Shown in pieces: positions 1 to 64,000 of a stretch of DNA of 64,000 nt. A program made the translations under genes and the position numbers. The stretch comes from Ardenticatenaceae bacterium (GTDB taxonomy: Bacteria > Chloroflexota > Anaerolineae > Promineifilales > Promineifilaceae): assembly GCA_020634415.1 (NCBI GenBank), contig JACKBT010000014.1, positions 50,516 to 114,515 of the forward strand. Reading direction: 5' to 3'. How positions within the stretch are numbered: the first letter of the stretch is position 1; every line of letters begins with the position of its first letter. A model generated the notes under the pieces. The model saw only the letters and a list, made by a program, of their open reading frames with translations, had not been told where the DNA came from and made no database searches.

Positions 1-1
1 T

Positions 2-1960
2 TTACGCCAGGCCGGTAAATACCACCAAATCCTCACCTTGCTGGCACAGGCAGCCCAGCCTGTCAACATCAGCGATATTTATGCTCAAACGGAGTCTACG
101 ATAACGCATCTCCGTAAGCTGGCCGCCCTCGATCTCATCCGCTTTGGGGATGAGGAGGTGTGGCGCGATCCGTTGGCCGACCGTGATTTTATGCCGGCCG
201 AGCAGCCCATGTTAACGGCCGATCAGGCCCGTGTTTGGGGGCGCTTGAAGGTGGAGATGATGACAGTGGAAGAGGAGATGGGCGAAGAGGGAGGGGCGAA
301 GAGGGAGGAATCGTCCCACGCCCTTCGCCCCACGCCCTTCCTCCTTCATGGCGTAACTGGCAGCGGTAAGACGGAAATTTATATGCGGGCGATTGATTTT
401 GCTGTGGCGCGGGGCCAGCAGGCGGTTGTGCTTGTGCCGGAAATTGCCCTTACGCCGCAGACGGTGCGCCGGTTTGCGGCTCGTTTTCCGGGGCGGGTGG
501 CGGTTTTGCACAGCCGCCTTAGCGAGGGCGAACGGTATGACACGTGGCGGCGGGCGCGGCAGGGGTTGTTTGATATTGTGGTGGGGCCACGCAGTGCTTT
601 GTTTACGCCTTTCCCTCATTTGGGTGTGATTGTGTTGGATGAGGAGCATGATCCTAGTTACAAACAAACGCCGCCTGTGCCGCCGCCTTATTACCATGCG
701 CGGGAAACGGCCGTTGCCCTCAGCCAGATCACCCAAGCGACCCTCATTATGGGCAGTGCGACCCCGGATGTGGTGACGTATCATCGGGCGCAAGGCGGCC
801 GTTTTCATCTGTTGGAACTGCCGAAACGGGTGATGGGGCATCGCCAGCGCATACACAGCCAGGAATTGCGGCTGCAAATTGCCAGCCATTATCGTCAGGA
901 AGCTCATGATCCGGATGATGCGTTGACCATCCCTTTGCCGCCCATTCAGGTGGTGGACTTGCGCCAGGAATTGCGGGCGGGCAATCGCTCTATTTTTAGC
1001 CGTGCTTTGGCGAATGCCATTACTGAGACGCTGGATCGGGGGGAGCAGGCCATTCTGTTTTTGAATCGGCGAGGCACGGCGACGTTTGTGATGTGCCGTG
1101 ATTGCGGTCATGTGCTACGCTGCCCCCGCTGTGACATGCCGCTGACGTATCATCGTCCGCATCTGATGTTGGCTTGTCATCACTGCGGCCGTTCCGAACC
1201 GCAGCAGCAGGAGTGCCCACAGTGCGGGTCGCGCCGCATTAAGTATTTTGGCTTGGGTACGGAGCAGGTGGAGACGCTGGTGCAGCAGCAGTGGCCGCAA
1301 GCTCGTATTACGCGGTGGGATAGGGATACGACGGCGGGGCGTAATACGCATGAAACGCTGTTGGCGAGTTTTATTAATCAGGAGGCGGATATTTTGGTGG
1401 GGACGCAGATGATTGCTAAGGGGCTGGATTTGCCGTTGGTGACGCTGGTGGGGGTGATTTCGGCGGATGTGTCGCTGGGGCTGCCGGATTATCGCACGGG
1501 GGAGCGGGCGTTTCAGATTTTGGCGCAGGTGGCGGGGCGAGCGGGGCGCGGTTTATTGGGTGGCCGGGTGATTTTGCAGACGTACCAGCCGGAGCATTAT
1601 GCGGTGGTGGCGGCGGCGGAGCATGATTTTGCCAGTTTTTATATTGAGGAGATTCGCTTTCGCACGAAGCATAGTTATCCGCCTTTCCGGCGGATGGCGA
1701 AGTTGGTGCTGGTTGATCCGGTGAATGAGCGGGGGCAGCGGGAGGCGGAGAAGCTGGCGAAGGGGCTGCGGCTGCATATTCGGGAGATGGCGTTGGGGGC
1801 GACGGAGATTTTGGGGCCGATGCCGCCGTTTTTTAATAGGATAGACGGCCGTTATCGCTGGCAAATCATCATTCGTTCGCCTGATCCGGTGCGTTTGTTG
1901 ACGGATTTTCCTCTACCGCCGAACTGGATTGTGGATATTGATCCGGTGAGTACCTTGTAG
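2..1960 (+). CDS. priA: Primosomal protein N' (PriA helicase), 5'-truncated by window edge
   Basis: PriA is the 3'-5' DNA helicase that reloads the replisome at stalled forks. The frame is open to the first base, so the N-terminal DNA-binding domain lies off the left edge and the TTG at 38 is not a real start. Visible parts in order: the end of a winged-helix segment, Walker A GVTGSGKT, LVPEIALTPQ, the DEEHD box, GSATPD, then a zinc-binding insert with eight cysteines in four CxxC-type pairs (around nt 1090-1240), the GTQMIAKGLD motif and the QVAGRAGRG motif VI. A low-complexity acidic/basic segment just before Walker A is encoded by a heptad repeat array (281-352) and is not part of the normal fold. 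Family identity is certain; the missing start is a window artefact. Confidence 0.95.
   Translation, partial: LRQAGKYHQILTLLAQAAQPVNISDIYAQTESTITHLRKLAALDLIRFGDEEVWRDPLADRDFMPAEQPMLTADQARVWGRLKVEMMTVEEEMGEEGGAKREESSHALRPTPFLLHGVTGSGKTEIYMRAIDFAVARGQQAVVLVPEIALTPQTVRRFAARFPGRVAVLHSRLSEGERYDTWRRARQGLFDIVVGPRSALFTPFPHLGVIVLDEEHDPSYKQTPPVPPPYYHARETAVALSQITQATLIMGSATPDVVTYHRAQGGRFHLLELPKRVMGHRQRIHSQELRLQIASHYRQEAHDPDDALTIPLPPIQVVDLRQELRAGNRSIFSRALANAITETLDRGEQAILFLNRRGTATFVMCRDCGHVLRCPRCDMPLTYHRPHLMLACHHCGRSEPQQQECPQCGSRRIKYFGLGTEQVETLVQQQWPQARITRWDRDTTAGRNTHETLLASFINQEADILVGTQMIAKGLDLPLVTLVGVISADVSLGLPDYRTGERAFQILAQVAGRAGRGLLGGRVILQTYQPEHYAVVAAAEHDFASFYIEEIRFRTKHSYPPFRRMAKLVLVDPVNERGQREAEKLAKGLRLHIREMALGATEILGPMPPFFNRIDGRYRWQIIIRSPDPVRLLTDFPLPPNWIVDIDPVSTL
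281..352. repeat. Heptad-period inverted repeat inside priA
   Basis: The left half repeats gaagagg/gaggggc words and the right half repeats cacgccc/ttcgccc words, every 7 bases, giving an imperfect inverted repeat. It is read in frame as a Glu/Lys/Arg-rich then Pro-rich insertion immediately upstream of the PriA Walker A motif. It has the same architecture as the intergenic arrays elsewhere in the window. Confidence 0.6.
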
Positions 1961-2042
1961 CAGGCAGGAAAAATGGGTGGATGGGCTTGTTGAGGCCATC
2001 CACCCCTGATTGTATGCGATTGAATGAATGCTTTGGGCCGTA

Positions 2043-2438
2043 TTAGGCGGCAACAGGCATGGAGGTGATGGGGGCTGATAGAATTTCTTGGGTGGTTTCT
2101 ATAAGCTCTTGGCGTGATGTGGGTTTGAATAGAAAGCGGGTGACACCTGAGATGCGTCCTGCCTCGACGACTTTTTGGTCTTGGCGGGCTGTTAACAGGA
2201 TGGTTGGGATGTGGGCTGTGGCGCTTTCCTGGCGCAATTGTGAGCAGACTTCTACGCCGTTCATATCAGGCATCATAAAATCAAGAATAATAAGATCGGG
2301 GTGATGGATGCGGGCCTGACTGAGGGCTTCGTCGCCGTTGTTTGCTTCCCATACCTGAGCGGTAATCGGTCGGAGCATTAATCGCAATAAGGAACGGGCT
2401 TCGGGGTTGTCATCTACAATTAGTACTGAGTGCTTCAC
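2043..2438 (-). CDS. CheY-like response regulator receiver protein
   Basis: A single receiver domain of about 131 residues with no output domain, so it probably acts by protein-protein contact after phosphorylation by a histidine kinase. Counted from the GTG start: acidic pair D9/D10, phospho-acceptor D53 in ILDFMMPDMNG, T83 and K105 (FKPTS), all in place. I chose GTG at 2436-2438 because AGGAGA (complement of 2445-2450) sits 6 bases upstream; the in-frame ATG at 2456 lies upstream of that ribosome binding site and has none of its own. No kinase is adjacent; the nearest is the TPR histidine kinase near 24.8 kb, so its partner is unknown. Confidence 0.9.
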   Translation of the reverse strand: MKHSVLIVDDNPEARSLLRLMLRPITAQVWEANNGDEALSQARIHHPDLIILDFMMPDMNGVEVCSQLRQESATAHIPTILLTARQDQKVVEAGRISGVTRFLFKPTSRQELIETTQEILSAPITSMPVAA

Positions 2439-2610
2439 GATTTTTCTCCTTTCCATACAGAGTAAAAGTTCAATCTAACGGTTGTAATTACGATTTTCAC
2501 GGCTTTTTTATGGCATGTGGGGGAGGGGATGCTGATTACTGAACGAAAGTCCGTTGTGGGGCAACGGCCGTTGTGCTTGAATGTGGTGACGATTGATGAG
2601 ATGAGGTGCA

Positions 2611-3579
2611 ATGATGGAACTGTTTTTAGCGACGAGAAAGGGATTGGTAACGGCCGTTCAGACTGGCAATGGCTGGCAAATTGAGGCGAGAGGTTTGACG
2701 GGTCGGGAAGTGACGACGGTGACTGCCCGTGAAGGGGTGATTCTGGCGGGGACGCGGGACGGTGTTTTTCGTTCGGAGGACGGTGGGGTGAGCTGGCTGG
2801 AGAAGAGCAATGGCCTGACGGAGCGGTATGTGCGTTGGCTGGCTTATCACCCTGATGTTTCTGGCCTTGAGTTGGCGGGGATGGAGCCAGCGGCTATTTT
2901 TGTGTCGCGGGATGGGGGGGATTCCTGGCGTGAGTGTGTGGAGGTGAGTGATTTGCGGCGGGAGCATGAATGGTGGCTGCCTTATTCGCCGGGGGCGGGC
3001 TGTGTGCGTGGTTTTAGTTTTCATGGGCAGCGGGCGTATGCGGCGGTGGAGGTGGGGGCGGCGCTGCGTTCGGATGATGGGGGTGCGCATTGGCGTTTGG
3101 TGGATGGGGCAAACGGCCGTCCTGTTTTTGGCGCACCCCCTGCCCAGTTCGTTCACCCGGATGTCCATTCAATCGAAGTCCATCCTTCGTCGGCTGACTT
3201 GGTTTTTGCGCCGACGGGCGGCGGTTTTTATGCTTCCCGTGATGGCGGGCAGACGTGGCGGCAAATAAATGACTGCCTGTATGTGCGGGCGGTGTGGTTG
3301 GATGCAGATGATCCGCAGCATTTGGTTTTGGGGGCTTCGGATGGGCCTGATGGGGAGAACGGCCGTATTGAAGTGACACACGATGGCGGGCAAAGCTGGC
3401 AGCAGGTGGCGGGCCGTTGGCCCAACAACATGGTGGAACGGTTCCAGCAGATCGGTCATAATTTGTGGGCGGTGATGGCCAATGGTAATTTGCTTATGAC
3501 ACCGCTGGCGCAGTTGGACTGGCAGCCAGTGTTGGTGGCATTGACAGATGTAAATGATTTGACGGTAATGGGGGCGTAA
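2611..3579 (+). CDS. BNR/Asp-box beta-propeller protein, sialidase/Ycf48-like fold
   Basis: 322 residues with five Asp-box motifs (S/T-x-D-G-G-x-x-W) near residues 55-62, 99-106, 154-161, 209-216 and 256-263, the signature of a BNR-type beta-propeller. There is no signal peptide or membrane segment, so it is probably cytoplasmic. Asp boxes are structural and do not prove sialidase activity; I see no Arg triad I could assign. ATG at 2611 (ATG ATG) follows GAGGTG at 2603-2608. The stop codon lies inside a hairpin (3573-3601) that may end the transcript. Enzymatic function is unknown. Confidence 0.8.
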   Translation: MMELFLATRKGLVTAVQTGNGWQIEARGLTGREVTTVTAREGVILAGTRDGVFRSEDGGVSWLEKSNGLTERYVRWLAYHPDVSGLELAGMEPAAIFVSRDGGDSWRECVEVSDLRREHEWWLPYSPGAGCVRGFSFHGQRAYAAVEVGAALRSDDGGAHWRLVDGANGRPVFGAPPAQFVHPDVHSIEVHPSSADLVFAPTGGGFYASRDGGQTWRQINDCLYVRAVWLDADDPQHLVLGASDGPDGENGRIEVTHDGGQSWQQVAGRWPNNMVERFQQIGHNLWAVMANGNLLMTPLAQLDWQPVLVALTDVNDLTVMGA

Positions 3580-3601
3580 TTACTAATGACGTAATTACGC
3601 C
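3573..3601. repeat. Inverted repeat at the stop of the BNR gene
   Basis: GGCGTAATTAC at 3573-3583 pairs perfectly with GTAATTACGCC at 3591-3601 over a 7-base loop. The left arm contains the TAA of the propeller gene and the right arm ends 8 bases before the ATG of the next gene. A close relative (TGACGTAATTACGTCATTAT) lies before the ATG at 30523. It could be a stability hairpin or an operator. Confidence 0.55.
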
Positions 3602-3609
3602 ATTATTTT

Positions 3610-4155
3610 ATGAACGTAAAAACAGAACCTTTGTTAACGGCCGTTACCCTGGGCATTGTCTTGCAGCTCATCTTTTATCTCACCTATTTGTTGAGTGTGT
3701 ACAGTGTGCTGGTGGGATCAACATCGGCCGAGATTTTGGCTCCTCGTTTTAGTAATCTCTTGACGTTGTTGAGTTGTGGTTTGATGGTGGGCAGCGGTGT
3801 GGGCAGCGGCTTTGTGTATGTGTTGCTGCATGCCCGGCGCGGGCCGGTGGCGGAGATTGCGGCCCGGGGCGGGGCGACGACGGGGGCGATTACGTTTGCC
3901 ACCAGTGTGATTATCGCCGGTATTTTGGCGATAATCATCATCTTGCCGGTGTTGGGGAACCAGGCGCTGGCGACGGCGACGGCGGCGGAGTTGGCGGCGG
4001 GTGAGGTGACAACGCGCATGTTGAGCCGGGGGGCTGTGGGGATTATTGGGGGGACGGTGGTGTTGTCGGGGATAACGGCCGTTTTGGGAGCTATGCTGGG
4101 TGGCTTAGGTGGTGGCCTGGGGGGTGTCTTCATCCAGTCGCGCCAATCAGGTTGA
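3610..4155 (+). CDS. Small integral membrane protein, function unknown
   Basis: 181 residues, largely hydrophobic. I read about four membrane segments: residues 10-32, 50-73, 96-116 and 142-175, the last very rich in glycine and alanine (VLGAMLGGLGGGLGGVF). Gly-rich helices of this kind pack tightly, but I recognise no family. It follows the propeller gene by 30 bases on the same strand and is convergent with the hydrolase gene at 4163. The start ATG has no clear Shine-Dalgarno sequence; a GTAATTACG hairpin lies directly in front. Confidence 0.7.
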   Translation: MNVKTEPLLTAVTLGIVLQLIFYLTYLLSVYSVLVGSTSAEILAPRFSNLLTLLSCGLMVGSGVGSGFVYVLLHARRGPVAEIAARGGATTGAITFATSVIIAGILAIIIILPVLGNQALATATAAELAAGEVTTRMLSRGAVGIIGGTVVLSGITAVLGAMLGGLGGGLGGVFIQSRQSG

Positions 4156-4162
4156 TGACAGT

Positions 4163-4909
4163 TTACTCATTCACTGTGGCTAGGAACTGAACCATCACTT
4201 CTGCTATTTGTGCCCACTGTTCTTCGGGGGAGATAGTGGCGGGATTATCGCCCTGTTGGAAGCCGTAAGCGCCAAATTGGGAATGGTTGCCGCCGGTGAT
4301 GGCTACAAATTGGGCCTCGGTGGGGAGAAGGGGTTGGGAGTCATCAATGTCCTGCTTCGTGGCTAATCCATCCTGTGTGCCGAAGATGGAAATCACCTTT
4401 ATGGCCGAATCTTTCAAGGCATCGTTGGCCGGGTAAGAGGCCCAAAAGGCGATGCCCTCTATGGCGGCATGTTCCGACGCATAGCTGGCGGCGGCCACGC
4501 CACCCAGGGAATGGCCGCCGATGACCCAATGTTGTATGCCGGGGTTGGCGGCGATGATGGCATCTGCCGCATTGGTTTTGAAAAAGGCCAGGTCGAGCGG
4601 CATTTCGGCGACGGCTACGAAATAGCCCTGAGCCGCAATTTGCCGTAAGGGTGGGGCGTAGGCACGGTAGTCTACGTGACCACCAGGGTAGAAGATGAGG
4701 CCGGTATCGGCCGTTTGCCCCGCAGCCGCAAAAGTGATGAGTCCATCTGCTGGGGATACCTGCACTTGAGCGTCGGAGGTCAATGCCTGTAAAGCGGTGT
4801 CGGTGGGGGCTAATGTGCCTCGTGTCCAGCTTATCAGGCCAATGGCGAGTGCGGCCACAAGCAGGAGGATGATTCCAAAAATGACTTTTTTCCAGGTGAT
4901 TTTTTTGAT
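4163..4909 (-). CDS. Membrane-anchored alpha/beta hydrolase (possible ATC start)
   Basis: Alpha/beta hydrolase fold, dienelactone-hydrolase-like. Counted from the internal GTG at 4858: nucleophile elbow GHSLGG with Ser117, acid Asp163 (GTQDG) and His192 (GGNHSQFG). GTG 4858 falls in the middle of a hydrophobic helix and has no ribosome binding site. The frame stays open upstream and reads IKKITWKKVIFGIILLLVAA, an ideal signal anchor, beginning at an ATC codon (4907-4909) that sits 8 bases after AAAGGAG (complement of 4918-4924). I therefore give the longer form with a non-standard ATC start; the conservative form is 4163-4858. The substrate is unknown; it is probably exposed outside the membrane. 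Confidence 0.8.
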   Translation of the reverse strand: MKKITWKKVIFGIILLLVAALAIGLISWTRGTLAPTDTALQALTSDAQVQVSPADGLITFAAAGQTADTGLIFYPGGHVDYRAYAPPLRQIAAQGYFVAVAEMPLDLAFFKTNAADAIIAANPGIQHWVIGGHSLGGVAAASYASEHAAIEGIAFWASYPANDALKDSAIKVISIFGTQDGLATKQDIDDSQPLLPTEAQFVAITGGNHSQFGAYGFQQGDNPATISPEEQWAQIAEVMVQFLATVNE

Positions 4910-5109
4910 GGTATTTACTCCTTTGAAAGAATTGTAGAGTAGATTTTAACAGGCTCAACAAGTCGTGCCACGCATCCAGATAGCTGCTTCTTGGCCCATT
5001 AAGTCATCCTTCAAAAGGCTGGCAGGCATCATCTGTGGTGCGCTGGTCTTTGTTCCAGAGCCAAGTGTCCGATTGATTTAGTTGTGGATAAGAAAACGAA
5101 TGAAGGGAA

Positions 5110-5157
5110 CCAATTGTCATTCCTGGTTGGGCAGTTTGCCTCTGGAATGACAATTGG
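5110..5157 (-). terminator. Hairpin downstream of the small coiled-coil gene
   Basis: CCAATTGTCATTCC (5110-5123) is a perfect 14-base complement of GGAATGACAATTGG (5144-5157), with a 20-base loop. It lies about 20 bases past the stop of the leftward gene at 5180. No clear U-run follows on that strand, so it may be a transcript-end stabiliser or a mobile palindrome rather than a classical terminator. Confidence 0.45.
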
Positions 5158-5179
5158 CAATTGGCACGGGGGGTAGCTG

Positions 5180-5494
5180 CTAGCGCTTGGCGGTGATGCC
5201 GAAGGCGACCCAATGCTCCTGCGGGGTGGCGATTTTGACGCGCTTGGCAAGGTCAGCATGTTTGGCCTTAGCCACTTTCATTTTGTCGTTTAAGGCGTCG
5301 GTCTTGCTCTTGAGCAGGGCTTTGAGTTCTTCTTGTTCGGAATTGAGGGTATCGAGGTCGTTGGCCAGGGTTTCCAGATCGGTGGCGTCGGCAGCGGAGA
5401 TGCCGATGCCGATGAGGTCGGCCTGACGGGTGGTGATGCCGCTGGCCATCGTACGGAAATTGGAAACGGATTGAGAGAACGTTGGGGTTGCCAT
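5180..5494 (-). CDS. Small coiled-coil protein of unknown function
   Basis: 104 residues. The N-terminal third is polar and helical, followed by a strongly helical, charged segment (ETLANDLDTLNSEQEELKAL and onward, residues 40-85) predicted to form a coiled coil, and a short tail ending W-V-A-F-G-I-T-A-K-R. The ATG is well supported by AAAAGGAG a few bases upstream. It is cytoplasmic, with no cysteines and no enzyme motifs. Its promoter side runs into the 21-bp repeat array at 5579-5744, so gene and array may be one unit. I do not recognise a named family. Confidence 0.7.
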   Translation of the reverse strand: MATPTFSQSVSNFRTMASGITTRQADLIGIGISAADATDLETLANDLDTLNSEQEELKALLKSKTDALNDKMKVAKAKHADLAKRVKIATPQEHWVAFGITAKR

Positions 5495-5578
5495 TAAAAG
5501 CTCCTTTTGCTAAAGAAATTTATGCTCCACGAAAGTGGAGCCTATCAAACAAAGGTGGGCACAAGTTAAAACTACCTG

Positions 5579-5744
5579 CCCGAAAGCTTCGGGATGATGC
5601 CCCAAAGCTTCGGGATGATGCCCAAAGGCTCCGGGATGATGCCCGAAAGCTTCGGGATGATGCCCAAAGGCTCCGGGAAGCTGCCCCAAAGCTCTGGGAA
5701 GCTGCCCCAAAGCTTCGGGATGATGCCCGAAGGCTCCGGGAAGG
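5579..5744. repeat. Tandem 21-bp repeat array, copy 1 (8 units)
   Basis: Eight head-to-tail units, the last incomplete, each close to cccgaaagcttcgggatgatg. Each unit is itself near-palindromic (CCCGAAAGCTTCGGG). Read either way it has no stops and would encode heptapeptides such as KLRDDAP, but no start signal or constrained ends support a protein. The 5495-5972 interval has no convincing gene; beyond the array, 5745-5972 is AT-richer DNA in which I see nothing else. A second array in the same orientation lies at 9684-9872. Confidence 0.85.
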
Positions 5745-5972
5745 TTATTTCGTGGTAAAAGAATGTCTTTAAGATCAACCACTTTCTTTTATTTTGAATA
5801 GTCCACCATTTTGGTGACCATTTTGCTTATTTGATGCGCTAGAGGCCGATTGTATACCCTTCTATTATCTGGTTATCTAAATGATAATTACAAGCTGGCG
5901 GTTAGTATAAACAAAGCTGAATTAGAAGGCAACGTCCAGAGAAAATTGGAGAATGATTACAGACTTTGTGTA

Positions 5973-7283
5973 TTATTTCCTGACTTTGCGCGGTTTCTTG
6001 GTGGCTGCTTCAACGGCTTGAATGAGCGGCGCGGTGTAACGTTTATAGAGGTCGAATAAAAACTCGAGGCGTTCTAATTCAGTTTTGAAGGCTCTGGAAC
6101 GGTAACAGGCATCCACTGCCGCATCCAACTCCCGATGGGCATCTACCAGCAGTTTGGGCATGGTGTTGGGATCGTATAAATCGGCTAAGGTATCATTGGG
6201 GAAGTGGGTACGAGCGTCTAAGACCTTTTGTGCGGCTGTTTCGACACGCTGTCTTTGAGATTCGCTTGGATTTTCAGGCCAGGGGTAGTTGTTATAAACG
6301 ATATTGTTTGAGTAGCGGAAATCGCCTTTTATACGGCCACATACTTGCCGTGTCCAAGCCATGTGCATGGTAGATTGGAGTACACCAAAATGATAGAGTG
6401 TGGCATTAGGCACAGCCGCACAAGAATCGCTTACAATATACTCTTTGCTAAAGAAGGCCATAGGGATAAATCGCCGATTCTCAGAAGAATGACGGGGAAC
6501 GAGAACGTAATTACTCTCTGGCTGGCGAATTTCGGCAAAAAGCGAGGGGATAGCCGCTAACTTGACAGTGGCGGCTTTCTTACTTGCCAGACGAAAAGTC
6601 CGTACATTTTCAACACGTTTCATGATGTTGGGTAATGCACGTAACTCTTTAGGAGAAATATCTTTTAGCCATAAACACCAGCGATTTTCGCCATTGAGGA
6701 ATTGATGGGCACTTACCAATGGGTAGATGAAATTTTGGGCATGGGGTTCATGCCCTAATAGCGTTGCTTTTTCTTCGTCGGTAAGTAGTAAGTTGCCATC
6801 ATCAGTAGGTTGACTACCTTTAACCATTTGTGGCACAGCACAGATAGGTTTGTTTCTGCTGGTAATGATTACATTGGTAGCATCGACTAGATAAGGATTA
6901 ATGTTATTGGCTGTAACCTCCAATGGCTCGGCATCTGGCGATGTGTATTCATACAATCGCTTGGTTTTTGCATCTTCAAGACCAAAGCCGATAATGACAC
7001 AGAAAACGGCCGCTTTACCACGTGCATCATTACTCCATCGAAAGGTACGATGGGCAAAATGGATCTTAATGTTTTGAGCCAATAACCATTGCCACAGAAC
7101 CCCTACCTGTTCTCCCTGAGTAATGGAGTTGGTAGAGACAAAAGCCACTTGGATGTTAGTATTTTGAATAAACTGGGCGGCTTTGATGTACCAGGCACAG
7201 ACATAATCCAGCACGCCATATTTCAATAAGTTACCACCAACAAAGTCCATATCAGCATTTTGAGCTGAGGTAATGGTTAACAC
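5973..7283 (-). CDS. C-terminal fragment of the MmeI-like enzyme
   Basis: 436 codons open from inside the IS end. The first eight residues (MLTITSAQ) come from IS and target-duplication sequence; native sequence resumes at NADMDFVGGNLLKYG. It covers the last methyltransferase motifs, the presumed target-recognition domain (with a PWPENP-type motif as in MmeI relatives) and a Lys/Arg-rich end (TKKPRKVRK). It lacks motif I and NPPF, so alone it cannot methylate. A product would require internal initiation. Confidence 0.75.
   Translation of the reverse strand: MLTITSAQNADMDFVGGNLLKYGVLDYVCAWYIKAAQFIQNTNIQVAFVSTNSITQGEQVGVLWQWLLAQNIKIHFAHRTFRWSNDARGKAAVFCVIIGFGLEDAKTKRLYEYTSPDAEPLEVTANNINPYLVDATNVIITSRNKPICAVPQMVKGSQPTDDGNLLLTDEEKATLLGHEPHAQNFIYPLVSAHQFLNGENRWCLWLKDISPKELRALPNIMKRVENVRTFRLASKKAATVKLAAIPSLFAEIRQPESNYVLVPRHSSENRRFIPMAFFSKEYIVSDSCAAVPNATLYHFGVLQSTMHMAWTRQVCGRIKGDFRYSNNIVYNNYPWPENPSESQRQRVETAAQKVLDARTHFPNDTLADLYDPNTMPKLLVDAHRELDAAVDACYRSRAFKTELERLEFLFDLYKRYTAPLIQAVEAATKKPRKVRK
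7261..7268. repeat. IS target-site duplication, left copy
   Basis: TGAGCTGA flanks the IS here and again at 8052-8059. A G following both copies would make it 9 bp if the IS end is taken one base shorter. Direct 8-9 bp duplications are typical of IS1-family insertion. Confidence 0.85.
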
Positions 7284-7718
7284 TCAACTGATGACCCTCA
7301 AATTGTATTCATGCAGATAGAGTTTGAGAGCAATTTCATGAAATTCATCCGATTTGGAAAAAGAGAGACTCTTCCGTACAAAGCGTGCCAAGCGTTGACG
7401 CAAGGTGTTATTCCAGCGTTCAACGTGAGCCGTTTGACCACTTTCTTTGCCGACCGATTGATGCTCTTTAGCCAAAGTGCCGAAAACAGTGGCATAGGTC
7501 TCCCAGAAGTCGCTGAAGGTCTGACAGTGACGGTAAGCCCGGGGAATCCGTTGCCACAAACGCCAGCAACTTTCCTCACTACGGTCACCAATAAAGTAGG
7601 CAACCACTTGGCGAGTGCGACGACAGAGGGCAATCCAAATCCACCGTTTGTTGCCCTTATGCAAGACAAATGACCAGAGTTCATCCAGTTCCAAAACATC
7701 ATCTCCTTTACTGGTCAC
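7284..7718 (-). CDS. insB: IS1-family transposase catalytic ORF (InsB-like)
   Basis: 144 residues carrying the IS1 DDE signature: ELDELWSFV near residue 10-18, the second Asp in SDFWETY, and the Glu in ETAHVERWN-type context (here QTAHVERWNNTLRQRL), followed by RKSLSFSKSDEFHE. The annotated GTG at 7718 is probably not used. The frame is open further upstream to an A8 run, and in IS1 the active enzyme is an InsAB' fusion made by frameshifting. Reading through the A8 run with one A fewer gives InsA-KWLKKAQTLPPIAQTL-InsB. Confidence 0.85.
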   Translation of the reverse strand: MTSKGDDVLELDELWSFVLHKGNKRWIWIALCRRTRQVVAYFIGDRSEESCWRLWQRIPRAYRHCQTFSDFWETYATVFGTLAKEHQSVGKESGQTAHVERWNNTLRQRLARFVRKSLSFSKSDEFHEIALKLYLHEYNLRVIS

Positions 7719-8001
7719 TAAGGTCTGAGCAATGGGTGGTAGAGTCTGGGCTTTTTTTTAACCATTTGGCTACTGTTTGCCGAGCCACGCCAAAGGTTCT
7801 GGCCAAACCTCGTAGGCTTGACCTTTCATGATAAGCTCGCAGAATTTCTGCTTGCCGTTCTGGGGAGTATTTCACCTCTGGCTCAAGTGTGCCATAAGCA
7901 CCACAGCTATGGCAGTGAAATTTCTGCTTGCCTTTTGGTGTGCAGCCGTTTTTGACAATATCAAGGCTGCCGCATCGGGTACATTCAAAAGTGACTGTCA
8001 T
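7708..8001 (-). CDS. insA: IS1-family InsA-like DNA-binding protein
   Basis: About 97 residues from ATG 8001, which has AGGGA 9 bases upstream; ATG 8010 abuts that site and is less likely. The N-terminus is a four-cysteine zinc finger (CTRCGS...CHSCGAYG), followed by a helix-turn-helix (RGLARTFGVARQTVAKWLKK) that binds the terminal repeats. It overlaps insB by 11 bases. The A8 run at 7752-7759 lies at the end of the HTH, the place where IS1 frameshifts. InsA alone acts as a repressor in IS1; that is inferred here. Confidence 0.85.
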   Translation of the reverse strand: MTVTFECTRCGSLDIVKNGCTPKGKQKFHCHSCGAYGTLEPEVKYSPERQAEILRAYHERSSLRGLARTFGVARQTVAKWLKKSPDSTTHCSDLSDQ

Positions 8002-8032
8002 GGTTATCATTCCCTGATTCTACTTCCATCAG

Positions 8033-9550
8033 TCACACATTTACCACTACCTGAGCTGAGTTACGCAAGTGTTTACCTACAAAAGGTGGATTGCCAAGAA
8101 TGTAAAGAGTCGTTTCTCCAGAGGAAACAGGTTTGGGCACAATGGTTTCCCAATCTATACGCAAGGCATTGCCATGATGAATGCGGGGAGACTTTTTGAG
8201 TGGTAGACGGACTAACGTTTGCCCAAACTCCTGCGAAAGCTCCATGTTCATCTGATGATCCGTTAACCACAGCGCTACTTCGGCTATACGGGCTGGGAAC
8301 TCTTCCACTTCGATGCCATACATCGCGTCCACATCAATCTTGGACAGGTACTCACCCACATCCAATACGGTCTGGATGGCTACATTTCCCGACAATTTAT
8401 GCAACTGCTTCACAATAGCTATTTCCAGCCTGCGTACTTCCCGATAGGTAATGATTAAAAAATTACCGCAACCACAGGCGGGATCAAAAAAGCGCAGTTG
8501 GGCCAGGCGTTCATGGAGTTGCCTGAGCCTGTGGGCATTGAATTGCACTTTCTCAAACTCTTGCCACAACTCATCCAAAAACAACCCCCGTACTACCTTC
8601 AAGATATTCTTTTCCGATGTATAGTGCGCTCCTAGATTACGCCGTTGGGTCTTATCCATGACTGACTGGAACATTGAACCAAAGATAGCGGGTGAAACCT
8701 TGCTCCAATCAAAACCACAACATTGCAAAAGAAGCTGGCGCATTTCGTCTGTGAAAGCCGCAATTCGCAACGGCTCCGCAAAAAGTTGACCATTGACGTA
8801 AGGGAACTGCTGTAATTCCTCATCTGTGGCTCGCTGTCGCTGCGTTTCGGGGCTGTTCAAGATTTGGAAAATAGCGGCTAAAACGGAGCCGGTATCAAAG
8901 CCGTTCGGGTTGGTTCTATTTTCAATGAAATAATGAAAATGATCTTTGGGGAAGATGCCCGTATCATCAGCAAACAGGCAGTAGATGAGGCGCACCAGGA
9001 AAATTTCTAAATCATGCCCTTCATAACCACTGGCCTTTAACTCATCGTGTAACTCCCCCATTTTCTCGGCTACCTGAATGTTTACAGGGTCTTCATCCCG
9101 ATAGGTGCGCTGTTTATAACCGGAGATAAAACCAAATAGATGAATTTTGTCGGGCAGGTCTATCAGGGCAAAATCTGTCTGTTCGCTGCTATCTAAATCA
9201 TAAAGCCGAAAGTTAGCGAAATCGGACACCAATACATATTGGGGTAATTCTTGTTCAGAAATGCCAGGAAAATAATCCAAGGCTTGGCTGTAGGCTTTAT
9301 CTAAATCTTTGCCTTTCGATTTATGTTCGACCAGCAAGGTACCTTTCCAAAATAAATCTATAGATCCCCGATTTTTGCCTAATTTCTTTACAGGTTCTTC
9401 AAAAGAAGCAACACGGCGACGAGTAAGGCCAAATATGTTGAAGAATTCATTCCAAAAGGTTTGGGATTCAGCTTTCTCACGGGCAACATTTTGCCAATCT
9501 TTAGCGAAGGCTAAGGCACGATCTCTTATTTCTTGCTGGGTAAGTGGCAT
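8033..9550 (-). CDS. N-terminal fragment of the MmeI-like enzyme (nuclease plus methyltransferase motifs I and IV)
   Basis: About 505 residues from ATG 9550. The last five (VVVNV) are IS-encoded, and a TGA in the IS end stops it. It keeps the PD-(D/E)xK nuclease (D65, E75, K77), a helical spacer, GAHYTS, motif I and NPPF, but lacks the target-recognition domain. If expressed it would be a nuclease without sequence guidance, presumably inactive or harmful, so silence is likely. Confidence 0.8.
   Translation of the reverse strand: MPLTQQEIRDRALAFAKDWQNVAREKAESQTFWNEFFNIFGLTRRRVASFEEPVKKLGKNRGSIDLFWKGTLLVEHKSKGKDLDKAYSQALDYFPGISEQELPQYVLVSDFANFRLYDLDSSEQTDFALIDLPDKIHLFGFISGYKQRTYRDEDPVNIQVAEKMGELHDELKASGYEGHDLEIFLVRLIYCLFADDTGIFPKDHFHYFIENRTNPNGFDTGSVLAAIFQILNSPETQRQRATDEELQQFPYVNGQLFAEPLRIAAFTDEMRQLLLQCCGFDWSKVSPAIFGSMFQSVMDKTQRRNLGAHYTSEKNILKVVRGLFLDELWQEFEKVQFNAHRLRQLHERLAQLRFFDPACGCGNFLIITYREVRRLEIAIVKQLHKLSGNVAIQTVLDVGEYLSKIDVDAMYGIEVEEFPARIAEVALWLTDHQMNMELSQEFGQTLVRLPLKKSPRIHHGNALRIDWETIVPKPVSSGETTLYILGNPPFVGKHLRNSAQVVVNV
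8052..8059. repeat. IS target-site duplication, right copy
   Basis: TGAGCTGA, identical to 7261-7268; together they mark the insertion point within codons for Ser-Ala-Gln of the host gene. Confidence 0.85.
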
Positions 9551-9683
9551 AGTTATAACGTTTGTTGATTCTTGAACGGGTCTAAAACTTGGTGGCAATT
9601 ATAGGAAAAGCAGAAAGCATGTCAAAAAGAAAATCGTTTTGTCATCACCAAACTTACATCTCACTGCGCTTGTTGGCTCTGTT

Positions 9684-9872
9684 CCCGAATGCTCCGGGAA
9701 GCTGCCCGAAAGCTTCGAGATGATGCCCCAAAGCTTCGGGATGATGCCCGGAGACAAAAGTTATCTACCCGAAAGCGTCGGGAAGGTGCCCGAAAGGTTG
9801 GGGATGATGCCCGAAAGCTCCGGGATGCTGCCCCAAAGGTTGGGGAAGCTGCCCGAAGGCTCCGGGATGAAG
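9684..9872. repeat. Tandem 21-bp repeat array, copy 2 (9 units)
   Basis: Nine units of exactly 21 bases, the same family and orientation as 5579-5744. Unit 4 (9747-9767) has diverged almost completely yet keeps the length of 21. The array sits between the start of the restriction gene and the stop of the MFS gene (9887). Open frames on both strands arise only because the unit lacks stops. With copy 1 it brackets the restriction island. Confidence 0.85.
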
Positions 9873-9886
9873 TGGCAACGGCCGTT

Positions 9887-11275
9887 TCACTCCCCCTTAG
9901 CCCGTTCACTGAGCGTTTGTCTGACGGCGGCACTGTCTTGGGGGGCGGTGCGGGCGATGAAGATGTAGCAGAGGCCAGCGGGAATGACGATGAGTTGGAA
10001 GAGGGAGAGGCCGATGGCGTAGTTGGTGGGGGCAGGGTAAACGGCCGTTACCCGACTAATCACCACGCCTGTCAAACTTACACTCAAAGCATTGGCCACA
10101 GCGCGGAAGAGGCGGCTGAAACCGACAAACGTGCCGCGATGCTCCGGCAGGTTCACCTCGGTGATGAGGGCGGCCCAGTTGGGGCCTTCGGCGGAGAAGA
10201 GGGCAATGCCGATGAGGGCCACGATGAAAGCCAGGGCCACCCAGCCATTGGTGACGATGCTGACAATGACAGCCCAACTGATTTGCAGCAAGCTGCCATC
10301 CGTCGGAATGAACACGCCTTTGAAGGGCAGGAAGAAAAGCAAGATGAGAAAAGGAATGGAGCCGAGCAGACCGATGGCCCCTAGCGTGGCGCGGCCACGT
10401 GGGTTGCGCCGCTGCCACTTATCGCCCCAATGGCCGGCGGGAACGGCCAGGAAGCCGCCAATGCCAAAGAGGGTGACGAAGAGGTTGCCGATGATGGTGG
10501 CTGTTTCCAGGTTGTAGCCTTCGGCCTGCACGCGGGCAATGGCCCAACGGGGAATCCAAATGGTGGAGCCGTAGGCCAGCGAGAGGAAGAATCCTTGCAA
10601 AATAAGCCAGCGGTTGGTGGGGCGGTTGAGGATGGTTTGGAGATCGGCGAAGGTGATGCGGTGTTGGTAGGTTTGGCCTGACTGGAAGAGGGGTTTTAGC
10701 TCTGGTTCGGCCTGGCCGCGTTGGGGTTCGCGGGTGAAGAGGTAGAGAAAGGCGAAGAGGAAGCCGAGTGCGGCGATGATGAAGAAGGGGATGCGCCAGT
10801 TGTAGGCGCCGAGGGAACTGGCTAGCAGTGCGCCAAAAGTAGCCCCAATGCCCTGGGAAATGCTCCACAGGCTGAGGGCCAGCCCGCGCCGTCTGGCAGG
10901 TACGATGTCGCTGACGACGCTGAAGCCGATGGAGGCGATGCAGCCGATGCCAACGGCCGTTACTAACTGCCCCGCTAACAACTGCCAATATGTTTGGGCC
11001 AGGCCGGTGAGGCACATGGCTGTGCCCCAAATGAGTGTGCCGTAGAGGAGGAGGGATTTGCGCTGCCCCTGGTCGCCGCGATAGCCCCAGAAGGCGGCGG
11101 CGGCGGCGAGGATGAGGATGTAGACGGCCGTTACGCCTCCCAACGCAGCTTCATTGGCCTCTAAATCGCGGGCGATGAGGGCATAGAGCGGTGGCAGCAC
11201 ACCGGCGGCAGCGTTATCGAGGGAGGCCAGGACGACGAAGATGGCGTAGTTGAAGAGGAGGCGACGACGGGTCAT
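9887..11275 (-). CDS. MFS transporter, Spinster-like
   Basis: About 462 residues with roughly 12 membrane helices and the MFS loop motif between helices 2 and 3 (GYRGDQGQRKSLL). A charged central loop (EPQRGQAEPELKPLFQSG) separates the halves. The substrate cannot be told. ATG 11275 (MTRRRLLF) is preferred over ATG 11296, because the seven extra codons come from an inverted repeat (11280-11335). It is the last gene of a leftward run and its stop abuts the 21-bp array, so readthrough into the array is likely. Confidence 0.88.
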   Translation of the reverse strand: MTRRRLLFNYAIFVVLASLDNAAAGVLPPLYALIARDLEANEAALGGVTAVYILILAAAAAFWGYRGDQGQRKSLLLYGTLIWGTAMCLTGLAQTYWQLLAGQLVTAVGIGCIASIGFSVVSDIVPARRRGLALSLWSISQGIGATFGALLASSLGAYNWRIPFFIIAALGFLFAFLYLFTREPQRGQAEPELKPLFQSGQTYQHRITFADLQTILNRPTNRWLILQGFFLSLAYGSTIWIPRWAIARVQAEGYNLETATIIGNLFVTLFGIGGFLAVPAGHWGDKWQRRNPRGRATLGAIGLLGSIPFLILLFFLPFKGVFIPTDGSLLQISWAVIVSIVTNGWVALAFIVALIGIALFSAEGPNWAALITEVNLPEHRGTFVGFSRLFRAVANALSVSLTGVVISRVTAVYPAPTNYAIGLSLFQLIVIPAGLCYIFIARTAPQDSAAVRQTLSERAKGE

Positions 11276-11279
11276 GGAC

Positions 11280-11335
11280 CGTAATCGGTAAACCATAATC
11301 GGTTATCCGATGACCGATTACGGTTTATGGTTTAC
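11280..11335. repeat. Heptad-period inverted repeat
   Basis: The left arm is built of 7-base words (cgtaatc, ggtaaac, cataatc, ggttatc) and the right arm of their complements (accgattacggtttatggtttac). It overlaps the end of the SH3 gene (stop at 11325) and the region just upstream of the MFS start. Confidence 0.7.
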
Positions 11336-12332
11336 TAAATTGGCGGCGGGCGATGGCGGCGAAGATGCCGCCAGCTACTAATACCAGCCCCACGATGGGC
11401 AGCAGGTTGGGGGTGCGGGCTGGCACTTCCTCTTCCAGCGGGGTGGCGGTGGGCTGGATGGGATAGGCGGTGGGTCTGGCTTCGCTGATGGGGGTGGGTT
11501 CGTCTTCGCTGACGGCGAGGCTGGCGATGCGCGTAGCGGCTTCGGCTTCGTTTTTGGTAGCTTCGGGGGTAACAGTGAGGGTGGGTGTGGCTTCGCTGAT
11601 GGTAGTGGCGGTGGGTGTGGCTTCGCTGACGGCCGTTGCTGTGGCGGTGGGCGGGGGTGTGGGCGATTCGGTGACGGTGGGGGATGGGGTGTAGGTGGGG
11701 GTGACGGTGCAGGAGGGCCGGGGCGTGGGCTGCCAGGGTGCGCCAGGTGTGGGTGTTTGCCCATTGAGCGGCGGTGCCGCCACGACGGGCACATTGCCGA
11801 TGTAGCCTTGTACCAGACCCACCGCATCGGCGACCCAGCCGGAACGGCCGTCGGCCAGTTCAATCAGCCACCACTGACCGTATTGCGAACGGCCGATGAT
11901 GGGGCGAACCTCATAAAAGATAACCCGGTCTATAATGTCATAGTCTATGCCTGGGCCGAGGCGCACGTTGAGATTGTTGAAGGCCTGAATGGTGGGTGAA
12001 TCGTCGCAAGGGGCGGCGGTGGGTAAGTAGCCGCCTTCGGGTGTAGGGGCCAGTGTTGAGGCAGGAATGAGCGTGGGGGTGGCTGTGGGGCCGGGTTGGG
12101 TTGGCTGTGGGTTGTTGCCGTTGCCACCATCGTCAGGCGTTGCGGTTGCTGATGGTTCTGGGGTATCGGTGGGCGTGTCGGTGGTTGGAACTACGGGGGT
12201 GTCTGAGGGAACGGGTGTGGGTGAGGGGATGGTTTGCCCGGATGCTGTGTGAAGTTGGGACTGATGGCTGAAGCTTAATACGATCAGGCTGCATAAGAAG
12301 ATGAATAGGATGAGGGTTTTTTGTTTGGACAT
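11325..12332 (-). CDS. Secreted, membrane-anchored bacterial SH3-domain protein with Pro/Thr stalks
   Basis: 335 residues: signal peptide 1-32, a Thr/Pro stalk, a bacterial SH3 domain about residues 115-180 (NLNVRLGPGIDYDIIDRV ... WWLIELADGRSGWVADAVG), a long second Pro/Thr/Glu-rich stalk, and a C-terminal membrane helix (LLPIVGLVLVAGGIFAAIA) followed by basic residues. SH3b domains usually bind cell-envelope polymers; the stalk would hold the domain away from the membrane. It lies 6 bases downstream of the DUF4012 gene on the same strand, so the two probably share a transcript. The stalk repeats (EATPTATTISEATPT) suggest slippage-driven expansion. Confidence 0.8.
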   Translation of the reverse strand: MSKQKTLILFIFLCSLIVLSFSHQSQLHTASGQTIPSPTPVPSDTPVVPTTDTPTDTPEPSATATPDDGGNGNNPQPTQPGPTATPTLIPASTLAPTPEGGYLPTAAPCDDSPTIQAFNNLNVRLGPGIDYDIIDRVIFYEVRPIIGRSQYGQWWLIELADGRSGWVADAVGLVQGYIGNVPVVAAPPLNGQTPTPGAPWQPTPRPSCTVTPTYTPSPTVTESPTPPPTATATAVSEATPTATTISEATPTLTVTPEATKNEAEAATRIASLAVSEDEPTPISEARPTAYPIQPTATPLEEEVPARTPNLLPIVGLVLVAGGIFAAIARRQFSKP

Positions 12333-12338
12333 GGCTTA

Positions 12339-14345
12339 TTAATCCTGATAGGTCACAGTTATAAGGCTGTTTGTTTCTAGTGTCAATGAAAAATGGAGGG
12401 TGGTGGCGGCAGCCGCTTCACTTACGGCCGTTGCCGCGGGTGTGGTGCTGACGAGTTCACTGTGGGGGGGCAGGGTAACGGTGACTTGCACAGATGGGGG
12501 CAGGGAGCCAGCCTGTTTTTGCAGCATAAGTTGATAGGTGTGGTTATTGCCTTGACTTTGTATGATGCTGCCAGGTAGTTGGTAGCGGTAATGGCTGGTG
12601 AGGGTTTGGCCGATGGGTACAAGGAAGTAGTTGGTGAAGGTGGTGAAGCCATCTTGCTCGTGGATGGTCTGGGGAGTGTAGGTGGCGATGTTGTTGTAGA
12701 CGCGGGCTTCGGAGGGGATGGTGTGTTGGCTGGCTTGCAGCAGTTGGCTGTGGGCGGGGGTGTAGAGGCGCAGGTAGTTCCACAGGCATTGGTTGGCTAA
12801 CTGCTGGTAGGTGGGGGCGCTGCCGTATTCGGTGGCGGTGCAGGTGATGTCGTTGGCCGGGGTGGTGTGGGTGTAGGTGAGGGTGAGATCGGCCTGGGCT
12901 GGGCCATCGGGCTGGAGGGTGATTTGATAGTCGAGGCTGCGTTGGATGTTGGCGTTGACTTTGTTGTAGCCGACGTTGGTGTCGAGGGCGAGGAGGTAGT
13001 CGTGGGTGGTGGGGGGGTGTAAACGGCCGTCCCAACCCAACTCCTCTAAAGTGGCCGCCACTGTTTCATCGCGCATGTAAATTTGCAGATGGCCTGTTTC
13101 TACGGCCAGGGTCATGTTGCGGATGAGGTAGATGGGGTCGAGGCTGGCGAAGTCGCCGACGAGTTTGTCTTTGAGGGCTGCGGCGAAGGGGCCGAGGAAG
13201 GCTTTGCGCGAGGCGATCCATTCGCCAACGGCCTGGTTTTCATCAATGGCCCAGGCATCACGCAGGTTGGTGATGAGGTTTTGGCGGTTGATGGTGATGT
13301 TTTCGTCGGGGATGGTGACGGGGCCGGTGACTTCGAGTAGGAGTTGCAGGAACTTTTGGTCAATGGCGATGGCTCCGTCCATGGGGGGGAGCTCGAGGCC
13401 GTAGCTGAAGAGGTTCATGGCGGTTTCGGCGGAGGTGGGGAAGTTGGGCCAGATGTTGGTGTCGCGGAAGAGGAAGAGTTCCAGGTTCATGAACTCGTAG
13501 AGCGGGCCGGATGTGAGGACTTCGTAGGGTTTTTCTTGCCAGTTGTCTACGAGGTAGGCATCTTGGAAGGTGAGGGCGGTGATACGGCCGTTTTCCACAA
13601 CCAACAGTCCTGCCCCGCTAATAAAACCGCCGGTAGCCCGCAGTTCATCCTCGTTTTGGGCCAGGATGAGGTAGTGGCGGGGGCCATCTATGCCGGCAAT
13701 TTGGGGCAGAACCAGAGCCAGTTTGAGACCGTCTTGGGCCAGTGGCAGAGCCTCATCGAGTTGGGTGAGGAGGGTTTGGATGCGCCAGGGGAGGGTGCTG
13801 GTGTCGGTGATTTGGTGGCGGGCGGTGATGAGCCGTGCGAGGGCTAAGTTGGTCTGGGTGAGATCGGGTAGGGCTTGGTTGAGGATGAAGACGAGTTGGG
13901 CTAGTTTGTCGTCGCTGCTGCTGTTGTCTTGCAGGAGGACGAGGGCGGGTTTGAGGCCGCGCAGGGCGTAGGCGGCGGCTTCTGTGCCGGCATCGGCCAT
14001 TTCGAGGAGGTGGGGGGCGATAACGGCCGTTGATCCTACTTTCGGCAGCCAACCGAGATAAGGCATGAGGGGCATGAAGATGCTGCTTTCTCGTTTGAGG
14101 GTGACGACATCGCGCCGGATGCCCATGACGATTTCTTCGATGGTGTCGGGGTTGGCGTTGAGGGGGCCGTCGGCCATGAGGGTTTCGATTTGGCTTTGGC
14201 GGGCGAGGAGGGATTGGCTGGCCTGGTAGATGCGCCAGCCTTTGAGGCCGAGCCAGCCGAGGATGAGCAGCAGCCCGATAAGCACGAAGGGCCAAAGGGG
14301 GATTTTGGTTTTGGGGGTGTGGATGGAGGCGGTGGTGTTACTCAT
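12339..14345 (-). CDS. DUF4012 domain membrane protein
   Basis: 668 residues. One N-terminal membrane helix (PFVLIGLLLILGWLGLKGW, residues 15-37), then a large extracytoplasmic part containing the DUF4012 hallmark ILAQNEDELRATGGFISGAG near residue 228, followed by a beta-rich C-terminal region. DUF4012 proteins are common in Chloroflexota and Actinobacteria next to polysaccharide genes; their biochemical role is not known. The start overlaps the end of the upstream DUF2723 gene by ATGAGTAA, so translation is coupled. Context suggests a role in exporting or assembling a surface glycan. Confidence 0.85.
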   Translation of the reverse strand: MSNTTASIHTPKTKIPLWPFVLIGLLLILGWLGLKGWRIYQASQSLLARQSQIETLMADGPLNANPDTIEEIVMGIRRDVVTLKRESSIFMPLMPYLGWLPKVGSTAVIAPHLLEMADAGTEAAAYALRGLKPALVLLQDNSSSDDKLAQLVFILNQALPDLTQTNLALARLITARHQITDTSTLPWRIQTLLTQLDEALPLAQDGLKLALVLPQIAGIDGPRHYLILAQNEDELRATGGFISGAGLLVVENGRITALTFQDAYLVDNWQEKPYEVLTSGPLYEFMNLELFLFRDTNIWPNFPTSAETAMNLFSYGLELPPMDGAIAIDQKFLQLLLEVTGPVTIPDENITINRQNLITNLRDAWAIDENQAVGEWIASRKAFLGPFAAALKDKLVGDFASLDPIYLIRNMTLAVETGHLQIYMRDETVAATLEELGWDGRLHPPTTHDYLLALDTNVGYNKVNANIQRSLDYQITLQPDGPAQADLTLTYTHTTPANDITCTATEYGSAPTYQQLANQCLWNYLRLYTPAHSQLLQASQHTIPSEARVYNNIATYTPQTIHEQDGFTTFTNYFLVPIGQTLTSHYRYQLPGSIIQSQGNNHTYQLMLQKQAGSLPPSVQVTVTLPPHSELVSTTPAATAVSEAAAATTLHFSLTLETNSLITVTYQD

Positions 14346-14694
14346 GGCAGTCCATAGTTTGTAATTGGTGGAGGTGGCAGAACGGCCGTTGCCCTTGTTG
14401 GCTGAGTGCGTTTATGTCATACGCATCGGGCCAGGCGACATCTGGGTAACGTTGTTTTAGCTGCTGCCGCCGCCAGTCGAAGGCGAACAGGTTTTCATCT
14501 ACCAAGATCAGGTCGGGGCGCATTCCTTCGACAAATTGGAAATACCATAAGGTGAAAAGTGTCCCCTCGCCCGACATTAGTAAAATGGCGTTGTCTGGTG
14601 CTGTTTGTAATAGCTGTGTCGCAGACGGCCGTATGGTCTGCTCCTCTCTTAAATTTTGCTGATTAAAGTTTAGCAGAAGCAGGGCGAGGGGCAA
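14338..14694 (-). CDS. C-terminal fragment of the DUF2723 protein
   Basis: 118 codons in the restored frame: the last membrane helix end (LALLLLNFNQQ) and a soluble part (APDNAILLMSGEGTLFTLWY...RPDLILVDENLFAFDWRRQQL). The segment resembles the extracytoplasmic C-terminal domain of PMT/DUF2723 enzymes. It has no ribosome binding site of its own that I can see, so it should be read as the tail of the frameshifted gene. Confidence 0.65.
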   Translation of the reverse strand: MPLALLLLNFNQQNLREEQTIRPSATQLLQTAPDNAILLMSGEGTLFTLWYFQFVEGMRPDLILVDENLFAFDWRRQQLKQRYPDVAWPDAYDINALSQQGQRPFCHLHQLQTMDCHE

Positions 14695-15745
14695 GATGAG
14701 GGCCAGCCGCTCTAATTTTAGGAGGGTGTGGCCGAGGAGTATGCTGAGGAGGAGGATGGCGGGCAGGAGCAGGATGTGGGCATCGTGGGTGTTGTAGGTG
14801 AGGGCGCAGAGGTGGTAGAGGAGGGCGGTGAGGAGGAGGGGCAGGGGGGCAGGGGGAAGAGGGGGGAGGGAGAGGAGGGGGGAGAGGAGAGGGGGGACCC
14901 CCCCCCCGGAGGAGGAGAGGGGTGAGGAGGGTGAATTGGGTGAGGAGGGTGTAGGTGAAGGGGAGGAGGCGGGCAGGCCAGTCGGCGCTGAGGAGGTTGT
15001 AGCGGTAGAGGGAGCCGCTGATGAGCCACCACCAGCCGGAGGCGGTGTCGGGTTGGCCCCAGATGATGGGGCTGCCGCTGTGGGCCAGGAGGGGAAGGGT
15101 GAGGAGGGGGAGGAGGCCGATGGTGATGCCCTGGGCGAGCCGGAAATATTGGTGGCGAGGGGTGAGGGTTAAGAGGAGGGGGAGAAGGAGGAGGGAGGTG
15201 AGGTGGGTGGTGATGGCGAGGCCAAAGAGGAGGCCAGTGAGGGGAGACGGCCGTTTGCCCCACAAGGCCCATATGAGAGCCGCCACCAGCAACAAATTGA
15301 GGCCGTACACTTCTGTAATGACAGCTTGCCCCCACACCAAAGGGGCGAAGGCCAAACATAAGCCGGCGGATACCGCACCTGCCACCTGCCACCTGCCCCT
15401 TATCCCCTGCGCCACAATCGCTGTAACAAAACCGGCGGCTGTGGCCGTGCAAACGGCCGAAAACAGATTAAAACGGTAAGCTACTGTGCCGAGGGGGATG
15501 AGGCTAATGAGTTTGCCCAATAAAACATATGTGGGATAGCCGGGGGGATGGGGGATGCCCAGGGTGACGGCGGCGGTGATGAGTTCACCGCCGTCGGTGC
15601 CGAAGTTGGCCCAGGTGAGGTCGGGGGCGAGGGTGAGGAGGTAGATGAGGAGGGCGCTGAGGGTGGTGAGAAGGGGTGGGGGGATAGAGGGGAGAGGGGA
15701 GAGGGGAGAGGGGAGAGGGGAATTCCCCTGTTGTTTATCGCGCAC
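14663..15745 (-). CDS. N-terminal fragment of the DUF2723 protein
   Basis: About 280 native residues with eight or so membrane helices, then a nonsense Pro/His-rich tail after the G10 run. The Asp-Gly-Gly-Glu motif after helix 1 (GTDGGELITAA) corresponds to the catalytic acidic loop of PMT-like transferases. Its start overlaps the end of the upstream glycosyltransferase gene (stop 15735) by 11 bases, so the pair is translationally coupled. Confidence 0.65.
   Translation of the reverse strand: MRDKQQGNSPLPSPLSPLPSIPPPLLTTLSALLIYLLTLAPDLTWANFGTDGGELITAAVTLGIPHPPGYPTYVLLGKLISLIPLGTVAYRFNLFSAVCTATAAGFVTAIVAQGIRGRWQVAGAVSAGLCLAFAPLVWGQAVITEVYGLNLLLVAALIWALWGKRPSPLTGLLFGLAITTHLTSLLLLPLLLTLTPRHQYFRLAQGITIGLLPLLTLPLLAHSGSPIIWGQPDTASGWWWLISGSLYRYNLLSADWPARLLPFTYTLLTQFTLLTPLLLRGGGPPSPLPPPLPPPSSPCPPAPPPHRPPLPPLRPHLQHPRCPHPAPARHPPPQHTPRPHPPKIRAAGPHLAPRPASAKL
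15687..15729. repeat. GGGGAGA heptad array
   Basis: Five to six copies of gagggga/ggggaga, ending in the short complement attcccctg. It covers the first codons of the DUF2723 gene and the intergenic overlap. Purine-rich DNA of the same kind recurs at 14840-14935 inside that gene. Confidence 0.6.
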
Positions 15746-17294
15746 CTGTGCCTTTGAGAACGGCGGGGATGGTTTGGATGAGGATGTGCAGATCGCGCCA
15801 GAAGGAGTAGTGGTCTATGTAGTTGAGTTCGAGTTGGACGCGCTCGTCGAGGGGGAGGTCGGCACGGCCGTTTATTTGCATGGGGCCGGTGAGGCCGGGT
15901 TTGACGGCGAGGCGGCGGCGCTGCTGGTCGGAGTAGTCGGTGACGACGCGGGCTTCTTCGGGGCGGGGGCCGACGAGGCTCATGTCGCCTTTGAGGACGT
16001 TCCATAGTTGGGGCAGTTCGTCTAAACTCCAGCGGCGTAGAAAACGGCCGATGGGTGTTACGCGGGGATCGTCTTTGGGCTTCATGCCGGGTGTGGGTGG
16101 GGTGTTTTCGGCGTGGTTGGTCATGGAGCGGAATTTGTAGAGGGTAAACGGCCGTCCCTGTTCGCCTACGCGGGTTTGTTGGAAGAGAACCGGGCCTGGG
16201 CCGCTCACTTTGATGGCTAAGGCAATAAGCGCCACAAAGGGCAGGGCCAGCAGGCTGAGAAGGGTGCCGGCGATTACATCTATGGCGCGTTTGAGGAGGC
16301 GTTGTGTGCCGGTGAGGGCAGGGTTTTGCTCGCGGGCGATGGTGGCGAGGTTGAAGAGGCCGTAGACGTAGCTGTAGGCCAGGGCGACGGCGCGGAGGAA
16401 GAGCATGGGTAGGGCGATGAGGAGGACGGGTGCATCGCGGCGGGCGGTTTTAATGAGGAAGGGCAGGCAGCTTAGGATAAAACCGAGGGTAACGGCCGTT
16501 AATCCCCAGGCCAACTGCGGCCAAATAAGGGCAGCAATAATTGCTGGCGGCAGCAGCAGGGTGAAGCCCATTTGCACTTTGAGCAGTTGGGGTGTGCGTG
16601 AATCGCTGACGAGCCGTTCGGGGTGGCGGTGCATGAGCATGGCTTTCCATTTGCCGATGGCGAATTTGCGCCGGAAGTAGTGGCGGGCGGAGACGGTGTG
16701 GCGATGATAAACGCGGGCTTCGGGGACGAAGACCATTTTGTAGCCTTTGGCTGCCAGCCGGAAGGAGAAGTCTTGGTCTTCGACTTCGGGCAGGCTGGTG
16801 TCGAAGCCGCCATTTTCCAGGAAGATGTCCCGTTTGTAGGCGGCGGCGTAGGTGTCTATGAAGTTGGTGGTGGGCAGTTGGCGCATTCGGTCGTAGCGTT
16901 CTTCCACTTCGACCTGGGTGAAGCGGGCGACGAGTTCGGTTTGGCGGGAGTAGTAGGCGCCCTTCACGCCGATGACATCGGGATCGTGGCGGAAGGGGGT
17001 GATCATGCGTTCGATCCAGTCGGGCAGGGGTTCGCAGTCGGCGTCGGTGAAGAGGAGGATGCTGCCTTGGGCGGCTTCGGCCCCGGCGTTGCGGGTGCCG
17101 GATTTGCCGAGTTTGCCTTTGGAGATGATTTGGTGGGCGCCAACGGCCGTGGCCACCTCTACTGTATTGTCGGTTGAAGCGTCGTTGACGACGATGATTT
17201 CAAAGGTTTCGTTGGTTTCTTGTTGTTGTAAAGCTCTGATGCAAGCCTCGATGGTGTGACCCGCGTTATAGGCGGGGATGATGATGGATATCAT
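15735..17294 (-). CDS. Fusion of GT2 glycosyltransferase and polyprenyl-phosphate sugar-phosphate transferase
   Basis: 519 residues in two enzymes. Residues 1-240: GT-A fold, family 2 ([34 protein letters not shown] with the DxD metal site, and [11 protein letters not shown] acceptor motif). Residues 245-320: two or three membrane helices. Residues 330-519: bacterial sugar transferase ([67 protein letters not shown]), the family that starts glycan synthesis by putting a sugar-phosphate on undecaprenyl phosphate. One chain may thus perform the first and second steps of a surface glycan. It begins the leftward operon 17294 to 11325. Confidence 0.92.
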
Positions 17295-17375
17295 AAGTGA
17301 TTAATTTGCACTCTTTGCTTGATTCGCCTATTGTTAGGCTATTGCTAGTTGTAACAAAGGAATAACTGTCTGACA

Positions 17376-18473
17376 ATGTTTGAATGCGCCAGGTGTTTTT
17401 CAAATCTGTTGTTGTTACTGTTATTGATGGGATGTCGTGCGCCAGCAGCGGAGATTGCCGCCCCCACGCCTATGGGGACGGCGGCCCCCACGCCTACGCC
17501 TGCACCGCCACAACTGCCTGTAGTAGAGGCTCCCTCACCCCCTCAGGGCCGAGCAACGGTTTACGGCCAGGTTTTGCTGGGGGATGGCACGGCGGCTGTG
17601 GATTATGCGGTGCTGTTGTGTGCGGGGTTTACGCAGTATGCGGCTTGTGAGGGGCGGCAGTATGTGACGATGACGGAGGTGGATGGGGTGTATGTGTTTA
17701 CGGATGTGGTGCCGGGGCTGTATGCGCTGGTGGTTTATTTGGATGAGCAGGAGGTGGTGCCGCTGCAATTTGTGGTGGATGAGGCGGGGCAGGTGCGGTT
17801 GTTTGAGGTGACGGCGGGGGAGAAGAAGGGCGTTGAGCCGTTGGTGTTGTTTGCCAATGATGTGAAGGTGATTTCACCGTTGAGAACAGGGCGGCTTTCA
17901 TCGGAAACGGCCGTTCACAAATTAACGGGGGAACTTACTTTAAGCTGGCAGCCTTACCCCAACGCAGTGGCTTATGAGGTGTATCTGGCTCCGGCGCGGG
18001 GGGAGACGATTTTTGTGAATGAGCGGGTGGCGGAGGGGAAGATTACGGCCGTTCTGCCGCGTGTCAACTGTGATTATTATTGGCAGGTGGCGGCGTTTGA
18101 TGCGGCCAATATTAAGATTGCGGAGACAGAGGGCGTGCGCAAATTTGCCATTACGGGTGAGGCGGACAGTTGTGAACTGACTTTGCTGTCGCCTCAGGCG
18201 GGGGCGGTGGTGTCTGGCACGGCGGAGATTGTTTTAGATTGGGAAGTGCATGAAACGGCCGATAGTTACCGGGTCTGGCTGGTTGACAAACAAAATGCCA
18301 CGCGGCCGACTTTACTTGATTTTGAGGAAGTAACCTCTTCTAAATACGAACTTGCCAATGGTCTGCTGCCGTCTCACTATGAGTGGGCGGTGTTTGCCTA
18401 TGATGAACAGGGCCGCCTGATTGCCGAGTCAGATGTTGAGGGGTTTGAAGTGAGTTTGGTAGTTGAAAACTAG
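17376..18473 (+). CDS. Lipoprotein with carboxypeptidase-regulatory-like and Fn3-like domains
   Basis: 365 residues. The signal peptide ends in lipobox LLMGC (Cys about residue 20), then a short Pro/Thr stalk. Residues 58-155 form a carboxypeptidase-regulatory-like beta sandwich (ATVYGQVLLGDGTAAVDYAV...VDGVYVFTDVVPGLYALVVY). Two Fn3-like segments follow (LTLSWQPYPNAVAYEVYLA; IVLDWEVHETADSYRVWLV). It is predicted to be anchored outside the cytoplasmic membrane. It is divergent from the glycosyltransferase operon, with 81 bases between starts. It is probably a structural surface component; I see no catalytic motif. Confidence 0.8.
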   Translation: MFECARCFSNLLLLLLLMGCRAPAAEIAAPTPMGTAAPTPTPAPPQLPVVEAPSPPQGRATVYGQVLLGDGTAAVDYAVLLCAGFTQYAACEGRQYVTMTEVDGVYVFTDVVPGLYALVVYLDEQEVVPLQFVVDEAGQVRLFEVTAGEKKGVEPLVLFANDVKVISPLRTGRLSSETAVHKLTGELTLSWQPYPNAVAYEVYLAPARGETIFVNERVAEGKITAVLPRVNCDYYWQVAAFDAANIKIAETEGVRKFAITGEADSCELTLLSPQAGAVVSGTAEIVLDWEVHETADSYRVWLVDKQNATRPTLLDFEEVTSSKYELANGLLPSHYEWAVFAYDEQGRLIAESDVEGFEVSLVVEN

Positions 18474-18599
18474 GTGGGGGTGACTGCTAAGCTCGGCACT
18501 CTTCTCCGGGGGAGTAGCTGGGACTTTCCTCTGGGAGGGTTGGTTTAGGGGTAAGGTTTAGAGTGAAACCTCCCGGAGGGTTGGCTGAGGGGTGGGCTG

Positions 18600-18983
18600 T
18601 TAGGATTTGGGGAGGTTGAGGGCTTCTTCTACGGCTTCGCGCAAATCTTGTGGGTCGAAGGGCTTGCCCAAGAAGTGGGTAACGCTGTCTTGCAGATGGG
18701 CAATGACGCGATGGGTGGCACTGGTTTGGGCGGTTAGCATAATAACGCCCCGAAACTTCATGTTTTGGGAAACAAGCTGCTTTAATACTTCCCAGCCGTG
18801 CATTCCTGGCAGATTAATATCCAGAATCATCACATCGGGCTGGACTTCGGTGGCTAATTTGACAGCATCGGGGCCGTTGCTGGCATGGTGAAGGGTGATA
18901 GGCAGAGATCGCAAGGTCGCCTTGACCAATTCATAGATTAAATCATCATCTTCTACGCTAACTACCGTATACGTTTCGCTCAT
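18600..18983 (-). CDS. CheY-like response regulator receiver protein
   Basis: 127 residues, a receiver domain only: acidic cluster EDDD (11-14), phospho-acceptor D55 in ILDINLPGMHG, T84 and K107 (LGKPF). A second stand-alone receiver lies at 2043; they differ in sequence. The gene is isolated: the lipoprotein gene converges on it and the helicase gene diverges from it, so no partner kinase can be assigned from context. The 18474-18599 gap holds short GC-rich dyads (cctctgggaggg ... cctcccggaggg) that may end one or both transcripts. Confidence 0.9.
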   Translation of the reverse strand: MSETYTVVSVEDDDLIYELVKATLRSLPITLHHASNGPDAVKLATEVQPDVMILDINLPGMHGWEVLKQLVSQNMKFRGVIMLTAQTSATHRVIAHLQDSVTHFLGKPFDPQDLREAVEEALNLPKS

Positions 18984-19271
18984 AACTATACCCTATGACA
19001 TGCCTTGAGTGTTGGAATGATTGTATCATGCTCATGGCCGACTACCAATTCTTGGGATAGAGGGGGTCTGACAACTTGTTCGCAGACCCCCCCATTTTCT
19101 GGAGAAGTAGCGTGTTTGGGCAAGAATGACTATACTTGCCTCTCGTGTCGGTAAACAATCTCTTTTAGCGACATCTTAAAATAACTATATGGCCTGCTTG
19201 TAAGCTGTTTGTTTGCAAGCTGCCATGAGCCAGGCGTGCGACTTGGCTCAATGAAGTCAAGGAGTACTTTT

Positions 19272-20537
19272 GTGAGTTTTGATCATTTTTCTCTGGACTC
19301 GCGTCTTAACGCGGGCATTCAGGCGGTGGGTTATGAAACGCCTACGCCGATTCAACAACAGGCTATCCCTCATGTGTTAAACGGCCGTGATGTGCTTGGT
19401 TTGGCGCAAACGGGGACGGGTAAAACGGCCGCTTTTATGCTGCCTATCTTACAACGCCTTACCAAGGGGCCGCTGCGCCAGGTGCGGGCACTCATCGTGG
19501 CCCCCACGCGGGAATTGGCGGAACAGATTCATCAAACGGCCGTTGATCTCGGCCAAAAAACTAAAATCCGCAGCACCGCCATTTATGGTGGCGTGGGTAA
19601 AAACCCGCAGCTCAACGCCCTCAAACGGGGTGTGGAGATTGTGGTGGCCTGCCCGGGCCGCCTGCTCGATTTGGCCGGTGAGGGCAGCATTGATCTGTCC
19701 AAGGTTGAAGTCTTGGTTCTGGATGAAGCGGATCGCATGTTCGACATGGGCTTTCTGCCCGATGTGCGCCGCATCATCAAACTGCTGCCCACCAAGCGGC
19801 AAACCTTGCTCTTTTCGGCCACCATGCCCGATGATATTCGTGAATTGGCGGATAGCACGCTGAAAGACCCGGCTACGGTGCAGATTGGCATGATTGCCCC
19901 GGCCAAAACCGTTTCCCACGCTATTTACCCCATTTCGCATAAGCTCAAGAAGCCGCTGCTGCTGCAAATGCTGGATCAGAAGGCGATGGGGCGGGTGTTG
20001 GTGTTTACTCGCACCAAATATCGCGCCCGTAACCTGGCGCGGGACTTGGAACGGCAGGGGTATCGCACGGCTGCTTTGCAGGGCAATATGTCGCAAAACA
20101 AGCGGCAAGATGCGATTGATGGCTTTCGCAGTGGCAAGTATGACATTCTGGTGGCGACGGATATTGCGGCTCGTGGTATTGATGTGGCCGATATTTCGCA
20201 TGTGATTAACTTTGATATGCCGGACACGGTGGATGCGTATACGCACCGCATTGGGCGCACGGGACGGGCGGAGGAGACGGGTGAGGCGTTCACGTTTGCT
20301 ATGCCTGATGACACGGCCATGATTCGGAGTATTGAGAAGGTGTTGGGCCATCGTCTGGAGAGGCAGCAGTTGGCGGGGTTTAATTATGGGGAGTTTGATC
20401 CGGAGACGGCTTTGCAACAATCTGGTTCACCGCAGGTGAATGGTGGTCGTTCAGCACGGCGTGATCCTCGGCCTAGTCGGAATCAAAATCGGTATCGCTC
20501 GTCGCAACGGCCGTCTCGCCCCAAAGCGCGAGGGTAA
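19272..20537 (+). CDS. rhlE: DEAD-box RNA helicase, RhlE-type
   Basis: About 421 residues from GTG 19272, chosen because AAGGAG (19259-19264) lies 7 bases upstream; the upstream ATGs (19209, 19251) precede that site. All motifs are present: Q motif (YETPTPIQQQAIP), AQTGTGKT, PTRELAEQI, VLDEADRMFDMGF, SAT, FTRTKYRA, ARGIDV and HRIGRTGRA. The C-terminal tail is basic and disordered (RRDPRPSRNQNRYRSSQRPS), typical of RNA-tethering tails. Role: remodelling of RNA or ribosome intermediates, often cold-linked. The 5' leader has a short dyad, GAGCCA...TGGCTC (19227-19249). Confidence 0.92.
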   Translation: MSFDHFSLDSRLNAGIQAVGYETPTPIQQQAIPHVLNGRDVLGLAQTGTGKTAAFMLPILQRLTKGPLRQVRALIVAPTRELAEQIHQTAVDLGQKTKIRSTAIYGGVGKNPQLNALKRGVEIVVACPGRLLDLAGEGSIDLSKVEVLVLDEADRMFDMGFLPDVRRIIKLLPTKRQTLLFSATMPDDIRELADSTLKDPATVQIGMIAPAKTVSHAIYPISHKLKKPLLLQMLDQKAMGRVLVFTRTKYRARNLARDLERQGYRTAALQGNMSQNKRQDAIDGFRSGKYDILVATDIAARGIDVADISHVINFDMPDTVDAYTHRIGRTGRAEETGEAFTFAMPDDTAMIRSIEKVLGHRLERQQLAGFNYGEFDPETALQQSGSPQVNGGRSARRDPRPSRNQNRYRSSQRPSRPKARG

Positions 20538-20540
20538 AGG

Positions 20541-20595
20541 GGGAGATTGGGGACTGGAGACTGGAGACTAACCAGTCTCTAGTCTCCAGTTTCCC
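20541..20595. repeat. Heptad-period inverted repeat (GGAGACT word)
   Basis: ggagatt/ggggact/ggagact words on the left and agtctct/agtctcc on the right, forming an imperfect hairpin directly after the helicase stop. It could act as a transcript end. The same word is used at 26671, 30154, 41935 and 44514. Confidence 0.75.
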
Positions 20596-20636
20596 TAACA
20601 TTGATGCTTTTGCCAACATAGGCCAAAATAAGCGGC

Positions 20637-21089
20637 ATGAGTGAGCAATTGCGGATGAGGGTGTTGGCTTATTTGGCGGCGCATCATGTGGTGACGCTGG
20701 CGACGCAGGGGGTTGAGGGGGTGTGGGGAACGGCCGTTTTCTACGTTAATGATGGCTTCAATCTCTACTTTTTATCGGCCCCACACACACGGCACAGCCA
20801 AAATATTGCCCAGAATTCAAGGGTTGCGGCCACCATCCAGGAAGATTATCAGGAGTGGACGGCGATTAAGGGCATTCAGCTAGAAGGGCACTGCACTTTG
20901 TTGGCGGGTGATGAACGGGAGGCGGCTATTAATCGGTATGCCACCAAATTCCCCATCATTGGTGACGATGCCCCACCGCAAATTGCTCAGGCCATGAGCA
21001 AAATCGGCTGGTACAAGATTGTGCCCACGCGGCTCTATTTTATTGATAACGCGCTGGGGTTGGGGCATCGAGACGAAGTGGAATTATGA
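20637..21089 (+). CDS. Pyridoxamine 5'-phosphate oxidase-fold protein
   Basis: 150 residues with the split-barrel FMN-binding pattern: LATQGVEGVWGTAVFYVNDGFNLYFLSAPHTRHSQNIAQNSRVAATI, then an EGHCTLL strand and a YKIVPTRLYFIDN strand near the end. It resembles the YhbP/UPF0306 type, probably a flavin-dependent reductase or flavin carrier rather than a vitamin B6 enzyme. A -35/-10 pair (TTGATG, 17 bases, CAAAAT at 20624-20629) ends only 7 bases before the ATG and no Shine-Dalgarno sequence is seen, so the mRNA may be leaderless. The stop lies within the next inverted repeat. Confidence 0.82.
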   Translation: MSEQLRMRVLAYLAAHHVVTLATQGVEGVWGTAVFYVNDGFNLYFLSAPHTRHSQNIAQNSRVAATIQEDYQEWTAIKGIQLEGHCTLLAGDEREAAINRYATKFPIIGDDAPPQIAQAMSKIGWYKIVPTRLYFIDNALGLGHRDEVEL

Positions 21090-21151
21090 ATTATGAGGGA
21101 TGAATTATGAAGAGGCTGCCCCCTTCATAATTCATAATTCATAATTCATCC
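21081..21151. repeat. Heptad-period inverted repeat (GAATTAT word)
   Basis: gaattat gaattat gagggat gaattat on the left, cataattcataattcataa on the right; a hairpin between the PPOX gene and ubiX. It overlaps the PPOX stop codon. Confidence 0.75.
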
Positions 21152-21159
21152 TTATAACT

Positions 21160-21750
21160 ATGAGACGATTGATTATCGGTATGTCGGGTGCCAGTGGTGT
21201 GATTTATGGGGTGAGGATGTTGGAGGTTCTTAGAGAGGTTCCTGACGTAGAAACGCATTTGGTGATGAGTAATGCGGCCAAGCGCACCATTTTGCTGGAA
21301 ACGGATTATCAGATGGCTGAGGTGGAAGCGTTAGCCGATCAGCTGTACAGCTTTAGCGATATTGCCGCTTCCATTTCCTCTGGCTCTTACAAGACGGTGG
21401 GCATGGTGGTGATTCCCTGTTCCATTAAAACCTTGTCGGGTATTGCCCACTCCTACAGCGACAATTTGCTGACGCGAGCGGCGGATGTGGTGCTGAAGGA
21501 TCGGCGTAAGCTGGTGTTGGTGCTGCGCGAAACGCCGCTGCATCTGGGGCATATTCGGCTGATGCAGACGGTGGCGGAGATGGGTGGCATTATTGCGCCG
21601 CCAATGCCTGCTTTTTACCACCGCCCGCAAACGATTGACGACATTATTAACCAGACGGTGAATCGGGTGTTGGATTTGTTGGAGATTGAACTGGATAAGG
21701 ATCTGTTTACTCGTTGGCAGGGGCCAGCTTCGCGGAGGGGGGGCAGGTAG
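21160..21750 (+). CDS. ubiX: Flavin prenyltransferase UbiX
   Basis: 196 residues, the usual family length. N-terminal flavin-binding GMSGASGVIYGVRML, the CS-containing loop (VVIPCSIKTLSGIAHSYSDNLLTRAADV) and LRETPLHLGHIRLM are all present. UbiX makes prenylated FMN, the cofactor of UbiD decarboxylases. No ubiD gene is in the window, so the partner must be elsewhere. The C-terminus (GPASRRGGR) runs into a heptad array. The PPOX-fold gene upstream and UbiX both handle flavin, but the hairpins between them argue against a simple operon. Confidence 0.93.
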   Translation: MRRLIIGMSGASGVIYGVRMLEVLREVPDVETHLVMSNAAKRTILLETDYQMAEVEALADQLYSFSDIAASISSGSYKTVGMVVIPCSIKTLSGIAHSYSDNLLTRAADVVLKDRRKLVLVLRETPLHLGHIRLMQTVAEMGGIIAPPMPAFYHRPQTIDDIINQTVNRVLDLLEIELDKDLFTRWQGPASRRGGR

Positions 21751-21810
21751 CAGGTGGCAAGTAACGGCGACAAGCAAGGTCTTGCTACTTGCCACTTGCT
21801 ACTTACCACT
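21743..21810. repeat. Heptad-period inverted repeat (GCAAGTA word)
   Basis: gcaggta gcaggtg gcaagta on the left and cttgctacttgccacttgctacttacc on the right, around a caagcaaggtcttg core. It lies between ubiX and the AEC transporter gene and includes the ubiX stop codon. Confidence 0.75.
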
Positions 21811-21822
21811 ATTTGAATTTGT

Positions 21823-22731
21823 ATGTTGTTAGAACTGGCTGAGGTTTTTATCAATGTGGTCACGCCTGTTTTTTTGCTGGTGGTGATTGGGTATGTGGCG
21901 GGGCCGCGCCTGGGACTGGAGGCTCGCACGTTGTCGCGGTATGCCTATTATATTTTGATTCCGGCTTTTGTTTATAACCTTACCAGTACGGCCAAGATTG
22001 AAGTGGGGCTGGCGCTGCGGATGTTTGTGTTTATTTTGCTGGTGCATTTGGCGGCGGCGTTGGTGGGGCTGGTTGTGCCGCGTCTGTTGGGGCGTTCGGG
22101 GACGATGACGGCGGCTATGGTTTTGGTGGCGATTTTTGGTAATGTGGGCAATTTTGGGCTGCCGATTATTGAGTTTGGCTTTGGGCCGGAGGCGTTGCTG
22201 CCGGCGACGTTTTATTTTTTGGCGATTATGCTGGTGTCGTTTGTGATTGGGGTGGCGGCGGCGAATTGGCAGAAGGGGGGATCGTTGGGGGCGGTAACGG
22301 CCGTTCTCAAAACCCCCGCCCTCATCGCCCTTGTCCCTGCTTTGCTGGTGAATGGCACGGGCATCAACGCGCCATTGGTGGTGGAGCGGGTGGTGGGGCT
22401 GCTGGCGGCGGCGATGGTGCCGACCATGTTGGTGGCCTTGGGGGTGCAGTTGGCAGCAACTAAAAAAGTGAGGTTTGACCGAGATGTGCTGCTGGCGACG
22501 GGGATTCGGCTGCTGGTGGCGCCGCTGCTGGCGCTGGCCTTGGCGGGGCTGTTTGGTCTGACGGGTTTGGAGCGGAATGCGGGGGTGTTGCAGGCGGGGA
22601 TGCCAACGGCCGTTTTGGCCTCCATCATTGCTTTAGAATACGATTTGATACCTGATTTTGTGACGACGACGGTGCTGTTTTCAACGATTGTGAGTGTGGT
22701 GACGCTGACGATCTGGATTGTGGTGTTGTGA
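21823..22731 (+). CDS. AEC-family (auxin efflux carrier-like) transporter
   Basis: 302 residues, about ten membrane helices arranged as two five-helix halves. Typical AEC features: FINVVTPVFLLVVIGYVAG at the N-terminus, an asparagine-rich turn in helix 4 (IFGNVGNFGLPIIEFGFG), and a final LQAGMPTAVLASIIALEYDLIPDFVTTTVLFSTI. AEC carriers export small organic acids, and some act on malate or malonate; the substrate here is not evident. ATG 21823 lacks a clear ribosome site and follows the array. Confidence 0.88.
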   Translation: MLLELAEVFINVVTPVFLLVVIGYVAGPRLGLEARTLSRYAYYILIPAFVYNLTSTAKIEVGLALRMFVFILLVHLAAALVGLVVPRLLGRSGTMTAAMVLVAIFGNVGNFGLPIIEFGFGPEALLPATFYFLAIMLVSFVIGVAAANWQKGGSLGAVTAVLKTPALIALVPALLVNGTGINAPLVVERVVGLLAAAMVPTMLVALGVQLAATKKVRFDRDVLLATGIRLLVAPLLALALAGLFGLTGLERNAGVLQAGMPTAVLASIIALEYDLIPDFVTTTVLFSTIVSVVTLTIWIVVL

Positions 22732-22820
22732 AGGTTGGCGTGTGACTTTGGGGCTTGGAGGCGATTGGAGATTGGCGATTTTGTGCCCCCCCCATTGGTC
22801 TTGGGAAGGTTGTGCTAGGT

Positions 22821-24776
22821 TCATTTAGGGATGGGCAGCCAGAGGTGGAAGGTGCTGCCTTCGCCCAGTTGGCTTTCGGCTTCGATGCCACCGCCGTGTA
22901 GGTCCATGATTTCTTTGGCAATATATAAGCCTAACCCAATGCCGGGCATGTTTAACTGGCCTACATTTTTGCCTCGATAGAATTGTTTGAATAGATACGG
23001 CCGTTCCGCCATCTCAAACCCCATACCTGTATCTGTGACTTGTACATAAACACGTCTTTGCTTTTCATTCACAACGAAACATATCTGCACCTGCCCCGCA
23101 GACGTATACCGAATGGCATTATCCACCACGCAAGTGATGGCTTGTTGTAGCCGTGCTGTTTCGGCTGAAACGAGGGGTAAATTGGGGGTTGGCTCATAAT
23201 GTAAGGCTAACCCGGCGGCTGCAGCCTGTGGCTGATAGTTTGTTACGACAGCCATCACCACATCGTTCAGGTCAACAGGGGATAATAACACGTCACCCTT
23301 AAACAAATTCATATGTGTAACGCGCAACACGGCTTCACTTAGGTGGATGAGCCGCCTGGTATTCTCACGAAGAACGGCCTCATAACGGGTACGATTCTCT
23401 GGCTTGCCATGTGTCCACAAATCCAGATAAAGATTGATATTGGTAATGGGCGTTCGTAATTCATGGGACACATCTTCAATGAACTTTGACTTGATGCTAT
23501 CTAACTCCCTTAGCCGTTCATTGGCTTCGATGAGTTCTTGTGTTCGCTTTTGTACCCGACGGTCTAATTCAGTCAGGAGGGTTTTGAGCTGCTGTTCACT
23601 TCGCCGCAGAGCTACTTCAATGCGTCTTCGTTCGGCAATTTCGTTTTCTAGCACGCCATTCTGTAAACGGTAAATCTCGGCTTCTTGTTGGGCTGTTTCG
23701 GTCTGGTGCTGAATTTTCAAGGCTTTGACACGATGATCGGTTTTCTCGTTGAAGAGTTCTTCTTTTAGTGTGTGGAACTGTTCGTGGTGGTGAAGTGCTT
23801 GCTTGAAGTTGCCCTGCTCCTTGTAGGCTAAGGCCAATTGGTAGTGACATTTGACCATTTCTGGTTTGGATGCTGTTTCTTGGGCGGTTTGAAGGGCTTG
23901 TTGGAGATGGGTAAGGGCTTGCTCTGGTTGGTTTTGCTGACAGTATAAGTTGCCGAGGTTGATGTGGGCGTGTAGTTTGGCGTATTGGGTACCAATTTGT
24001 TGCGCGGCAGTGATGCTTTCGTGGAAGTAGTGTTGGGCTTGGGGGTAATCGGCCGTTTGTAAATAGATTTCCCCAATAGAACAAAGGATTGTTGGCTCCA
24101 AACTTTTGATGCCATGTTCTTGGGCTAACCGAAGACTTTGCTGACCGTATGTCAGGGCCTCGTCGAAATTCGCCAGGGCTAGATGGGCTACAGCATGATT
24201 ATTCAAGGCTACCGCTTCATTAACAACATCCTCCGTCTCCCGGTGTATCTGTATGGCCTGTTGAAAATAGCGCAGACTTTCGACATGCTCGCCAGCCGCA
24301 TCCTGTATCATGCCCATCATATTCAGCGCACTGGCCATTCCCTTTTGGTTGCCCAGTTTGTGCCGGATGGGGATGCTTTTCAAAATGTACTCCAGTGCTT
24401 CAGGATATGCGCCCATGTAATGATAGGTTGATCCAATCACATAAAATGAATTGCCCTGCCACTCCAAATCATCCAACGCTTCGTAGATGGATAAGGCTTC
24501 AAAAAGTTGGTTCAATGCTTGTTCGTAGTGGCTGTACTGGACGTTCATCACGGCCATGCCATATAAGCTGTCGGCAACACCTTTAGGGTAGACGGGTATC
24601 TGGTTGGCGAGTTGATGGGCGGCTTGGGCGTGGGACATTCCTTGTTGGGGATCGGTAGGCCATAGTTGGCGGGCTAACTGGGTGAGAATGTTTATCTTTT
24701 CCCGACGTGCAGAATCATCTTGATTTTCAGCAACGGCCGTTAGCCGTTCTTGAAGCTGTTCGAGAGGTGCGTCCAT
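22821..24776 (-). CDS. TPR-repeat sensor histidine kinase
   Basis: 651 residues. Residues 1-330 form a chain of tetratricopeptide repeats (EALDDLEWQGNSFYVIGSTY and later units) with no membrane helix or signal peptide, so sensing is cytoplasmic and probably by protein contact. A coiled coil follows (about 340-420). The dimerisation box is SHELRTPITNIN, with the phospho-accepting His near residue 439. The HATPase domain has CVVDNAIRYTSAG, DTGMGFE and GIGLGLYIAKEIMDLHGG. No response regulator is adjacent; the lone receivers at 2043 and 18600 are candidates. Confidence 0.92.
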   Translation of the reverse strand: MDAPLEQLQERLTAVAENQDDSARREKINILTQLARQLWPTDPQQGMSHAQAAHQLANQIPVYPKGVADSLYGMAVMNVQYSHYEQALNQLFEALSIYEALDDLEWQGNSFYVIGSTYHYMGAYPEALEYILKSIPIRHKLGNQKGMASALNMMGMIQDAAGEHVESLRYFQQAIQIHRETEDVVNEAVALNNHAVAHLALANFDEALTYGQQSLRLAQEHGIKSLEPTILCSIGEIYLQTADYPQAQHYFHESITAAQQIGTQYAKLHAHINLGNLYCQQNQPEQALTHLQQALQTAQETASKPEMVKCHYQLALAYKEQGNFKQALHHHEQFHTLKEELFNEKTDHRVKALKIQHQTETAQQEAEIYRLQNGVLENEIAERRRIEVALRRSEQQLKTLLTELDRRVQKRTQELIEANERLRELDSIKSKFIEDVSHELRTPITNINLYLDLWTHGKPENRTRYEAVLRENTRRLIHLSEAVLRVTHMNLFKGDVLLSPVDLNDVVMAVVTNYQPQAAAAGLALHYEPTPNLPLVSAETARLQQAITCVVDNAIRYTSAGQVQICFVVNEKQRRVYVQVTDTGMGFEMAERPYLFKQFYRGKNVGQLNMPGIGLGLYIAKEIMDLHGGGIEAESQLGEGSTFHLWLPIPK

Positions 24777-24836
24777 ACATGATAGTATAGCCGAACATGT
24801 GCTTGGCAGGGAAACGGCCGTATTTCCTGCCCCTGA

Positions 24837-26594
24837 TCACTCCCCCGCCACAACCCCCTCCGCCACCAACCAGCCATAAATCGCCTCATACGTCTGCTGA
24901 TGGCCGAGGGCATTAAAATGGCCGTCTTCGGGCAGGTAAAAAAGGTTGTAAACTTCGCCGTCTACACTATTGGCGTAGGCTTCAAAGGTGGGACGTGTGG
25001 GCCACAAGTAGGTGGAGGTATCGGCTAAAATTTCGGCCAGACGGGTGTCGGGCAGGTTGTCATCCCACTGCCAGCCATCCGTCAGTTCGGGAAACCAGTG
25101 GGAAACGTTGCTGACCATTTCGCTGCCGAGGAAGATGGGCACGACGGCGAATTGTGCGCCGTCGTCAGCCACATCATTGGCGAGAAGATGGAGAAGATCG
25201 GCCGTTCGCTGCCAGCCATCCGCATACCCTTCCACCTCTGGCTCGGTGACATAGATGTAGAATTGGGGGTGCACACGTTCCATCACGCCGCCGGGGGTGA
25301 CGATGGGGATGGGCGGATCGGCTAGACGGATGAACAGTTTAGCCAGATTGGTTTCGCGCAGCCGCCAATGAAGGGCGTTGAAGAGGAGACGGCCGTTATT
25401 CGCAGGCAGCGGCTGTTGATTCGTATCTAAAATCTGCACCTGCCCTTCATTAATCACAAAATCATAGTTGGTGTTGTTAATATTAGGGTAAAAAACACGC
25501 GGCAAATTATCGGCCACATCATTGATATAAAACATCAGAATGACCAGATCAGCCTCATACTTGTAGCCCTCAACCTGATAGTAGGTGGCTTCGTGCATCG
25601 TGCCCCAGCCCGTGCGCCCCATCGCCACCACCTCATAACGGCGTTCGGGCGTGTCGTGCTGGCTCAACTGCGCCTGTAACTGTGCCTGGAAAGTCTGTTC
25701 GTAAGGCACTTGGATGGCCTCCACAAAGGAGTCGCCGATGATGAGGATGCGGTAGACATCATCTGGCTTCTCATAGTCAACTTCGGGGCCACGATAACCT
25801 TTGCCGTTGTACTCGATGATGGTGTCGTAGACGATGTTGCCGTCTACATCGTACATGCTGGCGTGGGCCACCGAGTTGATGCGTGGGCCGTAGGCGGTGT
25901 AGTGCGTCCACTCCGCTTCGCCATTGTCCTCCAGCCATTCCAGATAGCCGAAGCCAGCCACAGGGCGGGTAGGTGTCGGTTCGGCGGGGGCGGAATCTGG
26001 CTCTGCCACCTCTGGTTCACTCGTTGGCGGCGGTTCTGTGGCTGTTGGTAATGGTTCTGGCGTTTGGGTTGGTGGCAGTGTTGATGAATTGGCAATGGTG
26101 ACGGCCGTTTGCGTTGCCGTCGGCATAGGTTCGGGGGTTGGGGTTGGGGGTGATGTGGTTGCGGTCTGCTCTAGTTGGGCCAGGATGATGCCCGCGCCGA
26201 TGTTGGCGATGAAGAGGGCGAAGAGCAGGCCGAAGAGGATCATGCCGATTTTGGCAGCGGCATCGGTTTGGCGGTAGAGGAGGCTGAGGCTGAGGAGGAG
26301 CAGCCAGGTGAGGAGGTAGGCGGTGGTGAAGGTGGGATGGAAACGGAGAACGGCCGTTTGCCCCACCAACGACAATCCCACCAACAGCCCATACAGGATG
26401 ATGCGCCGGGGGGGGGGTGAGAGGCGGGGCAGGCGTTGGTAGAGGGGATCGGGAACGGCCGTTAATCCCACACCCAGCCACAAAATATAAGACCAGGCAG
26501 GATGAATTTGCAGGACATTATTTGCCCACAAAAAAGGGACAGCTACGAGCCAGGCAAAAATTAACCTGGCGGCGACAAGAAAAAGTTGAGGCAT
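24837..26594 (-). CDS. Membrane-anchored SGNH-hydrolase-like protein
   Basis: 585 residues. N-terminal four to five membrane helices (residues 1-130), a Thr/Pro/Glu stalk (about 150-215), then an extracytoplasmic SGNH domain: GDSFVEAIQVPYEQTF carries the nucleophile Ser, FYINDVADN the Asn block, and EDGHFNALGHQ the C-terminal Asp/His. This is the architecture of acyl-esterases or transferases that modify surface polysaccharides. The gene is leftward, with the glycosidase-like lipoprotein next downstream of it but separated by a heptad hairpin (26671-26728 lies upstream, between the two). Confidence 0.82.
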   Translation of the reverse strand: MPQLFLVAARLIFAWLVAVPFLWANNVLQIHPAWSYILWLGVGLTAVPDPLYQRLPRLSPPPRRIILYGLLVGLSLVGQTAVLRFHPTFTTAYLLTWLLLLSLSLLYRQTDAAAKIGMILFGLLFALFIANIGAGIILAQLEQTATTSPPTPTPEPMPTATQTAVTIANSSTLPPTQTPEPLPTATEPPPTSEPEVAEPDSAPAEPTPTRPVAGFGYLEWLEDNGEAEWTHYTAYGPRINSVAHASMYDVDGNIVYDTIIEYNGKGYRGPEVDYEKPDDVYRILIIGDSFVEAIQVPYEQTFQAQLQAQLSQHDTPERRYEVVAMGRTGWGTMHEATYYQVEGYKYEADLVILMFYINDVADNLPRVFYPNINNTNYDFVINEGQVQILDTNQQPLPANNGRLLFNALHWRLRETNLAKLFIRLADPPIPIVTPGGVMERVHPQFYIYVTEPEVEGYADGWQRTADLLHLLANDVADDGAQFAVVPIFLGSEMVSNVSHWFPELTDGWQWDDNLPDTRLAEILADTSTYLWPTRPTFEAYANSVDGEVYNLFYLPEDGHFNALGHQQTYEAIYGWLVAEGVVAGE

Positions 26595-26670
26595 AAAAAG
26601 TATTTATTCAGGTCTGGCCATCGTCTTGCAGTTAGCCAGTTGCCAACCTGTTTAGGATTGAGAAATCAAT

Positions 26671-26728
26671 AATTGGAGATTGGAGAGTGGAGATTAGGCC
26701 AGTCTCCAATCTCCAATCTCCAATCTCA
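26671..26728. repeat. Heptad-period inverted repeat (GGAGATT word)
   Basis: ttggagattggagagtggagatt on the left and agtctccaatctccaatctccaatctc on the right. It lies between two leftward genes and could separate their transcripts. Confidence 0.75.
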
Positions 26729-26755
26729 ATTCCATAGGCTGTTTATCTTCGTTTC

Positions 26756-27958
26756 TTAATTCTGACTGTTCACATAACCTGTCAACTGAGGCAGAATAAA
26801 ATTGAGGTCGTAATTTTGCCAATGGTTGTTCGCACCAGCGGTGAACACCGCAAAACCAATCACATAAGGGTCTTTCCGGGCTTCGGCATCATACCAGGCC
26901 AACTGATTGTAAATGAGGTTGTCCACAGTGGTGGTGTCCCAGCCAGCAAACTCCAGTTCGGAGATGACCAGCGGAATTGCCAAACCGGCTGGCTCCAAAA
27001 TCTCGCGGTAGAACCAGCGATAACGGAAAGACATCGCCCCCCGATCGGGATAGTAAGGATAACCGGGCAAGGCCGAACCGTAGAGAAATTGCATATCGCC
27101 TGTTTCCACATCGCCCTCATGCAGGGTCATAATGCCGCCATAGCGGATGGCTGTTTCCACGGCCGGCACAAACAGGCGGAACTCTTCAACCTCCGGCACA
27201 CCGGGCGGGAAGCCGCCGATGGCGCTGCGCAGGCCATGTTGGGCCATCAGCTTTACCCGCTCCTGCTCGAAGCGGGCATACCAGGCCATCCGCTCCATGC
27301 CGGGGTCAGGCTCGTTCCAGCCTTCCCAATAATCTACCCCAGGGTTGAGCCAGTAGGTGCGCAGATGTTTGTTGACGTACTCGCGGGCGGCTTCTTCGGG
27401 TTCACCGATGTAATTTTGAATGAAGATGTCGTCTACCCGGCCCACGGTGACGGTGGTGGGTGAAGCTTCTTTGACTTCGGTCATAAAACCGAGATCGTCT
27501 ACTGATTTCATAACGGCCGGTTGGGCGTTGCGGACGAAGTTCATGATGTCGGCGCTGTTGTTGCGGACGACGTGGATGCCCAGGCGGCTCTGGTTGTAGT
27601 GGATGACTTGGGGGGATTGGGGGACGGTTTGAGGTTCGATGGGCTTGGGTGTGGGGGTGATGCTGGGGGTAGGGGTGTGGGTGGGGCGGGGGGTGGAGGT
27701 GGGCAAGGTGGGGGTGATGCTGGGATCGGGGCGGGTGGGGGCGGGGCCGACTTTGCCAGGGGGCAGGGGGGTGAGGCTGGCGGCGGGGGTGAAGGTGGGG
27801 GGCAGCAGGGGGTCAACGGCCGTTTCCCCCGCACTTCCCGTCGGCACAGCCGCCAAAGGAATGACTGTGGGCAAAATCAGGGCCGGCGTACAGGCTGTGG
27901 TGAGGAGGATGCCAAGGAATAACAGCGGGTAACACAGATAGCGATACACATTTGTCAT
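26756..27958 (-). CDS. Glycosidase-like (beta/alpha)8 lipoprotein
   Basis: 400 residues. The signal peptide has lipobox LTTAC (Cys about 23), then a Pro/Thr stalk to about residue 115, then a TIM-barrel-type domain starting RLGIHVVRN. WEGWNEPDPG offers the acid/base Glu of a clan-A glycosidase and LVISELEFAG the nucleophile Glu on a late strand, so both catalytic carboxylates appear present. I cannot assign the GH family (GH39- or GH5-like). It is probably a surface enzyme acting on glycans outside the cell. Confidence 0.78.
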   Translation of the reverse strand: MTNVYRYLCYPLLFLGILLTTACTPALILPTVIPLAAVPTGSAGETAVDPLLPPTFTPAASLTPLPPGKVGPAPTRPDPSITPTLPTSTPRPTHTPTPSITPTPKPIEPQTVPQSPQVIHYNQSRLGIHVVRNNSADIMNFVRNAQPAVMKSVDDLGFMTEVKEASPTTVTVGRVDDIFIQNYIGEPEEAAREYVNKHLRTYWLNPGVDYWEGWNEPDPGMERMAWYARFEQERVKLMAQHGLRSAIGGFPPGVPEVEEFRLFVPAVETAIRYGGIMTLHEGDVETGDMQFLYGSALPGYPYYPDRGAMSFRYRWFYREILEPAGLAIPLVISELEFAGWDTTTVDNLIYNQLAWYDAEARKDPYVIGFAVFTAGANNHWQNYDLNFILPQLTGYVNSQN

Positions 27959-28078
27959 GGGTCAAATGATAACGAAGGCTCAACAACGGGTCAATTTGGC
28001 GGGCTTTTGTAAAAGCCGGATTAATCTTGACAAAACCAGACAACTTGCCTTAATTATAGGCGAAATCAGGAGAAAATT

Positions 28079-28762
28079 ATGTCAGATAAACAAGAATTAC
28101 TCGAAGTAGTCATAGATGCAATTGTAGATGGCGATGATGAAGCTGCGCCAACGGCCGTTCAAAACGCCCTGGACGCAGGTTTCACCGCCTTAACCGTATT
28201 AGATGCCCTCATGGAGGGGGCCGATGAAGTGGGGCAGCTCTTTGAATCGGGCGAGTTCTTTTTGCCAGAGTTGATGCTGACGGGGCGAGCCTTGAAGGCA
28301 GCGATGGCGGTGTTGACCCCTGTTTTGCAAACAGAGCAGGCGGCGGACGAAACGGCCGTTAAAGACACCGGCACCGTCATCATGGCCACCATCCAAACCG
28401 ACATCCACGACATCGGCAAAAACATGGTCTCCTCCATGCTCACCGCCGCTGGCTTCAAAGTCTTCGACCTCGGCGTTGACGTGCCTGCCAAAGCCATCAT
28501 CGCCAAAGCCAAAGAAGAAAAAGCCCACATCATCGGCTGTTCCGGCCTGCTCACCACCTCCATGCCCTACATCAAAGACATGATAGATTTAATGGCGGTG
28601 ATGGGCGAACGCAACAACTTCAAAGTCATGGTCGGCGGCGCATCCGTCACCCCCACCTGGGCCGCCCACATTGGGGCCGATGGCACCGCCCCCAACCCCG
28701 TCGAGGCCGTCAAACTCGCCAAACGACTTATCCAAGAACAACGCAAGGAAAAAGTACAATGA
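28079..28762 (+). CDS. Corrinoid (B12-binding) protein of a methyltransferase system, MtmC/MtbC-like
   Basis: 227 residues. Residues 1-90 form the helical cap of methionine-synthase-type B12 proteins (LMEGADEVGQLFESGEFFLPELMLTG). Residues 98-227 form the Rossmann B12 domain with the cobalt-ligating motif DIHDIGKNM (lower ligand His), SGLLTTSM, and GGASVTPTWAAHIGADGTAPN. It carries a methyl group from a substrate-specific methyltransferase to an acceptor. ATG follows CAGGAG; TTGACA at 28027-28032 with an A/T-rich hexamer about 18-21 bases on may be the promoter. Its stop overlaps the next start (ATGA), so the two proteins are made together. Confidence 0.93.
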   Translation: MSDKQELLEVVIDAIVDGDDEAAPTAVQNALDAGFTALTVLDALMEGADEVGQLFESGEFFLPELMLTGRALKAAMAVLTPVLQTEQAADETAVKDTGTVIMATIQTDIHDIGKNMVSSMLTAAGFKVFDLGVDVPAKAIIAKAKEEKAHIIGCSGLLTTSMPYIKDMIDLMAVMGERNNFKVMVGGASVTPTWAAHIGADGTAPNPVEAVKLAKRLIQEQRKEKVQ

Positions 28763-30141
28763 CCATTTTCAACTATCACGACATTATGGACCGCGCTCGC
28801 AGCGGCCCCTATATCACCGAAGAAGATTGGGACTTAACCAAAGTCGCCATGACCACACGTAAACTGGTGCGCAAATACAAGCTCCAGTGGAACCCCCAAG
28901 AGATTGTTACCGACGACCCTGGTCTGGCCGATGCCATTTTTGAGGCGGGTCTGGAATTAGCCAAGACGATAGGTGTTTATTCGCGCACCACCGAGCGCAT
29001 CGTTACCTTTGACGCGGACGAATTGGAAGAGGGGCTGCGCCGGATGCCGCAAACGCTGGTGATGGGTGAAGGCAAAGATGCCCGCACCCTTTATGCCCGC
29101 AAAATTATGGACGACCGCCTGCCGCTGGTTTGGGCTGGTACACCTGGCACACCCACGCCAGAGGAGCTGTTTTTGCCCAGTGTCATCAGTTGGATGCAGG
29201 AGCCAATTGTAGACTTGGTGACGTGTGGTTCGCTGACGCACGTAGACGGCCGCGAAGTTCGCACTTCTGATCCCATCGAAGTCATTGCCACGCGGCGTGA
29301 ATTGCAATATATGCACGCCGGACTGGCGCGGGTGGGGCGGCCGGGAATGGGCATGTTGGCGGCTCAAAGTGCAGTCTCGGAGTTGGGCGATTTGGCGGTG
29401 GCGCATCCCTCTTACCTGCGCCGCTGCGATTCCCATCTGGTGCCCATGCTTAACGAGTTGAAGTTGGATCACCGCAATATTGCCCGGGTGGTAAATTCGC
29501 TGGAATATGGTATGGTGAATGCGTCGCTGGTCTGTGTGATTGTGGGTGGCATGGGTGGTGATGCGCCGGGATCGGCCGTTGTCAATGTGGCTTCTTTCAT
29601 CTTAGGCAATCTCACCTCGCGGGCTGATTACCAACTGCTGCATCCCATTCACATGCGCCACGTGGCTACCTCTACCAGAGCGGCCATGTGGGTGGAGAAT
29701 ATCGTCCAGCAGGCCTTTGCCCGCAATGCCCCCTGCATTATCGTTACCGATGTCTACCCCAAGAGCGGGGCGCTGACTCGTGAGCTTTTGTATGAAACGG
29801 CCGCTAACGCCATCGTTATTGCCGTGAGCGGGGGACACCTGGAAGGAGTGGGTGCGGCCGACGGCAATGCTCCCCACAGCACGGGCCTGGAAGCCCGCCT
29901 CATGGGTGAAGTCGGTCATGCCGTCACCAAACAAAATATGAGCCTGACCGAGGCCAACAGACTGGTTTTGCAACTGTTGGCAAAATACGAGCATGTCTTT
30001 GAAGCGCCCAATGGCAATCCTGGTGTGCGCTTTGACCAGGCGTACAATATGCAAACCCTAACGCCCTTGCCTGAATGGCAGCAGCTTTATGATGAGGTGA
30101 AGGCGGAAGTTAGAGAGATGGGGCTTACGACTCTTACTTAG
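28759..30141 (+). CDS. Non-pyrrolysine homologue of monomethylamine methyltransferase MtmB
   Basis: 460 residues, the same length as archaeal MtmB (458). From memory the match to MtmB runs end to end: DRARSGPYITEEDWDL, TPEELFLP, AGLARVGRPGMG, DSHLVPMLNELKLD, TGLEARLMGEVGHAVT, and TPLPEWQQLYDEV. In MtmB, GRPGMGV is followed by pyrrolysine 202; here GRPGMGM is followed by Leu200 and there is no in-frame UAG. By analogy with pyrrolysine-free MttB relatives such as glycine-betaine methyltransferase MtgB, it should demethylate some other N-methyl compound and pass the methyl group to the overlapping corrinoid protein. No reductive activase or second methyltransferase is in the window. Confidence 0.85.
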   Translation: MTIFNYHDIMDRARSGPYITEEDWDLTKVAMTTRKLVRKYKLQWNPQEIVTDDPGLADAIFEAGLELAKTIGVYSRTTERIVTFDADELEEGLRRMPQTLVMGEGKDARTLYARKIMDDRLPLVWAGTPGTPTPEELFLPSVISWMQEPIVDLVTCGSLTHVDGREVRTSDPIEVIATRRELQYMHAGLARVGRPGMGMLAAQSAVSELGDLAVAHPSYLRRCDSHLVPMLNELKLDHRNIARVVNSLEYGMVNASLVCVIVGGMGGDAPGSAVVNVASFILGNLTSRADYQLLHPIHMRHVATSTRAAMWVENIVQQAFARNAPCIIVTDVYPKSGALTRELLYETAANAIVIAVSGGHLEGVGAADGNAPHSTGLEARLMGEVGHAVTKQNMSLTEANRLVLQLLAKYEHVFEAPNGNPGVRFDQAYNMQTLTPLPEWQQLYDEVKAEVREMGLTTLT

Positions 30142-30153
30142 TTCACAATTTAA

Positions 30154-30216
30154 GTGGAGACTAGAGACTGGAGACTGGAGATTAATCAGTTTCCAGTCTC
30201 CAGTCTCCAATCTCCA
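30154..30216. repeat. Heptad-period inverted repeat (GGAGACT word)
   Basis: ggagact agagact ggagact ggagatt on the left, ccagtctccagtctccaatctcc on the right; it separates the MtmB-like gene from the small Nfu_N-like gene, ending 3 bases before its ATG. Confidence 0.75.
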
Positions 30217-30218
30217 CT

Positions 30219-30491
30219 ATGTCCGAATACATTGAAATTGAAACTGAAATTGGCGATAACGGCCGTATCTACATGACCACCAATCTACCGCTCAGCGAAG
30301 AGCCAGAAACCTACGACTCACTCGAGGCAATGGAAGAAGGCTCCCCGGTGGTGCAGGCTCTCTCCGTTGTTGAGGGCATCCAAAGTCTGCACATCAGCCA
30401 GCATGACCTGATGATTGTGGCGGACCCGGCGGTGGGTGTGCATGTGGTGGTGGCGGAGGTAACGGCCGTTCTCAAGGACTTCTTTCTGTAA
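30219..30491 (+). CDS. Small protein resembling the Nfu/NifU N-terminal domain
   Basis: 90 residues. The block EGSPVVQALSVVEGIQSLHISQHDLMIV followed by an amphipathic stretch ending LKDFFL matches the pattern of the Nfu_N domain (SPLAxALFxIxGVxxVFxGxDFITV...). Nfu_N lacks the iron-sulfur CxxC, and none is present here. Its position after the corrinoid methyltransferase genes suggests an accessory role there, but the hairpin in front of it may separate them. The family call rests on one motif and is tentative. Confidence 0.6.
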   Translation: MSEYIEIETEIGDNGRIYMTTNLPLSEEPETYDSLEAMEEGSPVVQALSVVEGIQSLHISQHDLMIVADPAVGVHVVVAEVTAVLKDFFL

Positions 30492-30510
30492 TTGCGTCAT
30501 GACGTAATTA
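30489..30510. repeat. Palindrome before the DHA2 transporter gene
   Basis: TAATTGCGTCA at 30489-30499 abuts TGACGTAATTA at 30500-30510, an 11-base inverted repeat with one mismatch, followed by CGTCATTAT and the ATG at 30523. It shares TGACGTAATTACG-CATTAT with the element in front of the membrane gene at 3610. Confidence 0.55.
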
Positions 30511-30522
30511 CGTCATTATCCC

Positions 30523-32094
30523 ATGCCCCGCCCCTCGCCCCGGCTCATCCTCCTCGTCGTTGCCTTTGGTGTCTTTGTTGCCGCCGACGACCTCACAGTC
30601 GTCTCCACCATGCTGCGCCAAATTATTTTTGACTTGGAAATCCCCCTGCCCGAAGGGCTGGATCGTGCTGCCTGGATTGTTAATGCTTACCTGATTGGGT
30701 ACGTGGTGGTGATGCCCTTTATCGGCCGTCTCAGCGATATTGTGGGGCGGCGCAATGTGTATGTGGGGGCGTTGGGGCTGTTTCTGGTCGGCTCTATTTG
30801 GGTTCCCTTCGCGCCCACGCTCAACAGCTTCATCGTGGGGCGCGTCTTAACGGCACTGGGCGGCGGGGCCATGGTGCCGGTGGCTATGGCCGTCATCGGC
30901 GATGTCTATCCGCCGCAAAAACGGGCTACTGCTTTGGGCACATTGGGAGCGATTGATACGGCGGGCTGGGTGTGGGGGCCGTTGTATGGGGCACTGCTCA
31001 TCCGCTTCCTCAGTTGGCGCTGGCAGTTTTACCTCAACATCCCGCTCAGCCTCATTGGCATGGCGGCGGCCTGGTGGGCGTTAGGCTATTTGCCAGAGCC
31101 AAAGACGCGGGAGAAGGTGGACTGGTGGGGAACGGCCGTTCTCACCCTCTGCCTCCTCTCCCTCAACATCGCCCTCCTCAACAGCGGCGATGTGCAAAGC
31201 ATGGGCGGCTTTGCCGATTTGGAACAGAGTGGGACTGATTCGACTTGGCCGTTTTATCTGTTAGCGGCCGTTACCTTTGTCATTTTCATTTTTATCGAGC
31301 GAAGGGCGAAGGGTGAAGGGCGAAGGGTGAAGGGTGAAGAGCGAACGCCCCTCGCCCCTCGCCCCTCGCCTCTCCGCTCCCCTGCCCCCCCTCTCATAGA
31401 CCTTACCCTCTTCCGCCGCCGCAACTTTACCCCCGCTGTGCTCATCAACTTTCTCGTGGGCTGTGCGTTGATCATGGCTATGGTCAATGTGCCGTTGGTG
31501 ATTAATGTGCTGGAGTTTGAGGTGGAAACGGCCGCTCTCACCAGCGGCTATCTTCTCAGTGGCATGACGGCGGCGATGGCCGTGATGGCCTACGTGGGCG
31601 GCCGTTTGACGGAGCGGTTCAGCTATCGCCCCGTTACGGCTGTGGGCCTTGTTTTATGTGCTATTGGCTTTGGCTTGATGGGCTTTTCCTGGCAGGTTGG
31701 TACGCCGTACACGCAAATGAGTTGGCAGTTGGTGATTTTGGGCTTGGGTTTTGGGCTGGTGACGGCACCGGTGGGAACGGCCGTTATCAATGCCGCCCCC
31801 GACGACCAACGCGGCATCGCCGCCAGCCTGGTCATTGTCCTACGCCTCATCGGCATGAGCGTGGGGCTGTCTGGCCTCACCGCCTGGGGCCTCCACCGCT
31901 TCAGCCTCCTCCGCACCCAAATCCAACTGCCTGACCTGCCCTTCACCGACCCCGTTTACCAACAAGCCATTGTAGATGGGCTGACCCAGGTGACAGTAAC
32001 GGTGTTGACGGAGACGTTTGCGGTAACGGCCGTTGTTGCTCTATTGGCCTTAGCTATTAGTTTGAGATTGCGGCGGGATGCCGTTGATAGCTGA
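30523..32094 (+). CDS. DHA2-family MFS multidrug-type transporter
   Basis: 523 residues, about 14 helices, as in EmrB/QacA proteins: GRLSDIVGRRNVYVGALG is the loop 2-3 motif and LGTLGAIDTAGWVWGPLYGALL is the helix-5 antiporter motif. Residues about 259-290 (RRAKGEGRRVKGEERTPLAP...) are an unusual charged/proline insertion in the central loop, encoded by a heptad array. The loop position probably tolerates it. It lies downstream of the corrinoid methyltransferase genes and may move their substrate or an unrelated drug. Confidence 0.9.
   Translation: MPRPSPRLILLVVAFGVFVAADDLTVVSTMLRQIIFDLEIPLPEGLDRAAWIVNAYLIGYVVVMPFIGRLSDIVGRRNVYVGALGLFLVGSIWVPFAPTLNSFIVGRVLTALGGGAMVPVAMAVIGDVYPPQKRATALGTLGAIDTAGWVWGPLYGALLIRFLSWRWQFYLNIPLSLIGMAAAWWALGYLPEPKTREKVDWWGTAVLTLCLLSLNIALLNSGDVQSMGGFADLEQSGTDSTWPFYLLAAVTFVIFIFIERRAKGEGRRVKGEERTPLAPRPSPLRSPAPPLIDLTLFRRRNFTPAVLINFLVGCALIMAMVNVPLVINVLEFEVETAALTSGYLLSGMTAAMAVMAYVGGRLTERFSYRPVTAVGLVLCAIGFGLMGFSWQVGTPYTQMSWQLVILGLGFGLVTAPVGTAVINAAPDDQRGIAASLVIVLRLIGMSVGLSGLTAWGLHRFSLLRTQIQLPDLPFTDPVYQQAIVDGLTQVTVTVLTETFAVTAVVALLALAISLRLRRDAVDS
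31299..31392. repeat. Heptad-period inverted repeat inside a transporter gene
   Basis: gaagggc gaagggt gaagggc gaagggt gaagggt gaagagc on the left, then cgcccct repeated on the right. The strict 7-base period is clear. It is read through in frame in the central cytoplasmic loop of the DHA2 transporter. Confidence 0.8.
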
Positions 32095-32140
32095 GCTGTT
32101 CTTCCTGGCTTCTCATTCCCTGTTGCCGACATTTTCGATT

Positions 32141-32175
32141 AAAAAAGCCCCCGGTTTTTGACCGGGGGCTTTTTT
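32141..32175. terminator. Bidirectional intrinsic terminator
   Basis: aaaaaagcccccggt (32141-32155) pairs perfectly with accgggggctttttt (32161-32175) over a 5-base loop. The A-run and T-run make it work on both strands, between the convergent transporter and aspS genes. Confidence 0.92.
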
Positions 32176-32176
32176 G

Positions 32177-33955
32177 TTACGCTTTCTCTTTTATCGCCAG
32201 AGCGATGTGTAATTCATCTAGCTGCTTTTGCACCACTGGTGAGGGCGCATCGGCCATCAGGTCGGTGGCCTGGGCTGTTTTGGGGAAGGCCATCACTTCG
32301 CGGATGTTGGGTTCGCCGGCCATAAGCGCCACGAGGCGGTCAATGCCAGGGGCGATGCCGCCGTGCGGTGGTGCGCCATACTCAAAGGCTTCCAACATAT
32401 GTCCAAATTGGTCTTCGGCCTCTTCCCAGGAGAAGCCGATGAGTTCCATGATTTTGCGTTGCAACGGCCGTTCATGAATACGAATACTCCCACCCGCTAC
32501 CTCAAACCCATTGCACACCAAATCATACTGTTCACTTAAAACGGCCGATGGATCACTATCCAACAGCGGAATATGCTCCCGCTTAGGCGAGGTAAACATA
32601 TGATGGCTTGGCGCATAATGCCCATCCTCCATCCCCTCCTCAAACAGCGGGAAATCCACCACCCAGCAGAAAGAAAGCTCCTTCTTATCCTTCAAGCCCA
32701 ACCGCTGCCCCATCTCCTCGCGCATTGTCCCCAACACACTATAGACGATAGACTTCTCATCGCTGGCAAAGAGCAGCAGATCACCCGGTTGCGCATTCAG
32801 GCGTTCTGTTAGGGCAATAAGCTGCTCCACCGTAAAGAACTTGGTGATAAAGCCGCGCATCTCGCCATTGTCACTGTTCAGGGCCATCCAGGCCAGCCCC
32901 TTCGCCCCGGCTCCTTTAGCAATATCCTCAAGCTCCGTAATCTGCTTACGGCTGTAATCGCCGCAACCAGGCACACAAATATCCTTCACCGGCTTGCCTG
33001 CGGCCACATTATCGGCAAACACGGCAAACGCACTCTTGCCCGCAATGTCCGAAACATCCACCAGTTCTAGCCCGTAGCGCAGGTCAGGGCGGTCGGTGCC
33101 AAAGTGTTCCATTGCCTCGCGGTAGCTAATGCGGGGGAATTGGTCGGAGGCGGCCGGAACCAGGCTGGCTTCTTTAACCATGCCCAACATGAGGTTCTCG
33201 ATCAAGTCGAGAATGTCATCACGCTCAACAAAACTCATTTCCAAGTCAAGCTGGGTGAATTCCGGCTGGCGGTCGGCTCGCAAATCTTCGTCGCGGAAGC
33301 AGCGAGCAATCTGGAAATACCGCTCATAACCCGCCACCATGAGCAGTTGTTTGAGCTGCTGGGGGCTTTGCGGCAGGGCATAAAATTGGCCGGGATGCAC
33401 CCGGCTAGGCACGAGATAATCTCGTGCGCCTTCGGGCGTACTCTTGAACAAAATAGGTGTTTCCACTTCCAAAAAGCCGCGATCATTGAGGAAGTCGCGG
33501 ATGAATTTGATGGCTTTGTGGCGGATGATGAGATTGCGCTGCAAACGCTCGCGGCGCAAATCCAAGTAGCGATATTTCAGGCGTAGGCTCTCGTCCACAT
33601 TGTCATCGCGGTCAATCATGAAGGGTGGGGTTTTGGCTGGATTCAGGATAACCAGCTCTTCAACCAGCACTTCAATTTCGCCCGTAGCCAGGTTGGGGTT
33701 AGCCAGCCCTTCGGGGCGCGGCGAGACTTCGCCTTTGACTTGCAGCACGTATTCGCTGCGAATTTGTTCGGCTGTGGCGAAGGCGGCGGGGGAACGGCCG
33801 TTATCCACCACCACCTGCGTCTTCCCATCCCGATCCCGTAAATCAATAAAAACCACACCGCCCATGTCCCGGCGGCGATTCACCCAGCCGGCCAATGTCA
33901 CCTTTTGACCCACATGCTCAGGGCGTAACTCTCCACAATTATGCGTCTTCAACAT
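32177..33955 (-). CDS. aspS: Aspartyl-tRNA synthetase
   Basis: 592 residues from ATG 33955, the usual bacterial-type length. OB-fold anticodon domain first (GWVNRRRDMGGVVFIDLRDRDG), then class II motif 1, motif 2 (FRDEDLRADRQPEFTQLDLEMSF), the GAD insertion domain (about 300-420), and motif 3 (GAPPHGGIAPGIDRLVALMAG). An upstream in-frame start at 34072 would add 39 non-homologous residues and has no ribosome site, whereas ATG 33955 follows AAAGGGA. Whether it also charges tRNA-Asn cannot be decided from the sequence. Confidence 0.96.
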   Translation of the reverse strand: MLKTHNCGELRPEHVGQKVTLAGWVNRRRDMGGVVFIDLRDRDGKTQVVVDNGRSPAAFATAEQIRSEYVLQVKGEVSPRPEGLANPNLATGEIEVLVEELVILNPAKTPPFMIDRDDNVDESLRLKYRYLDLRRERLQRNLIIRHKAIKFIRDFLNDRGFLEVETPILFKSTPEGARDYLVPSRVHPGQFYALPQSPQQLKQLLMVAGYERYFQIARCFRDEDLRADRQPEFTQLDLEMSFVERDDILDLIENLMLGMVKEASLVPAASDQFPRISYREAMEHFGTDRPDLRYGLELVDVSDIAGKSAFAVFADNVAAGKPVKDICVPGCGDYSRKQITELEDIAKGAGAKGLAWMALNSDNGEMRGFITKFFTVEQLIALTERLNAQPGDLLLFASDEKSIVYSVLGTMREEMGQRLGLKDKKELSFCWVVDFPLFEEGMEDGHYAPSHHMFTSPKREHIPLLDSDPSAVLSEQYDLVCNGFEVAGGSIRIHERPLQRKIMELIGFSWEEAEDQFGHMLEAFEYGAPPHGGIAPGIDRLVALMAGEPNIREVMAFPKTAQATDLMADAPSPVVQKQLDELHIALAIKEKA

Positions 33956-34068
33956 ACCAATATCCCTTTTCAAAAAGAAAGGCGCACTACTGCGCCTCGT
34001 GTTTATTTTCACAAAGTCAAGTGGGCAAATTTTATCATGCTGCCCCTCTGGTGACAAAGAAGCAAAAT

Positions 34069-34890
34069 TCAACGTGCCAAAAACGCCTGGGCCACCGTTA
34101 AAAAGTTTTCCTGCTGTTCAATCATGGGCAGATGACCACATTCAGGGAACTTATGAATCACCACATCTGGCATCACTTCCGCCAGCACGTCAGCATCGCT
34201 GTCCGGCACAACAGGGTCATCTTGGCCCCACACCAGGCAGGTGGGCTGGTTAATTTTGTCCAGTGATGAGCGAATATCGTAAAAAGCGGTGGCCTTTAAC
34301 ACGGATGATGAAGCCCGGGCCAACTCGTAATCCTTTAACCGTCGTTCCCACAACCCGTCGTCAAAACGTTCGGCATCGTAAAAAGGCACTTTAATTTGCC
34401 GCTTCACCATGAGTTTGGATTGGGAAACGGCCGATCCCACATCCACCAATCCCAAACCAATGCCCACCTTCTTCAACAACTCCGGGTAATTGCCCCCCGT
34501 CAAAATCGCGGGGGCCAACAGTAGCAGCTTTTCCACTTCTTGGGGATAGGCCAGGGCAAAACTCGTCGCCAAAATCCCGCCAAACGAATGCCCCAAAATT
34601 GTCATCGCCGGCAAATTCAACGTCCACTGCAAATCGGCCAACCACTCGACCAAATGGGGGATGGTATAAGGCGATGTGTTATCGCTGTAGCCAAAGCCAG
34701 GAATGTCCGGCGCAATCACCCAATGGCGCTGGCCCAACTCGTGCATAATCTCCCGAAAACTATCGGCCGAAGTAGACATACCGTGCAGCATGAGTATTGG
34801 TATGCCGCCGTAACGCTGCCCGGTCATGTAATAACTCGTGCGTATATCATACGCGCCTGCGTAATAACGTGGAATCTCTGGATAGTTCAT
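34069..34890 (-). CDS. Alpha/beta hydrolase
   Basis: 273 residues, classical alpha/beta hydrolase: oxyanion-side LMLHGMSTS, nucleophile elbow LGHSFGGILA, acid Asp in VWGQDDPVVPDSDA, and His in PECGHLPMIEQQENF. No signal peptide. It resembles esterases and C-C hydrolases of the meta-cleavage type, but the lid region (about 140-200) does not name a substrate. It ends 114 bases upstream of aspS on the same strand; the aspS leader sequence separates them. Confidence 0.88.
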   Translation of the reverse strand: MNYPEIPRYYAGAYDIRTSYYMTGQRYGGIPILMLHGMSTSADSFREIMHELGQRHWVIAPDIPGFGYSDNTSPYTIPHLVEWLADLQWTLNLPAMTILGHSFGGILATSFALAYPQEVEKLLLLAPAILTGGNYPELLKKVGIGLGLVDVGSAVSQSKLMVKRQIKVPFYDAERFDDGLWERRLKDYELARASSSVLKATAFYDIRSSLDKINQPTCLVWGQDDPVVPDSDADVLAEVMPDVVIHKFPECGHLPMIEQQENFLTVAQAFLAR

Positions 34891-34982
34891 CTGTCATACT
34901 CCTGAAAGGTTAGTTAATCATACCAATGAGTGCTTTATGAGGCGAGTGCATTTCAGGGTGAAGCCGTTATAATACCCAGCCT

Positions 34983-36008
34983 ATGGTACAAGAACCGACA
35001 CCACCTCAAGTTATTCAAATTCAACCAGAGAAGAACCGCACCGCTCTCTGGATTCTGATTGCCGTAAGCGTGGGCTTTCTGCTGCCTGTTTGTGCCTGCG
35101 CGGTGTTCATGTTAACGGCCGTTACCTCCCTCACCGCCCTGGCCTCCGACAGCAGCAGCACCACCACCAGCAGCGGCAGCGGCGACGCCATCGCCATTGT
35201 GCGCGTCGAAGGGGCCATCTTCAGCAGCGACGACCCCGAAGATTTTGCCGCCGGTGCAGGCAGCGGCGTGGTCATCGCCGACCTGCAAAAGGCTGTGGCC
35301 GATCCCACCGTCAAAGCCATCGTTCTGCGTGTAGACAGCCCCGGTGGCTCTGTCACCGGCTCAGCCCAAATCTATGAATTCATCCGCGACCTGGAAAAAC
35401 CCATCGTCGTCAGCATGGCGGCCACAGCCGCTTCCGGCGGTTACTACATCAGCGCCCCCGCCGATTACATTTTCGCCCGTCCCGACACCGTTACGGGCAG
35501 CATTGGCGTTATCATGACCCTGTTCAACGCCGAGGAGTTAATAGACGAAATCGGGGTAGATGTAATCAACATCACCAGCGGCCCCAATAAGGCGATAGGC
35601 AGCACCTGGGACGAGCTTACGCCGGAACAGCGCGACATCCTCGAAGCGTTTATAGATGAAGCCTATGATGATTTTGTGCAGATTATTGTAGACGGCCGTT
35701 CCCTCGACGAAGACACCGTGCGCCAAATTGCCGACGGCCGTATCTACTCTGGCCGCCAGGCCCAGGCCAATGGCCTCGTGGACGAACTGGGCGATCTCCA
35801 GGCCGCCATCAGCAAAGCCGCCGACCTCGGCGGCATCAGCGGCGAACCACGTATCGTCGAATACGAGCATCTGCCCTCACTCGAATCCTTCCTCACTGGC
35901 CTCTCCAGCCGCCTCAACCAGAGCCAAGCAGATCAGGCCCTCCAGGCCATCGAAGAATTCACCCTCCCTGCCATCGAGTATCGCTATGTCGGCCCCGCTT
36001 CCCAATAA
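34983..36008 (+). CDS. sppA: Signal peptide peptidase SppA, short form
   Basis: 341 residues: one N-terminal membrane helix ([22 protein letters not shown]), a Ser-rich linker, then the S49 peptidase domain. [22 protein letters not shown] (nucleophile Ser) and TGSIGVIM are in place, and the general-base Lys is likely in [12 protein letters not shown]. The length matches the short, single-domain type found in Gram-positives. TATAAT at 34968-34973 ends 9 bases before the ATG, with no Shine-Dalgarno sequence, so a leaderless transcript is plausible. It overlaps the next gene by 23 bases. Confidence 0.92.
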
Positions 36009-37929
36009 ACACCAGAATCCATCCTCACCCCAGCCCTCTCTCACGGGTGGAGGGTTAGGGTGGGGGGCAAAACGCCGACCATACAAACACAGTTGGTTAA
36101 CGGCCGTTCTCGCCCTCACCCTTCTCACTTTCCTGTTACTGGCCCATACCCAACCCGCCCAAACACAAGGCCAAACCCGGCTCGTCCTCGCCTTCTACTA
36201 CTCCTGGTTCAGCCCTGACTCCTTTGGCCCTGGCCGCACCCCCTACACACCACCGCAGCCCTACTACTCCAGCGACGCGGGCACCATCCAACGCCACGTC
36301 AGTGAAGCTCGTTCGGCGGGCATAGATGCCTTCGTGCAAAGCTGGTACGGCCCCGAAACCGTCAACAACCAGACAGAAACCAACTTCCAAACCCTGCTCA
36401 ATATCGCCAGCGGATCGGGCTTCAAAGCGGCCGTTGACTTTGAGACAGGCAGCCCCTTCTACAGCAGCAACGACGACCGCATCAACGCCCTGCGCACCCT
36501 GCTGGCTGGTCATGCCACCCACCCCGCCTATTTGCGCGTAGACGGCAAACCCGTTGTCTTCTTCTGGGCCAACTGGCTGCTCACACCCGCCGAATGGGTC
36601 GTCATTCGCGGTGCCGTAGACCCCGACCGTAACTCCATCTGGATTGCTGAAGGGACCAACACCGCCTATCTTGATGCCTTCGATGGCCTTCATCTTTACA
36701 ACATCGCCTGGTCCAATAATCCCGCCGGCACAGCCGCCACCTGGGCTGCCAACACCCGCGCCGCTGCCGCCACCTATGGCGGCTACAAATATTGGGTAGC
36801 TACCGCCATGCCCGGTTGGAATGACACCCTGTTGGGGCGCGGCGATGCAGCCTTTGTGCGTGACCGCGCCGATGGCAGTTATTATCAGTCCAGCTTCGGC
36901 GGCGCGGCGGCCAGCGCCCCCGACATGCTCATCATTACCTCCTACAATGAATGGCCGGAGGGCAGCCAGATTGAACCCAGTGTGGAATTGGGCAGCACAT
37001 ATTTGGAATTGACGGCGCAACTGAGCGCGGGCTTCAAGTCGGGCACACTGCCCGTGCCGCCCGTGCCGCCTACCTTGCCCCCGGCTCCCACCTTTACCCC
37101 CGGCCCATCGCCCACGCCCGCCCCACCCACTGCCACGCTGCCCCCCACAGAAACACCCACGCCCTCCGACACGCCCACACCGACGGAAACCCCGCCGCCC
37201 ACCAACACACCCACACCGATTGTCACACCCACGCCCCAGGCAGACGGCCGTATTCTCTACACCATCCTCCCCGGCGACACCCTCATCACCATTGCCGACC
37301 GTTACAACCTGCTGCTAACCGACCTCTACGCCTACAACAACATCACCGCCGACTCCATCCTCACCGCCGGACAAACCCTCATCCTCGGCTACGACAGCTT
37401 TGCGGATGGCTCCACGCCCCTGCGCGGCTTTGCCCAGGCTCGTGTGCAGCCCGATGGCACCATCGTCCACCTCGTGCAGCCCGGCGACAGCCTGATCAGC
37501 ATCGCCGAAACCTACGACCTGACTTTGGATGAACTGTTCAGCCTCAGCGGCCTGACCATTGACAGCGTATTACAGCTAGGTCAACAAGTGGCGGTAGGCA
37601 CACGCCCCACGCCCCAAGCGGCCGGCGGCTCCACCGATCTCCCCGCTCCGCTGGCCTCGCCCACACCCCTGCCCACAGCCACCTTGCCCCCTTCGCCCAC
37701 CAGCACCCCCCAACCCCAGCCTACAGCCACCATCACCCCCACCCCATTGGCAACTGACAATTCACAATTGACCATTGACGATACGCTCCTAAGCGAAGCG
37801 ACCCCCTCTCCCCCCTCGCCTCTCCCCTCTCGCTCCTCCCCCACCTCCCTCATCCTGCCCATCATCATTCTCATCATTAGCGCCCTGCTCTTTCTCGGTG
37901 TTGTCCTCCTTTATTTAGGACGCAAGTAG
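35986..37929 (+). CDS. GH99/GH71-like surface protein with two LysM domains and a C-terminal anchor
   Basis: 647 residues from ATG 35986, inside the sppA end; a longer frame to 35728 is only overlap. First about 25 residues come from a palindromic intergenic repeat (ccctctctcacgggtggagg), then a signal helix ([19 protein letters not shown]). Residues 60-340 resemble endo-mannosidase-like barrels ([19 protein letters not shown] ... [16 protein letters not shown], where [11 protein letters not shown] is typical of GH99/GH71 relatives). A long Pro/Thr stalk, two LysM units ([40 protein letters not shown]), another stalk and a membrane helix with RK at the end follow. LysM suggests peptidoglycan or chitin-like glycan binding. 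Confidence 0.82.
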
Positions 37930-38022
37930 CAATTTTCATTTTGCGGGAACCATTCGTAAACGGCCGTCGTTACAGGGATAACGGCCGTTCAATCAAACAT
38001 TAAAACAGGATGGAGAACCAAA

Positions 38023-39681
38023 ATGAAACGCATAACCCAATATCTAATCATATCCCTATTTGCCTTGCTCATCATTGGCTGTCAACCTGAAACAGTCGTC
38101 GAAACTGTCATTCAGGAAGTTGAAGTCACCCGTGTAGTCACGGAAACTGTTTTTGAGGAAGGCGAGACTGTTGAAGTAACCCGGGTTGTTACTTCAGTTG
38201 AAGAAGTAGAAACAACAACCGAATCAACTGCCGATGAAGCCATCGCCGCCGCGCCCCAAAACCAACAACCCATCATCATCGCCACACCCGCCCCACAGGC
38301 TACCCAGGCCATTACCCCCCGCGATATGTTCTTCCAGGATTACGGAGTCAACCCTTACATCCTCACCAGCGAAGACAACCTGTCCACCTTCTCGCTCGAC
38401 GTAGATACCGGCTCCTACAGCATCGCCCGCCGCTACATCAACGACGGCCTGCCCGTGCCACCCGAAGCCGTCCGTGTGGAAGAGTTCGTCAACGCCTTCC
38501 CGCAAGGCTACGCCCTGCCGCCCAACACCGCCTTCGCCATCTACGCCGATGGCGCACCCTCCCCCTTCCACAGCGACGGCACCTACTTCCTGCGCATTGG
38601 CGTGCAGGGTTACGACGTGGCTGAAGAAGACCGCGCCGCTGCGGCCCTCACCTTTGTTATAGATGTCTCTGGCTCCATGGCCCAAGAGAACCGCCTGGGC
38701 CTCGTCAAAGAATCCTTGGAACTGCTGGTAGACCGGATGCGCCCCGACGACACCATCGCCGTTGTTGTTTACGGCTCCGATGCCCGCGTCGTGCTCAACC
38801 CCACACCGGGCAGCGAACGCTCTACCATTCTCAGCGCCATCTATGGCCTCAGCACCGAAGGCTCAACCAATCTGGAAGCTGGTTTGAGATTGGGCTACCA
38901 ACTGGCGAACCGCGCCTACAAACCTGGCGGCATCAACCGCGTCATCATCGCCTCCGATGGTGTGGCCAACGTGGGCAACACCGACCCCGATGTGCTGGCG
39001 CAGGAGATTCGCGGCTATGCTGATGCCGGCATTACGCTGACGACGGTTGGTTTTGGACTTGGCAATTACAATGACATCATTATGGAGCAGTTGGCCGACC
39101 AGGGTGATGGTAATTATGCCTATGTGGATACGCTGGATGAGGCGGAGACATTGTTTGTGGACAATATGATGTCTACGCTGCAAGTGATTGCCCTGGATGC
39201 CAAAATCCAGGTGGAATTTGACCCACAGGTGGTGCAGCAGTACCGTCTCGTTGGTTACGAAAATCGGGCCATTGCTGACCAGGATTTCCGTAACAACGAA
39301 GTGGATGCGGCTGAATTTGGAGCCGGGCATAATGCCACCGCTATTTATGCCGTGCAGTTAGTGCCGGGGGCCAACGGCGAACGCGGACCTTCGCGCCGTA
39401 TCGCCACCGTCAACCTGCGCTGGCAAGACCCCGACACCCGGCAAGTCACCGAAATCAGCGGCGACTTCTTCACCGACAACCTGGCAGCCTCCTTCGATGC
39501 GGCACCTTTGTACTACCAACTGGCCGTTGTCGTCAGCCAATACGCCGAACTGCTGCGCGACAGCTACTGGGCCGAAGGTGTGACGCTGAATGACCTTCGT
39601 ATTCGCAGTGAACGCCTGGCCGGGCAAATGGAACTGGCCGATGTGGTCGAGTTTGCCAATCTAGTTGCCAGCACACGGTAA
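38023..39681 (+). CDS. VWA-domain lipoprotein, YfbK-like
   Basis: 552 residues. Lipobox LLIIGC (Cys about 20), then a repetitive linker of VVETVIQEVEVTRVVTETV type. An N-terminal vWA-associated region (NPYILTSEDNLSTFSLDVDTGSYSIARR), the VWA domain with an intact MIDAS (DVSGSM, later STNLEAG and ASDGV), and a C-terminal DUF3520-like part follow. YfbK-type proteins are surface lipoproteins of unknown role, probably metal-dependent ligand binders. ATG follows a GGAG-like site (ggatggagaaccaaa). Two ACGGCCGT copies lie in the short leader. Confidence 0.9.
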   Translation: MKRITQYLIISLFALLIIGCQPETVVETVIQEVEVTRVVTETVFEEGETVEVTRVVTSVEEVETTTESTADEAIAAAPQNQQPIIIATPAPQATQAITPRDMFFQDYGVNPYILTSEDNLSTFSLDVDTGSYSIARRYINDGLPVPPEAVRVEEFVNAFPQGYALPPNTAFAIYADGAPSPFHSDGTYFLRIGVQGYDVAEEDRAAAALTFVIDVSGSMAQENRLGLVKESLELLVDRMRPDDTIAVVVYGSDARVVLNPTPGSERSTILSAIYGLSTEGSTNLEAGLRLGYQLANRAYKPGGINRVIIASDGVANVGNTDPDVLAQEIRGYADAGITLTTVGFGLGNYNDIIMEQLADQGDGNYAYVDTLDEAETLFVDNMMSTLQVIALDAKIQVEFDPQVVQQYRLVGYENRAIADQDFRNNEVDAAEFGAGHNATAIYAVQLVPGANGERGPSRRIATVNLRWQDPDTRQVTEISGDFFTDNLAASFDAAPLYYQLAVVVSQYAELLRDSYWAEGVTLNDLRIRSERLAGQMELADVVEFANLVASTR

Positions 39682-39736
39682 GTGGTAACTGGGTAATTGG
39701 GTAATTGAGTAAGCTGGCCCAATTACCCAATTACCC
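39679..39736. repeat. Inverted repeat of GGTAATT words
   Basis: taactgggtaattgggtaattgag on the left, caattacccaattaccc on the right, immediately after (and including) the VWA gene stop. The period here is 7-8. Confidence 0.7.
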
Positions 39737-39846
39737 CTCTCCGCTGTTTCCTGCTTTACACCACCGTCAGTTTTAGCCACTTGTCGTATATCTCACGTCA
39801 CCCAGACGTACAGCAGTCAAAAGCCAAAGCCGTTATCATCCGTATT

Positions 39847-39942
39847 CAGTAGATCGAAATCCTTGTAGAGCGATTTTGCAAATCGCTCAGATGATTTACA
39901 AAATCGCCTCACAACACACTCGTGGTCTGTTTCGATCTACTG
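39847..39942. repeat. MITE-like 96-bp palindromic element
   Basis: Outer arms CAGTAGATCGAAA (39847) and TTTCGATCTACTG (ending 39942) are perfect 13-base complements. Inside is a second perfect hairpin, GAGCGATTT-TGC-AAATCGCTC (39868-39888). It sits in the 350-base gap between two lipoprotein genes; the rest of that gap has the heptad array at its start and nothing else I can identify. Confidence 0.65.
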
Positions 39943-40031
39943 GTATTAGTTGCACGAGCGGAAAACCCCCAATCCCCACCGTGAAGATGAATCCCCATTT
40001 AGTGTGGTAATTACCACAAACGAGGTATACG

Positions 40032-41126
40032 ATGAAACGCATTTACTTGATTGTTTTAATGGTTTTGCTGTTGTTTATGGCTGCCTGCAATGCTGCCGGC
40101 AGCGCGAGTAACGATAGTGTAACTGGCATGGAACCAGAGGCAACGGCCGTTCCCCCCACCATCGCCGTCCCCACAGACACACCCGCAAGCGAAACGGCCG
40201 TCTGCCCCCCAGCCACAGATGAGATGGCTTTGTTACAAAACCCGGCAAACGGCTATTGCTTGCTCTACCCTGCTGATTATCAGGTGGTCGAAACGGCCGA
40301 ATCCGCCATCAACATCGTCAAAGATTCCCTGCTCAACACCAGCGACCCCCGCTTTGGTCTGACCGTAGAGGCCGCCAACGGCCGTACCGCCAGCCAAATG
40401 GCCGAAGCCGAAATAGCCAACTTCCCCACTGATCAATGGCCCGATGTACAGCGCAGCACCATCACCCTAGATGGGGTAACGGCCGAAATGGTAGACAACT
40501 TACCAGGGCAAGACCTGCATCGCCGTCTCTTTCTGGTTCACGAAGATCGCCTTTATCAGATGTTCTTCTCACCCGTAGACAAGCCCGACCAGATGCAGCC
40601 CTTCTTCGACAACCTCATCGCTTCTTTCCACTTTGTACCCGTTGTCGCCGCTGCCCCCCTGCAAGCTGGCCCCGAATGCCCTGAGGCAACGGCCGTTACC
40701 CAACTCTACCGCAGCCAAGCCGACGGCTACTGCCTGCTCATCCCCGCTGATTTTACGGCCGAGGAGACAGCCCCCGGTAACAGCGTCATCTACTTTGGCT
40801 CGCTGATGGACGTGGAACATCCCAAACTTTTCATCAACGTAGCGGAAGCAGACGGCCGTCCCATCTACGAAGTGGCTGAGGAAATGGCCGCCAACTGGGA
40901 AGGTTTCGAGATTGAACGCACCTTTGGCCTGTTGGTAGATGGCGAACCAGCCGAGATGTTGGGCAAGCTGCCCGGCCAGGATTTGAACCGGCAGCTCATT
41001 GTGATTCATGACGGCCGTCTCTACACCCTCACCTTCGTCCCCGACGATGCCGCTACGGGCACTGTCTACGAGCAAATGGAAGAGATGTATAAACTGACCT
41101 TGAACTCTTTCAACTTCTTGCAGTAG
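40032..41126 (+). CDS. Lipoprotein with a duplicated domain, function unknown
   Basis: 364 residues. Lipobox LFMAAC (Cys about 19) and a Pro/Thr stalk. Two similar domains follow, about residues 65-205 and 218-364, each starting LLQNPANGYCLLYPADYQV / LYRSQADGYCLLIPADFTA and containing DNLPGQDLHRRLFLVHEDRLYQMFF / GKLPGQDLNRQLIVIHDGRLYTLTF. The repeat shows an internal duplication. It is predicted to face outside the membrane. I recognise no catalytic residues or family. It is followed by a strong hairpin and the convergent phosphatase gene. Confidence 0.75.
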   Translation: MKRIYLIVLMVLLLFMAACNAAGSASNDSVTGMEPEATAVPPTIAVPTDTPASETAVCPPATDEMALLQNPANGYCLLYPADYQVVETAESAINIVKDSLLNTSDPRFGLTVEAANGRTASQMAEAEIANFPTDQWPDVQRSTITLDGVTAEMVDNLPGQDLHRRLFLVHEDRLYQMFFSPVDKPDQMQPFFDNLIASFHFVPVVAAAPLQAGPECPEATAVTQLYRSQADGYCLLIPADFTAEETAPGNSVIYFGSLMDVEHPKLFINVAEADGRPIYEVAEEMAANWEGFEIERTFGLLVDGEPAEMLGKLPGQDLNRQLIVIHDGRLYTLTFVPDDAATGTVYEQMEEMYKLTLNSFNFLQ

Positions 41127-41134
41127 GTCATTCG

Positions 41135-41163
41135 GTAGAGACGTTGCATGGCAACGTCTCTAC
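41135..41163. terminator. Perfect hairpin between convergent genes (GTAG-N3-CG family)
   Basis: GTAGAGACGTTGC (41135-41147), loop ATG, GCAACGTCTCTAC (41151-41163): a perfect 13-base stem. It includes the TAG stop of the leftward phosphatase gene. It has no U-run, and near-identical hairpins occur as dispersed repeats in other bacteria, so it may be a repeat that also stabilises transcript ends. Confidence 0.6.
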
Positions 41164-41924
41164 GAAATTAACCCCATGACCTGCTGGAACAAACGGCCGT
41201 TCGTCGCCACACTATCCCCCCCATGAATCGTCGCCACACCCCGCCAATCGGTAAACGTGCCGCCCGCCTCCTCCAAAATCACCTGCCAGGGCGCACAATC
41301 CCAGAGATTCATCGTGGCATCAGCCATCACCTCCGCCCGTCCCGTCGCCACCAGAGCATAACCATAGGCATCGCCCCAGGTGCGCTGGATGTAAGTGGCA
41401 TCGAGCAGCCGCTGCCAGCCTTCTGCCTTGCCCACTTCCTTGAAGTAATTTAATTCACTGCTCAGAACAACTGCATCTGCTAACTTTTCTACTTTTGAGA
41501 CGTGGGCGCGACGGCCGTTCCAATACGCTCCACCGCCCTTCACCGCATACACCGTCTCGTTCAACGCCGGAAAATGGGACACGCCCACAACGGCCTCATC
41601 CCCATCCAACAAAGCGAGCAAATTGGCATACAGCGGCACACCGCTGATAAAAGATTTCGTGCCATCAATCGGATCAATCACCCAGGTATAGCGCGAATCG
41701 GTGGCAGAACGGCCGTATTCCTCACCCAAAATCCCATGCTCCGGCCACCGCTCCCCAATCAGCCGCCGCAGCAGCTCCTCCGCCTGCCTATCCGCAATCG
41801 TCAGCGGCGAATTATCCGCCTTACGCTCCACCCCCACCCCCGTCTGAAAATACCCCAACGTCACCCGTCCCGCCTGCCAAATGGCCTCCAACGCAAACTC
41901 TAAAAATGTTTCATTTGTGTTCAT
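41160..41924 (-). CDS. hisN: Inositol-monophosphatase family protein, HisN-type histidinol-phosphatase
   Basis: 254 residues from ATG 41924; TTG 41933 is the alternative. Metal-site motifs of the FIG superfamily: GEEYGRS (Glu), WVIDPIDGTKSFISG (DPIDGT), and LWDCAPWQVILEEAGG (the WD motif). The TKSFISGVPLY variant after DPIDGT is typical of histidinol-phosphatase-type members, hence the symbol, but inositol phosphate or other sugar phosphates are possible. No other his gene is nearby. Confidence 0.85.
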   Translation of the reverse strand: MNTNETFLEFALEAIWQAGRVTLGYFQTGVGVERKADNSPLTIADRQAEELLRRLIGERWPEHGILGEEYGRSATDSRYTWVIDPIDGTKSFISGVPLYANLLALLDGDEAVVGVSHFPALNETVYAVKGGGAYWNGRRAHVSKVEKLADAVVLSSELNYFKEVGKAEGWQRLLDATYIQRTWGDAYGYALVATGRAEVMADATMNLWDCAPWQVILEEAGGTFTDWRGVATIHGGDSVATNGRLFQQVMGLIS

Positions 41925-41934
41925 ATTTATCAAG

Positions 41935-41985
41935 GGACTAGAGACTGGAGACTAATCTCCAGTCTCCAGTCTCTAGTCTCTAGTC
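41935..41985. repeat. Heptad-period inverted repeat (GGAGACT word)
   Basis: gggacta gagactg gagacta on the left, atctccagtctccagtctctagtctctagtcc on the right. It fills the gap between the leftward membrane gene (stop 41980) and hisN and overlaps the membrane gene's stop. Confidence 0.75.
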
Positions 41986-42510
41986 CTTCCCCCAATACCT
42001 CAAAATCGTACTACCATCCGTAAACCCCAATGGCAGCATCGCCCCTATCGTAAAAAAGAGCAAGTTGCTCCAAAAACCATAAACCGCCAGACCATACAGC
42101 AGTCCGCCTGCTGCACGCAAGGGCAAACTGAACAACCCCAGCAGCAGTGCCAGCAGCAAACTGCCAATCGGCCCGCCGATGGCGCGTTTGATGTGAACGG
42201 CCGCTGGCAGTTCCGGCTCATCACGCGGGTACAACGTGCCACCCAACACCCAACGATACATAATCGCGCTCATCGGATAGCCTGTGCGCCGTGCCGCTAC
42301 CGAATGGCTCAAACAGTGCCACAATTCAAAGAGAAAATGCAGGATGGAAGCGAGCAAGGCCACGAGAACGGCCGTTCCCCCCGACAACTTTAGCCCCCAC
42401 AACGCCCCACCCGTAAACACCAGCCACACCAACAGCCAGCCCACAACCACATTCCCCTTCATCATCACCTTCAAGCCAGCCAGTTGTCCCAATCGAATCG
42501 TCCTATTCAT
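41980..42510 (-). CDS. M50-like membrane protein with a degenerate zinc motif
   Basis: 176 residues, about five membrane helices. HFLFELWHCLSHSVAARRTGYPM has the layout of the site-2 protease motif HExxHxxxAR, but the first His is replaced by Phe (FELWH). A late LPLGFTDGSTILR recalls the second M50 motif (NxxDG-L). Either it is an inactive homologue or the metal is bound differently, perhaps through the His three residues earlier. It was probably co-transcribed with hisN downstream, apart from the array between them. Confidence 0.6.
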   Translation of the reverse strand: MNRTIRLGQLAGLKVMMKGNVVVGWLLVWLVFTGGALWGLKLSGGTAVLVALLASILHFLFELWHCLSHSVAARRTGYPMSAIMYRWVLGGTLYPRDEPELPAAVHIKRAIGGPIGSLLLALLLGLFSLPLRAAGGLLYGLAVYGFWSNLLFFTIGAMLPLGFTDGSTILRYWGKD

Positions 42511-42661
42511 CTCACCTTCTCCTCATAGGTGCGGTATCCCTACCGCGCCCAGATTAGCTTAAACAAACACAGCCAGAGCCGCGCCCCCCAATCATATTCC
42601 ATATCAAACGACAGAGGCGAACAATTTGCACATCCCATTCAAGCGCGATTAAAATGCAGGC

Positions 42662-43396
42662 ATGGCAGTACAGATTGACCCCGAAGGGTATGAAAAAGCG
42701 GCATTGTTAGACTTCATGGGCGATTTAGCGGGCAAAACCGTGCTGGAAATCGGCTGTGGCAGCGGCCGTCTCACCCAACTCTACGCCCATCTCGCCGCCC
42801 ACACCATCGGCATAGACCCCAATGCTGACCGCATCACCAAAGCCAAACAAAACTTACCCCTCCACCTTTTTGGCCGTGTAGATTATCACGTAGCCACCAT
42901 CGAAGCCTACCAGCCGCCACACTGTTTTGACCGCATTCTCTTCTCCTGGTCATTGTGATGAATGGAGGAGGGGAGCATGGTTCATGCTCTGGAATTGGCC
43001 CATAGTTGGCTGCGGGCAAACGGCCGTCTCCTCGACCTCCATCCCAATGGCGAACCGGCCCCGGTAGAGGTGCAGTTGGGTGATGAAACCTATCGTGCTG
43101 GCTGGGTGAGTGAAGAAGGCGATTACGCCAGCTACCATCAAGCCAACGCCGCCATCAACCAAGTCGTGCGTCAAAAACTGTTTGCCGTCGAGCGCAAAAC
43201 CACCGTCCCCGTCTATACCTATGGCACTACCCTGGCCGACATCCAAACCTACCTGGCCGAATCGTGGCAAGATGCCCACCTGGACGACCTGCTCGTCATG
43301 CGGGCCACCGATCTGCTGCAAAGCATCATCACCCCTCAGCGCGTCATCATCACAGAGATGATTCGGGTGTGGCAATTACGGCCGTTACCACCCTAA
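42662..43396 (+). pseudogene. Class I SAM-dependent methyltransferase, split by two in-frame UGA codons
   Basis: The first 98 codons give a Rossmann SAM-binding half (VLEIGCGSGRLTQLYAHLA; IGIDPNADRI; HCFDRILFSWSL). TGA TGA at 42956-42961 follows, and the same frame then continues MEEGSMVHALELAHSWLRANGRLLDLHPNG, which is the expected helix and strand 5 region, to a stop at 43396. Together they would be about 244 residues, a normal length. There is no selenocysteine context that I can identify. It is either a decayed gene or has sequence errors. TAAAAT at 42650-42655 ends 6 bases before the ATG. Confidence 0.75.
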
Positions 43397-43461
43397 AATA
43401 TTGCACCATCGCCCCCCTGAAACGATAATAATCACCTGACACTTCATCCCAGAGGAGAATT

Positions 43462-44484
43462 ATGGAACGACTAATCATTGATACAGACCCCGGCGTAGAT
43501 GATGCCCATGCCATCATGATGGCTGCCGCCCACCCTGGCGCAAAAATTGAGGCCATAACGGCCGTTGGCGGCAACGTCGGCCTCGAACACACCGTCCGCA
43601 ATGCCCTCACCATCGTCGAAGCCATCGGCCAAGACATCCCCGTCTACGCAGGCTGCGACGGGCCATTGATGTCGGCCGGCGAAGATGCCGCCCATGTGCA
43701 TGGCTCCGACGGCTTAGGGGATGCCGGGCTGCGTCCCCAATCCCGCACCGCCGAAAAAGAACACGCCGCCGTCGCCCTGGTACGCATGGTAAACGAATCC
43801 CCCGGCGAATTGACCCTGGTAGCCATTGGCCCCCTGACCAACATCGCCGTAGCCTTGAAGTTAGACCCCATGCTGCCCTACAAAATCAAGCGATTTGTGG
43901 ATATGGGCGGGGCCGTGTCCTCACATGGCAATACCCCCAATGTGTCCGCCGAGTTTAATATTTACGCTGATCCCGAAGCGGCGCACATTGTTTTTGCAGC
44001 CTGGCACGAGGCCAATCGGGTGATTGAATTGATTGACTGGGAAGCAACGGCGCGGCATGGCATTCCGCTGGCGATGATGAATAAATGGATGGCTTTGGAT
44101 ACACCTAAAGCCCGTTTTTTCCAGAAGTTGTCGGCGGCGACAATGGCCTATGTTTTGAAGTTATCGGGTGGCGATTTTAGTTTTGGCGAGGATCTGCCGG
44201 ACAGTGGTGCAGCGAATAATCCGCATAAAGAGGATAATCCTCTACATGAGCAGCGCAAGGCCCTTTATGATGCGGACCCGTTGGCGATGGCGGTGGCTCT
44301 GGAGCCGAGCTGTGTGGTGCGGGCGGCGAAACGTTATGTGACGGTGGAGGTAAACGGCCGTTACACACGCGGCCAAACCACCGTAGACTGGCTCAACCGT
44401 TCCGGGCAGCCCGCCAATGTCTCCATCATCATGGAAGTCAACCACCAACGCTTCCTCGATTTAATTGAGCAAAGCCTATATTAG
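43462..44484 (+). CDS. Nucleoside hydrolase, IunH/RihA type
   Basis: 340 residues. The calcium-binding signature IIDTDPGVDDAHAI is at the N-terminus, with VGGNVGLEHTVRNAL, VAIGPLTNIAVAL, NVSAEFNIYADPEAA (active-site Asn/Glu region) and a late LYDADPLAMAVAL supplying the last metal Asp. It cleaves ribonucleosides to base and ribose for salvage; base preference is not readable. The start is well supported by AGAGGAGAA before the ATG. The C-terminal 70 residues hold NGR and TAV words from embedded palindromes. Confidence 0.93.
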   Translation: MERLIIDTDPGVDDAHAIMMAAAHPGAKIEAITAVGGNVGLEHTVRNALTIVEAIGQDIPVYAGCDGPLMSAGEDAAHVHGSDGLGDAGLRPQSRTAEKEHAAVALVRMVNESPGELTLVAIGPLTNIAVALKLDPMLPYKIKRFVDMGGAVSSHGNTPNVSAEFNIYADPEAAHIVFAAWHEANRVIELIDWEATARHGIPLAMMNKWMALDTPKARFFQKLSAATMAYVLKLSGGDFSFGEDLPDSGAANNPHKEDNPLHEQRKALYDADPLAMAVALEPSCVVRAAKRYVTVEVNGRYTRGQTTVDWLNRSGQPANVSIIMEVNHQRFLDLIEQSLY

Positions 44485-44513
44485 TAAGGGTTCGTTTTTA
44501 ACTTAGCGGTTTT

Positions 44514-44569
44514 AGAGATGAGAGATGAGAGATTGGAGACTGGTTAATCTCCAATCTCCAATCTCTAGC
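44514..44569. repeat. Heptad-period inverted repeat (GAGAGAT/GGAGACT words)
   Basis: agagatg agagatg agagatt ggagact on the left and aatctccaatctccaatctct on the right, between the nucleoside hydrolase and RarA-like genes. Confidence 0.75.
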
Positions 44570-44613
44570 TGAACTGTAAAGTTATTTATGAACGTTTACC
44601 CAATACCTTAAGT

Positions 44614-45189
44614 ATGTCTAATTTACCCCGCGACCCCTGGCAATCTGTAACCACCCTTCACGGCTTCAAAGCCGATCACATTATTTCCGCGCTGCAAAAA
44701 GAAATACGGCGCGGCCACACCGAAAACGCCTGCCTGCTGGCCTACGAAATGGTTCTAACCAGCCCCGCCCTCGAAGATTATTTGTGGCAGCGGCTCATGG
44801 TCATATCCGTAGAAGATGTGGGCTTTGGCGAGCCAATGGCCCCTGTTCTCATCAACGCCTTGCAGCAAATGTTAGGCACATTCGACCGCAGTGTGGGTGA
44901 ACGCAAGCTGTTCGCCGTTCATGCCGTGCGTTATCTGTGCCAATGCCAAAAAGACCGCTCCAGTGATGAGATGATCAACTGGATGATTCATGGTGTGGCC
45001 CAGGGCAGCTTGCGCCCTACCGTGCCAGATTATGCCCTAGATATGCACACGGGTGAGGGACAGGCGATGGGACGTGGCCGACAACATTTTTGGGAAGAAG
45101 GTGCCCAGATTGCGCCCGAACTGCCCCACCGCGATACCAGCTATCGGGACAAAATTATGCTTCTGCTAGCCAGGGATGAAATGGGCTGA
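44614..45189 (+). CDS. Stand-alone C-terminal domain of RarA/MgsA (AAA clamp-loader-like)
   Basis: 191 residues. FKADHIISALQKEIRRGHTENACLLAYEMVL...YLWQRLMVISVEDVGFGEP matches the helical oligomerisation region of the RarA/MgsA/WRNIP1 family (SxxRGSDPDAALYWLARM...IASEDVGLADP). The Walker A and B ATPase domain normally in front is absent, and nothing upstream encodes it. It ends with a basic/acidic tail. Stand-alone versions may regulate or substitute parts of the tetramer; a role at stalled forks is inference. No Shine-Dalgarno sequence is seen. Confidence 0.72.
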   Translation: MSNLPRDPWQSVTTLHGFKADHIISALQKEIRRGHTENACLLAYEMVLTSPALEDYLWQRLMVISVEDVGFGEPMAPVLINALQQMLGTFDRSVGERKLFAVHAVRYLCQCQKDRSSDEMINWMIHGVAQGSLRPTVPDYALDMHTGEGQAMGRGRQHFWEEGAQIAPELPHRDTSYRDKIMLLLARDEMG

Positions 45190-45280
45190 GACAGGCGTGT
45201 TGCCCCAGCCTGCAGCCTCTGGGCTTACTTCGTACAGGCGCAAAATATGCGCCATAAGCGTAAAAAGTCGCTTCTTCTCA

Positions 45281-45327
45281 GAATGGAAAGGATCACGAAA
45301 AAATAACATTTGTGGTCCTTTCCATTC
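45281..45327. repeat. Inverted repeat between the RarA-like and ATPase genes
   Basis: gaatggaaaggatcac (45281-45296) pairs with gtggtcctttccattc (45312-45327) with one G-T mismatch and a 15-base loop. Just downstream, ttttacgttttacgcttt words provide a TTTACG that is 17 bases from TAAAAT (45385-45390), a likely promoter for the next gene. Confidence 0.55.
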
Positions 45328-45396
45328 GTGAGACTTTGGTTGTGGCTTCACCACGTTATGTTTTACGTTTTACGCTTTCCACACTAAAATACCCCT

Positions 45397-46716
45397 ATGA
45401 CTGTAGACAATCCCTTTTATCATCGTGGGGCTATCCGGCGAGCCGACAATTTTCATGGCCGGGAAGTTGAAATCGCCCAAATTTTGGGCCTGTTGCGTAA
45501 TGGGCAGAGTGTATCGCTGATTGGCCCGCGCCGTATTGGCAAAAGTTCGCTGCTCATTCATCTGACACGCCCACGAGTGCGGAAGGCGGTTAATTTGCAG
45601 CCGCCACAGTCGCTTTTTGTGCTGTTGGATTGTCAAGAGTTGGGTGGATCGCCGCCGGAAGATGTGTATGATGCGCTGCTGACGGGGCTGTTGGATGCGG
45701 CTGATGATACAGGGATTGAACTGTCGGCGCACCAGCAGTCGGGGACGTATCGGGCGTTGGATCGGCTGCTGCGCCAGTTTCAGCAGCAGGGGGTGTCGGT
45801 GGTGGTGCTGCTGGATGAGTTTGAACTGCTGGCTGCGAATGAGCATCTCACGCCTTATTTTTTTGCGCGGCTGCGCGGCCTGACGACGAAGTATGGGCTG
45901 GCGTATTTAACGGCCAGTCAACGGCCGTTATTCGCCATCACCGCCGAAGAAGAAATCCTCAGTTCACCCTTTTTCAACATCTTCGTCACCCTGTCGTTGG
46001 ATATGTTCACGATGGAGGAAGCGAAGACACTTTTGCAGAAACGGTTGGAGCCAACGGCCGTTCGCTTTTCCGAGGCCCTCATTGATCATTTGCTCTTTTT
46101 AGTGGGGCCACACCCCTTCTTCTTGCATATTGCCGGCTACCATGCCTTCCAGGCCATCAGCAGCGGCAACCCCCTGACAGGTGCAGACGAGTGGGCCGAA
46201 CTGGATGCGCCGATTGAGATGGAGGCTTTCTCCCATTTGGGCTACTTGTGGCAAAACTTGTCTGAGGAGGAGCAGTATGCGCTGGCAATTGCCGATGGGC
46301 CGATTGATAGTTTGCGCCAGTTGGAGCAGCAGTGTTTGCTGCGCCAGGTAGACGGCCGTTACGAATACACCAACGACATTTTGCGCCGCTTCGTTCGCCG
46401 TCAAAAGGTAAAAGGTCTCATTCAGGCGGGGCCATTTGTCATTGACCAGCAGCGGCATCAGGTGTGGGGGCGGGGGCAAGAGCTAAATCTAACGACTTCG
46501 CAGTTTGCCATTTTGGTGAAGCTGTGTGAACAAGAGGGGCAGGTGGTGCACGCGGAGGATTTGGAAACGGCCGTATGGGGCGAAGTCCTCGTAGATGACC
46601 CCGACCGCCTCAAAACCCTCATCAAACGGCTGCGCCGTGCTGTGGAACCCTATGGCAATTGGGTCATTAGCGAACGCGGCGTGGGCTACGCCCTGCGCCC
46701 CCCCGTTGAAAATTAA
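45397..46716 (+). CDS. P-loop ATPase with C-terminal OmpR-type winged-helix domain
   Basis: 439 residues. Residues 10-290: STAND/archaeal-type ATPase (NFHGREVEIAQILGLLRNGQ; Walker A LIGPRRIGKSSLL; Walker B VVVLLDEFELL). Residues 340-439: a winged helix of the OmpR/PhoB class (LNLTTSQFAILVKLCEQEGQVVHAEDLETAVWG...LKTLIKRLRRAVEPYGNWVISERGVGYAL). The DNA-binding domain is C-terminal to an ATPase instead of a receiver, so it may be an ATP-gated one-component regulator. TAAAAT ends 6 bases before the ATG, suggesting a leaderless mRNA. Targets are unknown. Confidence 0.85.
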   Translation: MTVDNPFYHRGAIRRADNFHGREVEIAQILGLLRNGQSVSLIGPRRIGKSSLLIHLTRPRVRKAVNLQPPQSLFVLLDCQELGGSPPEDVYDALLTGLLDAADDTGIELSAHQQSGTYRALDRLLRQFQQQGVSVVVLLDEFELLAANEHLTPYFFARLRGLTTKYGLAYLTASQRPLFAITAEEEILSSPFFNIFVTLSLDMFTMEEAKTLLQKRLEPTAVRFSEALIDHLLFLVGPHPFFLHIAGYHAFQAISSGNPLTGADEWAELDAPIEMEAFSHLGYLWQNLSEEEQYALAIADGPIDSLRQLEQQCLLRQVDGRYEYTNDILRRFVRRQKVKGLIQAGPFVIDQQRHQVWGRGQELNLTTSQFAILVKLCEQEGQVVHAEDLETAVWGEVLVDDPDRLKTLIKRLRRAVEPYGNWVISERGVGYALRPPVEN

Positions 46717-46722
46717 CAACCT

Positions 46723-46782
46723 GTAGGGGCGTGGCCTTGTGCCCGCCCTCTGTCTGGGGCGACTACAAGGGTGCGCCCCTAC
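46723..46782. repeat. Palindromic element, GTAG-N3-CG family
   Basis: GTAGGGGCG (46723-46731) and CGCCCCTAC (46774-46782) bound a 60-base element with internal GC-rich pairings (ggccttgtgcccgccc ... gggcgactacaagg). It lies between the convergent ATPase and uvrB genes and reaches the uvrB stop. Confidence 0.65.
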
Positions 46783-48860
46783 TACTCCGCATCGTAACGC
46801 AAAGTAGACTTGCGCATCTTGCGCTCCTTCTCCCAAACCGGCGCATCCTCACTTACCCCCGCCTCTTTTAACACCATTTGCTGCCGCAGTTCCATAATCT
46901 GGTCCCGCAAATCGGCCGCTCGCTCAAATTCCAACGACTGGGCGGCTTGTTTCATTTCTTTCTCCAAATCGTTGATCATCTTTTGCAGTTCGGCTTTGGG
47001 CAGATCGGCCGTGGTAGCATAGCCGCCACTCTTTTCCGCCACCACTAGCAGTTCCCCTTCGCCCGACCCAAAATCTTCGGCCAAATCGCGCACCCGCTTA
47101 TGGATGGTGCGCGGCGTAATGCCATGTGCCTTGTTGTAGGCCATCTGCTTAATGCGCCGTTCATTCGTGGTCTCAATAGCGCGTTCCATCGAGTCGGTAA
47201 TGCGTTCGGCGTACATGATAACCTTGCCTTCCATGTGCCGCGCCGCTCGACCAATGGTCTGTGTGAGGGCTGTTTCGGAGCGGAGGAAGCCCTCTTTGTC
47301 AGCGTCCAAAATGGCAACCAGGGAGACTTCGGGCAAATCTAACCCCTCGCGCAGCAGGTTGATGCCCACAACCACATCAAACACACCCATGCGCAAGTCG
47401 CGCAAAATTTCCGTGCGCTCCAGCGTATGCACTTCGGAATGGAGATAGTGGACTTTCACGCCCATTTCCAGCAGATATTCGCTTAGGTCTTCGGCCATGC
47501 GTTTGGTAAGGGTGGTGACGAGTACGCGCTGGCCTTTGGCTGTGCGCCGGTTGATTTCGCCCAGCAGATCGTCTACCTGTCCCCGTACTGGCCGTACTTC
47601 GATCTGAGGATCGAGAATGCCGGTGGGGCGAATAACCTGGTGAATGGTGGTGGCGGATTGTTCGGCTTCGTAAGGGCCGGGGGTGGCGCTGGTGAAGATG
47701 ACTTGGTTGAGTTTGCCCGTAAATTCGTCGAAGTTTAACGGCCGATTATCCAACGCACTCGGCAGGCGGAAACCATAATCCACCAATGTGGTCTTGCGGC
47801 TGCGGTCGCCCGCGTACATGCCCCGAATTTGGGGGATGGTCATATGACTTTCGTCTACCACCAGCAGGAAGTCGCTGGGGAAATAGTCGAGGAGTGTCCA
47901 GGGGGGTTCGCCTTCGGAACGGCCGTCTAAATGCCGACTGTAATTCTCAATCCCCGACGTAAAACCAATCTCCCGCAGCATCTCCAAATCATACTTGGTG
48001 CGCTGCTCAATACGCTGCGCCTCAATCAGCAGCTTCTTCTCGTTAAAGTACGCGATGCGCTCTGTCAGCTCCGTCTCAATCTTGTTGATCGCCTCCGCCA
48101 GCTTTTCTTCATCCGTGATAAATTGGCTGGCTGGGAAAATTGTCAAATCCGAGCGTTCCAGCAGCACTTCACCCGTCAACGGGTCAAACTCACTGATACG
48201 CTCAATCTCATCCCCCCAAAACTCTACACTGTAAGCCGTCTCATCATAAGCTGGAAAAATTTGCAACGTATCGCCACGCACACGGAACGTGCCGCGCCGC
48301 AAATCAAGATCATTGCGATCATATTGGATGTCAATCAACTGGCGCAGCAGCAAATCCCGCCGGAACTGCATTCCCCGCTTCATCTCCACCGTCACCTTGC
48401 CCCACACAGTGGGGTTGCCGATGCCGTAAATGCAGGAGACCGAAGCCACGACGATGCTGTCATTACGGCCGATCAAATTCGCCATCGTCAACAGCCGCAG
48501 CCGGTCAATCTCCTCGTTAATCTGCGTCTCCTTCTCAATGTAAAGGTCATGGCGCGGCACATAGGCTTCAGGCTGATAATAGTCATAATAGCTGACGAAA
48601 TAGGAGACGGCATTTTTGGGGAAAAACTCGCGGAACTCGCTGTAAAGCTGGGCGGCCAGGGTTTTGTTGTGGGCGATAACGAGAGTCGGCCGTTGTGTCT
48701 GCTGAATCACATTGGCGATGGTGTAAGTCTTGCCCGTGCCCGTTGCACCCAAAAGCGTCTGGTAACGGTCGCCCTTCTCCATGCCCTCAACCAGCTTGGT
48801 AATAGCCTCCGGCTGGTCGCCCATCGGTTCATATTCAGATACCAGTTCAAATTTCGGCAT
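46782..48860 (-). CDS. uvrB: Excinuclease ABC subunit B
   Basis: 692 residues from ATG 48860, chosen because GAGGGA lies just upstream; an in-frame codon at 48872 would add four residues. Complete set: [16 protein letters not shown], beta-hairpin [69 protein letters not shown], and the C-terminal UVR motif ([27 protein letters not shown]). UvrB verifies damage and loads UvrC in nucleotide-excision repair. uvrA and uvrC are not in the window. Confidence 0.97.
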
Positions 48861-48992
48861 AGCTTCCCTCACAAAAATAGTCTCAAATTATCAGAACGAA
48901 AGTTCGCCATTCTACCACAAAATGGCGGCAAAAAGCCATGCTTAAACGTGTTTACAGCAGATGTTAATCGCAAGCCACAAGTCTATAAGCAT

Positions 48993-49022
48993 AAAAAAAG
49001 CCACCGCAGAAGGTGGCTTTTT
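48993..49022. terminator. Intrinsic terminator hairpin
   Basis: aaaaagccacc (48995-49005) pairs with ggtggcttttt (49012-49022); A- and T-runs on both sides. It is placed right for ending the leftward pdhC transcript before uvrB. Confidence 0.88.
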
Positions 49023-49045
49023 GTCTGATGCCTAAAGTCTGTGGT

Positions 49046-50350
49046 TTAGAGCAGCAGGCGCAGTGGATTCTCAAGCAGGGCTTTGAAGGCTTGCATATAA
49101 CGGGCTGCTTCTACGCCATCGCTGACGCGGTGGTCGGCAGAAATGGTAGCTTTCATGCGTGTGCCAATTGCCAGTTCACCATTCACCACCACCGGCACTT
49201 GTTGGGCCGAACCAATGGCTAAAATGGCGGCGTTGGGAGGATTAATGATGGCAATGAAATGATCTACATCAAATGCGCCCAGATTGCTGACGGTGAAGGT
49301 GCTGCCGGTGATGTCCTCTGACTGCACCTTACCCTCTCGCGCCCGGCCGATCATTGCTTTGTGGTCGGCAGCCACTTTGGAGAGGGTGGAGGTGTCGGTG
49401 TTTTTCTGAACGATGGTCAGCAGCCCGCCTTCGACGGCAACGGCCGATCCCACATTGATGTCCTTATACTGCACAATCTGGTCACCCGCGTAAGCCGCAT
49501 TCAGGTTGGGGAAATCGCGCAGGGCCAATGCCGCCGCTTTCACCACCAGATCGTTCACCGTCACCTTGTTGTCATCGGGCAGTGTGGCGTTCACCTGTTT
49601 GCGTAATTCCAGCGCCGCCGCCATGTCAATTTCCGTGGTGACATAGAAGTGGGGTACAGTCACTTTGCTCTCTGTCATGCGTTTGGCAATGGTCTTGCGC
49701 AGGCGTGAGGTTTCAATGACCGTATCTTGATCCCCCACCGCCACGGAGGTTGGTTTGAAGGTGGGGGCAGTGGGGGTGATGGGGGCAGTTTCGGGGGCAG
49801 CAGCGGTTGCTTGCTGCGGGCCACGTTCCACAAAGGCTTCCACATCGGCTTTGCGAATACGGCCGTCTGGCCCAGTGCCACTTACCTGCGTCAAATCTAC
49901 GCCATGCTCTTGAGCCACCCGCCGGGCAACGGGTGTGGCTTTAACCCCGCCTGGAAACTCCTCAGAAACGGCCGATGAGGCAGGGGGGGGTGCTGCTTCT
50001 GCGGCTGGCTTTGCTTCAGCTTCAGTTGGTTCTGATTTGGCTTCCGCTTTGGGGGCTGCCGGGGCTGTCCCCTCACCACCTGCTTCGGCCAGCAGCGCCG
50101 AAATGTCCTCACCCTCTTCCCCGATGATGCCTAAATTCGCACCGACGGGAATCATATCGCCCGTGTTGGCTAACTGCACCAACAGCACGCCCTCAGCACG
50201 AGCCTGCAACTCTTGCGTCACTTTGTCGGACTCAATCTCGGCCAGCACATCGCCTTTGGCGACTGGCTCACCCACTTGTTTGAGCCAGTTGCCCATTGTG
50301 CCTTCTTCCATATCAAAGCCGAGGGTGGGCATTTTGATGAACTCAGCCAT
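49046..50350 (-). CDS. pdhC: Dihydrolipoamide acyltransferase E2 of a pyruvate dehydrogenase-type complex
   Basis: 434 residues: lipoyl domain 1-78 with lipoylated K43 in EIESDKVTQE, an Ala/Pro/Glu linker, the peripheral-subunit-binding domain (ATPVARRVAQEHGVDLTQVSGTGPDGRIRKADV, about 135-170), and the catalytic domain ending in HRVSDG (His and Asp of the active site) with C-terminal ENPLRLLL. It forms the core that moves acetyl groups to CoA. The third gene of pdhA-pdhB-pdhC; its ATG shares the last base region with the pdhB stop. No E3 gene is adjacent. Branched-chain substrates are a lesser possibility. Confidence 0.93.
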   Translation of the reverse strand: MAEFIKMPTLGFDMEEGTMGNWLKQVGEPVAKGDVLAEIESDKVTQELQARAEGVLLVQLANTGDMIPVGANLGIIGEEGEDISALLAEAGGEGTAPAAPKAEAKSEPTEAEAKPAAEAAPPPASSAVSEEFPGGVKATPVARRVAQEHGVDLTQVSGTGPDGRIRKADVEAFVERGPQQATAAAPETAPITPTAPTFKPTSVAVGDQDTVIETSRLRKTIAKRMTESKVTVPHFYVTTEIDMAAALELRKQVNATLPDDNKVTVNDLVVKAAALALRDFPNLNAAYAGDQIVQYKDINVGSAVAVEGGLLTIVQKNTDTSTLSKVAADHKAMIGRAREGKVQSEDITGSTFTVSNLGAFDVDHFIAIINPPNAAILAIGSAQQVPVVVNGELAIGTRMKATISADHRVSDGVEAARYMQAFKALLENPLRLLL

Positions 50351-51330
50351 TAGAGAATCTCCTTTACGGCCGTTACCACCTTCTGTGCATCCGGTAAAGC
50401 CGACCGCTCCAAATCGCCGGAATAGGGCGCGGGCACATCGGCTTGTGCCACCCGCTTAATGGGGGCATCCAGATAATCGAAGGCTTTCTCCTGCACCTGA
50501 GCCACAATCTCTGCCCCAACGCCATAAGTCTGGTGGCCGAACTCAACCACCACCGCCTTAAACGTTTTCTTAAAAGATTCTAAGGCCAGCGACAAATCAA
50601 GTGGCTGCAAACTACGTAAATCAATAATTTCAGCCTCAATGCCCTCTTTCGCCAACATATCGGCCGCATCCAGCGAAATATGCAGCCCTTCGCCATAGGT
50701 CACGATGGTCACATCCGTGCCTTCGCGCTTAATGTCTGATACGCCAATGGGCACAGTGTAATCCTCATCAGGCACATCGCCGCGCACTTTGGGTGAAGTG
50801 TAAAGCGGCACAGGTTCAATGAACAGTACCGGGCCATTGTCGCGGATGGCCGACTTCAACAGCCCTTTAGCATCGTAAGGGGTGGCCGGGCAGACGACTT
50901 TGAGGCCGGGAAAATGGGCAAAAATCACATCGGGGGTGTGGCTGTGGGTAGCTCCCAACTGCTTGCCGCCACCGCCCGGTGCCCGAAAGACTACAGGGCA
51001 GTCGAATTGGCCGTTGAACATATAGCTGACTTTGGCCGCATGGTTGACGATGGCATCGAAGGCCACAAAGGCAAAGTTGATGGTCATAAATTCGGCTACA
51101 GGTCGCAAGCCAGCCATAGCCGCGCCGGTGGCTGCTCCCGCGATGACCATTTCCGAAATGGGTGTATCGCGCACCCGTTCCGGGCCAAACTCGTCGAGGA
51201 AGCCTTTGGTAACAGCATAGGTGCCACCCCAATCGGCGACTTCTTCGCCCATGATAAATACTTTTTCATCCCGGCGCATTTCATCGCGCAGGGCTTCGGT
51301 GATTGCTTCGCGTAAGGTTAGTCGCGCCAT
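50350..51330 (-). CDS. pdhB: Pyruvate dehydrogenase E1 component, beta subunit
   Basis: 326 residues, the normal size. FIMGEEVADWGGTYAVTKGF and RVRDTPISEMVIAGAATGAAMAGLRPVAEF are the thiamine-diphosphate pyrimidine-binding domain; EAEIIDLRSLQPLD and VVVEFGHQTYGVGAEIVAQV belong to the transketolase C-terminal domain that contacts the alpha subunit and E2. The gene starts 3 bases after the pdhA stop and touches pdhC, a tight three-gene operon. Confidence 0.94.
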   Translation of the reverse strand: MARLTLREAITEALRDEMRRDEKVFIMGEEVADWGGTYAVTKGFLDEFGPERVRDTPISEMVIAGAATGAAMAGLRPVAEFMTINFAFVAFDAIVNHAAKVSYMFNGQFDCPVVFRAPGGGGKQLGATHSHTPDVIFAHFPGLKVVCPATPYDAKGLLKSAIRDNGPVLFIEPVPLYTSPKVRGDVPDEDYTVPIGVSDIKREGTDVTIVTYGEGLHISLDAADMLAKEGIEAEIIDLRSLQPLDLSLALESFKKTFKAVVVEFGHQTYGVGAEIVAQVQEKAFDYLDAPIKRVAQADVPAPYSGDLERSALPDAQKVVTAVKEIL

Positions 51331-51333
51331 TGT

Positions 51334-52299
51334 TTATGCCTCCGGGTAAATGTAATTGTAGAGCGTATCTGAAGCAGGGAAGGGGGATTCGTTGGCGAAT
51401 TTGACGGCTTCTTCTACTTCTTGGTCTACGCTGTCTTGAATGGCAACCAGTTCGCTTTCGCTGACTTTATGCTCGCTGAGCAGATGGCTTTGCAGGAAGG
51501 CGATGGGGTCTTTTTCGTCACGCCATTTGTCGAGTTCGCCAGCGGGGCGGTAGCGGGTGCGGTCGCCGATGCTGTGGCCTTCGTAGCGGTAGGTGATCAT
51601 TTCCAGGAATTGTGGCCCTTTGCCTTTGCGGCAGGCATCGAGGGCTTTGTTGGTGGCTTCGTGAATTTCGAGGATGTTCATACCGTCTATCTGTTTGGCG
51701 GGGATGTTGTAGCCTTTGGCGCGTTTGACCATGTTGGGTTCGGCGGCGGCTTTGTCAACGGCCGTTCCCATGCCATACTTGTTATTCTCGCAGATAAACA
51801 AAATGGGTAAGTCCCACACCTTCGCCATGTTGAGCGATTCGTGGAAATAGCCAATATTCGTGGCCCCATCACCAAAATAACAGAGAGCCGCGCCCCCACT
51901 GTTTTGGTATTTCTCCGCTAACGCCAGGCCAACGCCCAAAGATAAATGGGCACCGACGATGCCATAACCACCCCAAAAACGCCTTTCTTTGCTGGCGAGG
52001 TGCATCGAGCCACCACGCCCGCCAGTCACACCTGTGGCTTTGCCCATTAGCTCGGCCAGCACGTTTTTGGCATCCAACCCTACGGCCAGGGCATGACCAT
52101 GATCGCGGTAGGCGGTAATGATGTGATCATGGTCTTGGCGGGCGGCGATTGTGCCCACAGCGATGGCTTCTTGTCCGATATAAAGATGGAGGAAGCCTTT
52201 AATTTTGCCTTCGAGTTGGTATAGTTCGTCGCAGCGTTCTTCAAAGCGACGAATGAGAATCATTTGCCTATACCAATCGAGTAAGGTCTCTTTGTCCAT
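51334..52299 (-). CDS. pdhA: Pyruvate dehydrogenase E1 component, alpha subunit
   Basis: 321 residues. The thiamine-diphosphate motif GDGATNIGYFHESLNMAKVW (GDG...N) is complete; the active-site loop includes TRYRPAGELDKW and the conserved ENNKYGMGT follows. The N-terminus (DWYRQMILIRRFEERCDELYQLEGKIKGFLH) is standard for E1-alpha. It decarboxylates pyruvate with PdhB and passes the acetyl group to the lipoyl domain of PdhC. It is the first gene of the operon; GAAGGAGAGT precedes the ATG. Confidence 0.94.
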   Translation of the reverse strand: MDKETLLDWYRQMILIRRFEERCDELYQLEGKIKGFLHLYIGQEAIAVGTIAARQDHDHIITAYRDHGHALAVGLDAKNVLAELMGKATGVTGGRGGSMHLASKERRFWGGYGIVGAHLSLGVGLALAEKYQNSGGAALCYFGDGATNIGYFHESLNMAKVWDLPILFICENNKYGMGTAVDKAAAEPNMVKRAKGYNIPAKQIDGMNILEIHEATNKALDACRKGKGPQFLEMITYRYEGHSIGDRTRYRPAGELDKWRDEKDPIAFLQSHLLSEHKVSESELVAIQDSVDQEVEEAVKFANESPFPASDTLYNYIYPEA

Positions 52300-52492
52300 T
52301 CAACTCTCCTTCACGGTGGAATTTAGGCAGGCACTATTGCCCTGCTGTTGTTTAAGGTAAGATGGTTCACTTGTTCATGGGAAGTTGGGAAATACCCGCC
52401 GTATTGTGGCGGATGTTTACGCAATACGGCTTGATAGTGTAACAAATTTGAGGGTACTGTGCGAGTTTACGCTAACTTTTCATGAAAGCGGG
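52300..52492. other. Divergent intergenic region between pdhA and the CBM48 gene
   Basis: The 302-base gap 52300-52601 holds the leader of pdhA on one side and the promoter and attenuator-like hairpin of the CBM48 gene on the other. Between them GCCGTATTG and CAATACGGC (about 52399-52431) form a 9-base inverted repeat that could be an operator or stabiliser. I see no coding sequence. Confidence 0.5.
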
Positions 52493-52520
52493 TTGACATG
52501 CCAGTTAAAATTCGTATAAT
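52493..52520 (+). promoter_or_regulatory. Consensus sigma-70-type promoter
   Basis: TTGACA (52493-52498) and TATAAT (52515-52520), both perfect hexamers, 16 bases apart. Transcription would start near 52527, giving a leader of about 75 bases before the CBM48 gene at 52602. This is the strongest promoter I can see in the window. Confidence 0.85.
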
Positions 52521-52561
52521 GCCTCACTTGTGGCTGCAAAGCCCTTAATCTTTTAGCAAAG

Positions 52562-52588
52562 AAACCGCTCTTAAGAGCGGTTTTATTT
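52562..52588 (+). terminator. Terminator-like hairpin in the leader of the CBM48 gene
   Basis: AAACCGCTCTTAAGAGCGGTTTTATTTT: an 8-base perfect palindrome CCGCTCTT/AAGAGCGG with flanking A/T pairs and a T-rich tail, between the consensus promoter and the ribosome binding site GGAGG (52590-52594). It could be an attenuator or make a short leader RNA. Confidence 0.7.
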
Positions 52589-52601
52589 TGGAGGTATAAC
52601 G

Positions 52602-52901
52602 ATGTTAAAAAAGAAATTTTTCAAAACAAAAGATGAATGTGAAGTCACATTTGAACTGAATGTGGCAGCTGCGGAATCCGTAGCCCTTGTTGGTGAGTTT
52701 AATGATTGGCAGCCTGTAGCTATGAAGCAGACGAAGAGTGGCCCTTTTATGGCTAAGGTTCGTTTGCCCAAAGATGGTCAATTCCAATTCCGTTATCTGG
52801 TGAATGAACAGAGTTGGCAGAATGATGAAGCGGCCGATGCTTATTGGACGAATGAGTTTGGCGGCGATAACAGCGTTGTTTCGACTTTATCTGAGAATTA
52901 A
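52602..52901 (+). CDS. Small CBM48/AMPK-beta-like glycogen-binding protein
   Basis: 99 residues forming a single early-set (Ig-like) domain: FELNVAAAESVALVGEFNDWQPVAMKQTKSG matches the CBM48 core (VxVxGxFNxW), and FQFRYLVNEQSWQNDEAADAYWTNEFGGDNSVV matches the (F)RYxVDGxWxxDP part. Such free-standing domains bind alpha-glucans and may tether other proteins to glycogen. The promoter is perfect consensus and GGAGG lies 7 bases before the ATG, so expression is probably high. A terminator follows. Confidence 0.88.
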   Translation: MLKKKFFKTKDECEVTFELNVAAAESVALVGEFNDWQPVAMKQTKSGPFMAKVRLPKDGQFQFRYLVNEQSWQNDEAADAYWTNEFGGDNSVVSTLSEN

Positions 52902-52921
52902 GTTGACGCTTTGAACGGAGA

Positions 52922-52949
52922 AAGGCCCAGTTTTAACTGGGCTTTTTTG
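52922..52949 (+). terminator. Intrinsic terminator of the CBM48 gene
   Basis: GCCCAG (52925-52930) pairs with CTGGGC (52937-52942), extended by A-T pairs and followed by TTTTTT. It is located 20 bases after the stop. Confidence 0.88.
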
Positions 52950-52970
52950 TTTTAAGGGGTAGGATGTTTG

Positions 52971-53882
52971 CTATCTGCTCATGGCAACAGCAGATGCCCC
53001 GTGAGGGTTGGCCTGGAGTATCCAGGTGCGGCTGGGCAGGCCGGCCTGGTTGAAGGCGTGCTGCATGGCCTGGCTGATGGCGGAGTGGTTGTGGGGGGCG
53101 AAGGCGATAAGGCTGGGGCCGGCGCCGCTGAGGGCAACGGCCGTTGCCCCCTCACAATAAGCGGCATGAATAGCTTGTTCACTGCCTGGAATGAGGGGCA
53201 GACGGTAGGGCTGGTGGAGCTTATCTTGCATGGCTAAGTGCAACTTGGTGTGATCGCCACTGGTGAGGGCGCGGATGAGCAGCCCCATGCGGCTGATGTT
53301 GAAGATGGCATCGTGGCGTGAGATTTGTGGGGGCAAGGCTGCCCGTGATTGGGCCGTTGGTAGATCGAAATCGGGCAGAACGATGACCACTTGCAGCGGT
53401 GGAATGGGGAACTGCTCGACATAAAGTTGGTCATCTTCGCTGAGGGTGAGAGTGAGGCCCCCGTAAAGGGCGGGGGTAACGTTGTCGGGATGCCCTTCGA
53501 TTTCTGTAGCCAGGGCTAAAACCTCGGTTTGGGTCATATGGCCATTCACAAGGGCATTGGCCCCGAGGATGCCGCTGATGATGGCGGAACTGCTGCTGCC
53601 GAGGCCGCTGCCAACGGGGATGTTGTTGGTTTGGAGAATGTGGAGGCCAGACGGCCGTTTACCCAACCGCCTAAAAGTACAATCCGCAGCCTGGTAGACG
53701 AGATTGGTTTCATCGATGGGAATGGCGTCAGCGCATTCACCCTGGACGGTGATGCTGAGTTGTGGGCTATCTGTTTCGGTGAAAACGGTTTCGTTATGTA
53801 AAGTAAGAGCCATGCCCAGGCAGTCAAAACCAGGGCCGAGATTGGCGGACGTGGCGGGAACAGTGACGGTAATTTGTTTCAT
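52971..53882 (-). CDS. thrB: Homoserine kinase
   Basis: 303 residues, GHMP kinase fold. The N-terminal VTVPATSANLGPGFDCLGMAL and the ATP loop IPVGSGLGSSSSAIISG are diagnostic; the third motif ALSGAGPSLIAF is present near the C-terminus. It phosphorylates homoserine in threonine synthesis. The window also has aspartokinase and a cystathionine gamma-synthase-like gene 6-9 kb away, in the same pathway but separate transcripts. It is divergent from the rlmI-like gene with 25 bases between starts. Confidence 0.94.
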   Translation of the reverse strand: MKQITVTVPATSANLGPGFDCLGMALTLHNETVFTETDSPQLSITVQGECADAIPIDETNLVYQAADCTFRRLGKRPSGLHILQTNNIPVGSGLGSSSSAIISGILGANALVNGHMTQTEVLALATEIEGHPDNVTPALYGGLTLTLSEDDQLYVEQFPIPPLQVVIVLPDFDLPTAQSRAALPPQISRHDAIFNISRMGLLIRALTSGDHTKLHLAMQDKLHQPYRLPLIPGSEQAIHAAYCEGATAVALSGAGPSLIAFAPHNHSAISQAMQHAFNQAGLPSRTWILQANPHGASAVAMSR

Positions 53883-53907
53883 AGGTTTGATTTTACGTTA
53901 AAATGAG

Positions 53908-55137
53908 ATGGTGGGAAATTCTAGGATGTATTTGTTAACTTTGCCAACCTGCGCGGAAAAACGTATGGCTGTGCGGGTAACGGCCGTTGCCGAACGCGCC
54001 CTGCGTAGTGGCCATCCCTGGCTGTTTGCCAGTGGGGTGGAGTCGGTTAGTTTTGAGGGCAATGCAGGCGATCTGGCTGTTGTGTTTGATGGCAAACGCC
54101 GTTTTCTGGCCGTTGGTTTGTACGATCCCCATTCGCCCATTCGGGTGCGCATCTTACAGCACGGCGAGCCAGCCACAATTGATGCGGCCTGGTTTGAGCG
54201 GAAAATTGCGGCGGCAGCAGCGATTCGGGCTTATTTGCCGGCTGCGGGGACGACAGGGTATCGGCTGGTGCATGGCGAGAATGATGGCTTGCCAGGGTTG
54301 ATTGTAGACCGGTATGGGGAGACGCTGGTTTTGAAGCTGTATACGGCGGCCTGGCTGCCCCATTTGCGGGCTGTGGTGGCGGCGGCAACGGCCGTTGCCC
54401 ATCCCCAGCGCATTGTCCTTCGCCTGAGCCGCGAGATGCAAAAGCAGGAACTGTATGGTTTGTTTGACGGCATGGTTTTGGCGGGAGAGCCATTAGCTGG
54501 CGATATGCAGTTTTGTGAAAATGGCCTGTTGTTGGCGGTGGATGTGGTGCAAGGGCAGAAAACGGGCTTTTTCCTCGACCAGCGCGAGAATCGAGCGCGG
54601 GTGGAAGGGCTGGCGCAAGGCAAGTCGGTGTTGAATGTGTTTGCTTATACGGGTGGTTTTTCGCTGTATGCGGCGCGGGGCGGGGCGCGAGAGGTAGTGA
54701 GCTTGGATTTGAGTGAACCGGCGTTGGCAACGGCCGTTCACAACTTCGTTCTCAACCAAATCACCACGCCGCACGAAACGCTGGTGGGCGATGCTTTTCA
54801 GGTGATGAGTGAGTTGGCCGCAAACGGCCGTCTCTTCGACATGGTTATCATTGATCCGCCGTCTTTTGCTAAGAAACAATCGGAAGTAGCGGGGGCGTTG
54901 GGGGCATACGGCCGTTTGGTGCGTTTGGGTCTCGAACTGTTACAGCCTGGGGGGATATTGGTAATGGCTTCTTGCTCCAGCCGAATTGCAGCCGCAGCTT
55001 TTTTTGAATTGGTACATAAGACGGCGCGGGAGGGCGGACGGCCGTTGCGCGAAATTGAGCGCACCGAACATGCTTTAGACCACCCTATTACCTTCAAAGA
55101 GGGTGCTTACCTCAAATGCCTATTCGCCACTGCCTAG
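53908..55137 (+). CDS. rlmI: Class I SAM-dependent rRNA methyltransferase, RlmI type
   Basis: 409 residues from ATG 53908; shorter starts at 53926 or the MAVRV codon are possible. PUA-like N-terminus (RALRSGHPWLFASGVESVSFEGNAGDLAVVFD), the EEHD-like central domain, then the methyltransferase: VLNVFAYTGGFSLYAARGGAREVVSLDLSEPAL, MVIIDPPSFAKKQ (DPPSF) and VMASCSSRIAAAAF. RlmI methylates C5 of 23S rRNA C1962 in E. coli; the Cys in ASCSS fits the m5C chemistry. A strong TAAAAT lies 3 bases before ATG 53908. Confidence 0.88.
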   Translation: MVGNSRMYLLTLPTCAEKRMAVRVTAVAERALRSGHPWLFASGVESVSFEGNAGDLAVVFDGKRRFLAVGLYDPHSPIRVRILQHGEPATIDAAWFERKIAAAAAIRAYLPAAGTTGYRLVHGENDGLPGLIVDRYGETLVLKLYTAAWLPHLRAVVAAATAVAHPQRIVLRLSREMQKQELYGLFDGMVLAGEPLAGDMQFCENGLLLAVDVVQGQKTGFFLDQRENRARVEGLAQGKSVLNVFAYTGGFSLYAARGGAREVVSLDLSEPALATAVHNFVLNQITTPHETLVGDAFQVMSELAANGRLFDMVIIDPPSFAKKQSEVAGALGAYGRLVRLGLELLQPGGILVMASCSSRIAAAAFFELVHKTAREGGRPLREIERTEHALDHPITFKEGAYLKCLFATA

Positions 55138-55195
55138 TGTTCATTCACAAGTAACTTTACTGTTCTGCAAAAGACTGAAATGTGGCGACTGGGGA

Positions 55196-55304
55196 CTAGC
55201 AGTTTGTCGGAGAACCCAAATTTGTAGCCGCGAAATCCCTTTCGCGCCTCTGGGAACGCGGTAAGGATACCGCGGCTACAACCATTTTTCCGACAGCCTG
55301 CTAG
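55196..55304. repeat. Nested palindromic element (contains a GTAG-N3-CG unit)
   Basis: Outer arms ctagcagtttgtcgga and tccgacagcctgctag pair with few mismatches. Inside, GTAGCCGCG (55224-55232) pairs with CGCGGCTAC (55271-55279), and gaaatccctttcgcg forms a further hairpin. It is flanked by heptad words (ggggact / ccagtctccaatctctagc, to 55335). It occupies most of the 215-base gap between convergent genes. Confidence 0.65.
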
Positions 55305-55352
55305 AGATTGATTGACCAGTCTCCAATCTCTAGCTTCTTGCCGTTTAGCTAC

Positions 55353-56009
55353 TCATCTGCCTGGAACTTCCGATCCAACTCTTCCAGTACCCGTGCTGCT
55401 TCCACCAGCTTTTCCAAAGGATTGTTCGCCCGCAAAATAACGAAAATCACCGGGCATCAAATCCAAAGTCTGCACAATCTCCGTATAAGCTTTTTTAACG
55501 GCTTCTGGCTCCACCTTAAAAGCACGGGCAATGGTGGCTCGCTTCATGTCCAGCAAATTGACTTTCACAATAGCATACACCAGTGCCGCTGACCAAATTC
55601 CCGGTTTGTTGATGATGAGTGGATGACGGCCGTATGTGATGCGATACTCCAACCACATATGAATCGCCTTGCCCACCTGCTGCACCGTCATCCCCAACTG
55701 CTGCATCCCCTCAATCATGCGCGACTCCACCTCATCCAGGGCCGAGGAAAACATGCGCTCATAACGAGCCGCAATCGTCTCATCCGTTTCAGTGCGCAGA
55801 TACTCACCCAGAGCGCTGATAGCTTGTTGATAATCGCTGCTGCGAGCATAGGCCCGTGCCAAATTCAAACGGTATTCAGGATTATCACCATCAGCCGCAA
55901 TCGCTTCCTGAAAGATGGCAATAGCCGCGTCAATTTCCCAATTTTGGTAACAGTGTAACCCTTCCTGATTCTTTACCTCTGCTCGTTGCTTATCTTGTCC
56001 CGTCGCCAT
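55353..56009 (-). CDS. TPR-containing protein, function unknown, probable 3' frameshift
   Basis: 218 residues. Residues 10-95 carry two to three TPR-like helix pairs (GLHCYQNWEIDAAIAIFQEAIAADGDNPEYRLNLARAYA). Residues 115-190 form a second helical domain with IARAFKVEPEAVKKAYTEI, possibly DNA-binding-like. The last 28 codons (EQSFGKAGGSSTGTGRVGSE) look unnatural. Dropping one T of the T4 run (complement of 55434-55437) gives RYLRANNPLEKLVEAARVLE then ELDRKFQADE and a stop at 55349, a typical helical ending. It is 14 bases downstream of the DUF1385 gene, so co-transcribed. Confidence 0.7.
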   Translation of the reverse strand: MATGQDKQRAEVKNQEGLHCYQNWEIDAAIAIFQEAIAADGDNPEYRLNLARAYARSSDYQQAISALGEYLRTETDETIAARYERMFSSALDEVESRMIEGMQQLGMTVQQVGKAIHMWLEYRITYGRHPLIINKPGIWSAALVYAIVKVNLLDMKRATIARAFKVEPEAVKKAYTEIVQTLDLMPGDFRYFAGEQSFGKAGGSSTGTGRVGSEVPGR

Positions 56010-56023
56010 ATCCCCTCCTCAAT

Positions 56024-56983
56024 TCAAATCGCTTCACTAACCGCGACATCCGCTGTGCTCACGGCTGCACCTGTCTCCCCCTGTTCAGCCGCCCGCATCT
56101 GTTCAAAGGCACTGATAGCCACCGCCAGCATTCCCTCATCTGGCTCGCGGGTTGTCAGGCTTTGCAAAGCTAGATTGGGTTTGGTAATGAAACGAATAAG
56201 CGCGTTGTCTTGATGAACGGCCGAAAATCGCAAAAACTCATACGCCATCCCCGCAATAATCGGCAAAAACAGCAGCCGAGTAGCAATGCGAAGACCTATA
56301 CCCATCGGTGGCAGCAAGGTGTACAACAGAATCGAAAGCAGCACAACCGTTAACAAAAATGCCGTACCGCAGCGGGGGTGTTCCAAAGGGAAGCGAGCGA
56401 CCGAAGCAGGCGTTAATTCTGCGCCCGCTTCGTAGGCATTGATGGTTTTATGCTCGGCCCCATGATAACCATATAGCCGCTTAACATCCGGCAAAAAACC
56501 AATAATCCAAATATAACCAACCAATAAAACAAGCCGCACCATCCCTTCCACAAAATTGCCAAATATCCGGGAATCAGTGATGCCCGTCCACTGCTCCACC
56601 AGATTGGCGATGACAGCCGGCAGCACAAAGAACAGCCCGATGGAGAGTGATAGAGAAAAGAGAATCGTGCCTATCTCGGCCGGCCCCTGGAAGATTTTTT
56701 GTGGTTCGTCAGAATTACCATTTTCTTCTTCCAAAGCCACATTAGCCGAGAACATGAGGCTTTTTATGCCCAGCCCTAAAGCGTCCCACAGCAGTGTGAG
56801 GCCACGCAGAAAGGGCAGACGCGCCACACGACCACCATAAATGTGCTGGTTCAAGGGTTCTGTATGCACTACAATATCACCAGCCGGATTGCGAACAGCC
56901 ACAGCCATTGTCTTGGCACCACGCATCATGACACCTTCAATAACGGCCTGGCCTCCATAATTAAATTCATTGGATTTAGACAT
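56024..56983 (-). CDS. DUF1385 membrane protein, YqhQ-like
   Basis: About 319 residues from ATG 56983 (MSKSNEFN); ATG 56992 is also possible. The family signature GGQAVIEGVMMRGAKTMAVAVRNPAG is near the N-terminus, and YGYHGAEHKTINAYEAG with LEHPRCGTAFLL in the middle; about four membrane helices. The YqhQ/DUF1385 family is widely conserved but of unknown biochemical role; the His-rich loop suggests metal binding. The TPR protein follows in the same transcript. Confidence 0.9.
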   Translation of the reverse strand: MSKSNEFNYGGQAVIEGVMMRGAKTMAVAVRNPAGDIVVHTEPLNQHIYGGRVARLPFLRGLTLLWDALGLGIKSLMFSANVALEEENGNSDEPQKIFQGPAEIGTILFSLSLSIGLFFVLPAVIANLVEQWTGITDSRIFGNFVEGMVRLVLLVGYIWIIGFLPDVKRLYGYHGAEHKTINAYEAGAELTPASVARFPLEHPRCGTAFLLTVVLLSILLYTLLPPMGIGLRIATRLLFLPIIAGMAYEFLRFSAVHQDNALIRFITKPNLALQSLTTREPDEGMLAVAISAFEQMRAAEQGETGAAVSTADVAVSEAI

Positions 56984-57021
56984 AGCGGGCATTGTACTTG
57001 AGGGATAAGAAAGCCGTCAAC

Positions 57022-57831
57022 TTATCGCAGGGGTTGGAAGCTGCCTAATATTTTTTCTAACGGTTCACGGTAGACGGCGTATTGGTTGGCGGGGGCGCAG
57101 CCTGCCAGTAAAAAGGCTCCTGTTTGGCTGTATATGATGTGTTGTTGGCAGGTAAGCTCGTGGGACGTTGGCGGCATTTCTAGCAGTAAGGAGAGACGAT
57201 TGTCGCCCAGAAAGCTGCGAAAACGATTGACTTCGGTGACGGTAACGGCCGTTTCCCTTCCTACCAACTGCACAACTTCATCTGAGGACAATCGGCCCAG
57301 AGCCTTACTCTGGGCCACCACGACAAAACCAGGCAGCGCATCTGTCGTCTCGACCTGTTCCGCCATCATCACCATCACAATTTCCATATCGGTAACGGCC
57401 GTATCGAGCGGAACAACGGCCCCGGCCACCGCTGCCTCCTCTGCCAACAAATCTGCCAATGCCTGGCGCTGAGCCGGGTCTTGCTTGTCAAAAGAATGCC
57501 AGGTGGGGGGGATGTCCAGCGTAAATTGCAAAGATTGATCCGTGACAGGCAGCCAGCCCGTATTCACGTTGGTATCGGGGTGGAGAAAAACAAGCGGCCG
57601 TTTACCCAAACCCCGCATCGTCAGAAGCAGGAAAATCACCAGAACGGCCGTTACACCCCCATACACCATAACCGCAGAGAGAGAGAAAGGTTCAGCAGGG
57701 GCAACGGCCGTTGGCGCGTCAGGCCGTGCTTTGGGGGCCGCTGGCTGCTTCGTCAGCCGATAGCCGCATTGCCAACACACCGTGTCCGTTGGCAAAACCG
57801 TCTGATTACAATTGGGGCAAGATTGTGTCAT
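57022..57831 (-). CDS. Zinc-ribbon membrane-anchored protein, function unknown
   Basis: 269 residues. The N-terminal zinc ribbon CPNCNQTVLPTDTVCWQCG (residues 5-23), then a linker and one membrane helix (AVMVYGGVTAVLVIFLLLTMRG, about 53-75), then a mixed alpha/beta outer domain of 190 residues with one Cys pair (LTCQQHIIYSQTGAFLLAGC). The zinc ribbon would lie in the cytoplasm. I recognise no family for the outer domain. It ends 29 bases before the start region of the DUF1385 gene, same strand, likely one transcript. Confidence 0.7.
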   Translation of the reverse strand: MTQSCPNCNQTVLPTDTVCWQCGYRLTKQPAAPKARPDAPTAVAPAEPFSLSAVMVYGGVTAVLVIFLLLTMRGLGKRPLVFLHPDTNVNTGWLPVTDQSLQFTLDIPPTWHSFDKQDPAQRQALADLLAEEAAVAGAVVPLDTAVTDMEIVMVMMAEQVETTDALPGFVVVAQSKALGRLSSDEVVQLVGRETAVTVTEVNRFRSFLGDNRLSLLLEMPPTSHELTCQQHIIYSQTGAFLLAGCAPANQYAVYREPLEKILGSFQPLR

Positions 57832-57835
57832 GGGT

Positions 57836-57900
57836 GTAAAACCTAAAGCGTAAAATGTAAGAAGATGGCATTCTTACGTTTTACGTTCTACGCTTTATTT
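57836..57900. repeat. Heptad-period inverted repeat (GTAAAAC word)
   Basis: gtaaaac ctaaagc gtaaaat gtaagaa on the left and ttcttacgttttacgttctacgcttta on the right, in the divergent gap upstream of both neighbouring genes, so it overlaps the promoter area. Confidence 0.7.
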
Positions 57901-58010
57901 TTAGTGTAAAACCATTTACATAGCCATTGTAACAGAGTTACCTGAGGGGAGACAGTAAATCATCTATGATGTCCTTACTAAATATTTCCTCCTTTTTCTC
58001 CTCTTCCCGC

Positions 58011-58038
58011 AAAAGCCTCTGCTCCCCGCAGAGGTTTT
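58011..58038 (+). terminator. Terminator-like hairpin in the leader of the CCA-enzyme gene
   Basis: aaaagCCTCTGC-tccc-GCAGAGGttttt: a perfect 7-base stem with A and T tails, about 54 bases before the ATG at 58092. As nothing upstream is transcribed rightward, it may be an attenuator. Confidence 0.5.
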
Positions 58039-58091
58039 TGTGGTTTTAGGGGAAGTTTTCATTTCCGGTGTGGTTGGGTATGATTGTTTGC

Positions 58092-59705
58092 ATGGATTTG
58101 ACCCCTTATGAAGGACGTTGGGTAGCCTTGATTGATGGGCAGGTGGCGGGAGTAGGCCATACGGCCGTTGCCGCCGAACACATGGCCCGTCACAATCGCC
58201 CCCGCGAACGCATCACTCTCCAATTTGTAGAATCGCCCGCGGCGGAGCCACTGCTGCTGCCGCCCCTGTTGGCGCAATTACGGCCGATATTCAACAAGCT
58301 AGACACACCCGTCTACCTGGTGGGCGGCTCCGTGCGCGATGCCTTGCTGGGGCGAGATTGCCATGACCTTGACTTTGTTGTCCCCGAAAACGCTGTCAAA
58401 CTCACCTATCGTGTGGCCGACGCGCTGGGTGTGCCCGCTTACGTTTTGGATCGGGAGCGCGACACAGGGCGTGTGGTGCTGGCCGATACGACGCTGGATT
58501 TTGCCCGCTTTCGTGGCGCTGACCTAACGGCCGATCTGCAAGACCGCGACTTCACCATCAACGCCATCGCCTTACCCGCGGCCGCCAGCACCCGCCGCAG
58601 CCTCATTGACCCCACCAACGGCCTGGCCGATCTGGAAGCACGGCAGCTTCGCCTGACGCATGATGAAGCGTTGCAAGATGATCCCGTGCGCACTTTGCGA
58701 GCCTTGCGCCAGGTGATTGCGTTTGACCTGACTTTGGACGAGGACACGGCCGTGGCCATCACCCAGGCCGCCCCCCTCATCCACACCACCTCACCCGAAC
58801 GCATTCGGGATGAGCTGCTGAAACTGCTGCGAACGGCCGTACCCGCTAAAGCCCTTCACCTCCTCCAGCAGCACGGCTTATTGGCCCAAGTGCTGCCCGA
58901 AATTGCCGCCCTGGCCGACTTGGCCCAATCGCCCCCACACCATGAACCCGTTCTGGCGCACACCATTTCTGTGCTGCGCTGGCTGGTACAGGTAGAAAAA
59001 GCAATTCAGCCAGAGTCAGAAACGGCCGATCCTCCCCTCACCCTCCTCCAACAAAAATTAGCCCCCTATACCGCGCCTTTGGCCGAACATTTGGCGCGGT
59101 CGGTAGATGGTGGCGTATCGGGCCTGGATTTGCTGCGCTGGAGTGCCGTTTTTCATGATGTGGGCAAGGCGGAGACACGGACAGAGGAAAACGGCCGTAT
59201 CCGCTTTCTCGGTCACGACAAAGTAGGTGCATCTATCGCGGCGCGGCGTTTGCGCCGGTTGGCCTTTAGCAACGAGGCTATCAACCACATCAAACAAACA
59301 GTCACCGGGCACATGCGCCCCTTGTGGCTGGTGGAAAACCAGGGCGATAAACCCAGCCGCCGTGCCGTTTACCGTTTCTTCCGCGACATCAAAACGGCCG
59401 GTTTAGATGTCGCCCTCCTCGCCCTGGCGGATCATCTAGCCACCTACGACGGCCCTGGCGATGAACAGCAGTGGCACAACCTCGTTGGTTTGGTAGCCGC
59501 CCTGTGTGATTTCTTCTTTCAGCAATATACCGAGGTGGTGGCTCCCCCCCCCTTGTTAGACGGCCGTCAACTGATGACCGCCTTACAGTTAGAACCGGGG
59601 CCGGAAATCGGCCGTTTGCTGCGTCTGTTGGAAGAGGCGCAAGCGGTAGGTGACATCACCACGCCCGAAGAAGCCCTGTTGTTTGCCCAACGCAGCCGCC
59701 AATAG
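58092..59705 (+). CDS. CCA-adding enzyme / poly(A) polymerase family with HD domain and N-terminal DUF5678-like segment
   Basis: About 537 residues from ATG 58092; GTG 58068 and ATG 58080 are alternatives. Residues 1-45 (YEGRWVALIDGQVAGVGHTA) resemble DUF5678. The nucleotidyltransferase head follows: YLVGGSVRDALLGRDCHDLDFVV (GGxVRD and DxD), RDFTINAIALP, DDPVRTLRALRQ. An HD domain (AVFHDVGKAETRTEENGRIRFLGHDKVG) suggests phosphatase or phosphodiesterase activity on cyclic phosphate ends. It matures or repairs tRNA 3' ends; CCA versus A-adding specificity is not readable. Confidence 0.88.
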   Translation: MDLTPYEGRWVALIDGQVAGVGHTAVAAEHMARHNRPRERITLQFVESPAAEPLLLPPLLAQLRPIFNKLDTPVYLVGGSVRDALLGRDCHDLDFVVPENAVKLTYRVADALGVPAYVLDRERDTGRVVLADTTLDFARFRGADLTADLQDRDFTINAIALPAAASTRRSLIDPTNGLADLEARQLRLTHDEALQDDPVRTLRALRQVIAFDLTLDEDTAVAITQAAPLIHTTSPERIRDELLKLLRTAVPAKALHLLQQHGLLAQVLPEIAALADLAQSPPHHEPVLAHTISVLRWLVQVEKAIQPESETADPPLTLLQQKLAPYTAPLAEHLARSVDGGVSGLDLLRWSAVFHDVGKAETRTEENGRIRFLGHDKVGASIAARRLRRLAFSNEAINHIKQTVTGHMRPLWLVENQGDKPSRRAVYRFFRDIKTAGLDVALLALADHLATYDGPGDEQQWHNLVGLVAALCDFFFQQYTEVVAPPPLLDGRQLMTALQLEPGPEIGRLLRLLEEAQAVGDITTPEEALLFAQRSRQ

Positions 59706-59711
59706 TTTCAC

Positions 59712-61118
59712 TTAAATCAAAGCGTGAATGTGCTTGACGGCAGCGGCCGTTCCCTCAGCATCTACCACCACCGAGATGCTGCACTCCGACGAACCCTGGG
59801 CGATGGCGATGACATTGACCTGATGCTCGCCGAGGGCGGTGAAGATGCGACCAGCGATGCCCGGCGTGTGTCTCATACCTGCGCCAACGATGGTCACAAT
59901 CGAAACCGGCTCCAGCGCCCAAATACTGTCAATATCCCGCCGCTGCAGCTCCTCCGCAAACTCCGCTTCCAGACTGCCAATCACCGTCGCTGCCGCCTCT
60001 TCCGGCGTGGCAAAACAGATAGACTGCTCCGACGAAGCCTGGCTGATGAGCAGGACGCTGATGTTGCTGCGAGCCACCGCGCCAAACGTGCGGGCCGCAA
60101 TGCCCGGAATGCCCAGCATCCCTTTGCCCTCCACCGTGATCAAACTCAGCTTTTTAATGGCCGTCACCGCTTTAATCGCCCCGTTTCTCTCCGTCGTTTG
60201 CGGCACAATCACCGTGCCGGGGTGGTCGGGGTTGAAGGTGTTTTTGATGCGCAGGGGGATGCCGTTTTCGATGCAGGGGCGCATCGTTTTGGGGTGCAGC
60301 ACATTGGCCCCGTAGTAGGCCAACTCCGACACCTCGCGGTAGGTGAGGCTGTGGATGCTTTTGGCATCGGGCACCAGGCGGGGATCGGCCGTCATCACGC
60401 CATCCACATCTGTCCAAATCCACACCTCGTCGGCGTGCAGCACCTGGCCCAAGATGGCCGCGCTAAAGTCGGAGCCGCCGCGCCCCAGGGTGGTGGTAAT
60501 GCCGCCGGTGGTGGCACCGATGAAGCCGGTGATGACGGGGATGGTGTTGTTGGCGAATAACGGCCGTAACCTTTTCCCCACCTTCTCCTCCGTCAGCTCA
60601 AACAAAGGAGCCGCGTTCTGGAAATTATCATCTGTTACCACCAACTCGGTGGCATCAATAGCCTCCGCACCGTGCCCCATTTGCCGCAAGTAGGCGGCCA
60701 AAATGCGGATGCTCATCTGCTCGCCCATGCCGCTGATGGCGTCGAGGGCGCGGGGAGTGAGTTCGCCCAAGACATGCACCGCCTGGCACAAAGCCACAAA
60801 GCGGTTGATAAATTCGTTGTTTTCGGCCAGGATTTTTTGCCGTTCGCCGTCGGGTTTGAGCAGGCCGTCAATGGCTTCATAGTGGATGAGCCGCAGCTGC
60901 TCGGCCACTTGTTGATAGGTTTTGCCATCACCGGCAACGGCCGTATGCGCCCCCTGTAACAACAAATCTGTCACCTTCACCGGCTTCGACCCCATGCCCG
61001 AAGCCACCACCACCACCTGACCCCATCTCGCCTGAGCGCGGAGGATGAGATCGGCCGTTTCCCGCATCGCTTTGGCACCTCCCACAGAAGTGCCGCCAAA
61101 TTTCATTACTAATGCCAT
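59712..61118 (-). CDS. lysC: Aspartate kinase, monofunctional with two ACT domains
   Basis: 468 residues: LVMKFGGTSVGG at the N-terminus, TTLGRGGSDFSAAILGQVLHADEVWIWTDVDGVMTADPR in the kinase domain, then ACT domains (LSLITVEGKGMLGIPGIAARTF; VSIVTIVGAGMRHTPGIAGRIF) that usually bind lysine or threonine. It phosphorylates aspartate, the entry to lysine, threonine and methionine. It lies 74 bases downstream of the cystathionine gamma-synthase-like gene on the same strand and so falls under the same SAM riboswitch. A heptad hairpin sits between the two. Confidence 0.93.
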   Translation of the reverse strand: MALVMKFGGTSVGGAKAMRETADLILRAQARWGQVVVVASGMGSKPVKVTDLLLQGAHTAVAGDGKTYQQVAEQLRLIHYEAIDGLLKPDGERQKILAENNEFINRFVALCQAVHVLGELTPRALDAISGMGEQMSIRILAAYLRQMGHGAEAIDATELVVTDDNFQNAAPLFELTEEKVGKRLRPLFANNTIPVITGFIGATTGGITTTLGRGGSDFSAAILGQVLHADEVWIWTDVDGVMTADPRLVPDAKSIHSLTYREVSELAYYGANVLHPKTMRPCIENGIPLRIKNTFNPDHPGTVIVPQTTERNGAIKAVTAIKKLSLITVEGKGMLGIPGIAARTFGAVARSNISVLLISQASSEQSICFATPEEAAATVIGSLEAEFAEELQRRDIDSIWALEPVSIVTIVGAGMRHTPGIAGRIFTALGEHQVNVIAIAQGSSECSISVVVDAEGTAAAVKHIHALI

Positions 61119-61129
61119 ATCTTCCTAAT

Positions 61130-61203
61130 TTACGATTTGCGATTTACGATTTACGATTGAGGATTGACAGCCAATCGTAAATCGTAAATCATCAATCCAA
61201 AAT
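61130..61203. repeat. Heptad-period inverted repeat (ATTTACG word)
   Basis: tttacga tttgcga tttacga tttacga ttgagga on the left, caatcgtaaatcgtaaatcatcaatcc on the right. It lies inside the presumed operon between the PLP-enzyme and aspartokinase genes and overlaps the stop of the former. Confidence 0.75.
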
Positions 61204-62463
61204 CGCTAACGCTTGTTCCAGGTCGGCAAGTATATCGGCCGCATCCTCTATGCCAATGGCAAATCTGACCAAATTATCCTTCATGCCGATAGACAATCTT
61301 TCCTCGGTAGAAAGCTCGTAGTAGGACATGATGGCGGGCTGTTCGATGAGGCTTTCTACGCCGCCTAAACTGGCCGCCAGGTAGGGGATTTTCACCGCAT
61401 CCACCAGGCGCGAGGCGGTGTGCAGTGGTGCTTCGCCCGCGATGGGGGCGACTTCAAAGCTGACCACGCCGCCGAAGCCGGACATCTGGCGGCAGGCGAC
61501 CGCGTGGTCGGGGTGGGAGGGCAGGCCAGGATACCAGACGCGGCTGATTTTGGGATGGCGTTCCAGGAACTCGGCCACCGCTTGCGCTGTTTCATTTTGG
61601 CGGCTGACGCGCAGTTGCAAGGTTTTGAGGCCGCGTTCCAGCAGGTAGGCGGCGTGGGGATCCATCACGCCGCCCAACATGCCCTGGCTCTGGCGCAGGG
61701 CGTTCATTAGCCCGGCCTCGCCGATGACCACGCCGGCCAAAATGTCGTTGTGGCCGCTGAAATATTTGGTGGCGCTGTGGATGACGAGATCAATGCCGAA
61801 GGTTAACGGCCGTTGGTTCACCGGCGTGGCAAAGGTGGCATCAATCAGCGTCTTAATGCGCTTGTGCCGCCGGGCAATCGCCACCAGCCGCTCCAAATCT
61901 ACCACGCGCAGGTAGGGGTTGGTGGGGCTTTCGCTGACGATGATGCGGGTGTTGGGCTGGATGGCGGCTTCGAGGGCGGCCGCAAAATTTGCGCCATCGC
62001 CCATCGGCACTTCGCTGCTTTCGATGCCTAATCGGGCCAAAAAGGTGTGGCAGAACTGCTGTGTTTTGCGGTAACAGTCGTCGGTGAAGATGACGTGGCT
62101 GCCGGTGGGGAGAATGGATAGGAGGGTGTGCGTAACGGCCGTCATCCCTGACGGAAACAGCAGAGCATCGTCGCCCTGTTCCAGGGCCGCTATCCGTTTT
62201 TCTACAGCGCGGATGGTGGGGTTGCCGTAACGGCCGTATTCGCGCCGTCCCTCGGTGCCCCCCCACATCTTGGCCTCTTGGAAGCGGCAAAGATCGGCCG
62301 TATTCTCAAACGTGTACGTGGCCGTCTGCATGATGGGGGTGATGAGGGTGTGGTGGGGGTGGGTGGTGCGGTCTTGTAAACGGCCGTGAACGGAGAGGGT
62401 GGATGTGCCGGGGGAAAACGGCCGTATCTCCTCTGCTAAAAAATTATCTGCTAGTTGTATCAT
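61192..62463 (-). CDS. metB: Cystathionine gamma-synthase / PLP-dependent trans-sulfuration enzyme
   Basis: 423 residues from ATG 62463, with TTGGAGG a few bases upstream; the longer frame to 62532 is repeat-encoded. Cys/Met-metabolism PLP family: EYGRYGNPTIRAVEKRIAALE, SGMTAVTHTLLSI, the Schiff-base Lys in VIHSATKYFSGHNDILAG, GVESLIEQPA near the end. Gamma-synthase, beta-lyase and gamma-lyase forms are hard to separate by eye; the SAM riboswitch and the aspartokinase gene downstream favour methionine biosynthesis. Confidence 0.9.
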   Translation of the reverse strand: MIQLADNFLAEEIRPFSPGTSTLSVHGRLQDRTTHPHHTLITPIMQTATYTFENTADLCRFQEAKMWGGTEGRREYGRYGNPTIRAVEKRIAALEQGDDALLFPSGMTAVTHTLLSILPTGSHVIFTDDCYRKTQQFCHTFLARLGIESSEVPMGDGANFAAALEAAIQPNTRIIVSESPTNPYLRVVDLERLVAIARRHKRIKTLIDATFATPVNQRPLTFGIDLVIHSATKYFSGHNDILAGVVIGEAGLMNALRQSQGMLGGVMDPHAAYLLERGLKTLQLRVSRQNETAQAVAEFLERHPKISRVWYPGLPSHPDHAVACRQMSGFGGVVSFEVAPIAGEAPLHTASRLVDAVKIPYLAASLGGVESLIEQPAIMSYYELSTEERLSIGMKDNLVRFAIGIEDAADILADLEQALAILD

Positions 62464-62473
62464 TCTGCCTCCA

Positions 62474-62545
62474 AGATAGGTATAGTGGTGTATTGGTATA
62501 GTGGTGTATTGACTTTTACACCAATACACCAATACACCTTTACAC
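62474..62545. repeat. Inverted repeat of TGGTGTATTG words
   Basis: ggtatagtggtgtattggtatagtggtgtattg on one side, caccaatacaccaatacacctttacacc on the other. It lies between the riboswitch terminator and the ribosome binding site of the metB-like gene. Confidence 0.7.
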
Positions 62546-62550
62546 CAAAT

Positions 62551-62585
62551 AAAAACGCCCCTTCTGGAAGGTTCAGAAGGGGCGT
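62551..62585 (-). terminator. Riboswitch expression-platform terminator
   Basis: On the minus strand: ACGCCCCTTCTG-AACCTTC-CAGAAGGGGCGT followed by a U-run (aaaaa at 62551-62555 on the plus strand). It stands directly downstream of the SAM-I aptamer; SAM binding should favour this hairpin and stop transcription before the metB-like gene. Confidence 0.9.
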
Positions 62586-62600
62586 GTCTTGGCAGAATGA

Positions 62601-62730
62601 CCTCTTACTTATCTTCCAGAAGCGACTATCTGCTTCTGACGGAATTAGCACCATTTCGGTGTAAGCTTGTGGCTTACAGCGCGGTTGCTGAGGTTTCATC
62701 GGGCCGGTCCCTCAACCTCTCTGGATAAGA
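62601..62730 (-). promoter_or_regulatory. SAM-I (S-box) riboswitch
   Basis: Minus-strand sequence shows the conserved S-box order: CTTATCCAGAGAGGTTGAGG, GACCGGCCCGATGAAACCTC, AGCAACC, GGTGCTAATTCC, and GATAAG closing helix P1 with CTTATC. It controls the metB-like gene and probably the aspartokinase gene after it. It follows typical S-box layout with a terminator immediately after. Confidence 0.95.
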
Positions 62731-62823
62731 TGGATAATGTATGAAGTTGGTAAATGTTCTAACGAACGATAAAGATGATAACAAAGGGGTAAACGGCCGT
62801 CAAACAAAATCCAAAAATTAACT

Positions 62824-62977
62824 CGTAGGGGCGGGACGACGCGGTAGAACCTTCCCTGTTCACCAACACCTTCTCTCCGCGTCGTCTCGCCCTGCGGCCA
62901 CGATCATCGGGCGAGACAGGCGGGAGAGGAGATGTTGGTTAGCGGCCAACACCCTCCCCGCCTGTCCCGCCCCTACG
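62824..62977. repeat. 154-bp multi-stem palindromic element, GTAG-N3-CG family
   Basis: Outer arms CGTAGGGGCGGGAC (62824-62837) and GTCCCGCCCCTACG (62964-62977) are perfect complements. Inside are GACGACGCGG/CCGCGTCGTC (62835/62878), GTCTCGCCC/GGGCGAGAC (62884/62909), GACAGGCGGG/CCCGCCTGTC (62915/62957) and GTTGG/CCAAC (62934/62946). It could fold as a cloverleaf. The 534-base gap 62533-63066 holds this element, the riboswitch and an ACGGCCGT copy, with no gene. Confidence 0.75.
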
Positions 62978-63066
62978 CCAAATGATCATGACGATTTTGC
63001 TGCCTCCTCCCCACAAGATACAATAGCTTACCCTGACAAGTTGGGTATATTGGAGATTGCCACAAT

Positions 63067-64000
63067 ATGGTCATTGGTACTGCTGAACTTCGTAAATTTC
63101 TACTTGAGAAATTAAGCGATCAAGAATTCAATGCTTTTTGCTTTGACTATTTTCGTGACCCTTATCACGATTTTACCGACACAATGCGGCGTAGCCAGAA
63201 GGTTCAAGGATTACTTGCATACTGCGAACGGCACAACAAAATACCTGATTTACGTGTCGCTTTACAACGAGAATTCCCCGACCAATTTCGACAGCAGTTT
63301 CATACAGGTTCTGAGGTACCTTTATTTCCAACGTCTTTCATGCGAAACCCACGCCAGATTTTTATTAGCCATGCTCATCAGGATGCTGAGTTTGCTCATA
63401 AGATAGCGCGTGATTTACAACAAGATGGGTGGGATATTTGGATTGCACCAGATAGCATAAAACCAGGCGAAAAATGGGGGGAAGCAATCGACAGAGGCTT
63501 AGAAGAAAGTGGCATTTTTGTGTTACTGATAACTAAAGCTGCCGTTCACTCCCGCTGGGTGCGTGATGAAACATATGTGGCTATTGAAATGGAGAAAAAG
63601 GGAGAGATTGGCTTTATCCCTTTGCTATTGGAATCGGTCAAATTACCAGGAACTTGGAGGGTTTATCAACATATCCCCTTTGCACGTAACTACCAGAATG
63701 GGCTGGTACAATTAATGGCTGAATTAGAACAACGCCCTTATGTGCCGCCCCCGCCGCCACCATCCCAGAGGCAGAAGGTGATGGCATTCTTGGCCCAAGT
63801 GCCCATGATGGTTTGGGGTGGGGTGGGTATCCTTGTGCTGGGTATTGTGTTGGTTGCGTGGCTGTTACCGTTGATTGGTGGTGGTGGCGGAGACACAACT
63901 AGAGAACCGGAAGCTACACTAGCAACCGAAGTCGCCGTAGCGGACACAGCTACGCCAACAGCCACCACTGACCCCAGTATCCCGCCAGCCAATGCCAGCC
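63067..64000 (+). CDS. EAD-TIR-transmembrane protein, truncated by the window edge
   Basis: The frame from ATG 63067 stays open to the last base: at least 311 residues. Residues 1-80 (GTAELRKFLLEKLSDQEFNA ... RSQKVQGLLAYCERHNKIPD) resemble an effector-associated, death-fold-like adaptor domain. Residues 96-220 are a TIR domain (IFISHAHQDAEFAHKIARDL, WIAPDSIKPGEKWGEAIDRG, VLLITKAAVHSRWVRDE) with the NADase Glu at E168. A Pro-rich hinge, one membrane helix (about 245-275) and a Thr/Ala/Pro stalk (PEATLATEVAVADTATPTAT) lead to an unseen outer domain. Likely a conflict or cell-death effector. It lacks ACGGCCGT palindromes and is AT-richer than its neighbours. Confidence 0.88.
   Translation, partial: MVIGTAELRKFLLEKLSDQEFNAFCFDYFRDPYHDFTDTMRRSQKVQGLLAYCERHNKIPDLRVALQREFPDQFRQQFHTGSEVPLFPTSFMRNPRQIFISHAHQDAEFAHKIARDLQQDGWDIWIAPDSIKPGEKWGEAIDRGLEESGIFVLLITKAAVHSRWVRDETYVAIEMEKKGEIGFIPLLLESVKLPGTWRVYQHIPFARNYQNGLVQLMAELEQRPYVPPPPPPSQRQKVMAFLAQVPMMVWGGVGILVLGIVLVAWLLPLIGGGGGDTTREPEATLATEVAVADTATPTATTDPSIPPANAS

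Follow-up and report, generated by a model that had tools for sequence, protein, structure and literature searches.

A highly iterated palindromic octamer in Chloroflexota and a candidate NotI-family methyltransferase

The palindrome ACGGCCGT is abundant throughout the window, by which we mean the whole 64-kb stretch of DNA analysed here, assigned to Chloroflexota, and in the genomes of a group of relatives. We consider it fairly probable that a Chloroflexota lineage has this octamer as its highly iterated palindrome (HIP), that a domesticated NotI-type methyltransferase, orphan in most cases, targets the octamer, and that the sites are held by a process that reads methylation. Most likely a NotI-family amino-methyltransferase targets the core, CGGCCG; in most HIP genomes this enzyme appears to be without its former endonuclease partner.

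Results

An exact-word search finds 105 copies of ACGGCCGT in the 64 kb (707..62800, no strand assigned), where 1-2 are expected. Their first bases lie at 707, 1845, 2564, 2650, 3113, 3359, 3637, 4075, 9878, 10041, 10953, 11124, 11629, 11844, 12424, 13023, 13584, 14023, 14382, 14625, 15247, 15864, 16148, 16492, 17143, 17907, 18045, 19381, 19536, 20507, 20730, 22297, 22606, 22997, 24733, 24814, 25389, 26101, 26350, 26455, 27816, 28151, 28352, 30259, 30462, 31132, 31777, 32026, 32464, 33794, 35115, 35692, 35734, 36100, 37244, 37960, 37981, 40143, 40194, 40378, 40689, 40852, 41011, 41193, 41511, 41709, 42368, 43020, 43378, 43558, 44354, 45921, 46054, 46352, 46567, 47919, 49859, 50366, 51758, 53137, 53651, 53980, 54388, 54730, 54824, 54908, 55038, 55626, 57245, 57395, 57644, 57704, 58161, 58746, 58833, 59191, 59560, 60560, 60937, 61806, 62135, 62230, 62380, 62418 and 62793. 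The first-pass annotation had recognized this strong enrichment but put its density too low. It had also listed a 14-mer, GTAACGGCCGTTAC, which has no match in the window, and had cited occurrence in both orientations, an argument that is void because ACGGCCGT is its own complement.

The excess persists in the Markov-corrected comparison with other octamers that the same annotation had proposed. Markov models of the window predict 1.1 copies at order 1, 1.9 at order 2, 4.5 at order 3 and 14.6 at order 4; orders 5 and 6 predict 50 and 97 because they contain sub-words of the motif itself. Dinucleotide shuffles of the window (n=100) gave a mean of 1.34 copies and a maximum of 5. No other palindromic octamer comes close, the runner-up being GTAATTAC with 6 copies versus 0.4 expected. 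The longer word AACGGCCGTT occurs 48 times in the window versus 0.17 expected, and past the tenth base the flanks show nothing but a preference for G, of up to 0.61. As in the HIP class, one-base departures in the window are concentrated at the first and last base: the six words with an altered end base have 46 copies versus about 15 expected (most commonly ACGGCCGA, 18 copies, and TCGGCCGT, 11 copies), and the 18 words with one altered inner base total 11 copies versus about 24 expected, 13 of them being absent.

Spacing of the sites is near random (CV 1.04 over 1,011 sites), so we rejected a fixed spacing, and the spacing analysis gives no evidence of an upper limit on gap length. Ten of the 105 sites in the window fall outside or across the genes considered, versus 13.8 expected; the other 95, within genes, are spread over the three codon offsets, with 52 in the one that reads TAV and 30 and 13 in the others.

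One 5.8-kb stretch, 4083..9877, contains no copy of ACGGCCGT; 0.008 such gaps are expected. It holds an MmeI-family gene split by an IS1-type transposase and is therefore probably recently acquired DNA, at least in part. All three pieces are on the minus strand. The N-terminal, spacer and first methyltransferase parts of the MmeI-like type IIL restriction-modification protein are at 8033..9598 (PF20464, 2.4e-45; PF20465, 1.2e-23; PF20473, 1.8e-54), the transposase is at 7284..7718 (PF03400, 1.2e-22), and the remaining methyltransferase domain with the target recognition and C-terminal domains is at 5973..7283 (PF20473, 8.4e-37; PF20466, 1.6e-76; PF20467, 9.7e-32). Split by a transposase and located in the octamer-free stretch, this gene was rejected as the cause of the octamer.

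Our genome-wide results come from relatives whose RlmI-like rRNA methyltransferase is 59-67% identical to that of the window, where the gene (53908..55137, plus strand) carries six copies of the octamer and served as the query. Eight genomes found through this one conserved gene have 6,147-11,907 copies of ACGGCCGT each, and seven further relatives have 14-227. The excess reaches beyond the window, and the proposal of a genome-wide, HIP1-like signal outside cyanobacteria holds in these eight genomes. ACGGCCGT is thus a palindromic octamer many-fold over expectation and, judged from the relatives, genome-wide, as in the HIP class. It is not HIP1 itself: GCGATCGC is not among the enriched octamers of the window, and the host belongs to Chloroflexota. 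Octamer-rich relatives contain about 3,000-15,000 copies per genome, and the signal is limited to a clade: of 396 genomes in the class, 21 exceed 1,000 copies, a threshold of our choosing. In the openly accessible literature we found no paper on ACGGCCGT in Chloroflexota.

The choice of outer bases can be very sharp. Genome G369 has 14,867 copies of ACGGCCGT versus 200 of TCGGCCGA and 353 of GCGGCCGC. Other versions of the signal combine the same core and the same enzyme family with another outer pair: G193 has 12,040 copies of GCGGCCGC (reversed-word control, 2) and G108 has 7,668 of TCGGCCGA (control, 125). G357 has 2,070 copies of TCGGCCGA. Among 20 sharp cases in the class set, 18 have A..T as their outer pair, one (G108) has T..A and one (G193) has G..C; sharpness was judged post hoc, after G164, G215 and G292 had proved rich in the core with little flank choice. 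The NotI site is GCGGCCGC, identical to the HIP of G193, and its core, CGGCCG, is the EagI site. Conversion of the flanks of old sites in G193 was rejected: its HIP places differ from those of relatives, in the few sites and few alignable stretches available.

Conservation is seen for the whole octamer and not for the bare core. Within one genus, at 90.6% DNA identity, 100 of 104 octamers are kept, versus about 50% for all octamers, and wobble bases inside the octamer are kept in 250 of 253 codons, where the same codons at other places predict 193. The corresponding figures at about 75% identity are 186 of 208 versus 108 expected. In the one genus, copies of CGGCCG that have other flanks show no clear conservation beyond that of other GC hexamers.

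The search for a solitary methyltransferase, also suggested by the first-pass annotation, yielded a strong candidate, a cysteine-rich, DUF1156-like NotI-family methyltransferase of about 670 amino acids. Its PF01555 match is split, with the end part before and the first part after the cysteine-rich middle, and weak DUF1156 matches come from Pfam (G001), NCBIfam and PADLOC. No such gene lies within the 64-kb window. In the class it was found in 17 of the 21 genomes with more than 1,000 copies versus 32 of the 375 others (Fisher p 1e-13 with kinship ignored; the carriers are related, and the counts therefore not independent). This search, which left aside G405 and G406, used an orthologue cut-off of our choosing, at least 48% identity, that admits partial matches (e.g., G220, G326, G366, G332 and G078). 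When the HIP-A label is mapped on the tree of the enzyme it requires 3 changes, versus a mean of 13.2 when shuffled. No enzyme was detected in six genomes where the octamer or its core is abundant: G009 and G015 (ACGGCCGT), G164, G215 and G292 (core), and G357 (TCGGCCGA). Conversely, of the 49 carriers found in the class, 32 are without a ACGGCCGT HIP, two of these having other HIPs.

In 16 carriers the fetched loci show a NotI-family gene (PF12183) directly adjoining the methyltransferase gene, and in one public metagenome-assembled genome the two occupy the consecutive locus tags H6662_12900 and H6662_12905. Among the 49 carriers searched, a set without G220 and G366, PF12183 genes are present in 2 of 21 with a HIP (G255 and G193) versus 14 of 28 without (p 0.005). 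Both NotI and a sharp octamer are missing from another 14 carriers. Some close relatives of the enzyme remain paired with the endonuclease, and sister rows include a paired (G255) and an unpaired (G310) member, as expected of an origin from a NotI-type system; with 19 of 21 HIP carriers lacking PF12183, most HIP enzymes do not make up a NotI restriction-modification system. We infer the target specificity of the candidate from its NotI neighbor.

The observed/expected ratio of the core in fetched loci of at least 3.5 kb (excluding G220, G366 and L214) is 4.6 in HIP genomes with an orphan enzyme (n=19) and 4.25 in those with NotI (n=2), versus 2.5 in non-HIP genomes with an orphan (n=14) and 1.1 in those with NotI (n=14). 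It is 0.66 in 16 loci from other Chloroflexota; among these, the enzyme search covered G006, G008, G010, G011, G012 and G013. Loci from five of the six rich genomes without a detected enzyme have the highest ratio of all, 8.6 pooled.

Other candidates were rejected. Generic PF01555 methyltransferases have matches in 15 of 15 genomes (14 over the cut-off), with no strong one in common. An m5C methyltransferase was rejected as a general partner because there is no PF00145 match in G001, G005, G007, G009, G180, G215, G363, G369, G393 or G406. The m5C enzyme of G164 matches M.HaeIII (PDB 1dct, E 3.5e-125), and such an enzyme may matter in that genome, which shows an enriched core and little preference among flanks. 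MutL was detected in 34 of the 36 genomes examined and offers no contrast between HIP and non-HIP genomes, so its presence or absence was rejected as an explanation. It was not found in G009, and that assembly may therefore be incomplete.

Discussion

We postulate that the methyltransferase and a NotI-type endonuclease would ancestrally have formed a restriction-modification pair, as they do in relatives, and that loss of the endonuclease would have left the methyltransferase alone in nearly all of the HIP genomes searched. Sites could then have multiplied by substitution, the enzyme presumably methylating the octamer; it is the octamer as a whole, rather than its core, that would now be held at fixed places. 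A DNA maintenance process directed by methylation, likeliest strand discrimination in mismatch repair, may read the methylated octamer and would act on all resident DNA of the cell, including phages. If the enzyme recognizes CGGCCG alone, a second reader would be needed for the choice of flanks.

A lineage-specific DNA-binding protein, acting in nucleoid structure, segregation, recombination or uptake, might instead bind the octamer, with selection keeping the sites and the methyltransferase a bystander or site protector. Conservation of the octamer and not the core, the sharp flanks of G369, and the octamer in G009 and G015, where no enzyme was detected, would all fit such a protein. We nevertheless think it unlikely, given two alternative flank versions in carriers of the same enzyme family, the octamer in phages, and near-random spacing with sites in genes about as often as expected. 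In addition, the core is shared with the NotI site, and a palindrome, unlike Chi or segregation polarity signals, gives no direction.

The mismatch-repair ratchet of Elhai, in which biased repair alone makes and maintains sites with no benefit to the cell, seems to us quite improbable here. One-base departures lie mainly at both ends, as reported for HIP1 (PMC4390886); MutL is present, gap lengths give no evidence of an upper limit, and phage DNA carries the octamer, as expected if the bias covers all replicating DNA. However, the published, GmeC-directed form of the model requires a G adjacent to a methylated C, whereas 19 of the 20 sharp cases have A..T or T..A at the outer positions. The model does not predict A/T flanks; such an outer base would not put a G before a methylated C, and if the inner GC were the signal the outer bases would be irrelevant. 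Eight HIP-A genomes, not counting G009, also lack a PF00145 match. Finally, the 52 of 95 genic sites that give TAV might point to a bias in codons or proteins, or to copies of a mobile repeat, as the source of the excess. Such a source is extremely improbable in view of the use of all three offsets, the conservation of silent bases far above the same codons elsewhere, the mere G preference past the tenth base, and the different HIP places in G193 (few alignable stretches).

Several known systems resemble the one that we favor, a NotI-type methyltransferase with methyl-read sites. Like the NotI system, it has a methyltransferase gene next to a PF12183 gene in some carriers and shares the core, but most HIP carriers lack that gene and the site is multiplied, not avoided. 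The split PF01555 match and weak DUF1156 matches resemble those of the DUF1156/COG1743-type DNA methylases, but scores are far below the Pfam and NCBIfam DUF1156 cut-offs and the protein is shorter than the profiles of 944-960 positions. Chi sites and DNA uptake sequences are likewise short words far above chance along a genome; as a rule they are non-palindromic, and they are not known to be tied to a methyltransferase.

The closest parallel is HIP1, which was reportedly surveyed in 2011 and whose selection is said to be the subject of a 2018 study. HIP1 (GCGATCGC; Elhai 2015, PMC4390886) is also a palindromic octamer rich in GC, with a density of about 0.5-2.5 per kb; it is associated with orphan methyltransferases and has a core, a chosen outer pair and departures most frequent at the end bases. 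Some lineages use alternate outer pairs, TCGATCGA in cyanobacteria (PMC4390886) and TCGGCCGA or GCGGCCGC in Chloroflexota. The Chloroflexota signal differs in phylum, in its core CGGCCG and outer bases, and in its enzyme, a NotI-related amino-methyltransferase versus m5C CGATCG and GATC methyltransferases for HIP1 (PMC4390886). Unlike HIP1, its enzyme has restriction-modification relatives within the same class, and some tailed phages, which probably infect Chloroflexota HIP hosts, carry the octamer at host density.

HIP1 was described in 1995 (as cited in PMC4390886), and its role, its origin and the persistence of thousands of copies have been open since. The Chloroflexota octamer looks like a second, independent case of this puzzle. 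We speculate, as a possible but doubtful extension, that domesticated NotI-type methyltransferases repeatedly founded genome-wide methyl codes in Chloroflexota, with a lineage-specific outer pair around CGGCCG. Such codes would mark all DNA of the cell, phages would be forced to adopt them, unmarked DNA would be misrepaired or treated as foreign, and HIP1 would exemplify what generally becomes of restriction-modification systems once they are orphaned.

HIP1 has so far been studied mainly in cyanobacteria, and Chloroflexota adds what looks like an independent example, in which both the core and the class of enzyme differ and the outer bases come in three versions. It also supplies material for comparison: close relatives with paired (restricting) and unpaired enzymes, sister genomes of 75-93% identity in which gain and loss can be followed, and phages that share the signal. 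With outer bases that GmeC does not predict and upkeep of the octamer rather than its core, rival ideas about HIPs become testable by comparison.

The octamer in the window and in related genomes

The 64 kb window contains 105 copies of the palindrome ACGGCCGT, versus 1.34 expected from dinucleotide shuffles and 1.9 from an order-2 Markov model; the excess of every other palindromic octamer there is far smaller. The first-pass annotation had pointed to this excess, and the Markov comparison bears it out; a 14-mer quoted in that annotation does not occur in the window. AACGGCCGTT is present in 48 copies. GGCC itself is barely enriched (582 versus 495 expected), and 105 of the 168 copies of CGGCCG (31 expected) are ACGGCCGT. 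Words that differ from ACGGCCGT at one inner base are scarce (11 copies across 18 words), and those that differ at an end base are not (46 copies across 6 words). The same pattern of one-base departures characterizes cyanobacterial HIP1, as reported by Elhai 2015 (PMC4390886).

Other GC palindromes are strongly depleted across the whole window: GGGCCC and GCGCGC are missing (51 and 26 expected), CCATGG occurs 3 times (39 expected) and GGCGCC 5 times (49 expected). This depletion suggests restriction pressure in the past. GC skew is positive over roughly the first 28 kb, turns negative between 32 and 44 kb, and is near zero beyond.

Protein matches and tblastn with the RlmI-like protein place the window in the Chloroflexota, close to entries that bear the labels Anaerolineae and Ardenticatenaceae; HIP-bearing relatives have RlmI-like proteins 59-67% identical to that of the window. 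Across 80 loci with the RlmI-like gene, ACGGCCGT ranks first among palindromic octamers in eight from Chloroflexota MAGs (L001-L005, L007, L014 and L039) and in one from an Alistipes (L078; 5 copies versus 1.0 expected), and is missing or about as frequent as expected in the remaining Chloroflexota loci. The whole genomes of the eight MAGs contain 11,512, 11,907, 9,707, 6,147, 11,353, 6,316, 6,919 and 6,514 copies, with 46-459 copies of the reversed word as control, and seven other relatives contain 14 to 227. More than 1,000 copies are present in 21 of the 396 genomes of the class set, with a maximum of 14,867 in 7.7 Mb. The excess is therefore not confined to the window but is limited to a clade, and these relatives support the proposal of a genome-wide, HIP1-like signal outside the cyanobacteria.

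Maintenance of the sites

We compared orthologous stretches within the genus of genome G369. The pairs are reciprocal and overlapping, and so not independent. The octamer was kept at 73/82 sites (about 0.93 identity), 100/104 (0.906), 72/82 (0.866), 34/41 (0.832) and 74/112 (about 0.75), versus fractions for all octamers of 0.54-0.68, 0.50, 0.38-0.40, 0.27 and 0.12-0.14 in the same pairs. Where the wobble base lies within the octamer and the amino acid is unchanged, identical codons numbered, in the same order, 185/192 (161 predicted from those codons at other positions), 250/253 (193), 176/178 (133), 84/90 (55) and 186/208 (108). CGGCCG with other flanks was kept at 0.81, 0.59, 0.54, 0.27 and 0.18, and other G3C3 hexamers at 0.76, 0.59, 0.49, 0.34 and 0.21. 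Since the octamer is kept and the core with other flanks is not clearly kept above other G3C3 hexamers, its upkeep reads at least eight bases. Spacing of 1,011 sites is near random, with somewhat few gaps below 50 bases (62 versus 81) and many of 150-600 bases.

A candidate methyltransferase and its link to NotI

The search for a solitary methyltransferase that the first-pass annotation had proposed yielded a candidate of about 660 amino acids, found through a split PF01555 match and of the NotI family. At a threshold of at least 48% identity, this enzyme is present in 49 of the 396 class genomes: 17/21 with more than 1,000 copies of ACGGCCGT versus 32/375 others. Beyond the class set it was found in G001 and G002, and G009 gave no match. 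m5C methyltransferases were rejected as an explanation from searches of HIP genomes.

A gene for the NotI endonuclease (PF12183) adjoins the enzyme gene in G255, G193, G014, G289 and 12 more carriers. Of 57 genomes searched, 16 have it, and every one of these also carries the enzyme. Within the 49 carriers searched, it is present in 2/21 HIP genomes versus 14/28 others (p 0.005). G255, with NotI, and G310, without it, are sister rows in the enzyme tree, and may catch the loss of NotI near its event. Both bear the HIP, which therefore does not depend on NotI loss there. In the fetched loci, the observed/expected ratio of the core is 4.6 (orphan enzyme) and 4.25 (with NotI) in HIP genomes, 2.5 and 1.1 in non-HIP carriers (p 0.005, with kinship not removed), and 0.66 in other Chloroflexota.

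The four high-count class genomes without the enzyme are G015, G164, G215 and G292. The core ratio is 8.6 in the fetched loci of these four and G009, all without the enzyme. Outer pairs A..T, T..A and G..C around CGGCCG number 1,727, 1,326 and 1,462 in G164, 1,189, 771 and 1,959 in G215, and 2,982, 925 and 797 in G292. Because CGGCCG is enriched there with little choice of outer base, we take these three as a phenomenon separate from the HIP. Fetched loci show 7-11 fold enrichment of CGGCCG in G164 (L206, L207, L243), G292 (L210, L211) and G215 (L208, L209), and G164 has an M.HaeIII-like m5C methyltransferase.

Variation of the outer bases

Two carriers favour other outer pairs. G193 has 12,040 copies of GCGGCCGC in 8 Mb (control 2) and only 83 of ACGGCCGT; G108, in which the enzyme copy spans two overlapping frames, has 7,668 of TCGGCCGA in 5.1 Mb (control 125) and only 85 of ACGGCCGT. 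TCGGCCGA is low in the 18 class genomes with the A..T version (14-229 copies), as is GCGGCCGC in nine such genomes checked (41-650). G357 (L246), a class genome in which CGGCCG is enriched too, also favours TCGGCCGA, with 2,070 copies, and the enzyme search found no match in it. CCGGCCGG, possibly a fourth outer pair, is moderately enriched in carriers G235 (L191; 14 versus 3.3) and G249 (L192; 8 versus 2.3). Lineages also differ at the tenth base: the window has mostly A (0.69), the genus of G369 most often C (0.39), G193 C and G108 T (0.67 each; 27-29 sites each). NotI recognizes eight bases, and the simplest account of the flanks would be that the enzymes read eight bases and that their outer specificity drifts.

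Possible mechanism

The octamer is hugely enriched, held in position, and tied in most HIP genomes to a NotI-family methyltransferase without its endonuclease. The exact GmeC rule of Elhai does not hold here, because A..T and T..A outer pairs predominate. We infer that the sites arose by substitution, that the enzyme would methylate the octamer, and that a process reading the methyl group would keep it. Strand discrimination in repair seems to us the most likely such process, since it would work on any resident DNA, including phages, and since MutL is present. MutL was found in 34 of 36 genomes (not in G009 or G245), but it also occurs in genomes that have no HIP. HIPs with orphan methyltransferases are already known from cyanobacteria (PMC4390886). 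The Chloroflexota ACGGCCGT case is apparently unreported, the open literature searched having yielded no report of this octamer as a HIP or of one from this phylum.

Octamer-free DNA and phages

In the only long octamer-free stretch of the window, an IS1-type transposase interrupts a type IIL restriction-modification gene of the MmeI family (5973-9598). Foreign DNA can thus remain unmarked for a while, which argues against an absolute duty of self-marking. A repeat of 21-base period (AAGCTTCGGGATGATGCCC plus further bases; 10 matches with at most 3 mismatches) flanks the MmeI/IS1 segment at 5584-5729 and 9710-9834, and could represent the ends of a piece inserted into a repeat gene.

Scanning IMG/VR for two octamers near each other gave 80 stretches (L253-L332), with tailed phages and further mobile contigs that reach 2-4 octamers per kb among them. 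The scan itself favours dense contigs. Of the stretches, 46/80 had at least 5 octamers and an over tenfold excess; outside the matched stretches, 11 of 17 hand-picked contig entries had 1.4-3.5 octamers per kb and 6 had 0-0.3. A scan of 20 proteins from octamer-rich loci identified a portal and large terminase (L313), a terminase (L297), a tape measure (L283), a portal (L331), an endolysin and FtsK-like protein (L312), and a lytic tail protein or endolysin, an anti-repressor and an FtsK-like protein (L256). Six such phage loci together have 227 octamers versus 4.3 expected. The enzyme gene was not found in the phage pieces searched, which are parts of contigs. Some of the octamer-rich contigs may be proviruses. 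These tailed phages and mobile contigs are likely viruses of these Chloroflexota, and the octamer could act as a host marker for phages.
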